Shown: piece after piece, positions 1 to 64,000 of the stretch
Position numbering within the stretch: the stretch's first letter is position 1
Layout of the letters: every line of letters begins with the position of its first letter
From: Deroplatys truncata
Lineage: Eukaryota > Arthropoda > Insecta > Mantodea > Mantidae
DNA length: 64,000 nt
NCBI GenBank assembly: GCA_030765065.1
Contig: CM060978.1
Coordinates: 112,635,692-112,699,691 of the forward strand
Direction of reading: 5' to 3'
Notes under the pieces: generated by a model
Seen by the model: the letters and a program-made list of their open reading frames with translations, nothing else
What the model was told of the DNA's origin: nothing
The model's database searches: none
Position numbers and translations under genes: made by a program

Positions 1-223
1 CTAACGACCTTAGAACAGAAGTTCCCAACCGCCACTGCGGAACCCTAAAGGCTTTACCAAGGGGTTCCACGGCTATTTCAGGAAAATAAAGTAAATAAAT
101 ACTGAATGCCGTTAAAAAAATACGAAACGAAAAATACAATCAAAGTCTGAACTGAAAATTCCCGTTGAAGTGCGCGTCGCTTCTAAACTACACTACTCGA
201 TCATTAATTTATAAGACATAGGG

Positions 224-224
<1 letters not shown>
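1..224. other. Unassigned AT-rich sequence
   Basis: No credible reading frame, RNA gene or repeat family is recognised here. It ends in the ATT microsatellite. Confidence 0.5.

Positions 225-292
<68 letters not shown>
225..292. repeat. (ATT)n microsatellite
   Basis: About 22 uninterrupted ATT/TTA trinucleotides are read directly. The same motif recurs near 3058, 7710, 26478, 45993, 46085 and 49723, so ATT expansion is a general property of this genome. Confidence 0.95.
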
Positions 293-973
293 CTTTTATC
301 GCACAACTTTTGCGGAAGTGAGCTTAAGCTCTTAATAAACTGGTGACTCAACGAGGCTGTCTTAATTCACTCAAATTTATTCACCGTTTGATTTCAATAC
401 AGAAGTATTGGCTTCCTTTCAACAATGCAATTATTAGTACAAAAAGAACAGGTCTAATTAGATGTAATACACAAATACAGAAATTCTAATTTATTACATG
501 AGCAGGTACCTAAGCTAAATTTTGGAATTGTAAACATAGTATATTCATAAGAAAGCTGCTACTCTAATAAAATATCCTGTTTATATACAAAATTTAGGAG
601 TTTTACATAAGAAGAAGAAGAAGAAGAAGAAGAATACATCACAAAAGTATAACATTCATGTAACAATGTTTCGATTTGCTTGTTTTAATGCATTCTTATT
701 AATATAACTTATTCTAATGTTAATGTACATTCAGCATGTTTATTGTGTTGCTTATAACTAGTCCATGCATTGATATTGCATTACTTAAGTTATCTTATAA
801 ATATTCTTTCACTGGATAATAATATTTATTTATAAGTAGTTGTTTTATTTATTTCTGCTTAAGATGTTTGGATCTTTAATTTCTCTTACTGAGGGGTAGC
901 TAGTTGTATAGCTTTATACCCATATAGTGGGGAGTTCCTTCTGGTAATATTAACCTTACATTGGAAATAAAAT

Positions 974-976
<3 letters not shown>
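293..976. other. Gene-free AT-rich interval with small microsatellites
   Basis: The interval contains a short (GAA)n tract at 611-634 and otherwise AT-rich unique-looking DNA. It has no ORF of note and no recognisable transposon end. Confidence 0.5.

Positions 977-1009
<33 letters not shown>
977..1009. repeat. (TA)n microsatellite
   Basis: About 16 TA dinucleotides just upstream of a family A copy. Confidence 0.95.
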
Positions 1010-1012
<3 letters not shown>

Positions 1013-1057
1013 GTTTCAAAATGTACATAGGTGGTAAAGTCAGTATTTTAAATTTTT

Positions 1058-2174
1058 ACTTTGTCTACTACGTATAGTAAGTAGGGGAAGTATTGTATTC
1101 CACCCAAAAATTCGATACCGAGATTTCACCGGAAATATATGTTTTGAGATCCCGTGAATCCGAAAAGAGCATTTTTGGAAACATGTCCGTGTCTGTGTGT
1201 CTGTCTGTGAACAGCATAACTCAGAAACGAACAGTCGGATAAACACCAAACTTGGTATTTACGTTCAGTATCTTCCAAGGATGCGACACGAAGGTTTGCA
1301 AGAAAATCCCCCCACCCCAGATTACCCTTTACATGGAAGATTTTTTGAAAATTTTAATTTTCTCAAAAATGGCTCTAACGATTTTGATTAAAATATCATA
1401 TGTTTAAGATATTTTTATGACAAATAAAATGTATATCTTGAATTTCCTGGGAATGTCCCCAAAAGTATTCTTCATTGTGAACGACTTTTGCATAACTGGT
1501 AAACCGTAAGAGATAGACAAAATTTTACTACACAAAAAATGTAGGTCGCGTTAAAATACACAATTTATGTCATATACATTTTTTTGTTGAGTGAACCATT
1601 TTCGAGATATTACTTGTTGTTCCCTTAAATTTTTCAATACTTATTTTCTCAAATGGGAAATCGTTATTGATTTTTTGTCTTCGATATGCAAAGAGTATTA
1701 ATCTGTGGGAAAGGGAATGGTGCTGCACCTAGCAACAGCTATTAAGAGATATGTATGTGTTTAAAGGCTGCTGTATTTCCAAATTGCCCTTGTAAATATA
1801 TATTCCCCTTACATCTACAAGAAAATTAGCAATAAGATAGACTCTGCAAATGTTCATCTCGATTAACATGAAGTAGATGGAGAATAAGCGTTTGTATAAA
1901 TAGTTTGTACAAGAGTAGAGAAAGTCATGTGAGTGTAACACATCAGATTTTTTTATGTCCTGGACATGCAAAGAGAATGGAATGCGCCACATAGCAACCA
2001 GCGTTAAAATATTTGACTATCGCTACCATATTCCCCTTGCATCTACAAGAAAATTACCAATAAGATTGACATCTCGATATCTCGATTAACATGAAGCATA
2101 TGGAGAATAAGCGTTTGTAAAAGAGTAGTTTGTACAAGAGTAGAGAAAGTCATGTGAGTGTAACACATCAGATT
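1058..2174 (+). mobile_element. Family A element, copy 1, with duplicated tail
   Basis: The copy opens ACTTTGTCTACTACGTATAG and reads through the diagnostic blocks of this family: the CACCCAAAAATTCGATACCG block, a variable GT/CTGT microsatellite near 1190, and the ATCTTCCAAGGATGCGACAC block. Its end reads GAGTAGAGAAAGTCATGTGA. The start and end share ACTTTCTCTAC in inverted orientation, which suggests a non-autonomous DNA transposon, although the short inverted ends could be coincidental. The 3' tail module (ATGCAAAGAG, ATCTACAAGAAAATTA, the GTACAAGAGTAGAGAAAG end) is present twice in tandem, ending near 1950 and near 2174. No protein-coding potential is seen. Confidence 0.8.
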
Positions 2175-2254
2175 GTTTAAGTAATGGTTTGCATGATTCT
2201 TGGAAATGGGCTTTCTCCATAATTCCATTTTTTTAATATATAAAAACAGCCTGA

Positions 2255-2430
2255 AGATTGTTTTCCACCCAGGGCACCTGCCTGCTGTGCGATGGGTCCC
2301 AAGTTCGATTTGCGGCTAGGGGGTGGGTATTTTTTTTTAGCCAAGACTATTCCTTATCCTCCCCAGTTAGGAAGTAAGAATGAGTGTCAGAATGTGCGTG
2401 TGTGATCTAATGATTAAAACCCAAAAAGCG
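2255..2430 (+). mobile_element. tRNA-like SINE (different family), probable
   Basis: The sequence GCACCTGCCTGCTGTGCG followed by AAGTTCGATTTGC resembles the anticodon-to-B-box part of a tRNA-derived SINE head. It is followed by an AT-rich body with a T run at 2329. The A box is weak. No second full copy was found in the window, although a related head lies at 13885-13960. Confidence 0.4.
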
Positions 2431-2654
2431 CAAGAAACCTAACAAGAGAATACGAGTTAAGATAATTGCTAATAGGCAATAAGTTCCAAAGGAAAGACCG
2501 CCGATAAGACCAGTGTAGTTAAAGACGGGGTATAAATGGAACTTAAAAAAATAGGGTAAAAGGGCCTCTAGTCAAAATTCAAAAAGTTGGGAACGCCCAA
2601 CCTATACGATGTACATGTTTATACAGGGAGCGTAAATTGGAATGTTAACTCACA

Positions 2655-2655
2655 A

Positions 2656-2701
<46 letters not shown>
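2655..2701. repeat. (AGT)n microsatellite
   Basis: About 15 AGT units abut the tail side of the SINE that follows. Confidence 0.95.
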
Positions 2702-2702
<1 letters not shown>

Positions 2703-2707
2703 AAATT

Positions 2708-2998
2708 TAAATTCAGTTTTATTTATGGACGCTCTTTAACTGCTGTGGTTCTTAGCGTCCCATTCTATATTGGGCGTGAAAGACCGGCAATTTTGCTCAG
2801 AGGCTCCTTTATCAGGCTTGAGGTTCTTTTACGTGCCGTAAATCTATGACACGGGACCACCGGCTTTACTTCCTTTCCGAAGGAAGTCATGCTAAGGATT
2901 TTTACGCCCGAAAATATCCATCGCCCTCCGCCGGGTTTGAACCCGCGACCTTGGGAACTAGAGGCTAGCACGGTACCACTAGTCCACGGAGGACGACT
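2708..2998 (-). mobile_element. tRNA-derived SINE (SINE-1), copy 1
   Basis: Read on the minus strand, the head carries an A-box-like TGGACTAGTGG and a B box GGTTCAAACCC (plus-strand 2933-2943), the internal RNA polymerase III promoter of tRNAs. The body reads ACGTAAAAGAACCTCAAGCC and ends near CACAGCAGTTAAAGAGCG. Four further copies occur in the window (20.88, 23.15, 46.44 and 61.20 kb) at roughly the same length of 250-290 bp. It is non-autonomous and would depend on LINE machinery. Confidence 0.85.
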
Positions 2999-3000
2999 TT

Positions 3001-3058
3001 AGTAGTAGTAGTGGTAGTGGTAGTGGTGGTGGTGGTGGTAGTGGTAGTAGTAGTAGTA

Positions 3059-3107
<49 letters not shown>
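3001..3107. repeat. (GTA/GGT)n and (AAT)n compound microsatellite
   Basis: Trinucleotide repeats shift from AGT/GGT to AAT units without interruption, next to the head of SINE-1 copy 1. Confidence 0.9.
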
Positions 3108-3108
<1 letters not shown>

Positions 3109-3769
3109 CTATTACGATAATTATAATAGAACGCATACTCTGATGAGCATACTCAGGTTAGACAGAGAGGATATAGGGCGTAGATAACGACTAGATGGAC
3201 TAATTCTTAAACTGTCGTAATTCCCTCTTAAAAATACGTTTTGCCTTCGCAGGTAATAAAGTTCTAATAGTCGCCTTAGATTCTTTCAACACAATAGAAT
3301 ATGTATTTCTTTCAGTATGCATATTACAATTAGCTATATCCTAAAACAAAAACAAAACGTTGTTTACAATCCCTACCTACGGTTTTCACTCCATGAAGGC
3401 ACAATGCTCTTATGGAGAAACTGCACAGTGTTACCACGTGCGCTCCGCCGCCGCGAATTATGTGCTTTCGTTCACAACCAGGCTTTTATTGTTGTTATTA
3501 TTATTGTTATTAATATCATGATTAGGATTGTTATGATTATTATCATTATTATTATTACATTCATTATTGCACTATTATCACTTAATTAGCCTAATAATAA
3601 GATTATTACCCCGATATTACAATAAAATTTTGTAATAATTATTATTACAAAATTGTTCATTTAATTCCTACTTATATTCATTTATGCCTCAATTTATTAC
3701 ATTCTTTTAATATCTGCCAGTACTTCACCATTCTACCTAAATATAATACACTTAATAATTAATTTCGTT
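3108..3769. other. Gene-free AT-rich interval
   Basis: AT-rich DNA with imperfect ATT tracts around 3490-3570. A 90-codon reading frame that ends in repeated Ile/Met codons is only a translation of that ATT tract. Confidence 0.5.
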
Positions 3770-3925
3770 ACATGTTACGTAGTCTGACGTCTTGTTACGT
3801 CTTGTCACGTGGTTACGTGCTTATGTTACGTAGTGTGACGTCTTGTCATGTGGTTACGTGCTTACGTTATGTTGTGTTACGCTGTTATGTTACGTGGTGT
3901 TACGTCTTGTTACGTTGGCTAGGTT
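3770..3925. repeat. Degenerate TTACGT tandem array
   Basis: At least a dozen variants of TTACGT, GTTACGTAG and GTGACGTCTTG follow one another with short spacers. TGACGTC, a full CRE-type palindrome core, recurs inside it. The array is too diverged to assign one period. Confidence 0.65.
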
Positions 3926-4199
3926 AGACGATAATAGGATTGAATAGATAATGAGAAGATGATCCAGAGCATACAAGGTAGGGATAGGTTAGGGCGTATA
4001 CCTCTATATACCTTCACTGTAAACCGATATACAGTTTGTCCCTCTCCGTCTCGCGCACTAACTGTTTAACATATATAAGGTTTGTAAGATTTAGAAAAAA
4101 GTATATAAAAGTGTTGTAACGTTGGATGAGAAATGTTTATAACCCTAGTGTCGAGAAAATACCGTCAAAGGGTGTCAAAACATTTGTAAACTTTAATTG

Positions 4200-5040
4200 G
4201 TGGCCTTTGTGGTCTAAACCTCTTCCTCCTTTAGCTCTGTCTATCCTAACATCTCTCCACGTTTTCCCTATCTCTTCCGTATAAAGCGTATCGCTCTCTC
4301 CTTCAGCATCTGTCTATCCTAGCATCTCTCCTAGGTTTCCTACCTCACCTGTATAAACCTACATTCCCCTTCCGTCATCCTCTGTCTCGCCTAGCATCTC
4401 TCCCGTTTTCCATATTTTCCTATATAAACGCATACTCTGCTCCACAACCTTTGTTTAGACTAGCACCTAGCCTCGTATTCCCTACCGCTCTCATGTAAAT
4501 GCATTTTCTTCCTTGAAGGCTCTCTCAACCTAGCATCTATCCTCGTTTTCCTTATCTCTCCATGTAAACGCATACTCTGTCATTCAAACCCTCCTAACCT
4601 AATGCCTCTCCTCGGTTTGCTATCTCTTTCTCACATAAAACACGTTTTACCTTTAACTCTGTCTATCCCAGCATCTCTCCACGTTTCCCCTATCTCTTTC
4701 GTATAATGCGTATCCCCTCCTCCTTCAGCATCTGTCTAGCCTAGCGTCTCTCCTTGGTTTCCTACCTCACCTGTATAAACTTACATTCCCCTCCTTCAGT
4801 ATCTGTCTAGCCTATCATCTCTCCCCGTTTCCCATATACTGCTCATATAAACGCATACTCTACTCCTTAACCTCTTTCTAGACTAGCACCTCTCCTCGTA
4901 TTCCCTATCTCTCTCGTATAAAGCATATCCCTCCCTCCTTCACCATCTCTCTAAGCTAGTATTGACCCTCGTAGTCCCTATCTTCCCCATATAAACGCAT
5001 TTTCCTCCTTGAACCGTCGCATCTTTTCCCATATAAACGT
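4200..5040. repeat. Degenerate ~70-75 bp minisatellite, about 11 units
   Basis: Each unit contains variants of CTAGCATCTCTCC, then TTTCCCTATCTC, then GTATAAACGCATA. GTATAAA-type blocks occur near 4281, 4353, 4433, 4497, 4564, 4636, 4701, 4771, 4846, 4915, 4990 and 5031. The array is strongly pyrimidine-biased on the plus strand. No coding frame persists across units. Confidence 0.75.
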
Positions 5041-6215
5041 AAAAGTGGCCTCGCTCTCTCTATATTATGCTACTTATATTTCTTTTTGTGGACGCATACC
5101 TAAAATTCTTCAAATAATTAGTGGCCAAAAGACGCCAAATACACAAGAAGTAGTAAAAGTACGCGTAAATAAATTTATCTACTACTATAATAATCAGTGA
5201 TGCTTTAGTTCGTAGTTACCAGGTAACAAAATCTATACGTTATATTCTAACAAAACATAAAACACGCTATCAAAACATAAAATACAGGTTTAACAAAACG
5301 TAAAATACACCCTTTAAAAATGCCTTTAATTTTCCAAACTTACTGATATCAATATTATCATTAATCAAATCAGTTTATCTCACCATAGAATATTCACTCC
5401 AAAGACTCGAAGCTTTAATACTTTTCAACTTCTCATAGAAATACGCCAACAAAGAATCTTCATTTACGTTTACTTCATTATGCACACGCCAGTCCTTGAA
5501 TTTCGTATAACTACATAAATAAACTTTCCTTGACTTTTCTGGAAGTATATTAATAGTTGCAGTTTGAATGCTTTTAACATTTTCCCTGAGAACCGTGAAA
5601 ATCACCTTCTTCGCTCATTTTTACTTTAAATTAACATATGAAACTAGCATCCAAAATTGCAGAATATAACAACAAATTTTGTTGTTATATCTTATCTTTT
5701 TTTCCCAAAAGGCCACATTACTGTTTCTATGAACATATCGTCTGCGCAATAAATAGGTTTCATTAAATATGCTAATATACAACATGTACTAAACTGCTCG
5801 GAACGTAGGTAAAATATTGTAGACAATAGTTTAGAAATCAGGTTTAGTAAATAGTCCTCTAAATAACTATTGCCGCATCGAAAAGTGCATAAGGAATTTG
5901 TGTAAAAGCAAGCATGTCGGAGTGAACAGATAATTTGTTTCACTAAGAAAATTGTTCCTAGATGACGACAATTCTTAGTTTCAAGTATTGTGTAAGTGCC
6001 TGGTATATGTGAGAGGAAAATAAACAAGTATTTCTTGGCGTTAAGTCGGTGACTGCACCAAAGGTAACCCTGGTAGAAGTCATCACCAGAAGCTTACACT
6101 GCCACAAAACGTCCATCACGTGGGGCATGATATAGACCAACTCACTCGAAAGTAAAAGTCACCCCAAGTGATGTCAACCAAAAACACCATGGCCGACGTA
6201 CTGTCTCAACGTGGG
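5041..6215. other. Gene-free interval
   Basis: AT-rich DNA with reading frames of at most about 110 codons, none with recognisable motifs. A short inverted repeat around an AACAAATTTTGTTGTTATA-like core occurs near 5665-5690. Nothing else is supported. Confidence 0.45.
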
Positions 6216-6225
6216 TCCAGATACT

Positions 6226-6302
6226 TCTAGAATGTTGTGTGGAAGATTCCATTGGCTATATAACGAGCGTTCTCGTGAATCGGTTAGTTATGTCGGTCAT
6301 TG
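6226..6302 (+). promoter_or_regulatory. Candidate heat-shock-type core promoter (HSE, CCAAT, TATA)
   Basis: The block holds CTTCTAGAAT, a perfect two-unit heat shock element nTTCnnGAAn, followed 12 bases later by GAAGATTCC, a second GAA/TTC pair. Next come an inverted CCAAT (ATTGG), TATATAA at 6257-6263 and an initiator-like TCATTG at 6297-6302. The downstream leader-like DNA is purine-rich with many GTGAA/AAGTGAA words, like insect hsp70 leaders. No chaperone ORF follows, only a 29-codon frame at 6654. It may drive a non-coding RNA, a lost gene or an LTR-type element. Confidence 0.4.
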
Positions 6303-6387
6303 AGTGAGTAAAGAGTTGGTGAGCAATTTCTGCTGCAACATCAAGTGTGGTTTTCCGAGCGTTGGCGATGACAGCTGATGCATGGGA

Positions 6388-6411
6388 GGGAGGGAGGGAG
6401 GGAGGGATTGC
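6388..6411. repeat. (GGGA)n tract, potential G-quadruplex
   Basis: Six consecutive GGGA units give more than four G-triplets with single-base loops on the plus strand, inside the presumed leader downstream of the TATA signal. Confidence 0.7.
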
Positions 6412-6653
6412 GGAGCGAGGGATTGCAGAAGTCTTGTGTTCAACTCCCCAAAGAGTGAACCGTCCGGAAGAAGAGGCTACGTCACGAAGAAAGTGAAGTA
6501 ACGGGAAATCGAACTAGTTCACATTAGCGAAGTGGCAGTGTGAATTAAGTGAAGTCCCAGTGAAGGTTGAACCAGATTAAAACAGTGATAGTGAGAACTG
6601 AGAGAAGTGAACTGAAAAACTGGACACAGTCGCAGTGTGCTATAACCGAGAAC

Positions 6654-6743
6654 ATGAACGGAAAACATGAAACTTCACCAACATTCCCATTTGCGTTTGC
6701 GGGCTCTGGAAAGCTTCCCATTGATTGTGCATGCCCCATTTGA
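6654..6743 (+). CDS. Possible 29-residue small ORF
   Basis: This is the first substantial ATG frame downstream of the HSE/TATA signature, starting ATGAACGGAAAACATGAA and ending in TGA. The peptide is hydrophilic at the start and contains PFAFAGSG and two Cys near the end. No family is recognised. It may be chance or a leader exon fragment. Confidence 0.15.
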   Translation: MNGKHETSPTFPFAFAGSGKLPIDCACPI

Positions 6744-7104
6744 AAACAAGGGTCTTAGCTGTTTTCCGTTCTGATTTCCATTCCAGAGCATTTGTGCACC
6801 GGTCTTTAGCACTATGATGTGATTTACAAGCTGAAGCATAAGTATCAAACATACTCACAGATACACTTGAGTATAACTTGTTTAGAAAACAATGCGTTAC
6901 TAAATCACATTATGACTTTATGAAAAATCAATATCATTTTGCGTGCGTCATAATCTCAGTGTATATATACTTATTAGGTATAGAAGTTTGTAGATTAAAC
7001 TCTTTTCGTTCCCTTTTCAGTTGCAGGCGGTAAACATACTAAAAGATTACATTCACAGTGCCGTTATATAGGTAATATGTACTTGTGACATATATCTCAC
7101 ATAG

Positions 7105-7706
7105 CAGAGGTCTGATTGAGCTCAGGCCAAGTCCTCGGGCCTAGGCCCGTCCCAGCTCGCGGGCCGGGTTTGTTCTTAATTTGAAAAATGCTTGTCGGGT
7201 TCGGGCCGGGCACGGGCTTGAAAATAAGGGCAGAGAAAAATTAATTTATCACTTTTACATAGAACTTTATTTCTCGTGTAAATATTTTAAACACACGGTA
7301 TTTTAATCAAAATCTTTAGCGCCATTTTTGAGAAAATGTGAAATAACGGAGGTTTTACATTAAAAGAAAAATAAAGTCGAAAAAATTGATTTATCATATT
7401 TTTCGGTCTAGGTTTTGAGATGCCAGGAATAGCACAATTATGATAGAATGCATACATCCATCGTGGCAGTAATGGTAATAACAATAAATAAATGCTGCTT
7501 CGGTAATTCCGAATAACTTTACAACAGCACGGCAGCTTCAAGTTCCGCCTCCCTCCGTCCACCCACGCCCGGGACATCCTGAATGGAGTGCAGTAATAGG
7601 GGCGGCACGTGGTCAATAAGGCAGTATGCCGTCAACATGCCACTTAATGCAAGAGGATTGAAATCGAACCGGGCTCCTTTCGCACCGCAGGCAGCAGCGC
7701 TTCGTG

Positions 7707-7757
<51 letters not shown>

Positions 7758-7948
7758 TAATAATATAATAATGAGTAGTATTATTAAAGAACTGCATAAT
7801 AAATTATTTTAATTAGAACAAAATTAGACGATCGCGTCCAGGCCGGGTGGTACAGTATAACCATTCTCGGGCTCGAGCCCGGCTCGGACTCGGCTAGACA
7901 GGGCCGGGTGGGATCGAGCCTAAGAATTTCGACCCGTGCAGACCTCTA
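7105..7948. mobile_element. hAT-like non-autonomous element
   Basis: The left end CAGAGGTCTG and the right end GCAGACCTCTA are inverted copies. Both subterminal regions are unusually rich in CGGGC/GGGCC words (7135-7215 and 7845-7935), typical of hAT MITE ends. The middle is AT-rich and holds an (AAT)n tract at 7710-7765. I could not find a convincing 8-bp target-site duplication (TCACATAG against ATCTCTAG), so the family call is moderate. No transposase is encoded. Confidence 0.5.
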
Positions 7949-8034
7949 ATCTCTAGTGTTGTTTAGTTGCGGCCAAAGTAGCAACCATCCCTGTTCTGTA
8001 AGGGAGTACATGCTACTTGCATCTAACGCGATAA
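7949..8034. other. Short spacer between two elements
   Basis: No signal is seen between the hAT-like end and the presumed MULE left end. Confidence 0.4.
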
Positions 8035-8689
8035 CAGCCCTCGTTCCCGACCATTTCCCCGAAACAACACCCCGAATGACTTCACACGAATCCATTTCCC
8101 CAAATCCGTTTGCCCGAAGCCAATGACCATTATTACTGAATGAAATTCCCTCGAATGTACAACAACCAAGCTGGTGTATTTCCTAGTCTGGAAATTTGCG
8201 TTTGTCTGCTTTCTTATGTCCATGAACGTATTACAAACAACAATGAGTAAACATAGCAACGCGTTTTTTGTCAATATTTACAGTTTTTAGCTAATGCTGG
8301 GCTTTTTAGGCGAGGATTTAAATATGAATAGTTAATACAACAACCATAAGACATTCCGGCTCCAGAGCTTGATTCTCGATGGGTATGTATATACAAAGAA
8401 TAACAGTGGACCTTGTAGTGGGGTTTGGAAAGTAAGGAACGTTTTCTGGTGTGTAGGAACTGGGCTTAGGGTTTCAGGTATCGAAAGATTATGGCCGGCT
8501 ACTCAGGTAGAGGATAAGTGATTGTGAGATTCTTATCTCAGGGATTGTGTGGATGGGAGATGAATTATACTCACAGCTCCTCTCAGTAGGCCATTTATTC
8601 TGAAGATCCACACTTGTTGTCGTACTGAAGACCCTTTACACAAGACGCGTTCCTATCTGTTTTCCCCCGTTACAGTTTCCGTGCTTCTA

Positions 8690-8990
8690 CCCTGGATTTT
8701 ATTCTCTTTCTAAGTTATACACAATATGACTTTTGTCATTCCTAGCTACCCTATCTTTCACTGTTTTACTATGAAGATTTCCTATCGTATATCTTTCCCT
8801 TGTGATAATATAAACTGTTACACGTTGCCTGTTTTCCCTATCCTTCACTACACGAGATATTTCATCTTCCCTCCCTTGCTCTATACGATACAAAGTTTTA
8901 CATCCTCTCTCTAGCCGTTCACGACACAAAGTTTTTACATCCTCATCCTAGCTCTTCCCGACACAAAGTGTTCCATGTTTCGCGTGTCGA
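8690..8990. repeat. Degenerate ~50-60 bp tandem repeat
   Basis: Variants of TTCACGACACAAAGTTTTACATCCTC recur at about 8825-8865, 8880-8905, 8917-8945 and 8955-8985, with older variants upstream. The array sits inside the presumed MULE, before its finger domain. Confidence 0.5.
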
Positions 8991-9534
8991 AAACTCGCTC
9001 CTGCTCCTAGACAAAAATCTATTTCACGCCTCTTTTCTAGTTTCGTTCCCTGGCGTTACTATTCACGTGACTTTTATTATTCCTTATTGGCTATTTATCT
9101 ACTTTGCGCTTCTCCTACCATTGGTCAAACTTCAGCAACCGAGTGCTCCGCGAGCGTCTCTTCTGTTTCATATTATTAACGGCTGATTTGATTTTCTGTC
9201 CGCATGAGTGCCTAGCACATCCGTTTCATTGTTTCGCTTTCCGGCGAGTCTCCGTCGATTTCAATAGAACTTAACTGTTTCTCCTGCTAGCCTTGTTTAT
9301 TTCCCCCTTTCTTCCCCCTTTTCTTAATCTTTAATATTCTCTTTTATCTCCTTGTTATACTTATTTCCTTCCTTATTCTGTTTTATTAGCGGATTAGTCT
9401 TAAGCTTTTGTTCTCGCTGTGATTATTGTTGTACTCGCGGATCTTATCACTTCAACCTGGGAGCAAGCTCTATTGAGATTGCCAAAGAGTACGCCAGAAA
9501 GAGTGTAAAGCGCGTGCAATCACCGAAGTACGAG

Positions 9535-9828
9535 GAGATAATGTTATTGTGATAAACGGCGTTAATCGGTCACGGCACTCACATGCTCCAAACAGAGAAG
9601 CAGTTCAAGCAGAGATAGTTAAATCCAATCTTAAAGGAAGCAGCTCGTCAACACCCAGAACGAAATTCAAGCCAGGTCCTCAGAAATCAGTTACACAAAG
9701 TTCCATCAGCTGTATTGAATGTTTTGCCCTAGAGAGAATATCCGAAACAAATCTTTGTGAAGAGAGAGAAATAAAAATTTACCGAACAAATCCTTTATCC
9801 TTGGCAGATCTGACTATTATCCCTGAGT
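9535..9828 (+). pseudogene. FLYWCH-type zinc finger remnant of a MULE
   Basis: The frame reads RGDNVIVINGV and then HSHAPNREAVQAEI. This matches the C-terminal end of FLYWCH fingers in arthropod MULE proteins, which have an H-x-H metal ligand pair followed by APN and an alpha-helix. The upstream cysteine half is not recognisable in frame. The frame continues as a Ser/Thr/Lys-rich linker to a stop near 9828. Homology is inferred from the motif only. Confidence 0.5.
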
Positions 9829-10159
9829 AGTATATCATTCATAATACTCCAACGCGAACGATTTCTATTGTACGACAGTTATGCAGCAAATAGTGCAGCA
9901 GATAACAGAATGATAATATTAGGAATCAAACAAAGGGTGCAGTTTTTAATGAAAAGCTCACTATAGTTCCTTGACTGCACTTTAAAGGCAAACCTCAACT
10001 TATTTACACAACTTTTACAATCATTGGTATTATTAAAAACTACAACGAATTGAACATGAATATATACCACTCATATAATCGTTGATTGCAAGTAAAGCCC
10101 AGGCTCTTTATACATCCGTACTGCAAGAGGTCATTAACGCTGCTCGAAGAATGAGAGTG

Positions 10160-10797
10160 GAGGTAATATTTTCTGAAAGGGAATGTGCGATTTTGAGACT
10201 GCTATATTAAATAGCGTTTCTATAGTTTTTCCTGAATAAATATGTTCTGCTTCTTCCACTTAAGTCAATGTGAATACAGACAAATACAATACGAAATATT
10301 ACAAGCAGCTTACAATGACTCGGAGGACAGGGATATAAAGAACTACACGCATATGATGTTAGCTTTGGCTTCTTTGTCTACAGTGGACGTAAGCAACACT
10401 TTTAAGGGACTGAGAGTAGAAGCACCCGAGGAATTACTACCTATTTTGGACTACTTTAATCTGGACTGCATCAACGAACAACAGGCGCGAGGACGAAGAC
10501 TGCGAAACAACCATGCTTTTATCCTAGAATATGGAATACGTGTGAAGCTACGTTAAACAACCATCGTACCAATAACCTAAGTGAGGGCTGGCACAATCGC
10601 TTTCAACTAATGGTCGAGAAGCACCACCCCAGCTTTACACGGCACTTTCAGCATTTCAGCCAGAACAGGCAGATACTGAAAGTATATTAGAAGAATTGCA
10701 GATGGGAAGATCAATACATGCCCAACCTTTAGAAAAAGATGACCGTGCACACAAGATCAGAGCAATACAAGGACACAAACAAAATACAACCCTATTT
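10160..10797 (+). pseudogene. MULE transposase remnant
   Basis: Three frames together cover the middle and C-terminal parts of a MULE transposase. CDFETAILNSV with FPE near 10185-10230 corresponds to the catalytic-Asp DFE block. FFHLSQCEYRQIQ near 10248-10290 is the conserved F-F-H-x-SQ block. EELLPILDYF occurs near 10430-10455. TNNLSEGWHNRFQ near 10575-10610, in a second frame, is the hallmark NN-x-EGWH motif. EQADTESILEEL near 10660-10700, in a third frame, is the C-terminal helix. The frameshifts at about 10235, 10545 and 10640 make it a pseudogene. Confidence 0.75.
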
Positions 10798-11110
10798 TAG
10801 AAGAATTGGTCATAGTTTCTCACCACGAGATCTCTTTCTTCCAAAACCGTAATATACTGGACCGAAAAAATTATTAAGTTTTGTTTTACTCATGAATGTA
10901 ACTGCAAAATAATAAAATATTTTAAAGATATACCTACATAGAGTGCTTTTATTTATATTATTCTGCATACGCGATTATTAAAATTCGAAAAATTAGTATT
11001 CGCAGTTATGGCCATTCGGAGCATTGGCTTCTGGGAAATGGACATTCGGGTTTATTTTCGGGAATCAACAGCGCCATCAATCCAGCACTATTGCTGAATG
11101 TCCCGAGTGG

Positions 11111-13380
11111 TAAATATTTGAAGCGCCTGCCTTTCTTCGTAGGAAAATTGAATGCGAAATGATAATGAAGAAATGCAATACATGTTACAGAACATTATGA
11201 AGTAGGAGCTTTTTTTTCCACTCCAATGAATTCTCCACACTTCCAAATATAAAAATGTGTTGCTTGTTTTGCGCTCAGATGAGAAATGTCAATTATACGT
11301 AAATCTAGCCATTAGCATCTAGACTTTGGAGTTCAATTGCAAATAGCTTCCTTTAGGGTGATGTGAAGAATAATCATATGATTCAGTATTGTGAAACATC
11401 AAGCCCAAAAATGCACTTTACTGCCTAAAGTGCGCTGAAATGGTGACTGACGCCTATTTAAGCCTTTCTCCCCCTTTTTTTCTTCTTAAAACAATCATTG
11501 TGCCTACAGTGTCCGCAAATGAAGTTGATGTCTATTTTAAAACCGCTCTATCTAGAGCTGCCTCAGATAAGTAATTCTTGAACATTATTATATACTCGTA
11601 TTCTTTAAATTTGAAGTGTTGTGACGAGTAGAAGCTAAGTGGATTCACTCAACAATGAAACACGACCTACAGTGGCTGGCCGCCAACAATTTCACTGGTC
11701 TCCGTTTTGTGGTTCGGTGTTCATCTTCTGCATTTTCTTCGTTTATATGTACTTCATAGTAATGGGAAGTGAAACAACGCAAAAATATGAGTTTTTGAAA
11801 GCTTCTTTAATTTGTTCCCGCCTGGTGTACTATGTACGTATTATTGCAACAAAAAAGTACGATTAAACACTTTCTTCCCTATAATAGCGATAACTAATTT
11901 TTGAAAGTGTTAAGATACATGAAATTGGATAGGGTCGCCATAACCCTGGAAGCAAAAATACGAACAACTATTCGCGGAAACATAGAATGAGAAGATTAAG
12001 TAGACTCAAGTATTCGAGACGGAAATGTTATTAAATGTTTATTAATAAATCGATATGAAAAATATGTGATCATATTACTAAAATACTGCAAACTTGAAGA
12101 GGCTGCACGAGGGATGGGGTGTGTGTATTTATCTGTGACGTCACTGCGTAAAGCCCAGTAACAGTTGAACCCAACTTCCTTTCGTCCTGGTTTTAATGTT
12201 TAAACATTCCTATGCCTGATTATAACATTCCAAAAACGCGTTAATGTTTTCTCCGAATTTGAAAGGTCGTTGTTTGGTTAATATTATAACGTTTAGGTAC
12301 GTGGAGTAACACTTCAGAAGAATTGAACCGAAAAGATAGGTACTAGCTATATTTAAGTTTGCACCTATAATATCACTGTCAGTTTTAATGCCTTTTCAGG
12401 TTTTAAAATGGTTTTAACAGAGACAAGGCTGATCAGTGTGGAGAACTTTACAGTAAATCTTGGTAATATTCCGGTTATTAATTAGGATTGACAAGTTATG
12501 TTTAAGGTCATACTGAAATGTGGAAACACTTTGCTGTACAATTAAAATAGCGTCAAATTTAATTCCAATGTAATAATTTTGTGACCTATTTTAAGCGCCT
12601 AATGCGCCATTTTTTCATGTAAAAAATCCAGAGGTTTAGTCATGACATGAATAATCAATACTTAGCCAAAACAAACTGCAATTTGAAATCAAGCAAATTC
12701 GCCTCTGGTGTTAACTTTCAAAGCAGGATCTGGGATATACGGATTTAACATCTAACATTAGAAATAATGCAACATATAGGACATAAGATACTAAAATACC
12801 TATAAATAATAACTAATTATGTAACACTTTCTAACAGTACCTGTTGCCAACAAATGCTCTTAAAACATCTTGACTAGGACCCCTGATGAGTTAGAATTTA
12901 GTAAGTGAAGAAGAGTGTCTGTCATAACTTACAAGAGTTTTGACCTGTGATTAACAACATTATGTAACTAGACAGTTTCATTCACAGACTTCACATGCAT
13001 AAGAGGAAAGCGCAACTTGTTTGCTTACTTGCAAAAGTGATGTAACAAAAATGAAGTGGTGTTTGGTAGTTTCACTCCCTGCCCTATGTTCCTAAGTTAA
13101 CAATTGCTGAGGACGTGAAAGTAACATTTCAACATGACTATGGAAAACCTGTAAACGTGGCTCAACTAACAGAATGTGCATTATATTATGAACGCAATAA
13201 AGTTAAATGCTTAGCTGGTCCTTCTTTTACACTGCAGTTTTGTAGAATCAAAGTCAACAGAACAAGACTTTTTAGAACAACTACTTGGAAATAGATAGGT
13301 ATTTTTCTCAACCGGTTTTGTGTTTAGACGAATGAATTATGGACAGCTTTTGGTAATAATGTGATACATTTCCTAAAGCC
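11111..13380. other. Gene-free AT-rich interval
   Basis: About 2.3 kb without a recognisable transposon end or coding signature. The longest frames (about 75 codons near 11640) have no motif. Part of it may be unique host intergenic or intronic DNA. Confidence 0.45.
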
Positions 13381-13384
13381 GGTT

Positions 13385-13520
13385 TCTATAAAGTTAACGT
13401 AACGTGACTTAACGCGACGTAAAGTTTAACCCGTTGTATTAAATGGAGCTATTTAGGGCTGACTTAACGTGATTTAACTTAACACTTAACGTGATTTAAC
13501 GTAAGATGTCATATAGCAAT
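13385..13520. repeat. Short array of TTAACGTGA-type repeats
   Basis: AACGTGACTTAACG, TTAACGTGATTTAAC and TTAACACTTAACGTGATTTAAC follow one another. Related words reappear near 13590 and 13645. It could be the end of an unidentified MITE. No clean inverted end was found. Confidence 0.4.
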
Positions 13521-13884
13521 TAGAACAATCCGCGTGAAGCAGTAAAATGAAGTAATAAAAGAACTACCAAACAAGAGTCAATCCCGTTACGTTAAGTGCA
13601 TCCTAATTAAACCTTAGTTTAGAAGCATTTCTTAACTTCATTATGTCCCGTCACGTTTATTAAAGTCATCCGGGCATAAACACTGCATTAAACACAAATG
13701 TTTAATTGCGGAATTTGTTACAAATATAATTTACAAGTATTTCAAATTAGAGATTTATTGTTTAAAACCATATAACCGGATACTCCAATCAGATGCTACA
13801 AGAATGTGCATTGCCCTGAGTGCTAAATCACAGGATGTTTCACTCGGTTTGGTTCCTGATTTTCGCTTAAATAATATTAATTTT

Positions 13885-13960
13885 TTGGTCCTGTAGCGCA
13901 ATCAGTAAAGGAACTGCCTGCTATACGAGGGGTATCCAGTTCGATTCCTTCTGTCTCGAG
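13885..13960 (+). mobile_element. tRNA-like SINE head, degenerate
   Basis: GGTCCTGTAGCGCAATCAGT resembles a tRNA acceptor/D-arm with an A box. CAGTTCGATTCC about 45 bases later matches the B box. The 3' acceptor half does not pair well with the 5' side, so this is a retroposed head and not a tRNA gene. Confidence 0.45.
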
Positions 13961-14574
13961 ATATTTTTCTTTCCATAGGAAGGCTTCTCGGTATGCCTCT
14001 AGTCTGGTATATGCTTGAATGAGTGTACAATAATTGGTTATTATAATGATTTTAAATTTCAGAACCACATCTCTGATACTTGTCTTTCGCATCTGTAGCT
14101 CAATAACTCGATAGCTTAATTAAATCTGATTGGCAGGAAGATCTCACAAGACACTACGGACAGCACCCGCACCTACCATGCTTGCGCGCGCATGTCTGCA
14201 CAAGCAGACGGTACACAGCCCCTGCACATTCGCAGTGTGATGACTGGTGATCAGGCAGAGGGGTTTTAGTAAGTCAACCATCATGTTAAAAACGCGCCGA
14301 GAGTTAGTGGCGAGAAGAGATGGAAGCGCTTGTAACTTTGTAGTGTTCTTCGTAAACAAATATGATGTACAGTTTGAAAGCAGTACACCCAACTTCGATA
14401 ACAGTAGATCAGAATTATGAAATATAGAAGGATGGAGAAAAAACAACAAAGCAATGTATGTTTAGTTATTGATAGTGTGCAATAAAGGTGCCTCATGATT
14501 TAATTAAAGCCATTAATATACAGAAATCTCAGTTAGATTACCTTTTCTTTTACATCGAAATCGGTAAAGCTTTT
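13961..14574. other. Gene-free interval
   Basis: AT-rich DNA with no recognised element. The frames here are under 105 codons and lack motifs. Confidence 0.45.
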
Positions 14575-14702
14575 ACTTTCTCTACTACGTATAGTAAGTA
14601 GGGGAAGTATTGTATTCCACCCAAAAATTCGATACCGAGATTTCATCGGAAATATATGTTTTGAGGACCGCTGAATCCAAAAAAAGCATTTTTGGAAACA
14701 TG

Positions 14703-14752
<50 letters not shown>

Positions 14753-15443
14753 CAGCATAACCAGAAACGAACAGTCGGATAAACACCAAACTTCGTATTT
14801 AGGTTCAGTATCTTCCAGAGATGCGACACGAAGGTTTACAAGAAAATCCACCCACACCAGATTACCCTTTACATGAAACATTTTTCGAAAATTTTAATTT
14901 TCTCAAAAATGGCTCTAACGATTTTGATTAAAATATCGTATATTTAAGCTACTTTCATGACAAATAAAATGTATATCTTGAATTTTCTGGGAATGTCTCC
15001 AAAAGTATTCTTCATTGAGAACGACTTTTGCATAACTGGTAAACCATAAGAGATAGACAAAATTTTACTGCACAAAAAACGTAGATCGCGTTAAAATACA
15101 CAATTTATGTCATATACATTTTTTGTTGAGTGAACCATTTTCGAGATATTGCTTGTTATTCCCTTAAATATTCCAATACTTATACTTTTTCTCAAATGGG
15201 AATTCTTTTTTTTTTTTTCTGGTAATACAAAGAGAATGGAATACTCAACATAGCAACCAGCTCTTAAAATATTTGACTATCGCTTAAAGCCTACCAATTC
15301 CCCTTGCATCTACAAGAAAATTAGCAATAAGATTGACATCTCGATATCTCGATTAACATGAAGCATATGGGGAATAAGCGTTTGTAAAAATAGTTTGTAC
15401 AAGAGTAGGGAAAGTCTTGTGAGTGTAATACATCAGATTTTTT
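14575..15443 (+). mobile_element. Family A element, copy 2
   Basis: A full-length copy, from ACTTTCTCTACTACGTATAG to GAGTAGGGAAAGTCTTGTGA and CATCAGATTTTTT. It carries a long (GT)n tract at 14707-14750 at the position where every copy has a microsatellite. It has a single tail module. The 12-bp inverted ends are intact at the left and have one change at the right. Confidence 0.85.
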
Positions 15444-15539
15444 AAAGCAATATCCGTTCTTATTAGTATGACGCGATTCTCGAAAAACTCTGATCCATAG
15501 TTTGGAGCTGAGGAGGTTGAAAGTCCCTTTCCTAATTGT

Positions 15540-15735
15540 TACCGAACGGGATGCCTCAGGTGGTTACATCTGTGGCCCGCATTCGGGAGATCCCGGAATC
15601 GATCCCCATGACCAGCCACTCTAACCCATGAGTTTTTCTTGGTTTCCCGGATCGCCAGGCGAATCCTGGGATGGTTCATCTTCTACCACGACTCTCCTTC
15701 CTCTCATTTCCTGTACCCATCATCTTTTTGTCATC
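15540..15735 (+). mobile_element. SINE-3 with TTCTACCACGA core, copy 1
   Basis: A tRNA-like B box (GGAATCGATCCCC) is followed by a core with GGTTTCCCGGATCGCCAGGC and CTGGGATGGTTCATCTTC. The same core recurs on the minus strand at 57365-57530 and, shortened, at 23755-23875. A GC-rich stretch of unknown nature (15740-16110) follows. Confidence 0.6.
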
Positions 15736-15739
15736 TGTT

Positions 15740-16110
15740 TCAGGGTTGTAGGACCAGTCGACGGTGTTCGGCGGATTGCGACTGGGTGCGCTCTGTAAAA
15801 GTTTCTTCCCTGGCGTCGCTGTGGTACCGCTTAGTTTGGTCTCTCCTCAGTGTGGGACTCCACTCCGGGGACCCTGGAGGTTGGTGGCTTGTGGGAGGGA
15901 CTGTGCGGCGTCGGATGCGTTATATCTGGAAACGTTAGGAACCCCCGTCAATGCTTGCACCCGTCGAAATCCTGATCTGGTCGCCCTTCGGTCTCTCCCC
16001 TCATCCCTCCTTCCCAGGGGTCACGTTGGAAGCACAATGGGCCCACTGGCCTCGTGCGGTGCTCTGCCCCGGTTCCGGGAGTCCCTCTGTGATAGTACTC
16101 CTCATTGTTC
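15740..16110. other. GC-rich segment of unknown origin
   Basis: It is much richer in GC than its surroundings and holds overlapping frames of up to 127 codons on the plus strand. None starts with ATG or shows a domain. It directly follows the SINE-3 core, so it may be the 3' body of that element or a captured sequence. Confidence 0.35.
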
Positions 16111-17791
16111 TTTTCTCACAATTTCACATTCCACTGTGTTTCATTGAATTATAGCTTGTTTAATATGTTTTAAACGTCCTTTAGGTTCTAAGTTACATCT
16201 GATGGTTTGTGCTGAAGTGTTCCATGCCAAATTCCGCTACAAAGGATGCTTATTGTGATTATGTATGAACTTTTTTATTTTAGACATATTGCACAGTTCT
16301 CCACTGGTCTGTATATGTATGCATTGAATAAATGAAACATTCGCAACGAAACCATCTGTTGGGTTGGGGAGGAGAGTGTCCGTCGCAATATTTAACGTCA
16401 CCTACACTCCGTGCGGTAACACGATTGCTCTGTTGACTCACTAAAACCTCTCAGCCTGGTGATGATAGAGGCCTCCTGCACATGTTTACACGTGTTCTTA
16501 GGTGCATATCATCAATAACAAAATCTACTTTTATTTTACCCAGAAAGTTTGTTAATACACATATTAAATTAAAACTTAATAAAACGCTACGTCCAACAAT
16601 GCCTACTTATATTTGAGCCAGAAGGTTTGTTAAACTGTGAAATTAGAGCTTAAAGAAGACGCTATTTCTTGAATTAGAACTATCAATGTGATATGAAAAC
16701 TAGGATTAGCGTGATTTTTTAAAAATGAATTTCCACCAACATATACATGAAATATTTTTTAAAACAAATAGTTCACGAAAGTGGTAAGTTTTTAATGTGA
16801 AAAAATAAAAACTAAATGCACACGGACCTGCGATGCGGTAAAATTATATATATAGTATACACACACACGCACACACACACATTCTTCTTGTTCATTTTAT
16901 AGCACCTTTAACTGTTGTGGTCCTATTGGGTTTTGACTGAAGCATGTCATGGTGTTTCTACTCTTTGAAATTTTAGGGTTTTTTTTAAACTTATTTTCAC
17001 CCGCAGGTTCACTCTCATTACCACGCTTCCAAACTCTATGATGGGTAGGCAATAATCCTAATTAAAGACGAATCCCCACTCCCGCCGGGAATCGAACCCG
17101 GAACAATAAAGTTGTTGCCCTTTATTGTTATATTGCGCGCAACGGACTCTACACGATCAGGTCTTACTTTTGGAAACAGCTATAGAAATAATCGAATGAA
17201 CACATTAGTGCGAAGTTTGTGGATCGTTATTTCGGGACTGCATAACTGGGCCAATAGTTAAGATTTTGGAGCACTTCAGTTCTCGGATACGTCTCAAAAT
17301 ATTATGCTATATTTTTTCCTACATTTACTCCTAAGTGTTATCGAGAACCAAAGCACGCTTGACCCTTATTTTAAAAAGCCGTTTTTCACAAGATTACAAA
17401 TTTCGTATTATTTGGGTATTTTCGTACCTTCATCAGAATTCATTACTAGAAACCTGATATAAACGAGAATTTGTTTAGTGGAACATGGCATAACTCTGTA
17501 TCAACCTATATTGGCACCTCCAAGATCATCGATGAATTGGATGTTTTATTACTCTCCGTGTACCAATAATTTGAACAGTTTATTTTCATTTGCCAAAATT
17601 CTAGCCATTCGTGTTGCTCTAAACTATACCCTGTCTCATCAGTTTGGCCATATTTCAGAGTTATCCGACATCATTAATGTTCTGTAAGGGCTGTAACACT
17701 CCGAAAGAGGCCAATACGAGCGCGCGCACGTAACATACACACACAAACACACACACACACACACACACGCGCGCACATACACATATACACA
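16111..17791. other. Gene-free interval with (AC)n tracts and a SINE fragment
   Basis: (AC)n tracts lie near 16859-16880 and 17735-17775. The word GGGAATCGAACCCGG at 17087-17102 is a reverse B box of a tRNA-derived SINE on the minus strand. Its body is not recognised further. No coding region is seen. Confidence 0.45.
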
Positions 17792-18289
17792 GGGCTATTC
17801 CATTTCAAATCGGACAAAAAATAAGAAAATTAACCTCGATTTTTTTAAAATAATTAATTTCTACATGTGTAAATTACTGTAAAAGAAAACAATTTTTATA
17901 AGATTATCTTTTAAAAGTTTATAGCTTTCGAGTTAAAATTGGGTAAAACTTGCGTCATTTTCCAAATGAGACAATTTCTGTGGCCTGTAACTGAAGAAAC
18001 CTATATCGGATATCAGTGAACCAGGAATTGATTTTAAAGCTGCATGTCTGTTGTTGATGGTAGTATATACCACTAACATAATAATTATATAATTTTAAAC
18101 CTTCTTTTCTTACATGTATTTAATATGAACACATTTTTCATAAAGATTCAGCTTATATAGGCTTGAACCTCTTTTTATTGCACATTGATTTCAATTTTCA
18201 GTTTTATGGAGCCCCTTATATGAAATGTGGAAAAATAATGAAATAATAAATAATTAAGCTCACACTGTACACATAACAGTTACGCCATT

Positions 18290-19340
18290 GCCTGGCCTCT
18301 TTCCATGAGATGTTGCAAAAAAGTTTCCATTATGCCTTTATTGCAAAATGTTCTAGATGACTGCATAAATTTGAAAATTTTTCCGATTTTTATATGGGAT
18401 GAAGCCCCATTAGTAAAGTAAATTATTTTAGTCAGATTTTGAAATTTATCTTTGAGTGAGCTTTATTAACTATCTCTGAAACTAGTGACTGCGATTGTAT
18501 GGCATTCTAAACAATCGGAAATTGCAACGAATAACATACAACTGACAGAACCATCATTGTAGTAGGTAACCAAAGGATGTAACGTGGCCTAGTTGTTGTT
18601 CCAGTGAAACCTGGAAACCTCATCTTGGATGACAAATGAGTAACTTTTCGAAGAATCCCTTAAAACGACAATTTCTGTTGGCTTCAAGCTGTTTTTTGTT
18701 TCTTGGTAGTACACGTCTTGCTGTGCTGCTATAAAATGGAGTTATTTTTCAATACGGTCAACTTCTCCAATAAGACATCAATAAATTCATCTGTAGGTTT
18801 CTCCAAGGTGTTCTTTCAGCCGTAATTCACTGCTTTACATTATTGTATCCACCAAAGCAGATTCAACATGTTCTTTCAGTCCTGAAGGGCGCAGGCACAC
18901 TTTACTTTTATTAAAACAGCAGGATGGTTGAGGTGAATTACAAATGATTCTTGAAATGCAGTGGTGTTATGTTTTTAAGGGAAGTTCTTCCTGATGGATT
19001 AAAAGTGCTAGTTTCGCGCCATCCATCATAAATTTAGCCTTGTGATGGACCATACACACCCAGACTGTGTGGATGCCACCAGATCCCGCTAAAACGCAAT
19101 GTTCAGGCCGAAGTTATGCGAATTTTGAGAAACCTATCTTAGTGGTAGGATATCTGTCCTTGAAATAACGCTAACGTTCCTCTAGATTGCACAGAATTAG
19201 TTTCTTCCACAGTTCAATTTTCCCATGCTTCCTGTCACGCAAACTTTTTTCCACGCATTTGTCGGCTAATTTCTTCCGACTTGTAAAATTCAGTGACTAA
19301 GTTTATAGTTTCTTCCGGAAGGGGATGGCCGTCATTCTTT
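18290..19340 (-). pseudogene. Decayed ORF of a transposon-associated invertebrate family
   Basis: On the minus strand, almost one frame reads through several stops: ETINLVTEFYKSEEISRQM, then KIGFSKFA, LRPEHCVLAGSGGIHTVWVC, then VIQDEVSRFHWNNN, ISDCLECHTIAVTSF, IYFTNGASSHIK and SHGKRPGNG. I recall this block order from uncharacterised proteins of insects and cnidarians. It has a DDE-like spacing of acidic blocks (QDE, an F-S-D-G-A-type block here TNGA, HGK). At least six in-frame stops and changes at presumed catalytic positions make it dead. I do not assign a biochemical function. Confidence 0.6.
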
Positions 19341-20875
19341 CTTAAGTTGAATAATTAAGATTAAAGTCATGTACTCGTTGCAATGTTAAGTGCATTCAGA
19401 GAGCATTTCATCAACTACTCCAAGTAAATCAGTCCATTGTGTTATCAGATGGCAATGTCTCTCATATCCTTTATATAACATTTTAAAATAGCACCCTGTC
19501 TTGAGGCACGGGTTTAGAATGGCTCATTTAGGCTTTCCGCTTTCAAAAAATGCTTTATATTTGTCGTGTTACTCGTTTTATTGATCTTAGAAATCTGATT
19601 TACTGTGCTTGGATTCTAACTTTGTATTTTCAGTGAGTATCCAGATTTCCTTAGGTGTACACATTATTAATCCTTTTGATGTCAAATCTGTTGCCACATG
19701 TGACGGTTGTACGTCACTTACTATACTCCACGTATCTTCGCTGTAATGAAATCAGAGTAAGCAGCCCTCTGTTAAGTCGCTTCACTAGTAGCAGAGTGAA
19801 CTAGGGAGTAGAGTTGTATATCCCTGCTTATGTATTAAGATGTTGGCTACAATGCGACGAGAGCAAGTTTCTCTGAACCCGCTAAGCTTGGTCGCAGCAC
19901 CTCACGGTCCAGTTTACACGGCGTGCTGTGATTGGCTCTTCCTCTTCCCTTCTCTTTAGCCAGCCTGAGCCAGCTTGCCAGCCAAAGTGAACAAAGAGTC
20001 TTGAAGAACTTCGACGAAGAAGGGGCTTTAACCAGCTGCTCGGCCAAGGGGTCGTTGTAAATTCTCGCATGGAAGAACTAGGACTTTGTGTTGAGCTAAG
20101 TGTCATACGATATGCATTTTGGTTGTAAATTGTATTTGGATTCGGGAACTGGAGGCAAGCCTCTCATTAGGGTTTGTAATATACGAATTTTCTAAATTCA
20201 CGCATGTCTTAGTATTTGCACTTTCTTTCTTTCTCTTTCTATCTCGGCTGAGTTCATGTAAAACCAGGGCTTGGAGCATATTGGTATAAAGAATTAAGAA
20301 AGGCTGAGTGTAGCAGTGGATGTATCTTAAAAGCTTTCTAAAAGTGGATACTTTAAAATTTTGGAATGTGCTAGGCAGCCATTTTGTGGAATAGCTCCAA
20401 GTATTAGCTTTAGCTATGTGTGTTATGCCACAATCCTGAATGGCGTAATATTCCATGCTCGCTTATGTAAATGATTTGGTACATTTAAATTATCGTTCTA
20501 ATCTCAACTTTAATCAGTTTAATATTTAGCATCATGTTAGTATGGCTTCAAGAGTAGCAGCACCACAGAAATCATTACTCTTGGATGTATGCTGCCGCCC
20601 TAATTCCATCCACATTCAAACAAATTGTTAGTAAGTTTTGCAGCATCATTGTATGACATTACATTTGGGCGATTGCTGCCACCGTACCTTTCAACTTTAC
20701 CATTGTTCTACAAACAGAAATTTTAATCAGTGTAATTATTTTAAAGTTTTAGTGTATATATATTTATTTATTCCAATTAGATTATTAATTGTATTCATGC
20801 AATACGTTCCATAACCTGCAATCTCCTCATTCACCTTTCCATGGGGATCATTGTTTAGTAGTAATGCTTCCAGTA
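19341..20875. other. Internal part of the 4.9 kb element, no clear coding block
   Basis: No further recognisable protein block is seen. Frames of up to 117 codons on the minus strand lack motifs. Confidence 0.4.
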
Positions 20876-20879
20876 ATGA

Positions 20880-21105
20880 CTTAGTTCCCGAGGTCGCGGG
20901 TTCAAACCCGACAGAGGGCGATGGATGCTTTCGTGTGTAAAAATTCGTAGCATAGCTTCCTTCGGAGGGAAAGTAACGTCGGTGGTTCCGTGTCGTAGAT
21001 TTACGCACGTAAAAGAACCTCAAGCCTGATAAAGAGACTCTGAGCAAGATTTCCGGTCTTTTACGCCCAATATAGAGACGCTGAAGACAATAGCAGTTTA
21101 ATTTA
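20880..21105 (+). mobile_element. SINE-1, copy 2
   Basis: The B box GGGTTCAAACC at 20898-20908 is followed by the family body (ACGTAAAAGAACCTCAAGCC near 21006). The head upstream of the B box is degraded. It is inserted in the 4.9 kb element and is the only plus-strand copy of the five. Confidence 0.75.
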
Positions 21106-22721
21106 ATTTTTCCAGGAATAACTCCCTCTATTTGGGTTTATTATGATTCCAAACTACACCTTCCAACCTAAACAAAAGAGAAGGGCACCGTAGCACACTG
21201 CAATCATGTGTTTTGTTGGATTAAAAAGATTTTGAGTTTTTGCAATAGACCAATTTAGTGAAAGTAGTAGAGGATGTGAGTTTGAGTGTTTCTATCTCGC
21301 GCAGAAATGAATGCTTTTTCTTTCAGATTTTCTAAAATTTCTAGGTTGGTTCAGGTGCTTGTGATTCATGTCTGACTGTTGAAAAACTTTAGCTTTTAAC
21401 GAAGTTGTTATTTTTCTTGCTTTATTTTGTCCATATTGTTTTTACGAAAGTTTCTTCTTTTTAATCGGCGACTCATCAAGTAACGCAAGAGTTTTATTTA
21501 ATCCTGCTGCTATAGTTTCTTTTATTAGTTCAGTCGAACTATCCGAAGGATTGTTCTCATACTACTTTCACTACACTCTGCAGGTACATTATCACTAAAA
21601 CTAGAACTAGGCTGAAGATTTACTTGGATGTGTTATGTCGAGCAAGTAGCAGTACTACCACTATCAGTTCTTAATTTAATTCTACAGGTAGAACAAATGT
21701 TTACATTTCTTTTGTATCGGTCTGGGATCATACTTTTCCATCATTGGAGACGTTAACTTTCAGAGAGATTTAACATCTACTGTTTTGTGGTAGGGTAATT
21801 CCAAGGGATTGAAGCAGCGGTGATTTACAAGTCAAGCTTTTTCATCGTGAAAAGGCAAAGTATTGAATTGTATAAAGCAGTGTTGAGAGGAGAGGTCGTT
21901 TATTATATTATATTATTTATATTATACACCTCAACTCTTCATCTAATAACTTATTTTATAATTAAATGGAGCATTTTCTTACCTTAATGCAGTATATTTT
22001 CGTATGAAATGAACTAAAACCTATTATACGCTCAAAAATAACTTTATAGCTAAAATACAGTTCACGTGAATATATCACAATCACACCTGGCAAGAAAATG
22101 GCTGGCATAGATCAGGGGAACAAAAGGGAGGTTGTTTGTTTATTCACGTTCTTATCGTCTCACTTACAATCATCTCACAGCAAAATATGTAACAGCAGAC
22201 GATCGAAAACGTCCTCGTCATGACTCATGGGCGTTGCGTGATATGGTGCAGTGCGGCTAGCGAGTTTCACGCTGTTTCTATTTACACTTGATTTTTTCTA
22301 CAGCTTTCCATTGAAGACACCATAAAAATGTTAACCAATATTGTTTTGAAATTAAATGCCGAGCAGCATGGCATAATTTATATTCCATTTAAAATTGGGG
22401 TTTTCAGAAAAAAATGAAATATGATGGGAATTGCGTTAAATTTAAGTTCTAAAAATATTGAATAAATGCCACCACAAACTATAAAATGTTACCGTCATTC
22501 TGAATTTTATATGAGAACTTTACTTTGAATAGTTTCTGAGCTACGAGTCCCAAAATCGCATAATCTTATTAAATTGCGGTAACTTTGACCCTGAAAAAGT
22601 CCATCATAGCTGCGATTTTGCAAAAGATATTTACTTAACGTCTACTTTAGATGACAGAGAATTGAACCCACCCCCAAAAAATGCAAGGTTTCCTGATGTC
22701 TGAATTGAAATGGAACAGCCT

Positions 22722-23151
22722 ACACACATATACAACAGGCGTGCGCGATCCATGTTATTTGAAGTCATTAGTAGTAGGGAAGCAGATACATTATCTCTGA
22801 ATTAAAAGTCATATCGGAATTCTAGGTAATGAAACTAGATAAACCATCAAGGCGAAGACTCACAGAGGGAGACTTTCAAGGCATAAAGGACTTCACCTCA
22901 AGAATCTAAAGAAATAGATGAAAAATATTGAAAGACAACACAGTACACAAACCCCTAGTATTACACTACAATACAGATTGGCATACCGAGGAAACCCTGG
23001 CTTTCTGAATATCTTATCTTCCGTAGCGGAGGGGACTCGGCACCGATCAAGAGATATTGTACCTATGTCCCATGATGGGGTGTCCCCGAGAGGGAGGGAT
23101 GAGTGAGAGGAGACACAGGGTGACCGGAACCAAGAGTGACATAAACAATTA
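22722..23151. other. Gene-free interval
   Basis: No recognised element. A GC-rich stretch at 23030-23110 contains CCCCGAGAGGGAGGG. Confidence 0.4.
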
Positions 23152-23420
23152 AATTGAGTTTTATTTATGAACACTCTTTAACTGCTGTGGTCCTTAGCGT
23201 CTCATCTACATTGGGGTGAAAGTTCGGAAATTTTGCTTAGAAGCCTCTTTATCAGGCTTGGAGTTCTTTTACGTGCCGTAAATCTACGACACGGGACCAC
23301 CTGCTTCATTTCCCTTCCGATGGAAGCCATGCTAAGGAGTTCTACGCCCGAAAAAAATCCAATCCCTCCGCCGGGTTTGAACCCGCGGCTAGCTTGGTAA
23401 CCCTAGACTATGGAGAACGG
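23152..23420 (-). mobile_element. SINE-1, copy 3
   Basis: The reverse B box GGGTTTGAACCC is near 23375 and the tail-side word CTTTAACTGCTGTGG near 23176. The orientation and body match copy 1. The head has lost several bases around the A box. Confidence 0.8.
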
Positions 23421-23754
23421 CACTATGATAAATGGAATAATATTAATTATGCTTTGGTTACCAGGGGTGACGGTACAGCAATAACAAGGTTCCTAAGTTT
23501 CCAAATTGACACACCCCGGCAGTCAGAACATGTAGACCGGGGACCCCACCCCTCACAGAGGGGGTCCAACGTCCTTCAAGAGAGTCTGGATATCACGGCA
23601 AACAGCCGAAGGCCGAGGGACGGAGAAAAGGCTCAGAGAGCATGCGTTTTCCCTGCCACGCCGCACCGAAACACCATTGCTGACAGTTCTAGCCCTGAAA
23701 GATATCTAACGGGGTGAAGGATGAATGGCATGATGAGTAGAACGAAATAGAGGG
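23421..23754. other. GC-richer unassigned stretch
   Basis: A 107-codon frame (non-ATG start) crosses it, rich in Arg, Pro and Ser and with no motif. The neighbouring SINE fragments suggest it is repeat-derived. Confidence 0.35.
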
Positions 23755-23875
23755 ACAGGAAATTTGGAGGTGAAAGAAATCATCCAGTATTCGCCTGACG
23801 ACCTGGGAAAATTCCCGAAAACACCCATGGGTCAGAGTGGGCGGTCGCCGGGGATCGAACCTTACTTTAGTATTC
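23755..23875 (-). mobile_element. SINE-3 fragment
   Basis: Read on the minus strand, it has GGTTCGATCCCCGG (B box), an ATGGGTGTTTTCGGGAATTT linker and CAGGCGAATACTGGATGATT, matching the core at 15.6 kb with a shortened linker. Confidence 0.5.
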
Positions 23876-24215
23876 TTACTAAAGCTTATTTTTCTATCTA
23901 CTACATTTTATTCCAAATAAACCTTTGGAGAAATAGCTACATTACACATTTCGTTATAGATACAAAGAGGACAGAGCTAGTCAAATGTTTAAGAACTGGA
24001 CGCTATATGCCGACCTTAAAACCATACTGTTTCCATGCATTGTTTTAATTAATTCAGTCAAGTTTATTATACACAATTAGTATTTACAGTTGAGCTAATA
24101 ACATACAAAATAATTCCAAAGAATTACAACACTTGTATTGAGAATACAATTCAGTGACTGCCCTCGGAATCTTTAAAAAAAATAGAATAATAATAGTTTG
24201 TAAAAAGGAAAATAA
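23876..24215. other. Gene-free interval
   Basis: AT-rich, nothing recognised. Confidence 0.4.
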
Positions 24216-24219
24216 TACA

Positions 24220-24600
24220 GAGGTTTATAAGCGGAGAAGATCGATGTGATGTTTTCTCTTCAGTCTGTGTGACGGGTCGTTCTTCGGGCATGTTCTGAGG
24301 AATTTCATTCAATAAAGAGTTCTGATGGTCAATGAAGGATGTGAATAGTTGAGTAGATGAAGACTCAAGCGTACTTTCAACTGTAGGAATACGAATATCT
24401 TTGTGAAGTGAAGAATTGCGGATGTACCAAGGAGCATCCGCTATGATCCGAAGAGCCCGATTTTGGAAGGTCTGAATTCTGTTGACTTGTGATTTGGAAG
24501 CTGAGCCCCAAATTGAGCACCCGTACATCCAGATGGGTCTGATTAGACTGAAATATATGAGCCTTTTGAGATGCAGTGTTCACGAGAAATAACTGAGTCA
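24220..24600 (-). pseudogene. Jockey-type non-LTR retrotransposon fragment (reverse transcriptase C-terminal region)
   Basis: The minus-strand frame contains YGCSIWGSAS, then IQTFQNRALRIIADAPWYI and RNSSLHKDIRIPTVE. This is the conserved region after the polymerase domain of Jockey-clade ORF2 proteins: Y-G-x-x-x-W, then IQ-x-x-QN-x-x-LR, APWYVRN and the LH-x-DL-x-x-P block. The upstream polymerase core is absent and a frameshift lies near 24525, so it is a short dead 3' fragment, as is usual for 5'-truncated LINEs. Confidence 0.8.
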
Positions 24601-24764
24601 ACAAAGTACTTCAAGAGAATGACCAAGAAATCAACAATTCGAACCTTTATAACAGATATCCCAGAAACGGTTTATGCCACAAAAAAGCTGATTTTAAATA
24701 AAGTCTGCGTTTTAAAGAAATCTACATTTCTTCTGTGGCACATTTTCGTCTATCCTTAACGTTT

Positions 24765-25083
24765 ACCAGTTATACAAGATTATACAAAATTCCTTCCGAA
24801 TGAAGAGGATTTCACAATATATTCTCAGAAAATTCAAGACGTATATTTTACTTATCATGTAAATATCTTTAATATATCATATTTTAATAAAAACCATTAG
24901 AGCCATTCTTTAAGGAATCAAAATTTTCGAAAAATGTTCCATGTAAAGGTTAGTTGGGATGGAGAGATTTTCTTGAAAACCTTCGTGTCGCATCTTTGGA
25001 AGGTACTGAACCTAAACACTAAGTATGGTATTTATCCGACTTTTCGTTTTTGAGTTATGCCGTTCACAGTCACACACACGGAC
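24765..25083 (-). mobile_element. Family A fragment, inverted
   Basis: It contains the reverse complement of the internal family A blocks (the CATCTTTGGAAGGTACTGAA and GAAAAATGTTCCATGTAAAG regions) up to the CACACACACGGAC microsatellite point. It lies head-to-head with the plus-strand copy that follows. Confidence 0.75.
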
Positions 25084-25098
25084 CTTTTTCTAATTTTT

Positions 25099-25226
25099 AC
25101 TTTCTCTACTACGTATAGTAAGTAGGGGAAGTATTGCATTCCACCCAAAAATTCGATACCGAGATTTCGCCGGAAATACATGTTTTGAGACCTCCTGAAT
25201 CCAAAAAAAGCATTTTTGGAAACATG

Positions 25227-25260
<34 letters not shown>

Positions 25261-25975
25261 TGTGTGTGTGTCTGTGAACAGCATAACTCAAAAACGAACA
25301 GTCAGATAAGCACCAAACTTGGTATTTAGGTTCAGTATCTTCCAGAGATGCGACACGAAGGTTTTCAAGAAAATCCCCCCACCCCAGACTACCCTTTACA
25401 TGGAAGATTTTTCGAAAACTTTAATTTTCTCAAAAATGGCTCTAACGATTTTGATGAAAATATCATATGTTTAAGATAATGTCATGAGAAATGAAATGTA
25501 TATCTCGAATTTTCTGGGAATGTCTCCAAAAGTATTCTTCATTGTGAACGACTTTTGCATAACTGGTAAACCATAAGAGATAGACAAAATTTTACTACAC
25601 AAAAAATGTAGATCGCGTTAAAATACACAACTAATGTCATATACATTTCTTTTGTTGAGTGAACCGTTTTCGAGATATTGCTTGTTATTTCCTTAAATTT
25701 TCCAATACTTATACTTTTCTCAAATGCGTTATTCATTTTTTTTATGTCCTGGACATGCAAAGAGAATGGAATGCGCCACATAGCAACCAGCGTTAAAATA
25801 TTTGACTATCGCTTAAAAGCTACCATATTTCCCTTGCATCTACAAGAAAATTACCAATAAGATTGACATCTCGATATCTCGATTAACATGAAGCATATGG
25901 AGAATAGGCGTTTGTAAAATTAGATTGTACAAGAGTAGAGAAAGTCATGTGAGTGTAACACATCAGATTTTTTTA
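25099..25975 (+). mobile_element. Family A element, copy 3
   Basis: A full-length copy with an interrupted (GT)n tract at 25228-25275 and a type B tail (ATGTCCTGGACATGCAAAGA). The end reads GAGTAGAGAAAGTCATGTGA. Confidence 0.85.
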
Positions 25976-26077
25976 TTTAGGGAGTCTCAAAACGTGTATT
26001 TCCGGTGAAATGTCGGTATCGAGGTTTTGGGTGGCATGCAATACCTTTTCTACCTACTATGTACGCGGTAGACAATA
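25976..26077 (-). mobile_element. Family A head fragment, inverted
   Basis: Starting at GGGAGTCTCAAAACGTGTAT, this is the reverse complement of the first ~100 bases of family A, with several changes. It makes an inverted arrangement with copy 3. Confidence 0.7.
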
Positions 26078-26476
26078 TATTGAGAAATACTTCCGTGATC
26101 ATACGAGATATGTGTGTGGCTCCTTGACTGCTTTGCCGTTAGATGTCGTGCTTACTGCTGCATTACTGGGTCAAGGATACGGCTTCGACCTTTTGAGTTC
26201 CTCAATGAATGCATTAAAAAGCTGCACATTTTACAAGTGCCCCTACCTCCGGCTTATAATTAGCAGAGGGTTACAATAGAACAATGACACTCGCTGCTAT
26301 ATCAGGGCATTTATTGTATAATGTGAAGCTTGAAACCTGAGCTCAAATTTAGAGCAATACAAACAGTATTACTCTGTTACACTATATTTTATTCGTAGAG
26401 ACAACCAGATTATGTCTACATCCTATGCCAAGGCACTGGGTGGCTGGTCCACACCGAGAACATAACAGCAGCAAAA

Positions 26477-26514
<38 letters not shown>

Positions 26515-27296
26515 TAATAATAGTAATAATAATAATAATAATATGCTGCTCTTGTTACATCTACGATCAGGATAAGAAAAATGTTTGCGGGAAAGAATAA
26601 TTTTTAGAAATGCATTTACTGGTACAAAAATTAAAAGTTTACATTTTATTGAATCTAATACACCGGATAAACAAGTTTGTGATTATTAAGTTACAACTGC
26701 TTGATGAATCTATACATTTTAATAATGATTAACACTTAAAACATTTATGAACGCTTCTTCCGCCCTCCGCCGTATCCTCCGTGGTTGAAAAGACAAGATA
26801 AGAGAAGAAAAGGAGAGAAGAGCCGCGTAACAAACCCATAACAACCTAGCCAGCAATAAAGTCCCTGGCAGTCAAACCTGCACGCGCGCGACGCGCGCGC
26901 ACATACACACACATGATAGAAAGTAAAATGTTCAGTCCACAGTCTTTACTAATATTAAGTGCATGGACAAACCGTGGTTTAAGTCTGAGGATTTATCCGA
27001 ACCGCGCTCGTTAGATCTAAACAAAGGATTTTATAAAGCTTTATTGTGAATTAGAGATACCACAATGTGCTAATAGGCAGTACGCGCTGCTGTAGTTATG
27101 ATGGTCTATTTACATAATTCGGTGTTGCTAAACTCGCAAGAAATGTATAAAAAGCTGACGGGCAGATAGAGAAAGGTTCACATACACACATTTACAAAAC
27201 AATTAAAGAAAGCTATGCTGACGATTTAAAAATGTATTTACTAAGAATGATGAAAGTATTCTGAAGTTGTTGTGTTTAATAAAATAGGCCATATTA
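26078..27296. other. Gene-free interval before the palindrome
   Basis: Holds an (ATT)n/(AAT)n tract at 26478-26545, a short GC/CG alternating tract near 26881-26900, and otherwise AT-rich unique-looking DNA. Confidence 0.45.
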
Positions 27297-27302
27297 CTCC
27301 TG
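27297..27302. repeat. Left copy of 6-bp target-site duplication CTCCTG
   Basis: CTCCTG directly precedes AGTAGTAATAGTCCCGG. The same six bases directly follow the right terminus at 45382-45387. Confidence 0.65.
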
Positions 27303-27313
27303 AGTAGTAATAG

Positions 27314-27460
27314 TCCCGGATGAGCCAATTGTTTTAACGATAATCCTGCCGCTAGGGGCGCTAGTGTCGCTAGTGTCGCTGCGTGCGACGGCGGCGGCGG
27401 TAAGTTTGAAAAGCGCCCTGAGCGTTAGGATTATCGTTAAATCGGTTGGCTCATCCGGGA
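27314..27460. repeat. Terminal stem-loop, left end
   Basis: TCCCGGATGAGCCAATTGTT at 27314 pairs with AAATCGGTTGGCTCATCCGGGA ending at 27460, continuing through ACGATAATCCT/AGGATTATCGT. The stem is about 34 bp with three mismatches or so. The loop of ~79 bp contains GCTAGTGTC repeats and GGCGGCGGCGG. It resembles a MITE captured at, or forming, the tip of each arm. Confidence 0.75.
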
Positions 27461-27478
27461 CGAGTTGAAAGAATTGAG

Positions 27479-27519
27479 GAAGTGACGTGTAGTGTTTTGA
27501 TTGGTTCGTTAATTTGGGG
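27479..27519 (-). promoter_or_regulatory. ER-stress-type element, outermost, left arm
   Basis: Mirror of 45165-45205. On the minus strand it reads CCAAT, nine bases, CCACG, followed by TCAC. Confidence 0.5.
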
Positions 27520-27628
27520 TGGAAGATGAAGGAAGGAAGATGGAAGAGTATGGAGGTCGCGTGATGGAGAGGAGCTGGGTAGCGAGGTGTTGTCTGTGCG
27601 GAGGTCGGTACTGAAAGAGGGGAAAAGA

Positions 27629-27769
27629 TGGGTAGCGAGGGATAAAAAGTGTAACAGAAAGTGACGTGTGAAGTTGTGATTGGTGGGAATAAGAAGTGAT
27701 TTTATTGGTGGGAAGGAGCAAATGAGAGTTGTTGATTGGTAAGAATAAGAGGGATTATGATTGGTGGAA
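27629..27769 (-). promoter_or_regulatory. CCAAT-cluster promoter module P1, left arm
   Basis: Mirror of the right-arm module at 44915-45055: four CCAAT boxes at 25-31 bp spacing, a CCAAT-N9-ACACGTCA element and a TTTTTAT box. All are oriented outward on the minus strand. Confidence 0.45.
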
Positions 27770-28129
27770 AGAAAAAGGTGTGGGAGTGGGGTATGTTGGA
27801 GGTGATGGGAAAGGTGAGTTTTGCTAGCAGCAAGATTTGCAAAAGCCTGTCTTGAACTGATCAGCAATTTTTGAACGTCGGATGGTAGTTTTCTTGAGTG
27901 GATAGAGAGATGGGGGCGATATGAGATGCGGTGGCGAAAATGGGAACTAGACAAGGTTGTTGAGACAAGAGGTTTAAGGACGAGGAAATTTGGAGGTTAG
28001 TGGTGAACACGGCGGTCGCAAGAGGTGGGGGTAAGGAGACGCAGTGGTGAGAATGGGAACTAAAAGAAGATGGGGGTAGCAAGAGTTTTAGAAGAGTAGA
28101 TTTTGAGGTTAAAATAGTGGGAACTAAAA

Positions 28130-28342
28130 ATGGCGGAGGGTCTGCGACAAGGAGATGCGGTGAGAACTAAACAAGATGGCGGTCGCAAGAGGAGGGTAAG
28201 GAGATTTGAGGTTACAGTACGAAAACACGAAAGGATATATTCCTACGCCAAGCAGGTCCGAAAAATAATTATGCGTGTGGTACTTACCTGTTACCGGTGT
28301 GGATGCGTCACCAAACGCGCGGCACGCGAGGCGGAAAAATAA
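28130..28342 (+). CDS. Hypothetical 70-aa basic ORF (left arm, copy 1)
   Basis: An ATG frame starting in AAAATGGCGGAGGG encodes a very basic protein with GGRKRRVRRFEV and a CYRCGC motif. Tandem and mirror copies exist at 29196-29408, 43276-43488 and 44342-44554. This copy differs from its mirror at six of 70 residues, while the other pair is identical. It runs antisense to the outward promoter modules. Coding function is doubtful. Confidence 0.15.
   Translation: MAEGLRQGDAVRTKQDGGRKRRVRRFEVTVRKHERIYSYAKQVRKIIMRVVLTCYRCGCVTKRAAREAEK
28287..28287 (-). promoter_or_regulatory. Consensus 5' splice site, left arm unit 2
   Basis: Minus-strand sequence AACAG/GTAAGTACC, a perfect CAG/GTAAGT donor. 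It is the mirror of 44397, where the exon side reads CCAG. Confidence 0.4.
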
Positions 28343-28381
28343 AAGCAAACTGTTTTTGAAAATGCTTAACCAGCTTTAAGA

Positions 28382-28525
28382 TCAACCAACATCACTACGC
28401 ACTGATATACCTAGGTTTTTAAAGCGGTACAGACACCCTTTGCAGAGGCGTAATTTAACTATACCAAAAACCTGGTACTGGACCATCGTGATGGTCGCTA
28501 GCGTACGTAGGAGCAGGGTTCTCAT
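28382..28525 (-). CDS. Hypothetical 47-aa ORF (left arm, copy 2)
   Basis: Mirror of 44159-44302. The same ATG-initiated frame ends in a CKGC-containing, Arg-rich tail and lies upstream of the splice donor of its unit. Confidence 0.2.
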   Translation of the reverse strand: MRTLLLRTLATITMVQYQVFGIVKLRLCKGCLYRFKNLGISVRSDVG

Positions 28526-28698
28526 AGCCGGTCGAAAGCGGTCAAAAACGTGTACGACGTAGGTGTTCACCGTAGCTGCTGCCGAGTGAACGATCGAGGT
28601 GTGAATAAACAAGATCTGTTCTCGCCGGCAATTTGGTTCGGAGATGTGAGCAGCGGCGAGGTGGTGTCTGTGCGGAGGTCGGGACTGAAAGAGGGAAA

Positions 28699-28839
28699 AG
28701 ATGGGGAGCGAGGGATAAAAAGTGTAACAGAAAGTGACGTGTGAAGTTGTGATTGGTGGGAATAAGAAGTGATTTTATTGGTGGAAAGGAGCAAATGAAA
28801 GTTGTTGATTGGTAAGAATAAGAGAGGTTATGATTGGTG
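28699..28839 (-). promoter_or_regulatory. CCAAT-cluster promoter module P2, left arm
   Basis: Mirror of 43845-43985, with four CCAAT boxes, a TGACGTG motif (GTGACGTG on the plus strand) and a TTTTTAT box. Confidence 0.45.
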
Positions 28840-29195
28840 GAAAGAAAAAGGAGTGGGGTATGTTGGAGGTGATGGGAAAGGTAAGTTTTGCTAGCAACAA
28901 GATTTGCAAAAGCCTGTCGTGAACTGATCAGCAATTTTTTGAACGTTGGATGGTAGTTTTCTTGAGTGGATAGAGAGATGGGGCGATATGAGATGCGGTG
29001 GCGAAAATGGGAACTAAACAAGGTGGTTGAGACAAGAGGTTTAAGGACGAGGAAATTTGGAGGTTAGTGGTGAACATGGCGGTCGCAAGAGGTGGGGGTA
29101 AGGAGACGCGGTGGTGAGAATGGGAACTAAAAGAAGATGGCGGTAGCAAGAGGTTAGAAGAGTAGATTTTGAGGTTAAAATAGCGGGAACTAAAA

Positions 29196-29408
29196 ATGGC
29201 GGAGGGTCTGCGACAAGGAGATGCGGTGAGAACTAAACAAGATGGCGGACGCAAGAGGTGGGTAAGGAGGTTTGAGGTTACAGTACCAAAACACGAAAGG
29301 ATATATTCCTACGCCAAGCAGGTCCGAAAAATAATTATGCGTGTGTTACTTACCTGTTACCGGTGTGGATGCGTCACCAAAAGCGCGGCACGCGACCCGG
29401 AAAAATAA
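29196..29408 (+). CDS. Hypothetical 70-aa basic ORF (left arm, copy 2)
   Basis: Tandem copy of 28130-28342 and identical to its mirror 43276-43488. The same CYRCGC motif is present. Coding status is unsupported beyond the open frame. Confidence 0.15.
   Translation: MAEGLRQGDAVRTKQDGGRKRWVRRFEVTVPKHERIYSYAKQVRKIIMRVLLTCYRCGCVTKSAARDPEK
29353..29353 (-). promoter_or_regulatory. Consensus 5' splice site, left arm unit 3
   Basis: Minus-strand AACAG/GTAAGTAAC, mirror of 43331. Confidence 0.4.
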
Positions 29409-29447
29409 AAGCAAACTGTTTTTGAAAATGCTTAACCAGCTTTAAGA

Positions 29448-29591
29448 TCAACCAACATCACTACGCACTGATATACCTAGGTTTTTAAAGCGGTACAGAC
29501 ACCCTTTGCAGAGGCGTAATTTAACTATACCAAAAACCTGGTACTGGACCATCGTGATGGTCGCTAGCGTACGTAGGAGCAGGGTTCTCAT
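29448..29591 (-). CDS. Hypothetical 47-aa ORF (left arm, copy 3)
   Basis: Mirror of 43093-43236, identical protein frame. Confidence 0.2.
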   Translation of the reverse strand: MRTLLLRTLATITMVQYQVFGIVKLRLCKGCLYRFKNLGISVRSDVG

Positions 29592-29833
29592 AGCCGGTCG
29601 AAAGCGGTCAAAAACGTGTACGACGTAGGTGTTGGCAGTAGCTGCTGCCGAGGCAACCGTCGAGGTGCGAATGAACGAGATCTGTTGTTGCAGGCAATCT
29701 GGTTGAGAGATGAGAGGCGCGGTGGTAAAAATGTGAACTAAATAAGATGGCGGAGGCACGAAGTTGAGGTTAAGGAGCGGCGAGGTGTTGACTGTGCGGC
29801 GGTTGGGGTCTGAAAGAGGGGGAAAGATGGCGA

Positions 29834-29964
29834 ACGAGGGATAAAAAGTATAACAGAAAGTGACGTGTGAAGTTGTCATTGGTGGGAATAAGAAGTGATG
29901 TTATTGGTGGAAAGGAACAAATGAAAGTTGCTGATTGGCGAGAATAAGAGAGATTATGATTGGT
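29834..29964 (-). promoter_or_regulatory. CCAAT-cluster promoter module P3, left arm
   Basis: Mirror of 42720-42850, with four CCAAT boxes and the GTGACGTG word. Confidence 0.45.
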
Positions 29965-30079
29965 GGAAAGAAAAAAAGGTGTGGGAGTGGGGTATGTTGG
30001 AGGTGATGGAAAAGGCAAGTTTTGCTACCAACAACATTTGCAAAAGCCTATCCAGAACTCATCAGCAATTTTAAATAAC

Positions 30080-30832
30080 TAGTGTTTCGGGGGTTTTCTC
30101 TGGTTGGTAGACGAATGCAAGCTGTTTCTACCATACTTATATTATTCGTCTTTTTCCTTTTTTTTTTTTTAAAATGACTAGTTTTTCTTTTTTTTTTTTT
30201 TTGGGGGGAGTTTTCTGCGGATGGTAAACAAATGCAAGCTCTTTCTGCTTTTTCATAGGTTTTCCCTGGTTGGTAGGCGTTTTCTGTACTGGTTGACGAA
30301 GGCGTTTCTAATTTTGGAGGTTTTCTCAGGTTTTTAGCGGTTGTCCCTGCCCGGTAGGCAAATGATGAAGTTTTACCTTGTCGGCGCACGGATACTAGGC
30401 ACGTACTGGCGCGCACACACACACACACACACAGAGAGACAGACAGACACACAGACAGGCACACACACACGGACATGTTTCCAAAAATGCTTTTTTTTTT
30501 TTTTTTTTTTTTGATTCAGGAGGTCTCAAAACGTGTATTTCCGGTGAAATCTCGGTATCGAATTTTTGGGCGGAATGCAATACTTCCCCTACTTACTATA
30601 CGTAGTAGAGAAAGTAAAAAAGTATTGAAAAATTTAAGGAAATAACAAGCAATACCTCAAAAGTGTACTATCTTGTTTTCACGGGTTTTCCAGATCGGTA
30701 AGCCTTAGAATACTCTTAGAGCTTTTTTCAGGTTTTTTAGCGGTTGTCCCTGGCCGGTAGGCAAATGATAAAGTTTTTCTATAACGTCGTCGTTTTGGCT
30801 TGTGGCGTGCGGATACTAGGCACGTACTCGCG

Positions 30833-30871
<39 letters not shown>

Positions 30872-30900
30872 ATAGTAGCGTATAAAAAAAAACTGATGTG
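30080..30900. repeat. Low-complexity and simple-repeat zone, left arm
   Basis: Contains T/A homopolymers (30162-30202, 30491-30512), (CA)n at 30418-30432 and 30841-30866, a family A head on the minus strand (30478-30625), and two related copies of a GGTTTTCCCTGGTTGGTAGG-like word set. The homopolymer lengths differ from the mirror arm. Confidence 0.6.
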
Positions 30901-33755
30901 TTACACTCACATGACTTTCTCTACTCTTGTACAATCTAATTGGTAGCTTTTAAGCGATAGTCAAATATTTTAACGCTGGTTGCTATGTGGCGAATTCCAT
31001 TCTGTTTGCATGTTCAGGACATAAAAAAAATGAATAAACGAATTTGAGAAAAAGTATAAGTATTGGAAAATTTAAGGAAATAACAAGCAATATCTCGAAA
31101 ACGGTTCACTCAACAAAAGAAACGTATATGACATAAGTTGTGTATTTTAACGCGATCTACATTTTTTGTGTAGTAAAATTTTGTCTATCTCTTATGGTTT
31201 ACCAGTTATGCAAAAAAGTCGTTCACAATGAAGAATATTTTTGGAGACATTCCCAGAAAATTCGAGATATACATTTTATTTGACATGACAATATCTTAAA
31301 CATATGATGTTTTAATCAAAATCGTTAGAGCCGTTTTTGAGAAAATTAAAATTTTCGAAAAATGTTCCATGTAAAGGGTAGTCTGGGGTGGGGGGATTTT
31401 CTTGAAAACCTTCGTGTCGCATCTCTGGAAGATACTGAACCTAAATACCAAGTTTGGTGTTTATCCGACTGTTCGTTTTTGAGTTATGCTGTTCACAGAC
31501 ACACAGACACACAGACACACAGACAGACACACACACGGACATGTTTCCAAAAATGCTTTTTTTTTTGGATTCAGAGATTCTCAAAACATGTATTTCCAGT
31601 GAAATCTCGGTAACGAATTTTTGGGTGGAATGCAATACTTCCCCTACTTACTATTCGTAGTAGAGAAAGTAAAAATGAATAACGCATTTGAGAAAAAGTA
31701 TAAGTATTGGAAAATTTAAGGAAATAACAAGCAATATCTCGAAAATGGTTCACTCAACTAAAAAAAAATGTATATGACATAAATTGTGTATTTTAACGCG
31801 ATCTACATTTTTTGTGTAGTAAAATTTTGGCTATCTCTTATGGTTTACCAGTTATGCATACTGAACCTAAATACCAAGTTTGGTGTTTATCCGACTGTTC
31901 GTTTTTGAGTTACGCTGTTCACAGACACACAGACGCACAGACAGACAGACACACAGACACACAGACACACAGACAGACACACACACGGACATGTTTCCAA
32001 AAATGCTTTTTTTTTCTGGATTCAGTGATTCTCAAAACATGTATTTCCAGTGAAATCTCGGTATCGAATTTTTGGGTGGAATGCAATACTTCCCCTACTT
32101 ACTATACGTAGTAGAGAAAGTAAAAATGAATAACGCATTTGAGAAAAAGTATAAGAATTGGAAAATTTAAAGGAAATAACAAGCAATATCTCGAAAAACG
32201 GTTCACTCAACAAAATAAATGTATATGGCATAAGTTGTGTATTTTAACGCGATCTACATTTTTTGTGTAGCAAACTTTTGTCTATCTCTTACGGTTTATC
32301 AGTTATGAAAAAGTCGTTCACAATGAAGAATTCTTTTGGAGACATTCCCAGAAAATTCGAGATATACATTTCATTTCTCTCGACATTATCTTAAATATAT
32401 GATATTTTCATCAAAATCGTTAGAGCCATTTTTTAATACAAAGAGAACGGGATTTCACAAGTGAAACAGTACTGTGATAACGATACCACTGAAACAAAAA
32501 AAAAAATCTGATGTGTAACACTCACATGACTTTCTCAACTCTTGTACAAAGTATTTTTACAAACGCTTATTCCCCATCTAGTTCATGTTAATCGAGATAA
32601 ACATTTGCAAAATCTATTTTATTGCTAATTTTCTTGTATAAAAAAAAAAATCTGATGTGTAACACTCACATGACGTTCTCTACTCTTGTACAAAGTATTT
32701 TTACAAACGCTTATGCTCCATCTAGTTCATGTTAATCGAGATAAACATTTGCAAACTCTATTTTATTGCTAATTTTCTTGTAGATGTAGGGGAAAATATA
32801 TTTACAAGGGGAATATAGAAAAACAGTAGCCTTTAAGCACATACATATCTCTTAATAGCTGGTTGCTATGTGCAGCACCATTGTTTTTGCCACAGATTAA
32901 TACTGTTTGCATATCAAAGACAAAAAAAAAAATGAATAACGAAGTCCCATTTGAGAAAATAAATATTGGAAAATTAACAAACAATATCTCGAAAACGGTT
33001 CACTCAACAACAAAAATGTATATTACATAAGATGTGTATTTTAACGCGATCTACATTTTTTGTGTAGTAAAATTTTGTCTATCTCTTACGGTTTTTGAGT
33101 TATGAAAAAGACGTTCACAATGAAGAATACTTTTGGAGACATTCCCAGAAAATTCGAGATATACATTTCATTTCTCACGACATTATATTAAACATACGAT
33201 ATTTTTCATCAAAATCGTTAGAGCCATTTTTTTTAATACAAAGAGAACGGGATTTCACAAGTGAAACAGTACTGTGATAACGATACCAACAAAACTAATT
33301 ATTATTCACCCACTGAAACACATAAAAAAAAATCTAATGTGTAACACTCACATGACTTTTCTCATCTCTTGTACAAAGTATTTTTATAAACGCTTATTCC
33401 CCATCTAGTTCATGATAATCGAGATAAACATTTGCAAACTCTATTTTATTGCTAATTTTCTTGTAGACGTAGGGAAAATATATTTACAAGGGGAATATAG
33501 AAAAACAGTAGCCTTTAAGCACATACATATCTCTTAATAGCTGGTTGCTATGTGCAGTACCATTCTTTTTGCCACATATTAATACTCTTTGCATATCAAA
33601 GACAAAAAAAAAATGAATAACGAATTCCCATTTGAGAAAATAACTATTGGAAAATTTAAGTAAATAACAAGCAATATCTCGAAAACGGTTCACTCAACAA
33701 TAAAGATGTATATGACATAAGTTGTGTATTTTAACGCGATCTACATACTTTCGTA
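30884..33755 (-). mobile_element. Scrambled family A copies and tail modules, left arm
   Basis: At least one long copy (30884-31674), a second deleted head-proximal copy ending near 32126, and several tandem tail modules (starts near 32505, 32645, 33325) lie in the same minus orientation. AACACATCAGAT and AGTAGAGAAAGT words mark the junctions. The arrangement is mirrored at 38930-41800. Confidence 0.75.
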
Positions 33756-33759
33756 CTCA

Positions 33760-33760
33760 C
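33760..33760 (-). promoter_or_regulatory. 5' splice-site-like sequence, left arm inner
   Basis: Minus-strand TTATAG/GTGAGTACG, mirror of 38927. Confidence 0.35.
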
Positions 33761-34207
33761 CTATAAGATATAGAGGGTAGAGGTCGTACGAACGTAGCAC
33801 TTTGAGAATTTATATTCAACAGTTGGTGTTACTCCTTAGAAAGGAAGTATCTGCTGATTTTTATTTAATTCTTTACATTTTACATAACACGTATGCACTG
33901 GCACAACACAAAAGCACTACACACGATACTCAGTTTTAATATTTGCACTAATAACATCAGGAATAACTGAAGTCTGCAAACAGTCATTTCCCATGTGCAG
34001 CCTTACGTACAGAGAACGTGTGTGGCTGATCTATGTGTAAAAAGAGCCTGAGAGCGGATGTACGTCAGCGGTAAAATCTTTTAAATGCATTTTTATTGGC
34101 GATGGTAGAAATCGTGCAGTGGTGGATCGTGAAAATTCATATAAATGGATGTATCACCTCATAATAAGCCTCTATATACCAAGAATATTGAGTTTTTAAA
34201 AAGTCAG
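33761..34207. other. Inner single-copy segment, left arm
   Basis: Mirror of 38480-38926. No ORF is recognised. It contains TGACGTAC-type and TTTTTACAC words. Confidence 0.4.
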
Positions 34208-35768
34208 CAACTGTACCTGTGTTTCTATACGTGAACGTCAGATGGCAGCTTCGATACGTGTCCACGGAGACCTTAGTGCTAGGCAACTGTACCTCTGTTT
34301 CTATACGTGAACGGCAGATTGCAGCTTCGATACGTGTCCACGGAGACCTTAGTGCTAGGCAACTGTACCTCTGTTTCTATACGTGAACGGCAGATTGCAG
34401 CTTCGATACGTGTCCACGGAGACCTTAGTGCTAGGCAACTGCACCTCTGTTTCTATACGTGAACGGCAGATTGCAGCTTCGATACGTGTCCACGGAGACC
34501 TTAGCGCTAGGCAACTGCACCTCTGTTTCTATACGTGAACGGCAGATTGCAGCTTCGATACGTGTCCACGGAGACCTTAGTGCTAGGCAACTGTACCTCT
34601 GTTTCTATACGTGAACGGCAGATTGCAGCTTCGATACGTGTCCACGGAGACCTTAGTGCTAGGCAACTGTACCTCTGTTTCTATACGTGAACGGCAGATT
34701 GCAGCTTCGATACGTGTCCACGGAGACCTTAGTGCTAGGCAACTGCACCTCTGTTTCTATACGTGAACGGCAGATTGCAGCTTCGATACGTATCCACGGA
34801 GACCTTAGTGCTAGGCAACTGCACCTCTGTTTCTATACGTGAACGGCAGATTGCAGCTTCAATACGTGTCCACGGAGACCTTAGTGCTAGGCAACTGTAC
34901 CTCTGTTTCTATACGTGAACGGGAGATTGCAGCTTCGATACGTGTCCACGGAGACCTTAGTGCTAGGCAACTGCACCTCTGTTTCTATACGTGAACGTCA
35001 GATTGCAGCTTCGATACGTGTCCACGGAGACCTTAGTGCTAGGCAACTGCACCTCTGTTTCTATACGTGAACGGCAGATTGCAGCTTCGATACGTATCCA
35101 CGGGGACCTTAGTGCTAGGGAACTGCACCTCTGTTTGTATACGTGAACGGCAGATTGCAGCTTCAATACGTGTCCACGGAGACCTTAGTGCTAGGCAGCT
35201 GTACCTCTGTTTCTATACGTGAACGGCAGATTGCAGCTTCGATACGTGTCCACGGAGATCTTAGTGCTAGGCAGCTATACCTGTTTCTATACGTCAACGG
35301 CAGATTGCAGCTTCGATACGTGTTCACGGAGACCTTAGTGCTAGGCAACTGTACCTGTGTTTCTATACGTGTCCACGGAGACCTTAGTGCTAGACAACTG
35401 CACCTCTGTTTCTATACGTGAACGGCAGATTGCAGCTTCAATACGTGTCCACGGAGACCTTAGTGCTAGTGCTAGGCAACTATACCTCTGTTTCTATACG
35501 TGAACGGCAGATTGCAGGTTCGATACGTGTCCACGGAGATCTTAGTGCTAGGCAACTATACCTGTTTCTATACGTGAACGGCAGATTGCAGCTTCGATAC
35601 GTGTCCACGGAGACCTTAGTGCTAGGCAACTGTACCTGTGTTTCTATACGTGAACGTCAGATGGCAGCTTCGATACGTGTCCACGGAGACCTTAGTGTTA
35701 GGCAACTGTACCTCTGTTTCTATACGTGAACGGCAGATTGCAGCTTCGATACGTGTCCACGGAGACCT
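34208..35768. repeat. 76-bp tandem array, about 20 units, left arm
   Basis: The word TCCACGGAGACCTTAG recurs at 34261, 34337, 34413, 34489 and onward every 76 bp to about 35757. Three or four units near 35280-35480 carry small deletions or insertions. Each unit contains TATACGTGAACG and GATACGTGTCC, giving two TACGTG cores per unit. The period is not divisible by three, so the open frames here are chance. Confidence 0.9.
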
Positions 35769-36329
35769 TTCGCTTCAGGTGACAAAATAACACTAGGCAC
35801 TTGTGTGCCGTGGTGTAAGCCGCAATCACGGTATTGGTAGCGTGGATCTCCTTGGGGCTCTCCTCGGAGTTACCTCAACACCACGTACATGACCTGGTTC
35901 GTCACGGGTACGCAGGTCTGCACTACCACTTCCTCGGCGTTGAGCAGGCCCAGGAGGCGATCGTACCGGTACACCAGCTAGCACGTGGACATGTTATCGC
36001 GCTGTGGTGTTGCGTGTGCGAGGTATGGAAACTCAAGGACGCAAAACATGCACGACCGAGGGTTAAAAAGCAGAACAAGTAGTGACGTGGAGCGTTGTGA
36101 TTGGTGTAAATAAGACGATCTCTGATAGGTGGACAAATTGAAATAACGTGATGTGATAGGCGAAAATAAAATCAAAGGTGATTGGATGAAAAATGACGAG
36201 AAGGAATTAGCGGTGAATTTGTGAACTAAGATGGCGAAGATTTTTTTTTTTAAAAAAAAGGATAATATAAGTACGGCAACTGTAACGGTTTACGGCAAAC
36301 GCGCGCCGCGCAATGCGTCACGCCGGGCA
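35769..36329. other. GC-richer inner arm, left
   Basis: Mirror of 36357-36919. Holds the complement of the 35-codon GC3-rich frame (35873-35977, minus), and an ATTGG/GTGACGTGGAG promoter-like block near 36085-36105. Confidence 0.5.
36062..36172 (-). promoter_or_regulatory. Innermost ER-stress-type/CCAAT module, left arm
   Basis: Mirror of 36515-36625. A perfect CCAAT-N9-CCACG lies on the minus strand at 36086-36104. Confidence 0.5.
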
Positions 36330-36356
36330 TCTTGCTCAATATGATTTTTGTTTTAT
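36330..36356. other. Palindrome spacer (loop), ~27 bp
   Basis: TCTTGCTCAATATGATTTTT and the following GTTTTAT separate the two arms. The innermost pairing is GCCGGGCA with TGCCCGGGC (one inserted G), then GTCACGCC/GGCGTGAC at 36317-36324 and 36363-36370. Confidence 0.85.
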
Positions 36357-36514
36357 TGCCCGGGCGTGACGCATTGCGCGGCGCGCGTTTGCCGTAAACC
36401 GTTACAGTTGCCGTACTTATATTATCCTTTTTTTTAAAAAAAAAAATCTTCGCCATCTTAGTTCACAAATTCACCGCTAATTCCTTCTCGTCATTTTTCA
36501 TCCAATCACCTTTG

Positions 36515-36625
36515 ATTTTATTTTCGCCTATCACATCACGTTATTTCAATTTGTCCACCTATCAGAGATCGTCTTATTTACACCAATCACAACGCTCCAC
36601 GTCACTACTTGTTCTGCTTTTTAAC
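36515..36625 (+). promoter_or_regulatory. Innermost ER-stress-type/CCAAT module, right arm
   Basis: A perfect CCAAT-N9-CCACG lies at 36583-36601, followed by TCAC, so that TGACGTG is complete on the other strand. A CCAATCACC lies near 36501 and CCTATCAGA/CCTATCACA near-CCAAT words lie between. A CTTTTTAACCCTCGG box follows, comparable with the CTTTTTATCCCTCG boxes of the tandem modules. Confidence 0.5.
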
Positions 36626-36709
36626 CCTCGGTCGTGCATGTTTTGCGTCCTTGAGTTTCCATACCTCGCACACGCAACACCACAGCGCGATAACATGTCC
36701 ACGTGCTAG

Positions 36710-36814
36710 CTGGTGTACCGGTACGATCGCCTCCTGGGCCTGCTCAACGCCGAGGAAGTGGTAGTGCAGACCTGCGTACCCGTGACGAACCAGGTCATGT
36801 ACGTGGTGTTGAGG
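36710..36814 (+). CDS. 35-codon GC3-rich frame, possible captured exon fragment
   Basis: Between an in-frame TAG and TAA the codons are strikingly G/C-ending (CTG GTG TAC CGG TAC, then CTC CTG GGC CTG CTC AAC). They encode RYDRLLGLLNAEEVVVQTCV and further hydrophobic residues. This composition contrasts with the AT-rich surroundings. There is no ATG at the start and no family is recognised. The mirror copy is on the minus strand of the left arm. Confidence 0.2.
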
Positions 36815-36919
36815 TAACTCCGAGGAGAGCCCCAAGGAGATCCACGCTACCAATACCGTGATTGCGGCTTACACCACGGCACACAAGTGCCTAGTGTTAT
36901 TTTGTCACCTGAAGCGAAA

Positions 36920-38480
36920 GGTCTCCGTGGACACGTATCGAAGCTGCAATCTGCCGTTCACGTATAGAAACAGAGGTACAGTTGCCTAACACTAAGGTCT
37001 CCGTGGACACGTATCGAAGCTGCCATCTGACGTTCACGTATAGAAACACAGGTACAGTTGCCTAGCACTAAGGTCTCCGTGGACACGTATCGAAGCTGCA
37101 ATCTGCCGTTCACGTATAGAAACAGGTATAGTTGCCTAGCACTAAGATCTCCGTGGACACGTATCGAACCTGCAATCTGCCGTTCACGTATAGAAACAGA
37201 GGTATAGTTGCCTAGCACTAGCACTAAGGTCTCCGTGGACACGTATTGAAGCTGCAATCTGCCGTTCACGTATAGAAACAGAGGTGCAGTTGTCTAGCAC
37301 TAAGGTCTCCGTGGACACGTATAGAAACACAGGTACAGTTGCCTAGCACTAAGGTCTCCGTGAACACGTATCGAAGCTGCAATCTGCCGTTGACGTATAG
37401 AAACAGGTATAGCTGCCTAGCACTAAGATCTCCGTGGACACGTATCGAAGCTGCAATCTGCCGTTCACGTATAGAAACAGAGGTACAGCTGCCTAGCACT
37501 AAGGTCTCCGTGGACACGTATTGAAGCTGCAATCTGCCGTTCACGTATACAAACAGAGGTGCAGTTCCCTAGCACTAAGGTCCCCGTGGATACGTATCGA
37601 AGCTGCAATCTGCCGTTCACGTATAGAAACAGATGTGCAGTTGCCTAGCACTAAGGTCTCCGTGCACACGTATCGAAGCTGCAATCTGACGTTCACGTAT
37701 AGAAACAGAGGTGCAGTTGCCTAGCACTAAGGTCTCCGTGGACACGTATCGAAGCTGCAATCTCCCGTTCACGTATAGAAACAGAGGTACAGTTGCCTAG
37801 CACTAAGGTCTCCGTGGACACGTATTGAAGCTGCAATCTGCCGTTTACGTATAGAAACAGAGGTGCAGTTGCCTAGCACTAAGGTCTCCGTGGATACGTA
37901 TCGAAGCTGCAATCTGCCGTTCACGTATAGAAACAGAGGTGCAGTTGCCTAGCACTAAGGTCTCCGTGGACACGTATCGAAGCTGCAATCTGCCGTTCAC
38001 GTATAGAAACAGAGGTACAGTTGCCTAGCACTAAGGTCTCCGTGGACACGTATCGAAGCTGCAATCTGCCGTTCACGTATAGAAACAGAGGTACAGTTGC
38101 CTAGCACTAAGGTCTCCGTGGACACGTATCGAAGCTGCAATCTGCCGTTCACGTATAGAAACAGAGGTGCAGTTGCCTAGCGCTAAGGTCTCCGTGGACA
38201 CGTATCGAAGCTGCAATCTGCCGTTCACGTATAGAAACAGAGGTGCAGTTGCCTAGCACTAAGGTCTCCGTGGACACGTATCGAAGCTGCAATCTGCCGT
38301 TCACGTATAGAAACAGAGGTACAGTTGCCTAGCACTAAGGTCTCCGTGGACACGTATCGAAGCTGCAATCTGCCGTTCACGTATAGAAACAGAGGTACAG
38401 TTGCCTAGCACTAAGGTCTCCGTGGACACGTATCGAAGCTGCCATCTGACGTTCACGTATAGAAACACAGGTACAGTTGC
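36920..38480. repeat. 76-bp tandem array, about 20 units, right arm
   Basis: Inverted mirror of 34208-35768, with the same irregular units near 37200-37400. Several single-base differences between arms are visible, for example AACAGATGTG near 37628 where the left arm implies AACAGAGGTG. Confidence 0.9.
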
Positions 38481-38926
38481 TGACTTTTTAAAAACTCAAT
38501 ATTCTTGGTATATAGAGGCTTATTATGAGGTGATACATCCATTTATATGAATTTTCACGATCCACCACTGCACGATTTCTACCATCGCCAATAAAAATGC
38601 ATTTAAAAGATTTTACCGCTGACGTACATCCGCTCTCAGGCTCTTTTTACACATAGATCAGCCACACACGTTCTCTGTACGTAAGGCTGCACATGGGAAA
38701 TGACTGTTTGCAGACTTCAGTTATTCCTGATGTTATTAGTGCAAATATTAAAACTGAGTATCGTGTGTAGTGCTTTTGTGTTGTGCCAGTGCATACGTGT
38801 TATGTAAAATGTAAAGAATTAAATAAAAATCAGCAGATACTTCCTTTCTAAGGAGTAACACCAACTGTTGAATATAAATTCTCAAAGTGCTACGTTCGTA
38901 CGACCTCTACCCTCTATATCTTATAG
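38481..38926. other. Inner single-copy segment, right arm
   Basis: Mirror of 33761-34207. Read outward it has GCTGACGTAC, CTCTTTTTACAC and then about 300 bp to the splice-site-like word. This could be a promoter and first exon, but there is no ORF to support it. Confidence 0.35.
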
Positions 38927-38927
38927 G
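38927..38927 (+). promoter_or_regulatory. 5' splice-site-like sequence, right arm inner
   Basis: TTATAG/GTGAGTACG fits the donor consensus AG/GTRAGT and points outward. Confidence 0.35.
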
Positions 38928-38929
38928 TG

Positions 38930-41813
38930 AGTACGAAAGTATGTAGATCGCGTTAAAATACACAACTTATGTCATATACATCTTTATTGTTGAGTGAACC
39001 GTTTTCGAGATATTGCTTGTTATTTACTTAAATTTTCCAATAGTTATTTTCTCAAATGGGAATTCGTTATTCATTTTTTTTTTGTCTTTGATATGCAAAG
39101 AGTATTAATATGTGGCAAAAAGAATGGTACTGCACATAGCAACCAGCTATTAAGAGATATGTATGTGCTTAAAGGCTACTGTTTTTCTATATTCCCCTTG
39201 TAAATATATTTTCCCTACGTCTACAAGAAAATTAGCAATAAAATAGAGTTTGCAAATGTTTATCTCGATTATCATGAACTAGATGGGGAATAAGCGTTTA
39301 TAAAAATACTTTGTACAAGAGATGAGAAAAGTCATGTGAGTGTTACACATTAGATTTTTTTTTATGTGTTTCAGTGGGTGAATAATAATTAGTTTTGTTG
39401 GTATCGTTATCACAGTACTGTTTCACTTGTGAAATCCCGTTCTCTTTGTATTAAAAAAAATGGCTCTAACGATTTTGATGAAAAATATCGTATGTTTAAT
39501 ATAATGTCGTGAGAAATGAAATGTATATCTCGAATTTTCTGGGAATGTCTCCAAAAGTATTCTTCATTGTGAACGTCTTTTTCATAACTCAAAAACCGTA
39601 AGAGATAGACAAAATTTTACTACACAAAAAATGTAGATCGCGTTAAAATACACATCTTATGTAATATACATTTTTGTTGTTGAGTGAACCGTTTTCGAGA
39701 TATTGTTTGTTAATTTTCCAATATTTATTTTCTCAAATGGGACTTCGTTATTCATTTTTTTTTGTCTTTGATATGCAAACAGTATTAATCTGTGGCAAAA
39801 ACAATGGTGCTGCACATAGCAACCAGCTATTAAGAGATATGTATGTGCTTAAAGGCTACTGTTTTTCTATATTCCCCTTGTAAATATATTTTCCCCTACA
39901 TCTACAAGAAAATTAGCAATAAAATAGAGTTTGCAAATGTTTATCTCGATTAACATGAACTAGATGGAGCATAAGCGTTTGTAAAAATACTTTGTACAAG
40001 AGTAGAGAACGTCATGTGAGTGTTACACATCAGATTTTTTTTTTATACAAGAAAATTAGCAATAAAATAGATTTTGCAAATGTTTATCTCGATTAACATG
40101 AACTAGATGGGGAATAAGCGTTTGTAAAAATACTTTGTACAAGAGTTGAGAAAGTCATGTGAGTGTTACACATCAGATTTTTTTTTTTTTTGTTTCAGTG
40201 GTATCGTTATCACAGTACTGTTTCACTTGTGAAATCCCGTTCTCTTTGTATTAAAAAATGGCTCTAACGATTTTGATGAAAATATCATATATTTAAGATA
40301 ATGTCGAGAGAAATGAAATGTATATCTCGAATTTTCTGGGAATGTCTCCAAAAGAATTCTTCATTGTGAACGACTTTTTCATAACTGATAAACCGTAAGA
40401 GATAGACAAAAGTTTGCTACACAAAAAATGTAGATCGCGTTAAAATACACAACTTATGCCATATACATTTATTTTGTTGAGTGAACCGTTTTTCGAGATA
40501 TTGCTTGTTATTTCCTTTAAATTTTCCAATTCTTATACTTTTTCTCAAATGCGTTATTCATTTTTACTTTCTCTACTACGTATAGTAAGTAGGGGAAGTA
40601 TTGCATTCCACCCAAAAATTCGATACCGAGATTTCACTGGAAATACATGTTTTGAGAATCACTGAATCCAGAAAAAAAAAGCATTTTTGGAAACATGTCC
40701 GTGTGTGTGTCTGTCTGTGTGTCTGTGTGTCTGTGTCTGTCTGTCTGTGCGTCTGTGTGTCTGTGAACAGCGTAACTCAAAAACGAACAGTCGGATAAAC
40801 ACCAAACTTGGTATTTAGGTTCAGTATGCATAACTGGTAAACCATAAGAGATAGCCAAAATTTTACTACACAAAAAATGTAGATCGCGTTAAAATACACA
40901 ATTTATGTCATATACATTTTTTTTTAGTTGAGTGAACCATTTTCGAGATATTGCTTGTTATTTCCTTAAATTTTCCAATACTTATACTTTTTCTCAAATG
41001 CGTTATTCATTTTTACTTTCTCTACTACGTATAGTAAGTAGGGGAAGTATTGCATTCCACCCAAAAATTCGTTACCGAGATTTCACTGGAAATACATGTT
41101 TTGAGAATCTCTGAATCCAAAAAAAAAAGCATTTTTGGAAACATGTCCGTGTGTGTGTCTGTCTGTGTGTCTGTGTGTCTGTGTGTCTGTGAACAGCATA
41201 ACTCAAAAACGAACAGTCGGATAAACACCAAACTTGGTATTTAGGTTCAGTATCTTCCAGAGATGCGACACGAAGGTTTTCAAGAAAATCCCCCCACCCC
41301 AGACTACCCTTTACATGGAACATTTTTCGAAAATTTTAATTTTCTCAAAAACGGCTCTAACGATTTTGATTAAAACATCATATGTTTAAGATATTGTCAT
41401 GTCAAATAAAATGTATATCTCGAATTTTCTGGGAATGTCTCCAAAAATATTCTTCATTGTGAACGACTTTTTTGCATAACTGGTAAACCATAAGAGATAG
41501 ACAAAATTTTACTACACAAAAAATGTAGATCGCGTTAAAATACACAACTTATGTCATATACGTTTCTTTTGTTGAGTGAACCGTTTTCGAGATATTGCTT
41601 GTTATTTCCTTAAATTTTCCAATACTTATACTTTTTCTCAAATTCGTTTATTCATTTTTTTTATGTCCTGAACATGCAAACAGAATGGAATTCGCCACAT
41701 AGCAACCAGCGTTAAAATATTTGACTATCGCTTAAAAGCTACCAATTAGATTGTACAAGAGTAGAGAAAGTCATGTGAGTGTAACACATCAGTTTTTTTT
41801 TATACGCTACTAT

Positions 41814-41852
<39 letters not shown>

Positions 41853-42210
41853 CGCGAGTACGTGCCTAGTATCCGCACGCCACAAGCCAAAACGACGACG
41901 TTATAGAAAAACTTTATCATTTGCCTACCGGCCAGGGACAACCGCTAAAAAACCTGAAAAAAGCTCTAAGAGTATTCTAACGCTTACCGATCTGGAAAAC
42001 CCGTGAAAACAAGATAGTACACTTTTGAGGTATTGCTTGTTATTTCCTTAAATTTTTCAATACTTTTTTACTTTCTCTACTACGTATAGTAAGTAGGGGA
42101 AGTATTGCATTCCGCCCAAAAATTCGATACCGAGATTTCACCGGAAATACACGTTTTGAGACATCCTGAATCAAAAAAAAAAAAAAAAAAGCATTTTTGG
42201 AAACATGTCC
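38930..42210 (+). mobile_element. Scrambled family A copies and tail modules, right arm
   Basis: Mirror of 30478-33755. Heads with ACTTTCTCTACTACGTATAG occur at about 40565, 41015 and 42070. Tail modules with GTCATGTGAGTGTTACACAT occur at about 39330, 40010 and 40155. GT/CTGT microsatellites sit at the usual internal position (40700, 41145, 42210). Confidence 0.75.
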
Positions 42211-42660
42211 GTGTGTGTGTGCCTGTCTGTGTGTCTGTCTGTCTCTCTGTGTGTGTGTGTGTGTGTGTGCGCGCCAGTACGTGCCTAGTATCCGTGCGCC
42301 GACAAGGTAAAACTTCATCATTTGCCTACCGGGCAGGGACAACCGCTAAAAACCTGAGAAAACCTCCAAAATTAGAAACGCCTTCGTCAACCAGTACAGA
42401 AAACGCCTACCAACCAGGGAAAACCTATGAAAAAGCAGAAAGAGCTTGCATTTGTTTACCATCCGCAGAAAACTCCCCCCCCCAAAAAAAAAAAAAGAAA
42501 AACTAGTCATTTTAAAAAAAAAAAAAGGAAAAAGACGAATAATATAAGTATGGTAGAAACAGCTTGCATTCGTCTACCAACCAGAGAAAACCCCCGAAAC
42601 ACTAGTTATTTAAAATTGCTGATGAGTTCTGGATAGGCTTTTGCAAATGTTGTTGGTAGC
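42211..42660. repeat. Low-complexity zone, right arm
   Basis: (GT)n, A-runs at 42482-42500 and 42517-42528, and two GCCTACC-GG-CAGGGA-type words. It mirrors 30080-30470 with different homopolymer lengths. Confidence 0.55.
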
Positions 42661-42719
42661 AAAACTTGCCTTTTCCATCACCTCCAACATACCCCACTCC
42701 CACACCTTTTTTTCTTTCC

Positions 42720-42850
42720 ACCAATCATAATCTCTCTTATTCTCGCCAATCAGCAACTTTCATTTGTTCCTTTCCACCAATAACATCACTTCTTATTCCC
42801 ACCAATGACAACTTCACACGTCACTTTCTGTTATACTTTTTATCCCTCGT
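42720..42850 (+). promoter_or_regulatory. CCAAT-cluster promoter module P3, right arm
   Basis: CCAATCATAATC, CCAATCAGCAAC, CCAATAACATC and CCAATGACAAC boxes follow one another at 25-31 bp. The last is followed after nine bases by ACACGTCAC, which differs from the ER-stress element CCAAT-N9-CCACG by one base. ACTTTTTATCCCTCG is a TATA-like box. Confidence 0.5.
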
Positions 42851-43092
42851 TCGCCATCTTTCCCCCTCTTTCAGACCCCAACCGCCGCACAGTCAACACC
42901 TCGCCGCTCCTTAACCTCAACTTCGTGCCTCCGCCATCTTATTTAGTTCACATTTTTACCACCGCGCCTCTCATCTCTCAACCAGATTGCCTGCAACAAC
43001 AGATCTCGTTCATTCGCACCTCGACGGTTGCCTCGGTAGCAGCTACTGCCAACACCTACGTCGTACACGTTTTTGACCGCTTTCGACCGGCT

Positions 43093-43236
43093 ATGAGAAC
43101 CCTGCTCCTACGTACGCTAGCGACCATCACGATGGTCCAGTACCAGGTTTTTGGTATAGTTAAATTACGCCTCTGCAAAGGGTGTCTGTACCGCTTTAAA
43201 AACCTAGGTATATCAGTGCGTAGTGATGTTGGTTGA
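43093..43236 (+). CDS. Hypothetical 47-aa ORF (right arm, unit 3)
   Basis: ATGAGAACCCTGCTCC opens a 47-codon frame with RTLLLRTLATITMVQYQVFG and then CKGCLYRF, basic overall and with a C-x-x-C pair. It lies between promoter module P3 and the splice donor at 43331. The frame is open upstream to an ATG at 42805 (143 codons), but that ATG lies inside a CCAAT box. The tandem copy at 44159 is identical. There is no homology that I recognise. Confidence 0.2.
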   Translation: MRTLLLRTLATITMVQYQVFGIVKLRLCKGCLYRFKNLGISVRSDVG

Positions 43237-43275
43237 TCTTAAAGCTGGTTAAGCATTTTCAAAAACAGTTTGCTT

Positions 43276-43488
43276 TTATTTTTCCGGGTCGCGTGCCGCG
43301 CTTTTGGTGACGCATCCACACCGGTAACAGGTAAGTAACACACGCATAATTATTTTTCGGACCTGCTTGGCGTAGGAATATATCCTTTCGTGTTTTGGTA
43401 CTGTAACCTCAAACCTCCTTACCCACCTCTTGCGTCCGCCATCTTGTTTAGTTCTCACCGCATCTCCTTGTCGCAGACCCTCCGCCAT
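43276..43488 (-). CDS. Hypothetical 70-aa basic ORF (right arm, copy 2)
   Basis: Mirror of 29196-29408 and identical to it. It overlaps the splice donor region in antisense. Confidence 0.15.
   Translation of the reverse strand: MAEGLRQGDAVRTKQDGGRKRWVRRFEVTVPKHERIYSYAKQVRKIIMRVLLTCYRCGCVTKSAARDPEK
43331..43331 (+). promoter_or_regulatory. Consensus 5' splice site, right arm unit 3
   Basis: GGTAACAG/GTAAGTAAC is a perfect CAG/GTAAGT donor 94 bases after the 47-aa ORF stop. No acceptor was identified inside the arm. Confidence 0.45.
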
Positions 43489-43844
43489 TTTTAGTTCCCG
43501 CTATTTTAACCTCAAAATCTACTCTTCTAACCTCTTGCTACCGCCATCTTCTTTTAGTTCCCATTCTCACCACCGCGTCTCCTTACCCCCACCTCTTGCG
43601 ACCGCCATGTTCACCACTAACCTCCAAATTTCCTCGTCCTTAAACCTCTTGTCTCAACCACCTTGTTTAGTTCCCATTTTCGCCACCGCATCTCATATCG
43701 CCCCATCTCTCTATCCACTCAAGAAAACTACCATCCAACGTTCAAAAAATTGCTGATCAGTTCACGACAGGCTTTTGCAAATCTTGTTGCTAGCAAAACT
43801 TACCTTTCCCATCACCTCCAACATACCCCACTCCTTTTTCTTTC

Positions 43845-43985
43845 CACCAATCATAACCTCTCTTATTCTTACCAATCAACAACTTTCATTTGCTCCTTTC
43901 CACCAATAAAATCACTTCTTATTCCCACCAATCACAACTTCACACGTCACTTTCTGTTACACTTTTTATCCCTCGCTCCCCATCT
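43845..43985 (+). promoter_or_regulatory. CCAAT-cluster promoter module P2, right arm
   Basis: Four CCAAT boxes, then CCAATCACAACTTCACACGT and CTTTTTATCCCTCG. The sequence is near-identical to P1. Confidence 0.5.
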
Positions 43986-44158
43986 TTTCCCTCTTTCAGT
44001 CCCGACCTCCGCACAGACAACACCTCGCCGCTACTCACATCTCCGAACCAAATTGCCGGCGAGAACAGATCTTGTTTATTCACACCTCGATCGTTCACTC
44101 GGCAGCAGCTACGGTGAACACCTACGTCGTACACGTTTTTGACCGCTTTCGACCGGCT

Positions 44159-44302
44159 ATGAGAACCCTGCTCCTACGTACGCTAGCGACCATCACGATG
44201 GTCCAGTACCAGGTTTTTGGTATAGTTAAATTACGCCTCTGCAAAGGGTGTCTGTACCGCTTTAAAAACCTAGGTATATCAGTGCGTAGTGATGTTGGTT
44301 GA
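44159..44302 (+). CDS. Hypothetical 47-aa ORF (right arm, unit 2)
   Basis: Tandem copy of the 43093 frame, identical in protein. It is preceded by a different leader and followed by the donor at 44397. Confidence 0.2.
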   Translation: MRTLLLRTLATITMVQYQVFGIVKLRLCKGCLYRFKNLGISVRSDVG

Positions 44303-44341
44303 TCTTAAAGCTGGTTAAGCATTTTCAAAAACAGTTTGCTT

Positions 44342-44554
44342 TTATTTTTTCGCGTCGCGTGCCGCGCTTTTGGTGACGCATCCACACCGGTACCAGGTAA
44401 GTACCACACGCATAATTATTTTTCGGACCTGCTTGGCGTAGGAATATATCCTTTCGTGTTTTGGTACTGTAACCTCAAATCTCCTTACCCTCCTCTTGCG
44501 ACCGCCATCTTGTTTAGTTCCCACCGCATCTCCTTGTCGCAGACCCTCCGCCAT
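44342..44554 (-). CDS. Hypothetical 70-aa basic ORF (right arm, copy 1)
   Basis: Mirror of 28130-28342 with six residue differences (R12G, R31P, C54W, R63S, E67D and E69K relative to the left copy). Three of the right-arm residues match the tandem neighbour, so the left copy is the more diverged one. Confidence 0.15.
   Translation of the reverse strand: MAEGLRQGDAVGTKQDGGRKRRVRRFEVTVPKHERIYSYAKQVRKIIMRVVLTWYRCGCVTKSAARDAKK
44397..44397 (+). promoter_or_regulatory. Consensus 5' splice site, right arm unit 2
   Basis: GGTACCAG/GTAAGTACC, pointing outward. Confidence 0.45.
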
Positions 44555-44914
44555 TTTTAGTTCCCACTATTTTAACCTCAAAATCTACTCTTCTAAAACT
44601 CTTGCTACCGCCATCTTCTTTTAGTTCCCATTCTCACCACTGCGTCTCCTTACCCCCACCTCTTGCGACCGCCGTGTTCACCACTAACCTCCAAATTTCC
44701 TCGTCCTTAAACCTCTTGTCTCAACAACCTTGTCTAGTTCCCATTTTCGCCACCGCATCTCATATCGCCCCCATCTCTCTATCCACTCAAGAAAACTACC
44801 ATCCGACGTTCAAAAATTGCTGATCAGTTCAAGACAGGCTTTTGCAAATCTTGCTGCTAGCAAAACTCACCTTTCCCATCACCTCCAACATACCCCACTC
44901 CCACACCTTTTTCT

Positions 44915-45055
44915 TTCCACCAATCATAATCCCTCTTATTCTTACCAATCAACAACTCTCATTTGCTCCTTTCCACCAATAAAATCACTTCTTATTCCCA
45001 CCAATCACAACTTCACACGTCACTTTCTGTTACACTTTTTATCCCTCGCTACCCA
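44915..45055 (+). promoter_or_regulatory. CCAAT-cluster promoter module P1, right arm
   Basis: CCAAT boxes at 44920, 44945, 44976 and 45001. The last has ACACG exactly nine bases downstream (45015-45019), within ACACGTCAC. CACTTTTTATCCCTCG follows about 20 bp later. CCAAT is the NF-Y site, and TGACGTG on the opposite strand is the ATF6/XBP1-type bZIP site. Confidence 0.5.
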
Positions 45056-45164
45056 TCTTTTCCCCTCTTTCAGTACCGACCTCCGCACAGACAACACCTC
45101 GCCACCCAGCTCCTCTCCATCACGCGACCTCCATACTCTTCCATCTTCCTTCCTTCATCTTCCA

Positions 45165-45205
45165 CCCCAAATTAACGAACCAATCAAAACACTCCACGTC
45201 ACTTC
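45165..45205 (+). promoter_or_regulatory. Perfect ER-stress-type element, outermost, right arm
   Basis: CCAAT at 45180-45184 and CCACG at 45194-45198 are separated by exactly nine bases, the ERSE arrangement. TCAC follows, completing TGACGTG on the other strand. Confidence 0.5.
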
Positions 45206-45223
45206 CTCAATTCTTTCAACTCG

Positions 45224-45371
45224 TCCCGGATGAGCCAACCGATTTAACGATAATCCTAACGCTCAGGGCGCTTTTCAAACTTACCGCCGCCGCCGTCGCA
45301 CGCAGCGACACTAGCGACACTAGCGCCCCTAGCGGCAGGATTATCGTTAAAACAATTGGCTCATCCGGGAC
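45224..45371. repeat. Terminal stem-loop, right end
   Basis: Mirror of 27314-27460: TCCCGGATGAGCCAACCGAT pairs with CAATTGGCTCATCCGGGA across a ~79-bp GC-rich loop. Confidence 0.75.
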
Positions 45372-45381
45372 TATTACTACT

Positions 45382-45387
45382 CTCCTG
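45382..45387. repeat. Right copy of 6-bp target-site duplication CTCCTG
   Basis: Directly follows the terminal CCGGGACTATTACTACT. Confidence 0.65.
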
Positions 45388-46084
45388 GAGTTCGATTTAC
45401 TGCAACTTAAGCTTTCCGGCTGCAGAGAAAAATTGATGAGTGCCTCAAGTTTTCAGTAGGTATTGCAGCTCAGAGATAGAAAAAACAGATACACTTCAGA
45501 AAACCATCGCTCGAGCCAAACTCCACAAGAACCTTAAAAGGGGCAGCGCAATTATATAAAAGCAGCATACTTTCCTCTAACGCTGCGGCCTAAATTCAAA
45601 TCCCGGTTGGGCCAAGCACAGATTACCTTCAAGGACTTACAAGCCAATGTCCTGGGTCAGTAGCCTGTCGAGGAGCAAGCAAACCATCAGAACCAGGATG
45701 GTTGATAAGCCCAATTATGCAGGTAAAGAAGGAAATCAAATGCATTGATGAAAGGGATGGCAGGGAAATTCGCGGGTCCAGTCCAAACCTCTATGAAATG
45801 CTTTTCGGAGCATAGAAATATTTAAGTTATCTATTGTAGAGGTTACATCACCGTTGTCCGAAACGAATAGACTTGGCATAACCTGCATAATACATTATCT
45901 TATGCCTATATAGAATCATTCTCGCTTTCTCTATCTCTGCAATATATAGGTCAATTGCATATTTTGCTTCATAAACACGCTGATGATAGACTTATTATTA
46001 TTTATTATTATTATTATTATTATTGCTCTTATATATTATACACTTAGATTGATTTTTCATCCGAGGATGTACAATCATGTATTA

Positions 46085-46119
<35 letters not shown>

Positions 46120-46436
46120 TCCTAATTGTTATATGTTTAGTGTGAATTTCATCCAAAGTTGTGTATTCATATCTCTTACGCATTTTTTCCTTAATGCACT
46201 CTACGTTTACGCTATTTCTAATGCTAATAAAATCGCATATCCTCGATTTTTCTGTGCCTGTATAGAATGCGTGGAGAAGCAGTAAATGTTTCTAGAATAA
46301 TTATATGAATGTAGATGAATGTTTCTTACTTATTCAGTCTCTAGTACTATCAAATCTATCTTTCTTTCTTTCTCTCTCTCTTTCATATTACCAAGGTTCG
46401 CAGAATTTAGCAATGCATTCTGTTGGCTCCCCCTGA
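45388..46436. other. Gene-free interval with a SINE-like head and ATT tracts
   Basis: AATTCAAATCCCGG near 45595-45608 is B-box-like, with a possible SINE body to about 45750. (ATT)n tracts lie at 45993-46023 and 46085-46115. No gene is seen. Confidence 0.4.
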
Positions 46437-46439
46437 AAT

Positions 46440-46712
46440 TAATTAAACTGAGTCTTATTTGTGGATGCTCTTTAATTACTATGGTCCTTAGCGTCCCATT
46501 CTATATTGGGGGGAAAGACGGAAATTTTGCTCAGAGGCCTCATTATCAGTCTTGAGGTTCTTATACATGCCGTAAATCTACGACACGGGACCACCGGCTT
46601 TACTTCCCTTCCGAAGGAAGCCATGCTAAGGATTTTTACGCCGGAGAAAATCAATCGCCCTCCTCCGGGTTTGAACCTCGGGAGCTAGAGGCTAGCATGG
46701 TACGCCTCTCCT
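46440..46712 (-). mobile_element. SINE-1, copy 4
   Basis: The reverse B box GGGTTTGAACC is at about 46667-46677 and the family body is intact. The A-box side is shortened (GCATGGTACGCCTCTCC). Confidence 0.8.
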
Positions 46713-47086
46713 CTGTCTGACCATTAATAACTTATAATGGATTTCTCTTGTTATTAACGGTTGTCATCGTCAAACTCTGCACTGAAACGTTTCCTTGCTT
46801 ATGTGTGTATATATTTTCCCTTACACAAGAGTTTTTTTCCTGAATCAGTGCGTACGATCTATAGTTGCATGTTTTCCGACAACTTCATAGCTCTTTTCTT
46901 TTCTTTCCTTCTTTTTTCACTTTCAATATAAAGAGCATCCCATAAAGAACGAAATTTTTAAATTGCGCGTCTCTTTTCAGTATGTTAGTTTGCCGGACCT
47001 GAAATTTAAGCGATTGTCGTCTGTTTATATTGCGATTAACGATTGTCATTGTCAATTGTCATTTGTGCGTATGATTATCAGCTAAA

Positions 47087-47947
47087 ATGGAGCGATACAC
47101 GAAGGAACAACGCATCAAATTTTGAAAATGCGTTGCAAGTACGGTGAGTGCTATGCAGAGACCGATCGAATTTTTGGTAGGCAAAATACGCCTAATGTGT
47201 CAACAGTGCACAGACTGGTAAGGAAATTTGAAGATACAGGATCGACACTGAAAATCAAATCACCTGGACGTCCTCGTTCTCGTCGATCGGCAGAGAATAT
47301 CGCTCTAGTCAGACAGAGCGTTGCTACGAGTCCATTCGCTGTCGTTCCCAATAATTTGGCATTTCGAAAAGCAGTTTGCAGCGAATTTTAACAAAAGACC
47401 TTTGCAGCCTTTTAAGATCCAACTAACTCAAGAGTTGAAGCCGATGAACCATTTGAAACGTTGAACATTTGCCGGTTGGTTATTCACCAAACAAGAATTC
47501 CAGAATTCCATAGTGATTTTCATAATAAAATAATCTTTAGTGACGAGGCACACTTCCAGCTTAATTGTTATATTGATAAACAAAACTCCGGATTTGGGAC
47601 ACAGAGAATCCTCGCATGGTCCGTGAGAAGTGTCTGTATCCAGAATGAGTCAGTGTTTGGTGCGGATTATGAGGTGGCGGACTAATTGGGCCATATTTTT
47701 TAAGACGAAACAGGAAAAGCAGTGACAGTGAATGGTTATTGTTATCACCACATGATAACACAGTTTTTATGGCCGCAATTGCAAAAATCGAATATGAAAG
47801 ACTTGTGGTTCCAACAGGATGAAGCAACCTGCCACACTGCCGTTGAAACAAACAAGGTTGCTGAGAGACAGATTCCCTGCTCGTGTCATCTGTTGGAACG
47901 GTAGTCAGAACTGGCCACTGAGATCGTGTGGTTTGACATCATGTGAT
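47087..47947 (+). pseudogene. Mariner-like transposase, N-terminal and catalytic part (outer element)
   Basis: ATGGAGCGATACACG opens MERYTKEQRIKF and then a stop at codon 13. In other frames follow FGRQNTPNVSTVHRLVRKFE and SPGRPRSRRS (paired HTH with GRPR-type linker), IFSDEAHFQLN (first catalytic Asp) and LWFQQDEATCHTA (second catalytic Asp). The frame then continues to CDYI at the insertion point. Several frameshifts and a deletion are present, so it cannot make active protein. Confidence 0.85.
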
Positions 47948-47951
47948 TATA

Positions 47952-48990
47952 TATAGAGAGGCAAAAAACTACGAACCGGCTGCGCGGTGTTTTTCCTGTC
48001 CGCGTCCTCGGCGCTCGTTGCCGTCTGCCGCTATCATAGAAAGGCGCGGAGTCTTGTTGAAAAAAGGCAAACTCACGCTCCCTGTATGTCAATTCTCTAA
48101 ACAAAGGGGGGGGGGGGCAAAATAGTATTCACGGATGTACGGGCGTCAATTGTTGACTCGAAAAAATTGGCCCTATAACTCGTTCTCCGCTCATGCGCAC
48201 CATACATCAATTTGTTCGTCATGAAGGGGTACTTCATGAAAATTGGGTTTGTCAGAGCTCCAATAACGATTATTTTGTGTACACACGTATCCATGAAGGT
48301 GGAACCAAGCCTCGTCTGTGAAAAATATGGGTCTATTTCGCCATTGTGTACACTATTGAGGCTCCCCTCACAAAATGTGCGCCTAATTACAGGATCACCT
48401 GGTTGAAGAGCATGTAGCACAGTTATTTTATATGGTTTAACTTTAGCAATTTGGTAGCTCTTCGCGCAGAGCCATAAGAAATGCCTGCATGTTGTGAAAG
48501 ACGCCTATGTGATTTCTCTGGGGGGGATTCTCCAAACTATGACGGTTGTGATCTAATGTTTCTTCGGTAAGAACCGTCGCAGTCTTTTAGATTTCTTAGC
48601 CTGAACACTTCCTGTGGCCTGAAATTTATTGTAAAGTTAATGGATTTTTGTACAGCCTGGAACTTTTACATCTGGAAATCTTTCTGAAAATCGTACTTTC
48701 ACTTGGTGAGCTGGCTGAGTTAACGAATCATAAGTAAATACACGCTGTGTAGTAGAAAACATATACTGAGTCATAATATACTTTGTGACTAAGTACAGGA
48801 CAAAATGATAAATAACTGGTAATAACTGAACTACATCACATCACCGTCAACTCAATACTGCACTTCACACTGCAGAGCAAAACCGCGTCAACAGCGTGAC
48901 CTAGTTTATAGCAGCAGTGCGGTATCATGTTTCCACACGCCCAGTGGAAAAACACTGCGCAGCCGGTTCGTAGTTTCTTAGCTCTTCGGT
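47952..48990 (-). mobile_element. Second mariner, nested in the first
   Basis: ACTACGAACCGGCTGCGC occurs near both ends in inverted orientation (47970 and 48975 regions). The outer transposase frame reads CDYI directly into LWWYVKSC when this segment and one TA are removed, which fixes the insertion site at a duplicated TA (47950-47951 and 48991-48992). Its own transposase runs on the minus strand. A G run at about 48105-48116 lies inside it. Confidence 0.85.
47985..48774 (-). pseudogene. Mariner transposase of the nested element
   Basis: On the minus strand ATGACTCAGTATATG opens MTQYMFSTTQRVFTYD and RFSERFPDVKVPG, a mariner HTH start. ALQPGDPVIRRTFCEG is near 48410, FTDEAWFHLHGYV (first catalytic Asp) near 48320, and FAFFQQDSAP (second catalytic Asp) near 48060. 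The region after the second Asp is unrelated or scrambled and the third acidic residue is not found. Frameshifts make it inactive. It differs clearly in sequence from the outer mariner. Confidence 0.8.
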
Positions 48991-48992
48991 TA

Positions 48993-49216
48993 TTTTGTGG
49001 TGGTATGTCAAGTCTTGTGTTTATATGAACAATCCACGAACCATCCTCCAACTCAAGGCAGAAATTAGACGTGTCATGGGTGAAATTCCAGCGGAACTTT
49101 GCTCTACTGTCGTTGAAAATTTGTCCACAGAGTGGATGTGTGCAGACGAAGCCGTGGAGGACATTTGCCCGATATTTTATTTCATGTTATATCACAGTCT
49201 TTGTGCTTTATATTGA
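48993..49216 (+). pseudogene. Mariner-like transposase C-terminal part (outer element)
   Basis: It begins WWYVKSCVYMNNPRTI and continues with LKAEIRRVMGEIPAELC and a stop at 49214. This is the conserved tail after the third catalytic Asp (retained as CD in CDYI). It is separated from the rest only by the nested insertion. Confidence 0.85.
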
Positions 49217-49298
49217 CATAATAATATTAATAATTTTCAAATAAATTATGTGTTTTATTATTAAACTAAAAATTGCGTTCTTTATGAGACACCCTATA

Positions 49299-49720
49299 TA
49301 TTATTGTTTTTTCGCTTATTATGTCTCAGTGGTGCCATAGTCACTGCGGTAGTTGCAAGCAACTCCTGGATAGCTTCTTCCATGTCACAGTATGTCAGTG
49401 GGGCGCTTACAGTCGTAAAAGAAATACTTTTCGTCCGGCGTGATTGGAATCTCAAGCTCGAAGTGCGTGCCTTATGAACATATACTTCATTTTATAGGCT
49501 ACATCAATTTCAGTGTAGTCATTGTAGTTTATCAACTACTTTGGATTGTCTCCTTTGCGACTCTGGGTTGGGGCTGTATCCACTGCCCCGATGTGGTAGC
49601 TTTCATCCATTAATTTTCATCGGTTTGTTGTGAGTGTATGTGTACGCGCGCGCGCTAGACGGATGGATTCCACAATCGCGGCTGTGCGGTTCTCCATACT
49701 ATAACGGTGTGTAGTTTCTT

Positions 49721-49776
<56 letters not shown>

Positions 49777-50517
49777 GTCTATGTTTATATTCGTCACACT
49801 TCAGGCTGATTTTACGAGCCTACACTTACATTAGAGTCTGGTATATGGGGAGTTTTATAATAGTTTTCTGAAGCTGGATGTGTGCAATAGGCTGCTAGCA
49901 GTGTGAAACGTGAGGTCATAATTATTTATATCCGAAAAAAATTATGGGTTTTCAAATTGACTTGCATTAATCTGACTAAAAATAATGGATTATTTATAAA
50001 AAAAACCTAATTTTGCACTGTTACAGATTAAGGGTAATTTATATGAAAAGGATTAACATAAGAACGTAAAACTTAGCGCAACTTCGTTAGATTAGGTATT
50101 GCAGGTGGAAGAAATAATACTTATGTTCTTTCATGCTGTTCTTTATTCCTCACACCTCAGTGTGTGTGTGTGTGTGTGTGTGTGTGTTTCAATCAAGTTA
50201 TGTATATCGTAACATTCTGGCTTCCCCTCGCCATTCAGTTAAACGTCTTCATGAGTAGCCATCTTGAATATGCAAATTACGATCAGTTATAAAACACTTA
50301 TTTATATTAATCAATCAACTCCATGCCACAGCGTCGCATTTATTATGCAGATTACGTTTGCATACCATACAAGCCCCTAACGCATTTATCGGCAACATCG
50401 CTCTTTGAAATTCTAGACCTATAGATTATATAATATGGGGTCGGCTGCATCTAAGCCAATGGGCTATTTGAAATCGATTATTAGGCACCTTAATTATCAA
50501 AACCACTGTCAATCGAT
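49299..50517. other. Gene-free interval with microsatellites
   Basis: (ATT)n lies at 49723-49774 and (GT)n at 50160-50187. No coding region or transposon end is recognised. Confidence 0.45.
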
Positions 50518-51859
50518 CTGCCGTTTGTGAAAATTGCAACACCAAGAAAGAATTTCCCGAATAACTCCAAACTTGGTGGAAATGTTGAAGAGTGTGCAAG
50601 CAATAAGTGATTAGGTTTGCAGGGAGATGGGGTACACGTAGGCCGAGCAGAGCTCTCTCGTGTCGGTCCGACAAGGTCAGTTTTGCGCCCAGTGTAGTCA
50701 GTGCAGAGCTGTCAAATAAGGTGGAAACAATAAAGTAGGTGCCAGTGTGCCTCGTCGACGTCAAAGGGAGCCATATCGGCATGTGAGTGAGTTCAAACTG
50801 GGCAGAATGATCGGTCTCCGGGAAGCGGGTTTATCATACCGTGACATTTCGGCTCGGACAGGGCATGTTGCTACGACAGAGATGCGTGTGTGGGAGCAGT
50901 GGATAGATGAAGGTCTTACGCAGCGAAGAGCGTGTACTGGACCACGGAACATGGTCGCAGCACGGGATGACCGTCATTTTGTCCGCATGGCCATAACGGA
51001 ACGTATAGCTTCATCCACAGTGTTAGCTCGACGCTGGAGCACTGCAACAGGTATGAATTTGTCTGCATCAACGGTTCGTCGCCATCTGCTGCAGGTTGGA
51101 CTGGTTGTATGCATGCCATTACGTTGGATTCCAATGTCCAGAAACCACCAGCTCCTCCGACTGCAATGAGCACGTGAACACCGTCACTGGGGTTCCGAGT
51201 GTTCAAAATGTAGTCTTTTCGGACGATTCCTGCTTCAATGTGCCCCACAGTGATGGCCGCATATGTGCCCGGCGGTACCATGATTTGGGTCGCCATTGAT
51301 TACAACAACCCATTTCGCCTCCTACGAATTGAGGGCATTTTGAACAGCAACCGGTACCTAACGGTGGTTGTAGAGCCTGAGGTATTCCCCTGCTTCAGGC
51401 ATCTTCACAGGCCACATTTCAAAAGGACAATGCCCGGCCACATATTTGGAGGAATGTATAAGCCTTCTTCGAAGAGCGACCGGTACCATTGCTTCCCTGC
51501 CCTGCACGTTCGCCTGACACTTCGCCCATCGTACATGTCTGGGATATGGTTGGTCGGCACCTGGTGCGTCACGGTCCTCCAGTAACCAGTGTTACGGATT
51601 TGTGGCCTCGAATACTAACTGCGTGGAGGGAAATCCCTCAAGAACTTATTCAGAACCTTCTTGATTCAATGTCACGGCGTATAGCAGCTCTAATTGCAGC
51701 GCATGGAGGCCACATCAAATACTGAATATTAGGGCTCAAAGGTCATGTATAGATTTGAAAAGTTTATCATTTGTTACTTGTAATGTACCTAACTTGTGGT
51801 ATTAAATTCATTGAATTCATGCGTTTCCTTCTTGGTGTTGCAACTGTCACAAACGGCAG
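50518..51859 (+). mobile_element. Tc1-like element with 35-bp terminal inverted repeats
   Basis: CTGCCGTTTGTGA followed by three bases and TTGCAACACCAAGAA at the left is mirrored at the right as TTCTTGGTGTTGCAA, three bases, TCACAAACGGCAG. The total of 1342 bp is normal for Tc1. The right flank is TA-rich; the left flank AT has lost the exact TA. It encodes a dead transposase. Confidence 0.9.
50747..51725 (+). pseudogene. Tc1-like transposase
   Basis: The family start MPRRR is preserved but the ATG has become GTG. RMIGLREAGLSYRDIS is the first HTH and STVRRHLLQVGL the second. An in-frame TGA occurs at 51167, then a frameshift. VVFSDDSCFN holds the first catalytic Asp and FQKDNARPHI the second. 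ARSPDTSPIVHVWDMVG should carry the third residue, the Glu of PIEH, which is Val here. The tail REIPQELIQNLLDSM with HGGHIKY and a stop at 51725 is normal. At least three separate inactivating changes are visible. Confidence 0.9.
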
Positions 51860-51905
51860 TATATATATATATATATATAATGTGTCTGTTGTGTAGGTAA
51901 AGCAT

Positions 51906-53579
51906 GGTTCACAACCACCCGAGAACGATAACCAGAACGGAAACGAGAACGGGAAGCAATGCACCATGCAAGATATTGGTTCACAACAGCCCGGTAACGA
52001 GAACGGGAATGCATATCGATCACAAAGTAAAAGTCGACTTTGCGCATTGCGATTTCATTTGTTTTTGAGTGACCAATGATATTTTTACTTTCTCTACTAC
52101 GTATAGTAAGTAGGGGAAGTATTGTATTCCACCCAAAAATTCGATACCGAGATTTCACCGGAAATATATATTTTGAGACCCCTGGTCCAAAAAAAGCATT
52201 TTTGGAAACATGTCCGTGTGTGTGTCTGTCTGTGAACAGCATAACTCAGAAACGAACAGTCGGATAAACACCAAATTTGGTATTTAGATTCAGTACCTTC
52301 CAGAGATGCGACACAAATGTTTTCAAGAAAATCCCCCCACCCCAGATTACCCTTTACATGGAAGATTTTTCGAAAATTTTAATTTTCTCAAAAATGGCTC
52401 TAACGATTTTGATTAAAGTATCACATGTTTAAGATATTTTCATGACAAATAAAATGTATATCTTGAATTTTCTGGGAATGTCTCCAAAAGTATTCTTCAT
52501 TATGAACGACTTTTGCATAACTGGTAAACCATAAGAGATAGACAAAATTGTACTACACAAAAATGTAGATCGCGTTAAAATACACAATTTATATCATATA
52601 CATTGTTTTTGTTGAGTGAACCATTTTCGAGATATTGCTCGTTATTCCCTTAAATTTTTCAATACTTATTTTCTCAAATGGGAATTCGTTATTCATTTTT
52701 TTGTCTTGGATATACAAAGAGTATTAATCTGTGGGAAAGGGAATGGTGCTGCACCTAGCAACCAGCTATTAAGAGATACGTATGTGCTTAAAGGCTACTG
52801 CATTTCCAAATTGCCCTTGTAAATATATTATCCCCTTACATCTACAAGAAAATTAGCAATAAGATAGACTCTGCTAATGTTTATCTCGATTAACATGAAG
52901 TAGATGGAGAATAAGCGTTTGTAAAAATAGTTTGTACAAGAGTAGAGAAAGTCATGTGAGTGTAACACATCAGATTTTTAACTTACAGTTTAGCCAAGCC
53001 AACGTCAAAATTCCATAGAGTAAACATTATCTAAATGTATATCCATTACATTTGCGGTCCCTCTATATGTGCCAAGTTTTCATGCTTTATTTAATGTCAT
53101 AAATTAAAGTTGTTTATTATTCTTTTTCAATTTCCACCGGTTTTAGCTGTTCTTTGTAGCTTTCACCATTGTTTTTAGATAATTGCCGGTTTTGAGATGC
53201 ACATAAACAAACTACAAATGACCCTTTCACCAGAGGAATCAACGCTCATTGGATTTGCAGGTGTCAGGTTGAGGTTAGGAAGCACTTTTACTACTAATTC
53301 CTTCCAGTTTCATGTTTCTAGCTTGCGACTACAGAGAGCACTAGCGGCTGTTTCATGTCACGCCGCCTGGAATAACCTTTAGAGTGAAGAGTCTAACATA
53401 CACAATATGGGTATAATATGCCTTGCCCGGGATCGAGAACGAGAAAGTTAAAAGTTGGGCAACTCTTCTTTCCCGTTCCCGGAGTCCGGGAAGGCTTCTC
53501 GTCGATTGTGAACGCTCCCGTCTGAATACATGTATTTCAACTTTCTCGTTCTGGTTACGGTTCTCGTTGGTTGTGAACC
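51906..53579. mobile_element. TIR element with GGTTCACAAC ends, containing a nested family A copy
   Basis: GGTTCACAACC, ACGATAACCAGAACG at the left is mirrored at the right by CGTTCTGGTTACGGTT and GGTTGTGAACC. The arms of about 40 bp are imperfect. The interior holds an (almost) complete family A copy. Without it the element is about 0.78 kb, non-coding and MITE-like. GAACGGGAA/GAACGAGAA words are enriched at both ends. The superfamily is unknown and no target-site duplication was identified. Confidence 0.65.
52087..52978 (+). mobile_element. Family A element, copy 4 (nested)
   Basis: A full-length copy with a type A tail (TTTGTCTTGGATATACAAAG) and a short GTGTGTGTCTGTCTGTG tract. The inverted ends ACTTTCTCTAC/GTAGAGAAAGT are intact. 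Confidence 0.85.
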
Positions 53580-53879
53580 AACCTTTATTGCTTAAAACGC
53601 AGTACTGAAGGTCTTGGACAAATAGGTAATTAAAAGCACGGCATGCAAGATCCATTTAAAATAATGCGGAATAAACTGCAAATACATGCACCCTTTAACA
53701 AGTTTTGTAGAATTAACTGTCTTTTACAGTATAAACATTATATGATAGCTTGAAACTTCAAACCTTCAACGAAAATACATTAAGTATGCGACATTGTAAT
53801 AAAATACACAAGCATGAGCCGGCCTCTTCAATAATTACAAAACTTCAGAATATGTAAATACGTAACACCTTTATATGAA
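53580..53879. other. Gene-free interval
   Basis: Nothing recognised. Confidence 0.4.
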
Positions 53880-54480
53880 ATATGAATATTAAACAGTTCC
53901 GATCAATACCGTCCTGCCTGTGGCGGAAGAAGGTATTGAATTCGATTATTAATCGTTAAATTACGTCAGTCGATTCAATGGTGCGCGAATTTCATTGTCG
54001 GCAACCTCCGCCAGAAACGCGCAATAGTAGCATTCCATTACCAAATAGGAAACGGATACCCATAGAAGAAATATAATACCGTCATTAGATTCAGCTGAAA
54101 AAATCAGTTGAAACTGACACCTCGCTCGCGCTTCTACCATAATTATTAAGTAATTTGATTAACGACTCCTATTAACCCTTTCAATCGAAGTTACTCGCGG
54201 GCAATCTAATTAGGGAAGGACATTAAGGTATCGCAATCATTCCACTCCACGTTGAGGGACGAGCATAAGCGCTTTCAATGTCGTTCCTTATTTATCATCT
54301 TGACAGCTAAAAGCACTGGGGCTTTCGAAGGACAGTCCCGGAATTATTAACATCACAATGCGCGGGGGGGTTGATATCATGGTAATCAAATTGGTATGCA
54401 GAGTGTGCTTGAACTGACAATTAATCTCTATTGTCATTGCGTTGTCCTTTTTTGCTTTTATTTCGTAATTCTCTTGCATT
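53880..54480. promoter_or_regulatory. Candidate conserved non-coding enhancer-like block
   Basis: A 600-bp stretch without repeats, more balanced in base composition and dense in homeodomain-type cores: GATTATTAATCG, ATAATTATTAAG, TTTGATTAACG, TCTAATTAGG, ATTATTAACATC, GGTAATCAAAT and CAATTAATC. ATTGTCAT (SOX-like) words are also present. It has no open frame. The call rests on appearance only. Confidence 0.25.
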
Positions 54481-57089
54481 TACATGAATATATAACGCTT
54501 TTTATATTATTCACATTTGACATAAGGATATCGTTTCAAACATCATAAGCTTCCCATTCAACTGAGAAGTGAGAGTAACTTTGTTTATCCTCTACTGGCA
54601 TTCTTGGAAAAAAAAATCACATTCCTATTTAGTGGTTAAGTCTGATAAAGATTGCTGGTGAAAGTAGGGATGGCTATTGTCAGGGGAGCAAGCAAGTGTC
54701 CAAACTGGAGATGAGACAGGTCAGTTTTTCCTTTTTCGTTAATAAGTGCGTACAGTTAGGTTACTGTCTTTGTCGTTATGTCGTGCCATAGATTGTGAAG
54801 TCCTCTTCATTCTAAATGAATTTTGTGTAATCTGGGAATTCAGAGTTAATGCTACAGTTTTGTAAGCCGTTCATTAAAAAACATCCTTAATTCTCTTTTC
54901 AGATTCTTCAAACAAGAACACGGAACAAATAGATTTTGAATTAACTTTCTAATTTATCTCATCACTATTCTTATAACTATTTTTTCTGCTTGAATAACAA
55001 TAAATTCTCTGTAAAAATTAATTTATAACCTTCTGTAGTACACTAATTTCAGTAAATTGAATAAATTTCAATGTTAGCTTAGGTTTTACGATTATTATAC
55101 CCTTTTAAAAAAATCAGTCATTTTATGGGTCATTTTTAAAAATCCTTTTAGGTCATCAAAACTCGTCCCTGCTTATGAACCACGGACATACGTACATACT
55201 TAACCTGGTGTATATGAGGCTGGAATTGACGCCAAGACTGTATGCAGGTAAAGCATGAACACACATAGAATATGGCATGGCGCAACAGGAAAGAGCGTAT
55301 TCACTACACTCAGCAAGTTCTGCCAGTTGGCAATGTCAAATACAAAGAAAATTGGCAAGCGTGTGGCTGGCTGATCAACACGTAAACTAAGTGATTATTA
55401 CATGTGTACAAGCAGCCGTATTTCATCAGCGACACAGACCCGCAACACATCGACATTTCTAACTTAACAAATATCACGCCAATGTGTTATTGTACTGCGT
55501 ACTTTCATCACCGGAAATGCTGGTGCTTGTGATGATTATTCGATATTAACCAAACTATTAACAAAACAAAATATTTTAAGCGCTATTTTGTGCAAGTACA
55601 AATATTGGCAATGCTGGAATCCCCGGCTAGTTCTCGTACACTTCCAAAGTGTTGTAGCTTTCCAGCCCTTGACATGAAAATAACTACTTCTAAGATGAGA
55701 CTCGTATTCTCGAGAGCCTTTGACCCAAACTTTTGAATTCTTATTTATTCTCTCGTTGATGGGATAACTTTCGAGGATTCCAGAATATGTACAATCCAGG
55801 AGTGCTTAAGCAATAAGCGCATCAATGGTGAAAACGTAGTGTACAACTACGTTCTTTGGGTACCATGACGGCACATCAGAAGTACAGTAAAATACAGGAT
55901 CCTTTTAAGAATAGGTATAACACAGACACAGCATTTTTCTATCGTAGCCGCAGCTCCTAGTTTGTACTCTCCGAAGTATGGGATTTGTTGGCTCTAATTC
56001 TCAGCATCTTATTTTCTTAACATGGAAGCGATAAAAGAATCCTTTAAGGGTGCTCAATAATGAAATTGCAAACTTCTGCAAATTTCAACCACTTTGGCTG
56101 AAACTTATTATCACAAATTAATGTTCAATCTCACACGAATGGAAATTTGAAAACGTTAAGGTTTTAAATTTAGCATTCTTCAAATACAGTTTTTTTTACG
56201 ATCCGATATTACATTCGACTTACTTCCACGCTTACCTTCACTAATTACTTAGGGTTCGGCAAGTAGTGGGCGCTTTGTGGCTATCGTACTTCATAGAGTT
56301 CATCGCCAACGTTTGAGCAAAGTATACGATGATATAGAAATGGCAGAATGAGTATGAGACCAGCGTAGGCCGTTAGGCCGCAGCGAGTCGCAATGAAACC
56401 ACTCCTGTTGTTTCGAGCTCTACCCGACGCTAGGTTAAGGTTAGTGTGTGTATATGCACTGGATTCAAATAATAGGTATGACATCAATTACTGATTATCT
56501 ACCACCCCTAAAATCGTAATTCTCGCTGATTAGACAACACTAATATGGTTAGATTGGCAGTTTTCTTTACACATGCGCAGTAATAACACAATGCAGTAAT
56601 CTGTTGATACATCGCGATTGTGGTATAACTATTTATGAAAGCGTCTTAAAATAGGCAGTCACTGTTATATGCATTGTTTTTCCCTTAGTTACTATTTTTC
56701 GACAAACTTACTTATCTGTTGCCTCTGGCTAGTTTACACTTCCACTGTAGGCATCACTTCATGCACTTCAGAACTGAAGAGCTGCCACATTTGGGTGAAA
56801 AAACACGCAGTAAAATAACAGAGTCCTGTGGTTTCGAAATTTAGCCCGAGGTTAGATTACCACGTCTAGGTTAGTGTGTGTATATTAAATACTATACAGT
56901 ATCATACAGAAAACTCAGAGGATTTAATATGGGAATGACTGGTGACATGCGGTGGTGTCACCATCTAGCGTAGTGGACAGGACTATGCACATTAACTGAC
57001 GTAACTAAATAGAAATTACTGTGTGACACACATCAGGATTTCTGTTAAAAAGGGAATAAATACGCCAATTTATGCATTTTGATGCAGGT
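54481..57089. other. Gene-free interval with an internal ~60 bp direct repeat
   Basis: A related word set (TGTTTCGAGCTCTACCCGA or TGGTTTCGAAATTTAGCCCGA, followed by AGGTTAGTGTGTGTATAT) occurs at about 56402-56460 and 56826-56886. No gene is seen. Confidence 0.45.
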
Positions 57090-57364
57090 TACAAACAAGG
57101 ATACAAATCTTTAAACTGAGGAAGGGATGTAGTGAAGGAACCACAGGAAGCTACGGGCTGCAGCAAACAGGACACAGAGACGCACGGAAGTCCGTAACAG
57201 TTCCTGGCTCGAAGATCCGTCCCCAATGCTGGAGCTGCCCGGCGAGGCCGATGAACGACCCGCGGAACCACGCAGCTCTGTGCTGTCCACGGGGAGTACG
57301 CCTCCCCTTGAGCAAGTATCCGCGCCATCTGTCCGGCAACGCTTCGCACCACGAAACTAGAAGC
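57090..57364. other. GC-rich segment next to SINE-3
   Basis: It is GC-rich, with overlapping minus-strand frames of up to 114 codons lacking motifs. As at 15.74 kb, a GC-rich stretch adjoins the same side of a SINE-3 core, but the two stretches are not obviously alike in sequence. Confidence 0.35.
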
Positions 57365-57535
57365 ACACCTGAAACATAAAAAGGAAACGGAATGAAAGGG
57401 AAATGAGGGAAATCGTGGTAGAAGAGAAACCATCCCAGCTTTCGCCTATCGATCAGGGAAAACCAGAAAAAGTCAAGGTCAGAATAGAACCCGGACCTCC
57501 CGAATGCAAGCCTTACTTACCGCAGAGCGAACTCG
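57365..57535 (-). mobile_element. SINE-3, copy 2
   Basis: On the minus strand it has GCATTCGGGAGGTCCGGGTT (B-box region), the core GGCGAAAGCTGGGATGGTTT and TCTTCTACCACGAT. It matches the 15.6 kb copy in order and spacing. Confidence 0.6.
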
Positions 57536-57605
57536 TTCGATTATCTAATTATGTACTCTAGATTGACATGTAGCCAGAGAGGAGTTCCCCAGCTTTAATT
57601 AGGTA

Positions 57606-58498
57606 CGAGGGCTGATCAATAAAGACTGAGACCGATTTTTGTTCACAGTATTTATTACTCCATTTCAATGTTGACATGATTTTTTCAAAGTAGTCCCCTC
57701 CTACTTGAATGCACTTTTTATAGCGTCTCTGCCAGTCCTCGAACACATGGTGCAGGCCATTCTTTGTCAGGTCTTTGAGAATCGCCTCACGTTTCCTCAG
57801 CACGCTTCAGTGCTCTCAAATCGAATGCCCCGGAGCTTTGCCTTTAGTGATGGGAATAAAAAAGAAATCACAGGGGGCAAGATTGGGGTTATAAGGCGGA
57901 TGCAGTACGCAGGTGATGTTGAATTCCTGGACTTGATTTGCGACGTGAGGCCATGTGTTGTTGTGATGAAGTTGCCACCCATTCTGATGAAGTTCTGGAT
58001 GTTTCCTTGCAATGTGCTTCCTCAGTGTAGCCAATACTGGCGTGTAGTACGCTGCTGTAGCAGTAGTGTGAGGAAGAACAACAATCACAGCAGGTGTGTT
58101 GATGTTGACTTCAATCATAGCAGAAGCCGAAGCACCAGGCCCACCTTGCTTAGCACAGAGGACTCGCTCTACTTTGAAGTCCTTGAACCACCTAAACACT
58201 GTTGCACGAGGTAGTGCATCTTCACCGTATGCTTGCTTCAGCTTTTCCAAAGTTTCAGAGGCTGTATGATTTAAACGAAAACAAAATTTTATTGCTCCTC
58301 TCGTGTCGAGTGGTATGCGAAATTCAAGTAGGATCAACAATATACAGCATTACTACCAACCTACCGATACGAGAGTGCTGCCGCCTATGGACATTATACA
58401 TGAAACCCCGCTCTTTTCAAATATTCATGGTAGAGACAGGAAACTCTCAAGAAAGCTACAGGAAAAGATCAGTCTGAGTCTTTATTGATCAGCCCTCG
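57606..58498 (-). mobile_element. Mariner element with internal deletion
   Basis: CGAGGGCTGATCAATAAAGA at the left is mirrored exactly at the right end (TCTTTATTGATCAGCCCTCG), with TA on both sides (57604-57605 and 58499-58500). At 893 bp it is about 400 bp shorter than a full mariner. The transposase frame on the minus strand lacks the block between the HTH linker and the second catalytic position. Confidence 0.9.
57620..58340 (-). pseudogene. Mariner transposase, deleted and mutated
   Basis: IKFCFRLNHTASETLEKLKQ and ATVFRWFKDFK form the N-terminal HTH. LHHNNTWPHVANQV replaces the catalytic HHDNA block, with Asp changed to Asn. HPPYNPNLAPCDFFF replaces the YSPDLAP block, again Asp to Asn. 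A frameshift near 57810 moves the C-terminal helix region (DWQRRYKKCIQVGGDYFEK) to another frame. Two catalytic acids are lost and the first lies in the deleted part. Confidence 0.85.
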
Positions 58499-58500
58499 TA

Positions 58501-58948
58501 TATATTTATGGGGTTTTGAGATTCAAAAATATTTCGAAACATGACTGAGCATTTTAGGTATGATTCATTTTTCCATTCCGGTTCGTTACCTCCGGACGTT
58601 TCCAAAATTAGGAAATACTTTCATAGCCTTTTAATTTTAATAGGGAAAACGTTGTGTTTTTCCAGTTTATACTTTTATACATTCTTCAGCGGTTCTTAAT
58701 GGAAATTAATGTTAACATTTATAATTAGTCGAAAGAAGTACTGAAGTAAAACAACATTTACTTGATAATTTGTATTTAATGTTTGTCTGTAAAAATAAAA
58801 ATACTCAAATCCCAAAACTGGTGAACGGACTTACTTTTGATGCTTATCAAGGGAAGCCAAAGGTAATATCTGAAATACCATTCTTTCAAATAAGGATTTC
58901 TACACTTTGTCATATTTTAAACTGAATTAGAGCTACTTTTTTGTTTAA
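58501..58948. other. Gene-free interval
   Basis: AT-rich, nothing recognised. Confidence 0.4.
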
Positions 58949-58952
58949 TTTT

Positions 58953-59078
58953 TCTAGACCCTACGTATAGTAGGTAAAGGAAGTATTCTACTTCACCTAA
59001 ACATTCAATATCGGAATTTCGCTATGAATCTTTTTGAAGTCCACTGAACCTAAAAAAAGCATTTTTTAGAGAAATGTC

Positions 59079-59115
<37 letters not shown>

Positions 59116-59866
59116 CCCATACTCCAAAAGTGAAAAGTTGAATAAACGCCAAACTTGGTATTTAAGTTCAGCATCTTGTACCAAGAATGCAACTCGAAGA
59201 ACTCTTAAGAAAATCTCCCGACCCCAAACTACGCTTTATATGGAAACCGTTCTTTTTTCTCCAAAATGGCAATACTAATTTTGATTAAAAATACACAATA
59301 TTAAAGTATTCGGACTACTAATAAAATGTATACCTTGAGTTTTCTTTGGTTAGTCTATGAAGTCCTCTTCGTTCCGGCTGAATTCTGTATAATACTGTAC
59401 AAATGGGAAATCATAGGAAATTGTCTAATTCTGTACAAACGGCAAATCATAGGAGATAGGCAGAAACTTAATAACAGCAAAAATGTACCTACAGCTCCTT
59501 AAAATACTGACTTTGTGACAAGTATGTTTGTATGTTTTCTCAATACGCTGGCCATTTTCGAAATATTCTATATTATATGTTCACATTTTCCAAGCACGTA
59601 ATCTGGTGGTGTTTGAAAGTTTCAAATTCTTCTGTTTCTTTCCATTTTAAGATCCCATCCCATTCAATGGTTAAACGCTTGAATGCTGTTTCCACATGTT
59701 TTAACTTCATTGCTTAATTTAAAATAATTCCTTGACAAAAAGTGTATCCTGGATAAGGTGACGAGAACAGAAGAATCATCTCTTATATGCGTACTCTAAT
59801 GTGTTATAATACATATGCATATTCATGGGTAGAGAAAGTCACGTGAGTGTTCTCATCAGATTTTAA
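58953..59866 (+). mobile_element. Family A element, copy 5, old and diverged
   Basis: CCTACGTATAGTAGGTAAAG, a (GT)n tract at 59083-59112 and GGTAGAGAAAGTCACGTGAG at the end mark the family. It is clearly more diverged than the other copies, so the family has been active over a long time or this copy belongs to an older subfamily. Confidence 0.75.
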
Positions 59867-60736
59867 CTGAAATAGAGAAGCAGGAGAGTATCTGTATTGT
59901 CAATTTATAGAGTCTCAAGGGATCATGGCTCCCAGTTTAGCTAGTGTGAAAGAATTGTTATTCTTTTATTTGCCATGATGTCGACAGATGCCGATGTATA
60001 GGTGCTGAAGTAAGATGTCATTTTCACATTGTTGCGCTCGTACCGATTATAATTACTTTGTAGCCATAAGGGTCAAGGGGATCGTTTGACCCCCGAGAGG
60101 CGCCCATGCACTCTCACGTATCTGAATCGCTCCTATCTTGTAACATAATTGGCTTGTTCAGTGACTGGCTAGCACTTTACCAGCTATATAGGGATGTCAA
60201 GCTAACGTAACAGTATGAATGTGCACTCCTTTTTACGGTTGAATAGCGCGCAATTTGAATATCATTCGGAACGTTCCAGAAATAAATGCGTTCTTACATT
60301 TATCTGGGACCATTTAATAATGGCCACTTATCATATTATCATGGTAATGGAGTTCATTACGGCACAGAATGTGATATGTAACTCATAACGGTACTATTTG
60401 CTATGAATTAGTGCACTTTACATGTAAAGTATAATAAATCCACACAAACGAAGGTTTGTAAGATTGCGATAAACGCTCAAAATAAACATGCAAAAGTTCT
60501 TCATATGCGATATTACTAACTTCAATAACTTCACACTATTTGACATAGCACTTATATGCCACTTCATACTTTGCCCGATTTATTTCGATTTACTTGGCAA
60601 AAGCAATTCAACTGTCGAAGCTGCTAGTTCAATACTGATTGAAGGGCTGTTTTATTCAAATGACCCATTGTTCAGAATGATTTAACCGATATTTCTTCAT
60701 TTCAGATAATATATACAATTCTATTGTTATCGCAAA
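59867..60736. other. Gene-free interval
   Basis: No motif-bearing frame. A 65-codon frame near 60488 is ATG-initiated but unremarkable. Confidence 0.4.
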
Positions 60737-60749
60737 CATATTAATGACA
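60737..60749. repeat. Left target-site duplication CATATTAATGACA
   Basis: A 13-bp perfect direct repeat with 61135-61147, bounding the inverted SINE pair. Confidence 0.7.
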
Positions 60750-60830
60750 GGAATGGTAGAATCAGATGACTGAAAAATTCAATGCCATAGCCGGGATTTG
60801 AACCATGGATTAATTCCATTAATTGACCTA
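60750..60830 (-). mobile_element. SINE-2 copy, minus arm
   Basis: The reverse complement reads GGTTCAAATCCCGGCTATGG and then ATTCTACC, matching about 70 bp of the plus arm at 61030-61100 with four or so differences. The D-arm half is barely recognisable. Confidence 0.65.
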
Positions 60831-60985
60831 ATAGTGGTTGCAACTATAAAGCCCGGGACTTAAAGTACTTACAATGAATGTAAGTCGCCATTGGGGTATA
60901 ACATCTCAATACATTTGAGATCTCCTTGTGGTTTACCGGGAAAAATGCGAATCAGCTGGAGAATTTAATGTCGTGTCGGCATGTT

Positions 60986-61110
60986 GCCATGGTGGCTCAG
61001 TGGTTAGAGCAACCTGACGGAGACCGGGAGATCCGTGGTTCAAATCCCGGCTATGGCATTGAATTTTTGAGTCATCTGATTCTACCTTTCCAACCCTGTC
61101 CAACACACGG
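60986..61110 (+). mobile_element. SINE-2 copy, plus arm, with tRNA-like head
   Basis: A 72-nt tRNA-like head spans 60986-61057: the acceptor GCCATGG pairs with CTATGGC (one G-T), the D arm is GCTC/GAGC around AGTGGTTA, and the B box is GGTTCAAATCC. The anticodon arm and T stem pair poorly, so it is a SINE promoter and not a functional tRNA. The tail continues through AGTCATCTGATTCTACC. Confidence 0.65.
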
Positions 61111-61134
61111 CTTGTGTGAAAGAACATTTAATTC

Positions 61135-61147
61135 CATATTAATGACA
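61135..61147. repeat. Right target-site duplication CATATTAATGACA
   Basis: Perfect match to 60737-60749. Confidence 0.7.
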
Positions 61148-61195
61148 TATTATTCTTTCCTTTCTAGACAACTTTACTGTGATGAACAAACATGA

Positions 61196-61488
61196 AATTA
61201 AATTAGTTTGATTTATGGATGCTCTTTAACTACTGTGGTTCTTAGTGTCTCATTCTATATTGGGCTTGAAAGACCGGAAATTTTGCCCAGAGGCCTCTTT
61301 ATGAGGTTTGAGGTTCTTTTACGTGTCGTAAATTAACTACACGGGACCATCGGCTTTGCTTCCCTTCCGAAGGAAGCCATGCTAAGGATTTTTACGCCGA
61401 AAAATTCCAGCGCCCTCCGCCGGGTTTGAACCTGCGACTTCGGGAATTATAGAGTATGGTACCCCTAGACCACGGAGAACGACACTAT
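61196..61488 (-). mobile_element. SINE-1, copy 5
   Basis: A full-length copy in the same orientation as copies 1, 3 and 4, with the reverse B box GGGTTTGAACC near 61423 and the A-box side CTAGACCACGGAG near 61470. Confidence 0.8.
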
Positions 61489-62147
61489 AATCAACGATGT
61501 AATATTAACTGCATCACAGAGCATCACAATATTCATGATGATGTTATTCATAAATAAACGATCGCATCATGAACGCAAATAAGGTAAGTGTGCTTTATTA
61601 AATGATCGCTGATTAAATATTGCATACAATCACTGGGATGAGTATGATTACCGTTCTCATGTAATTACAGAACTCGCTTACGTCTCGTTTTAGGGAAACA
61701 CATTCGAGCGGTGAAGATGCACTATTCATGTAAGTAAATATTAGACAAAACTTCATTGCTAAATTTTCTGCGCTGAAAGTTCATTTGCCCAGAAGAACAA
61801 GTCTATATTATGGGTATTAAGAAGTCTGGATTTGAAATGATGGACATACCCTTGGGCAGAAAGCTATAACTAATTAATAACAGCATGGATTTGTGTTTGG
61901 CTCCTTGTGCATGAATGGAACATTCCTCCCCTGTAGCTCCCAGGTTTATCGATATAAAACCATACCATTATTTTAACCAAGGGTGTTGCGATATTAATAA
62001 AATTCGTCTTGTCGTTTTTATACGTTTATTGTTACTCTATGTTGATAGAACTGTAAAGCAACAGGAAGATAGAGACATAGAACTGTAAAACAACAGAAAT
62101 ATACATAAAGTACATAATGACAAATTTAAACATTTTCCATTTACACA
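61489..62147. other. Gene-free interval
   Basis: A ~20-bp word AGAACTGTAAAGCAACAG is repeated at about 62048 and 62081. Otherwise nothing is recognised. No LTR was identified downstream of the relic that follows. Confidence 0.4.
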
Positions 62148-62149
62148 TT

Positions 62150-62720
62150 AAGTATTCACAAAATCCTCCCCACCCTGGTCAAAGTCGAGAGGTATGATCA
62201 GCTGGGTAGAGCTGTTCGTAGACCCATCTGGCTGGCGAATAATGACCGTTCGTACCGTTCTTCCATACACCAACTGCTGCACGTATGCCTTCTTCCAAAT
62301 GTGTCGGAGGGATGTCCTCTTGAGGGAGGACGACATCTACCACTCTGGGCTTTTGTTGGCGTCCTGGAATGTGTGCATTTGCGGAAGGTACTCTTCCTCC
62401 TCCGTTGAAAGAAATCTTCCGTAATTTTTGTTTGGCTCGGAATTCCTTCGTGAGGTCCCTTTTCGTATTTGGTTCATGTCCGTACGGGATGGTCCTGAGA
62501 TTTTCGCCAATCAGAAAGTGAGAGGGTGTCAGCGCCTCACCGTCAGTGTCTTGAATAATGCGTCTCGAGTGCAGGGTAGCTTCAATACCAGCAAGAATTT
62601 ATGCAAGTCCTCTTCGTCCACCAGAGAGCATCTCAGAACTTTCTTAAGCAGCGCTTTGTGGAACCGATCATTCTCTCCCACCAAACCGCGCGTGCTGTGA
62701 CGGATTTTCGCAACAAGCGG
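62150..62720 (-). pseudogene. BEL/Pao-type retrotransposon relic, integrase C-terminal region
   Basis: On the minus strand, several frames show ordered pieces of a BEL/Pao Pol C-terminus: WWERMIGST near 62690, a TPSHFLIGENLRTIPYG block near 62510, and near the end VRTVIIRQPDGS and a DQGGED tail that stops at about 62148. Frame changes occur between the blocks. Polymerase, protease, RNase H and LTRs are absent, so this is a short inactive remnant. The family call rests on remembered block order. Confidence 0.7.
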
Positions 62721-64000
62721 TAATAAGCTCTCTAAGCAAGGAAAAACCTATATCAGTGCGGCTGCGAAAGTGAGACTTGGGGGTTAAGCCCCCAGAGCTC
62801 CATATACAAACTAGAAGGTATATAGAGAAAATGAGTGAATACTTCACCGAACGCCAGAAATACCTTCACCTACTTTAGCAGTCATCTATTTCTGCTCTGT
62901 TCGAATATTAGCAACTCCGTGCAGAGTAATACACCTGCAAATTGAATCATCCTAGTTGTCTAAATGCCAGTTTCATATACGCGTATTGGGCTACCCTCCT
63001 ACTCAAAAACTTCTTTGTATTGGCGCCCCTTTCTTCTTCCATTAAGGCAATGGATCAGTTGTGAAGACCGCCATGGAGTATTCAATCTTTCGATTGCTAT
63101 TACCAGGGCTGCCAACTCGGATATCTTGGTGACCAGTAATTTAGCTATCCTTTTTGTGTTACTGATAAGAGTTGCAGATATATCATTCTAAACCTGGCCC
63201 TTTTATTATAAATAAATGAGTATATACATAAATAAGATATAGAACGTTTTAAACGTGAATGCAAACGTATACATAGTATTAAACATTAAGTATGTCCAGG
63301 CCGGACTACACCAACATCAACATAACCCGACGTATTAAAATTCTCTAGATTTTAGCTTTCGTATCTGTTAGGTACAATGATACAAATGCACCCCATTCAT
63401 TTAAATCAACCTTTGTTGTCAAGCTTATAACCTCCTCGCCCGTGGTATGAACAACGCGATTAATGACATTTTCTTCAACGAATATACGTATATGGCTTGT
63501 TGCAAGGATTTTGTGTTAAGAATGTTTGAGGCCTAAAAATCTTGAGATTCTGCGTTGAAATTAAATTAAATATAGAGTACATTTCCTTTGTGGGCTATTT
63601 GAAATAGCAAAACCGCTATAATGCGTTACAATCGTCGTCCTCAGTATCGCGGTTCAAATGTTCTAACCAGTATCGTAACATATTCTGACTTGCTAAAATG
63701 TGTTAATTTAACCATAAGGATATTTTCGTGACAAACAACATTTAAATTATAAATGTGTAACTTCTGATGGTCGTTTAAGCTAGTACAACAATTTTGTTTG
63801 GTGCAAGACAAATAAATTACAGTCCTGCTAATTGTGTGCAGGGAATATAATGCATCAATAGCTCACGTACTTATGTGAGGGGAACGTTTGCGTCTCTCAC
63901 GCTGCAGATTCCATTACGAATCGATTGAATAAAGTTGCTTGGTTTGGGATTTTTATTTGGGATTCTTGCTCAGTCTCTGGGATAAATATAAGGTAATTTT
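62721..64000. other. Gene-free interval
   Basis: AT-rich with no recognised element. A 75-codon frame near 62964 has no motif. Confidence 0.45.

Follow-up and report, generated by a model that had tools for sequence, protein, structure and literature searches.

An 18-kb palindrome in the genome of Deroplatys truncata, probably a gene-less snap-back derivative of a Polinton/Maverick element

Structure and insertion site of the palindrome

The window analyzed here is a stretch of 64,000 nucleotides from Deroplatys truncata (assembly GCA_030765065.1, contig CM060978.1, positions 112,635,692 to 112,699,691, forward strand). In the assembly sequence it contains a palindromic element, flanked by a target site duplication (TSD), with the following features:

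27297-27302, + strand: left TSD copy, CTCCTG (self-BLAST; 6-mer count)
27303-45381, no strand: entire palindromic element, 18,079 bp (self-BLAST; sequence; arm alignment)
27303-36329, + strand: left arm, 9,027 bp (sequence; arm alignment)
27303-27308, + strand: (AGT)2 end motif; mirror (ACT)2 at 45376-45381
27303-27461, + strand: 159-bp terminal segment, equal to the whole terminal inverted repeat (TIR) of the coding partner; mirror 45223-45381
27313-27461: imperfect hairpin within the 159-bp segment
27303-27889, + strand: segment like the polymerase-side end of a coding Polinton, 95.7%; mirror 44795-45381
27582-29716, + strand: two tandem units of ~1.07 kb; partial third unit 29773-30072; right-arm mirror 42968-45103
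30422-33746, + strand: partial copies of a dispersed genomic repeat; others at 1052-1954, 14571-15443, 25093-25979 and 52081-52979
34207-35769, + strand: 76-bp minisatellite, ~20 units; mirror 36918-38480
35770-36329, + strand: GC-rich central part of the arm, no convincing protein match
35987-36133: diverged copy of the terminal unit (70%), inside the GC-rich part
36330-36356, + strand: central loop, 27 nt, with GGGCA / TGCCC on its flanks (sequence; genome-wide exact search)
36357-45381, - strand: right arm, 9,025 bp (sequence; arm alignment)
45382-45387, + strand: right TSD copy, CTCCTG (self-BLAST; 6-mer count)

Self-BLAST of positions 27302-45382 against their own reverse complement gave 99.5% identity over 18,099 columns, the outermost aligned base on each side (27302 and 45382) being a chance G/C complement outside the exact element. 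This confirms the original prediction of a near-perfect palindrome with arms of ~9.03 kb and a spacer of ~27 bp. When the centre is excluded, ~20 substitutions separate the two arms, along with seven short indels located in homopolymers and microsatellites. A search of the window with AGTAGTAATAGTCCCGG, allowing up to three mismatches, returned the two element ends only (0.07 matches expected).

The hexamer CTCCTG adjoins both exact ends, as had been claimed. It is found 13 times in the window, these two sites included, compared to 16.5 occurrences expected by chance; since it is not a rare hexamer, its exact placement at both ends is what counts. Taken alone, the window copy could possibly be read as a 4-bp duplication (TCCT) of an element that is one base longer on each side, but all eight other full copies show perfect 6-bp TSDs, bringing the count to nine of nine palindromes. 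A chance palindrome combined with a chance TSD was therefore rejected. Empty sites, predicted for a mobile unit, were detected for three of the nine insertions as uninterrupted copies of paralogous repeats. Together with the TSDs, they support the view that the palindrome was inserted as one mobile unit.

The original prediction had seen no Polinton gene in the palindrome, and the scan of the left arm agrees with this: 82 of the 105 listed stop-free segments (at least 45 aa) matched no Polinton family, with a best Pfam E-value of 0.004 (the other 23 segments are minisatellite, and the result table gives no family cut-offs). The two central ORFs yielded nothing below E 0.2 in a PDB sequence search. 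Neither pPolB nor an integrase, ATPase, protease or capsid protein was thus found in the palindrome arms, and since these contain no recognisable gene, the element is to be called a non-autonomous derivative and not a full Polinton. Searches of viral contigs with the exact terminus pattern and with the minisatellite pattern gave 0 matches each.

The palindrome family

A search of the 4.29-Gb genome with the 29-bp terminus resulted in 2,056 exact matches, coding relatives included. The loop together with its stem (37 bp) has 574 exact matches genome-wide (control: 0), and the window palindrome is one of several hundred gene-less mobile copies. Eight copies were fetched whole; six of them contain the loop (five exactly, one with a single change) in either orientation, a seventh has a diverged form, and in copy C8 the loop is absent. 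The loop lies at most 30 bp from the element midpoint in 11 of 19 cases. A one-base asymmetry beside the loop, GCC-GGGCA versus TGCCCGGGC, is retained in the window and in all six loop-bearing copies, showing that not every cycle copies the arms anew from the stem. Copies C7 and C3 have one-sided deletions adjoining the loop. The copy at C1:329599392 has TIRs of ~6.8 kb and an asymmetric, one-sided core, which could be a deletion or a state that preceded the fold-back. Neither the inner marker described below nor a coding core was found in 12 of 40 evaluable pairs of termini, one of which (5.9 kb) was examined.

Left and right arms are each other's closest relatives in all seven elements compared, thus the arms have been homogenised. 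Each single strand could fold into a 9-kb hairpin, in which differences between the arms might be erased before integration. Concerted evolution of the arms would follow from such a hairpin stage; ordinary gene conversion fits as well.

Polymerase-coding elements with the same terminus

Nine elements with the same termini and without the exact loop (18.6-19.8 kb) were sampled, and eight of them encode a DNA polymerase of the protein-primed type. Comparison of the nine fetched centres showed that seven are 98.2-99.7% identical to an eighth, L065, in which the ORF at 7-1038 matches phrog_1907 DNA polymerase (8.8e-23) and PF03175 (2.4e-4; 20.6 bits, under the cut-off of 25.8). The coding core that the original prediction had proposed to look for behind the termini was thus found with respect to the polymerase, whereas an rve integrase was seen in the C11 family only, among the elements related to the palindrome. 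Since the same exact terminus bounds polymerase-coding elements, the termini search decided for a Polinton over a giant foldback element, which had been considered equally possible.

Of the coding elements with the exact terminus, one, C1:80867430-80887186 (19.8 kb), was read on both sides. It is flanked by the TSD GATGAC on both sides and has a 159-bp terminal repeat. Its polymerase side was assigned from the direction in which the central polymerase ORF is read. All 581 bp fetched from this side align with 587 bases of the palindrome arm, at 95.7% identity. At the other end the 159-bp TIR alone matches (96.2%); the sequence beyond it does not, scoring 20 against the arm compared to a maximum of 33 in 100 shuffles. 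A member of a second family, C11:175070296-175089690, is 19.4 kb long and has the TSD AACGAT, a 178-bp TIR, pPolB and an rve integrase (2.8e-15). Here, 510 bases on the polymerase side (548 columns) align with the arm at 72% identity, and on the opposite side the match is confined to the TIR. Because the arm matches the polymerase-side end throughout and the other end only in the TIR, both palindrome ends derive from the same end of a Polinton/Maverick. The same parental end was thus found twice, as expected for a snap-back molecule, with one exact-terminus element and one element of a related family, in support of the snap-back Polinton derivative suggested originally.

A marker taken from the arm ~200 bp in from the terminus has 235 exact matches. 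One palindrome contains it at both ends, and one coding element, C1:14994612-15013589, on the polymerase side only; the 40 remaining listed pairs, among which are the seven other coding elements, lack it. This marker gives weak support to the same-end origin. Seven fetched coding elements fall within the listed range, and an exact 38-bp inner-arm marker (~6.5 kb into the arm; 1,862 matches) is missing from all of them; two interior stretches of the C11 element, L044 and L062, did not match the arm. Therefore, the arm, of which the first 587 bases match, does not simply correspond to the initial 9 kb of a coding element now in the genome.

Four ORFs of the C11 element matched no Pfam family at E 0.01. 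Eight stretches upstream of pPolB genes contained no arm-like end, and one of them had an AGTAGT terminus of another family. Among six stretches located farther upstream, L051, L052 and L055 have an AGTAGT end with a hairpin, L053 matches the arm end (BLAST), and nothing was seen in L054 and L056. Direct alignment of the palindrome tip with the L037 Polinton tip gave a score that is not significant by itself, as it was reached in 27 of 300 shuffles; each tip contains a subterminal hairpin, which none of 300 shuffles reached. Predicted positions of termini proved wrong for three of five second copies (L058, L060, L061) and in five of six cases for the L037 family.

Origin of the palindrome and comparison with known systems

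That Polintons replicate by protein priming has been deduced chiefly from the genes they carry and from their termini. We consider it probable (about 0.84) that the palindrome is a gene-less, non-autonomous snap-back derivative of a Polinton/Maverick, similar to a defective genome, that goes back to one founding fold-back and was integrated in trans. Protein-primed strand-displacement synthesis would have started at the polymerase-side end and halted. The 3' end of the halted strand would then have folded over the loop, paired through the short GGGCA/TGCCC stem and been extended along its own strand as far as the 5' end. This would yield a palindromic linear molecule with an authentic replication origin and an integrase-recognised end on each side. 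Such a founder could have been replicated and integrated in trans by the proteins of coding Polintons, giving rise to several hundred copies.

The same product would result if an integrated Polinton broke in the chromosome, its polymerase-side end was inverted and duplicated by fold-back repair or template switching, and the product was later mobilised in trans. A 5-bp stem and a 27-nt loop suit any fold-back, and the host dispersed repeats in the arm interior imply that the progenitor spent time in a chromosome. We nevertheless regard this origin as unlikely, since both palindrome ends coincide exactly with the Polinton terminus and a single TSD flanks the whole; a chromosomal inverted duplication would carry adjoining host sequence as well, unless this was trimmed off during a later integration. 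Expansion of the TIRs by gene conversion, in which one end overwrote the other, with deletion of the coding core and no fold-back synthesis, could draw on the homogenised arms and on the copy C1:329599392, but is highly improbable given the common loop in 574 exact copies and its central position in 11 of 19; the deletions in C7 and C3 make C1:329599392 more easily a larger deletion of this type.

Even less probable is an unrelated giant foldback transposon of the IS3EU/GingerRoot, Ginger2 or Foldback/Galileo type that has 6-bp TSDs and is Polinton-like in its tips only. Foldback/Galileo elements of Drosophila are described as having similarly long, internally repetitive inverted arms, and 6-bp TSDs are also generated by IS3EU and GingerRoot (available text of PMC10045372). 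The palindrome termini are AGT..ACT, unlike those given for IS3EU (TA..TA), GingerRoot (TA..TA or TG..CA; PMC10045372) and Ginger2 (TGTNR; PMC2836005) in the available texts, and IS3EU/GingerRoot was rejected on these grounds. In addition, the 95.7% match of 587 arm bases to a polymerase-bearing element contradicts a foldback origin unless that element is a chimera. Although palindromes are frequent among assembly artefacts, a hairpin read or a collapsed inverted repeat is hardly credible in view of the arm-specific substitutions, the empty sites and the TSDs seen in all nine copies, which occupy independent positions on several contigs.

With the same Polinton end on either side of a single fold-back, the palindrome family resembles a fossilised product of aberrant replication. 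It makes the linear replication stage of Polintons directly testable and offers a size test for packaging. If the snap-back reading is true, virus-like transposons resemble AAV in yielding snap-back defective genomes, these molecules can establish themselves successfully as inherited families, and an animal chromosome can harbour many very long palindromes. It is conceivable, if rather doubtful, that the Polinton still moves via linear, protein-primed, possibly packaged DNA. The palindrome would then be a hereditary satellite with two origins and nearly full genome size that outreplicates or interferes with its helper, has its arms reset by the hairpin stage and became fixed at several hundred sites, some inside other Polintons.

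Among the literature matches listed, there was no precedent for a palindromic or non-autonomous Polinton. The available text on Galileo places it in the P-element superfamily. It is not known to be related to Polintons or to have a TSD of 6 bp. Like MITEs and internally deleted transposons, the palindrome is non-autonomous, present in high copy number and presumably mobilised in trans. Internal deletion of the MITE type retains both the left and the right end; the palindrome instead has the same end twice and a size near that of the full element.

For vertebrate Mavericks, the available text reports (AGT)2 as the most common end motif, a length of 12.7-24.6 kb (mean 16.9), a 6-bp TSD and TIRs of 46-1,447 bp in intact elements (PMC8097293). 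The palindrome is alike in its (AGT)2//(ACT)2 ends, its 6-bp TSD and its size near 17-20 kb, and it shares its end sequence with coding Polintons of the same genome (95.7%, and 72% in the second family). It differs in its arms of ~9 kb, which contain no recognisable gene, and in having one end twice. AAV snap-back genomes are described as self-complementary, with one parental end twice, and as replicating with parental proteins (available text of PMC8235507), and the palindrome is likewise self-complementary with one parental end twice. AAV snap-back genomes were found in particles, while the palindromes reported here are known as integrated, many-copy genomic DNA. AAV is a hairpin-end parvovirus and not protein-primed; the palindromic left-end genomes of adenoviruses would be a closer parallel.

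Structure of the palindrome and concerted evolution of its arms

The near-perfect palindrome measures 18,079 bp and has a 27-nt central loop, in agreement with the original prediction of about 18 kb and a spacer of about 27 bp; CTCCTG, predicted on both sides, directly abuts it left and right.

27303-45381, near-perfect palindrome, 18,079 bp, with arms of 9,027 bp (left) and 9,025 bp (right)
36330-36356, central loop, 27 nt

From the outside inwards, each arm consists of (AGT)2, an imperfect hairpin of 150 bp, tandem units of about 1.07 kb each (two plus a fraction), a zone of dispersed host repeats, a minisatellite of about 20 units of 76 bp and a GC-rich centre. No Polinton family was found among the Pfam matches of the left arm (82 of 105 listed stop-free segments scanned, best E-value 0.004). 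A dispersed repeat of about 0.9 kb, rich in CA/GT microsatellites, is located in the window at 1052-1954, 14571-15443, 25093-25979 and 52081-52979 as well as inside the palindrome arms. Mariner/Tc1-type transposase remnants are present at 47086-47388, 50720-51166 and 57819-58349 (DUF4817, HTH_Tnp_Tc3_2, HTH_48; the HTH_Tnp_Tc3_2 match falls just below its cut-off).

Both arms were compared over 6.6 kb in seven elements (the window's own plus six more, without C1 and C8); each element's left and right arm group as sisters in 7/7 cases (support 0.76-1.0). Element-private variants were found in both arms in 77 cases and in one arm in 272; 224 of these 272 lie in the left arm of the C13b copy, which is probably misaligned where a local duplication lies, and 48 elsewhere. 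A 2.5-kb version of the comparison yielded 45 versus 32, and variants common to several elements were present in both arms in 26 of 38 element cases. Such concerted arms can result from gene conversion as well as from a hairpin stage. A one-base asymmetry next to the loop is retained in the window and six loop-bearing copies, showing that the stem is not re-copied afresh each time.

Copies, target sites and the central loop

The genome (4.29 Gb, 818 contigs, the window lying on C4) contains 1,034 + 1,022 copies of the exact 29-bp terminus; a reversed control pattern gave 0. The matches listed (100 places, every one of them on contig C1) group into 42 convergent pairs, leaving 16 singles. Median pair length is 18.04 kb, with 34 of the 42 at 17.0-19.81 kb, seven below and one above (27.6 kb). 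Eight convergent pairs besides the window's own were fetched as full copies from the 40 that were scored among 2,365 candidates, a sample biased towards well-preserved copies, and all eight carry a perfect 6-bp target-site duplication (TSD), each different (ACCGAG, GAGGTC, CTCGGC, GAGGCT, CAGCTC, GCTGTG, ACTGAC, CACGTG). The GC content of the nine TSDs, including that of the window, is 67% compared to 39% in the window, a possible integration preference at these nine sites. Paralogous empty sites, recognised by an alignment of the joined flanks, through the junction, with copies of dispersed repeats elsewhere, were detected for three of the nine insertions: C3 (window 50849-50526, with a 12-bp gap next to the site), C14 (window 15824-16006, 84%) and C13b, which matches L062, a stretch from the interior of the Polinton C11:175070296-175089690. 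Two of the nine palindromes (C7:314039612, C13:101402967) are inserted within other Polintons; one splits an rve integrase ORF (6.9e-9), and the second is flanked by a phospholipase-A2-like ORF on one side and a double-jelly-roll capsid ORF on the other.

The loop is present in six of the eight fetched copies, unchanged in five and with a single change in C14; it occurs in either orientation, arm sequence flanks it left and right, and a one-sided deletion adjoins it in C7 and C3. It is diverged in C1:329599392, with arm on one side only, and absent from the fetched C8 copy. Loop plus stem (37 bp) has 285 + 289 exact matches genome-wide (control 0), and the exact loop was found inside 19 of the 42 C1 pairs, at most 30 bp from the midpoint in 11 and 70 to 609 bp off in the other eight. 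Since the loop stays near the midpoint in these 11 despite lengths of 17.1 to 18.6 kb, length changes occurred in both arms. The simplest reading of the common loop is one founding fold-back. C1:329599392-329613474, a relative about 3% diverged with terminal inverted repeats (TIRs) of about 6.8 kb and an asymmetric core with one copy of the arm centre, is either a deletion product or a pre-fold-back state.

Polinton origin of the outer arm

Centres were fetched for nine exact-terminus pairs without the exact loop (eight of 18.6-19.8 kb, one of 5.9 kb). The same coding core was found in eight of nine, seven being 98.2-99.7% identical to the reference centre L065. It comprises a partial DNA polymerase (phrog_1907, 8.8e-23; PF03175, 2.4e-4, below cut-off) and a P-loop ORF (CGKST), which is called only ATPase-like because all Pfam AAA matches are below cut-off. 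Both finds that the original prediction had proposed to look for, further insertions with 6-bp duplications (8/8 fetched copies) and a coding core behind the same termini (the polymerase piece), are present in the assembly. The fetched centre (L071) of the 5.9-kb element C1:233586282-233592204 contains no coding core; this element has the same exact termini and arm-like sequence near its centre.

One coding element, C1:80867430-80887186 (TSD GATGAC, TIR 159 bp), was read at both ends. Its polymerase-side end matches the palindrome arm with 95.7% over 581 bp, and at the opposite end the match is limited to the TIR. Since the match extends beyond the TIR at the polymerase side only, both palindrome ends correspond to the polymerase-side end of such a Polinton. 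The more distant C11:175070296-175089690 (19.4 kb, TSD AACGAT, polymerase, integrase 2.8e-15) matches the arm on its polymerase side with 72% over 510 bases (E < 1e-65) and on the opposite side only within its 178-bp TIR; beyond the TIR, local scores are 310 (polymerase side) and 58 (other side), and the highest of 60 shuffle scores is 103. The boundary was confirmed by a second copy on C3. In a further Polinton family, on C15 (about 19.0 kb, TSD GAGGAT), similarity to the arm is confined to its first 77 bases (78%) and found at both ends. A weaker sign of polymerase-side origin is an exact arm marker at about 200 bp (235 matches genome-wide): one coding element has it on its polymerase side alone, one palindrome has it at each end, and the other 40 of 42 C1 pairs, seven coding elements included, have it at neither.

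Polinton polymerases are abundant in this genome, many with long open frames (PF03175; 76 of 11,882 first-look candidates scored). Among the matches listed, several families have polymerase frames of 634-1,350 aa, seemingly a heavy load for an animal. An AGTAGT start and a subterminal hairpin are common to different Polinton families here; the Polinton stretches L037, L051, L052 and L055 have a stable hairpin, about 125-150 bp long, that begins 10-20 nt inward of the (AGT)2 end (palindrome counterpart 27313-27461) and is perhaps part of the replication origin.

Another exact arm marker, at ~6.5 kb, has 930 + 932 matches genome-wide. In the 40 C1 pairs inside the listed range it occurs twice in 18 (length 16.4-18.6 kb; 17 carry the exact loop), once in three and not at all in 19; none of the seven fetched coding elements inside this range contains it. 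The outer arm is thus Polinton, and the inner arm is not found in present coding elements; its source may be a variant since lost, or it may have been acquired ahead of the fold-back. The presence of host repeats within the arm points to a progenitor that resided in a chromosome.

Proposed fold-back and comparison with known systems

The palindrome combines Polinton termini, a 6-bp TSD, one end present twice, one shared loop, no recognisable genes and many copies, and is a non-autonomous Polinton by descent. A strand started at the polymerase-side origin would self-prime by snap-back, the product would integrate in trans, and the palindrome would pass through a hairpin stage. No precedent for a palindromic Polinton architecture was found among the open-access papers listed, which is weak evidence, since most subscription papers, Repbase and preprints lay outside this scope. 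For the end repeats of Mavericks, a role in jumping-back during protein priming has been proposed (PMC8097293), and the nearest documented parallel found for the palindrome is provided by the snap-back genomes of AAV (PMC8235507).
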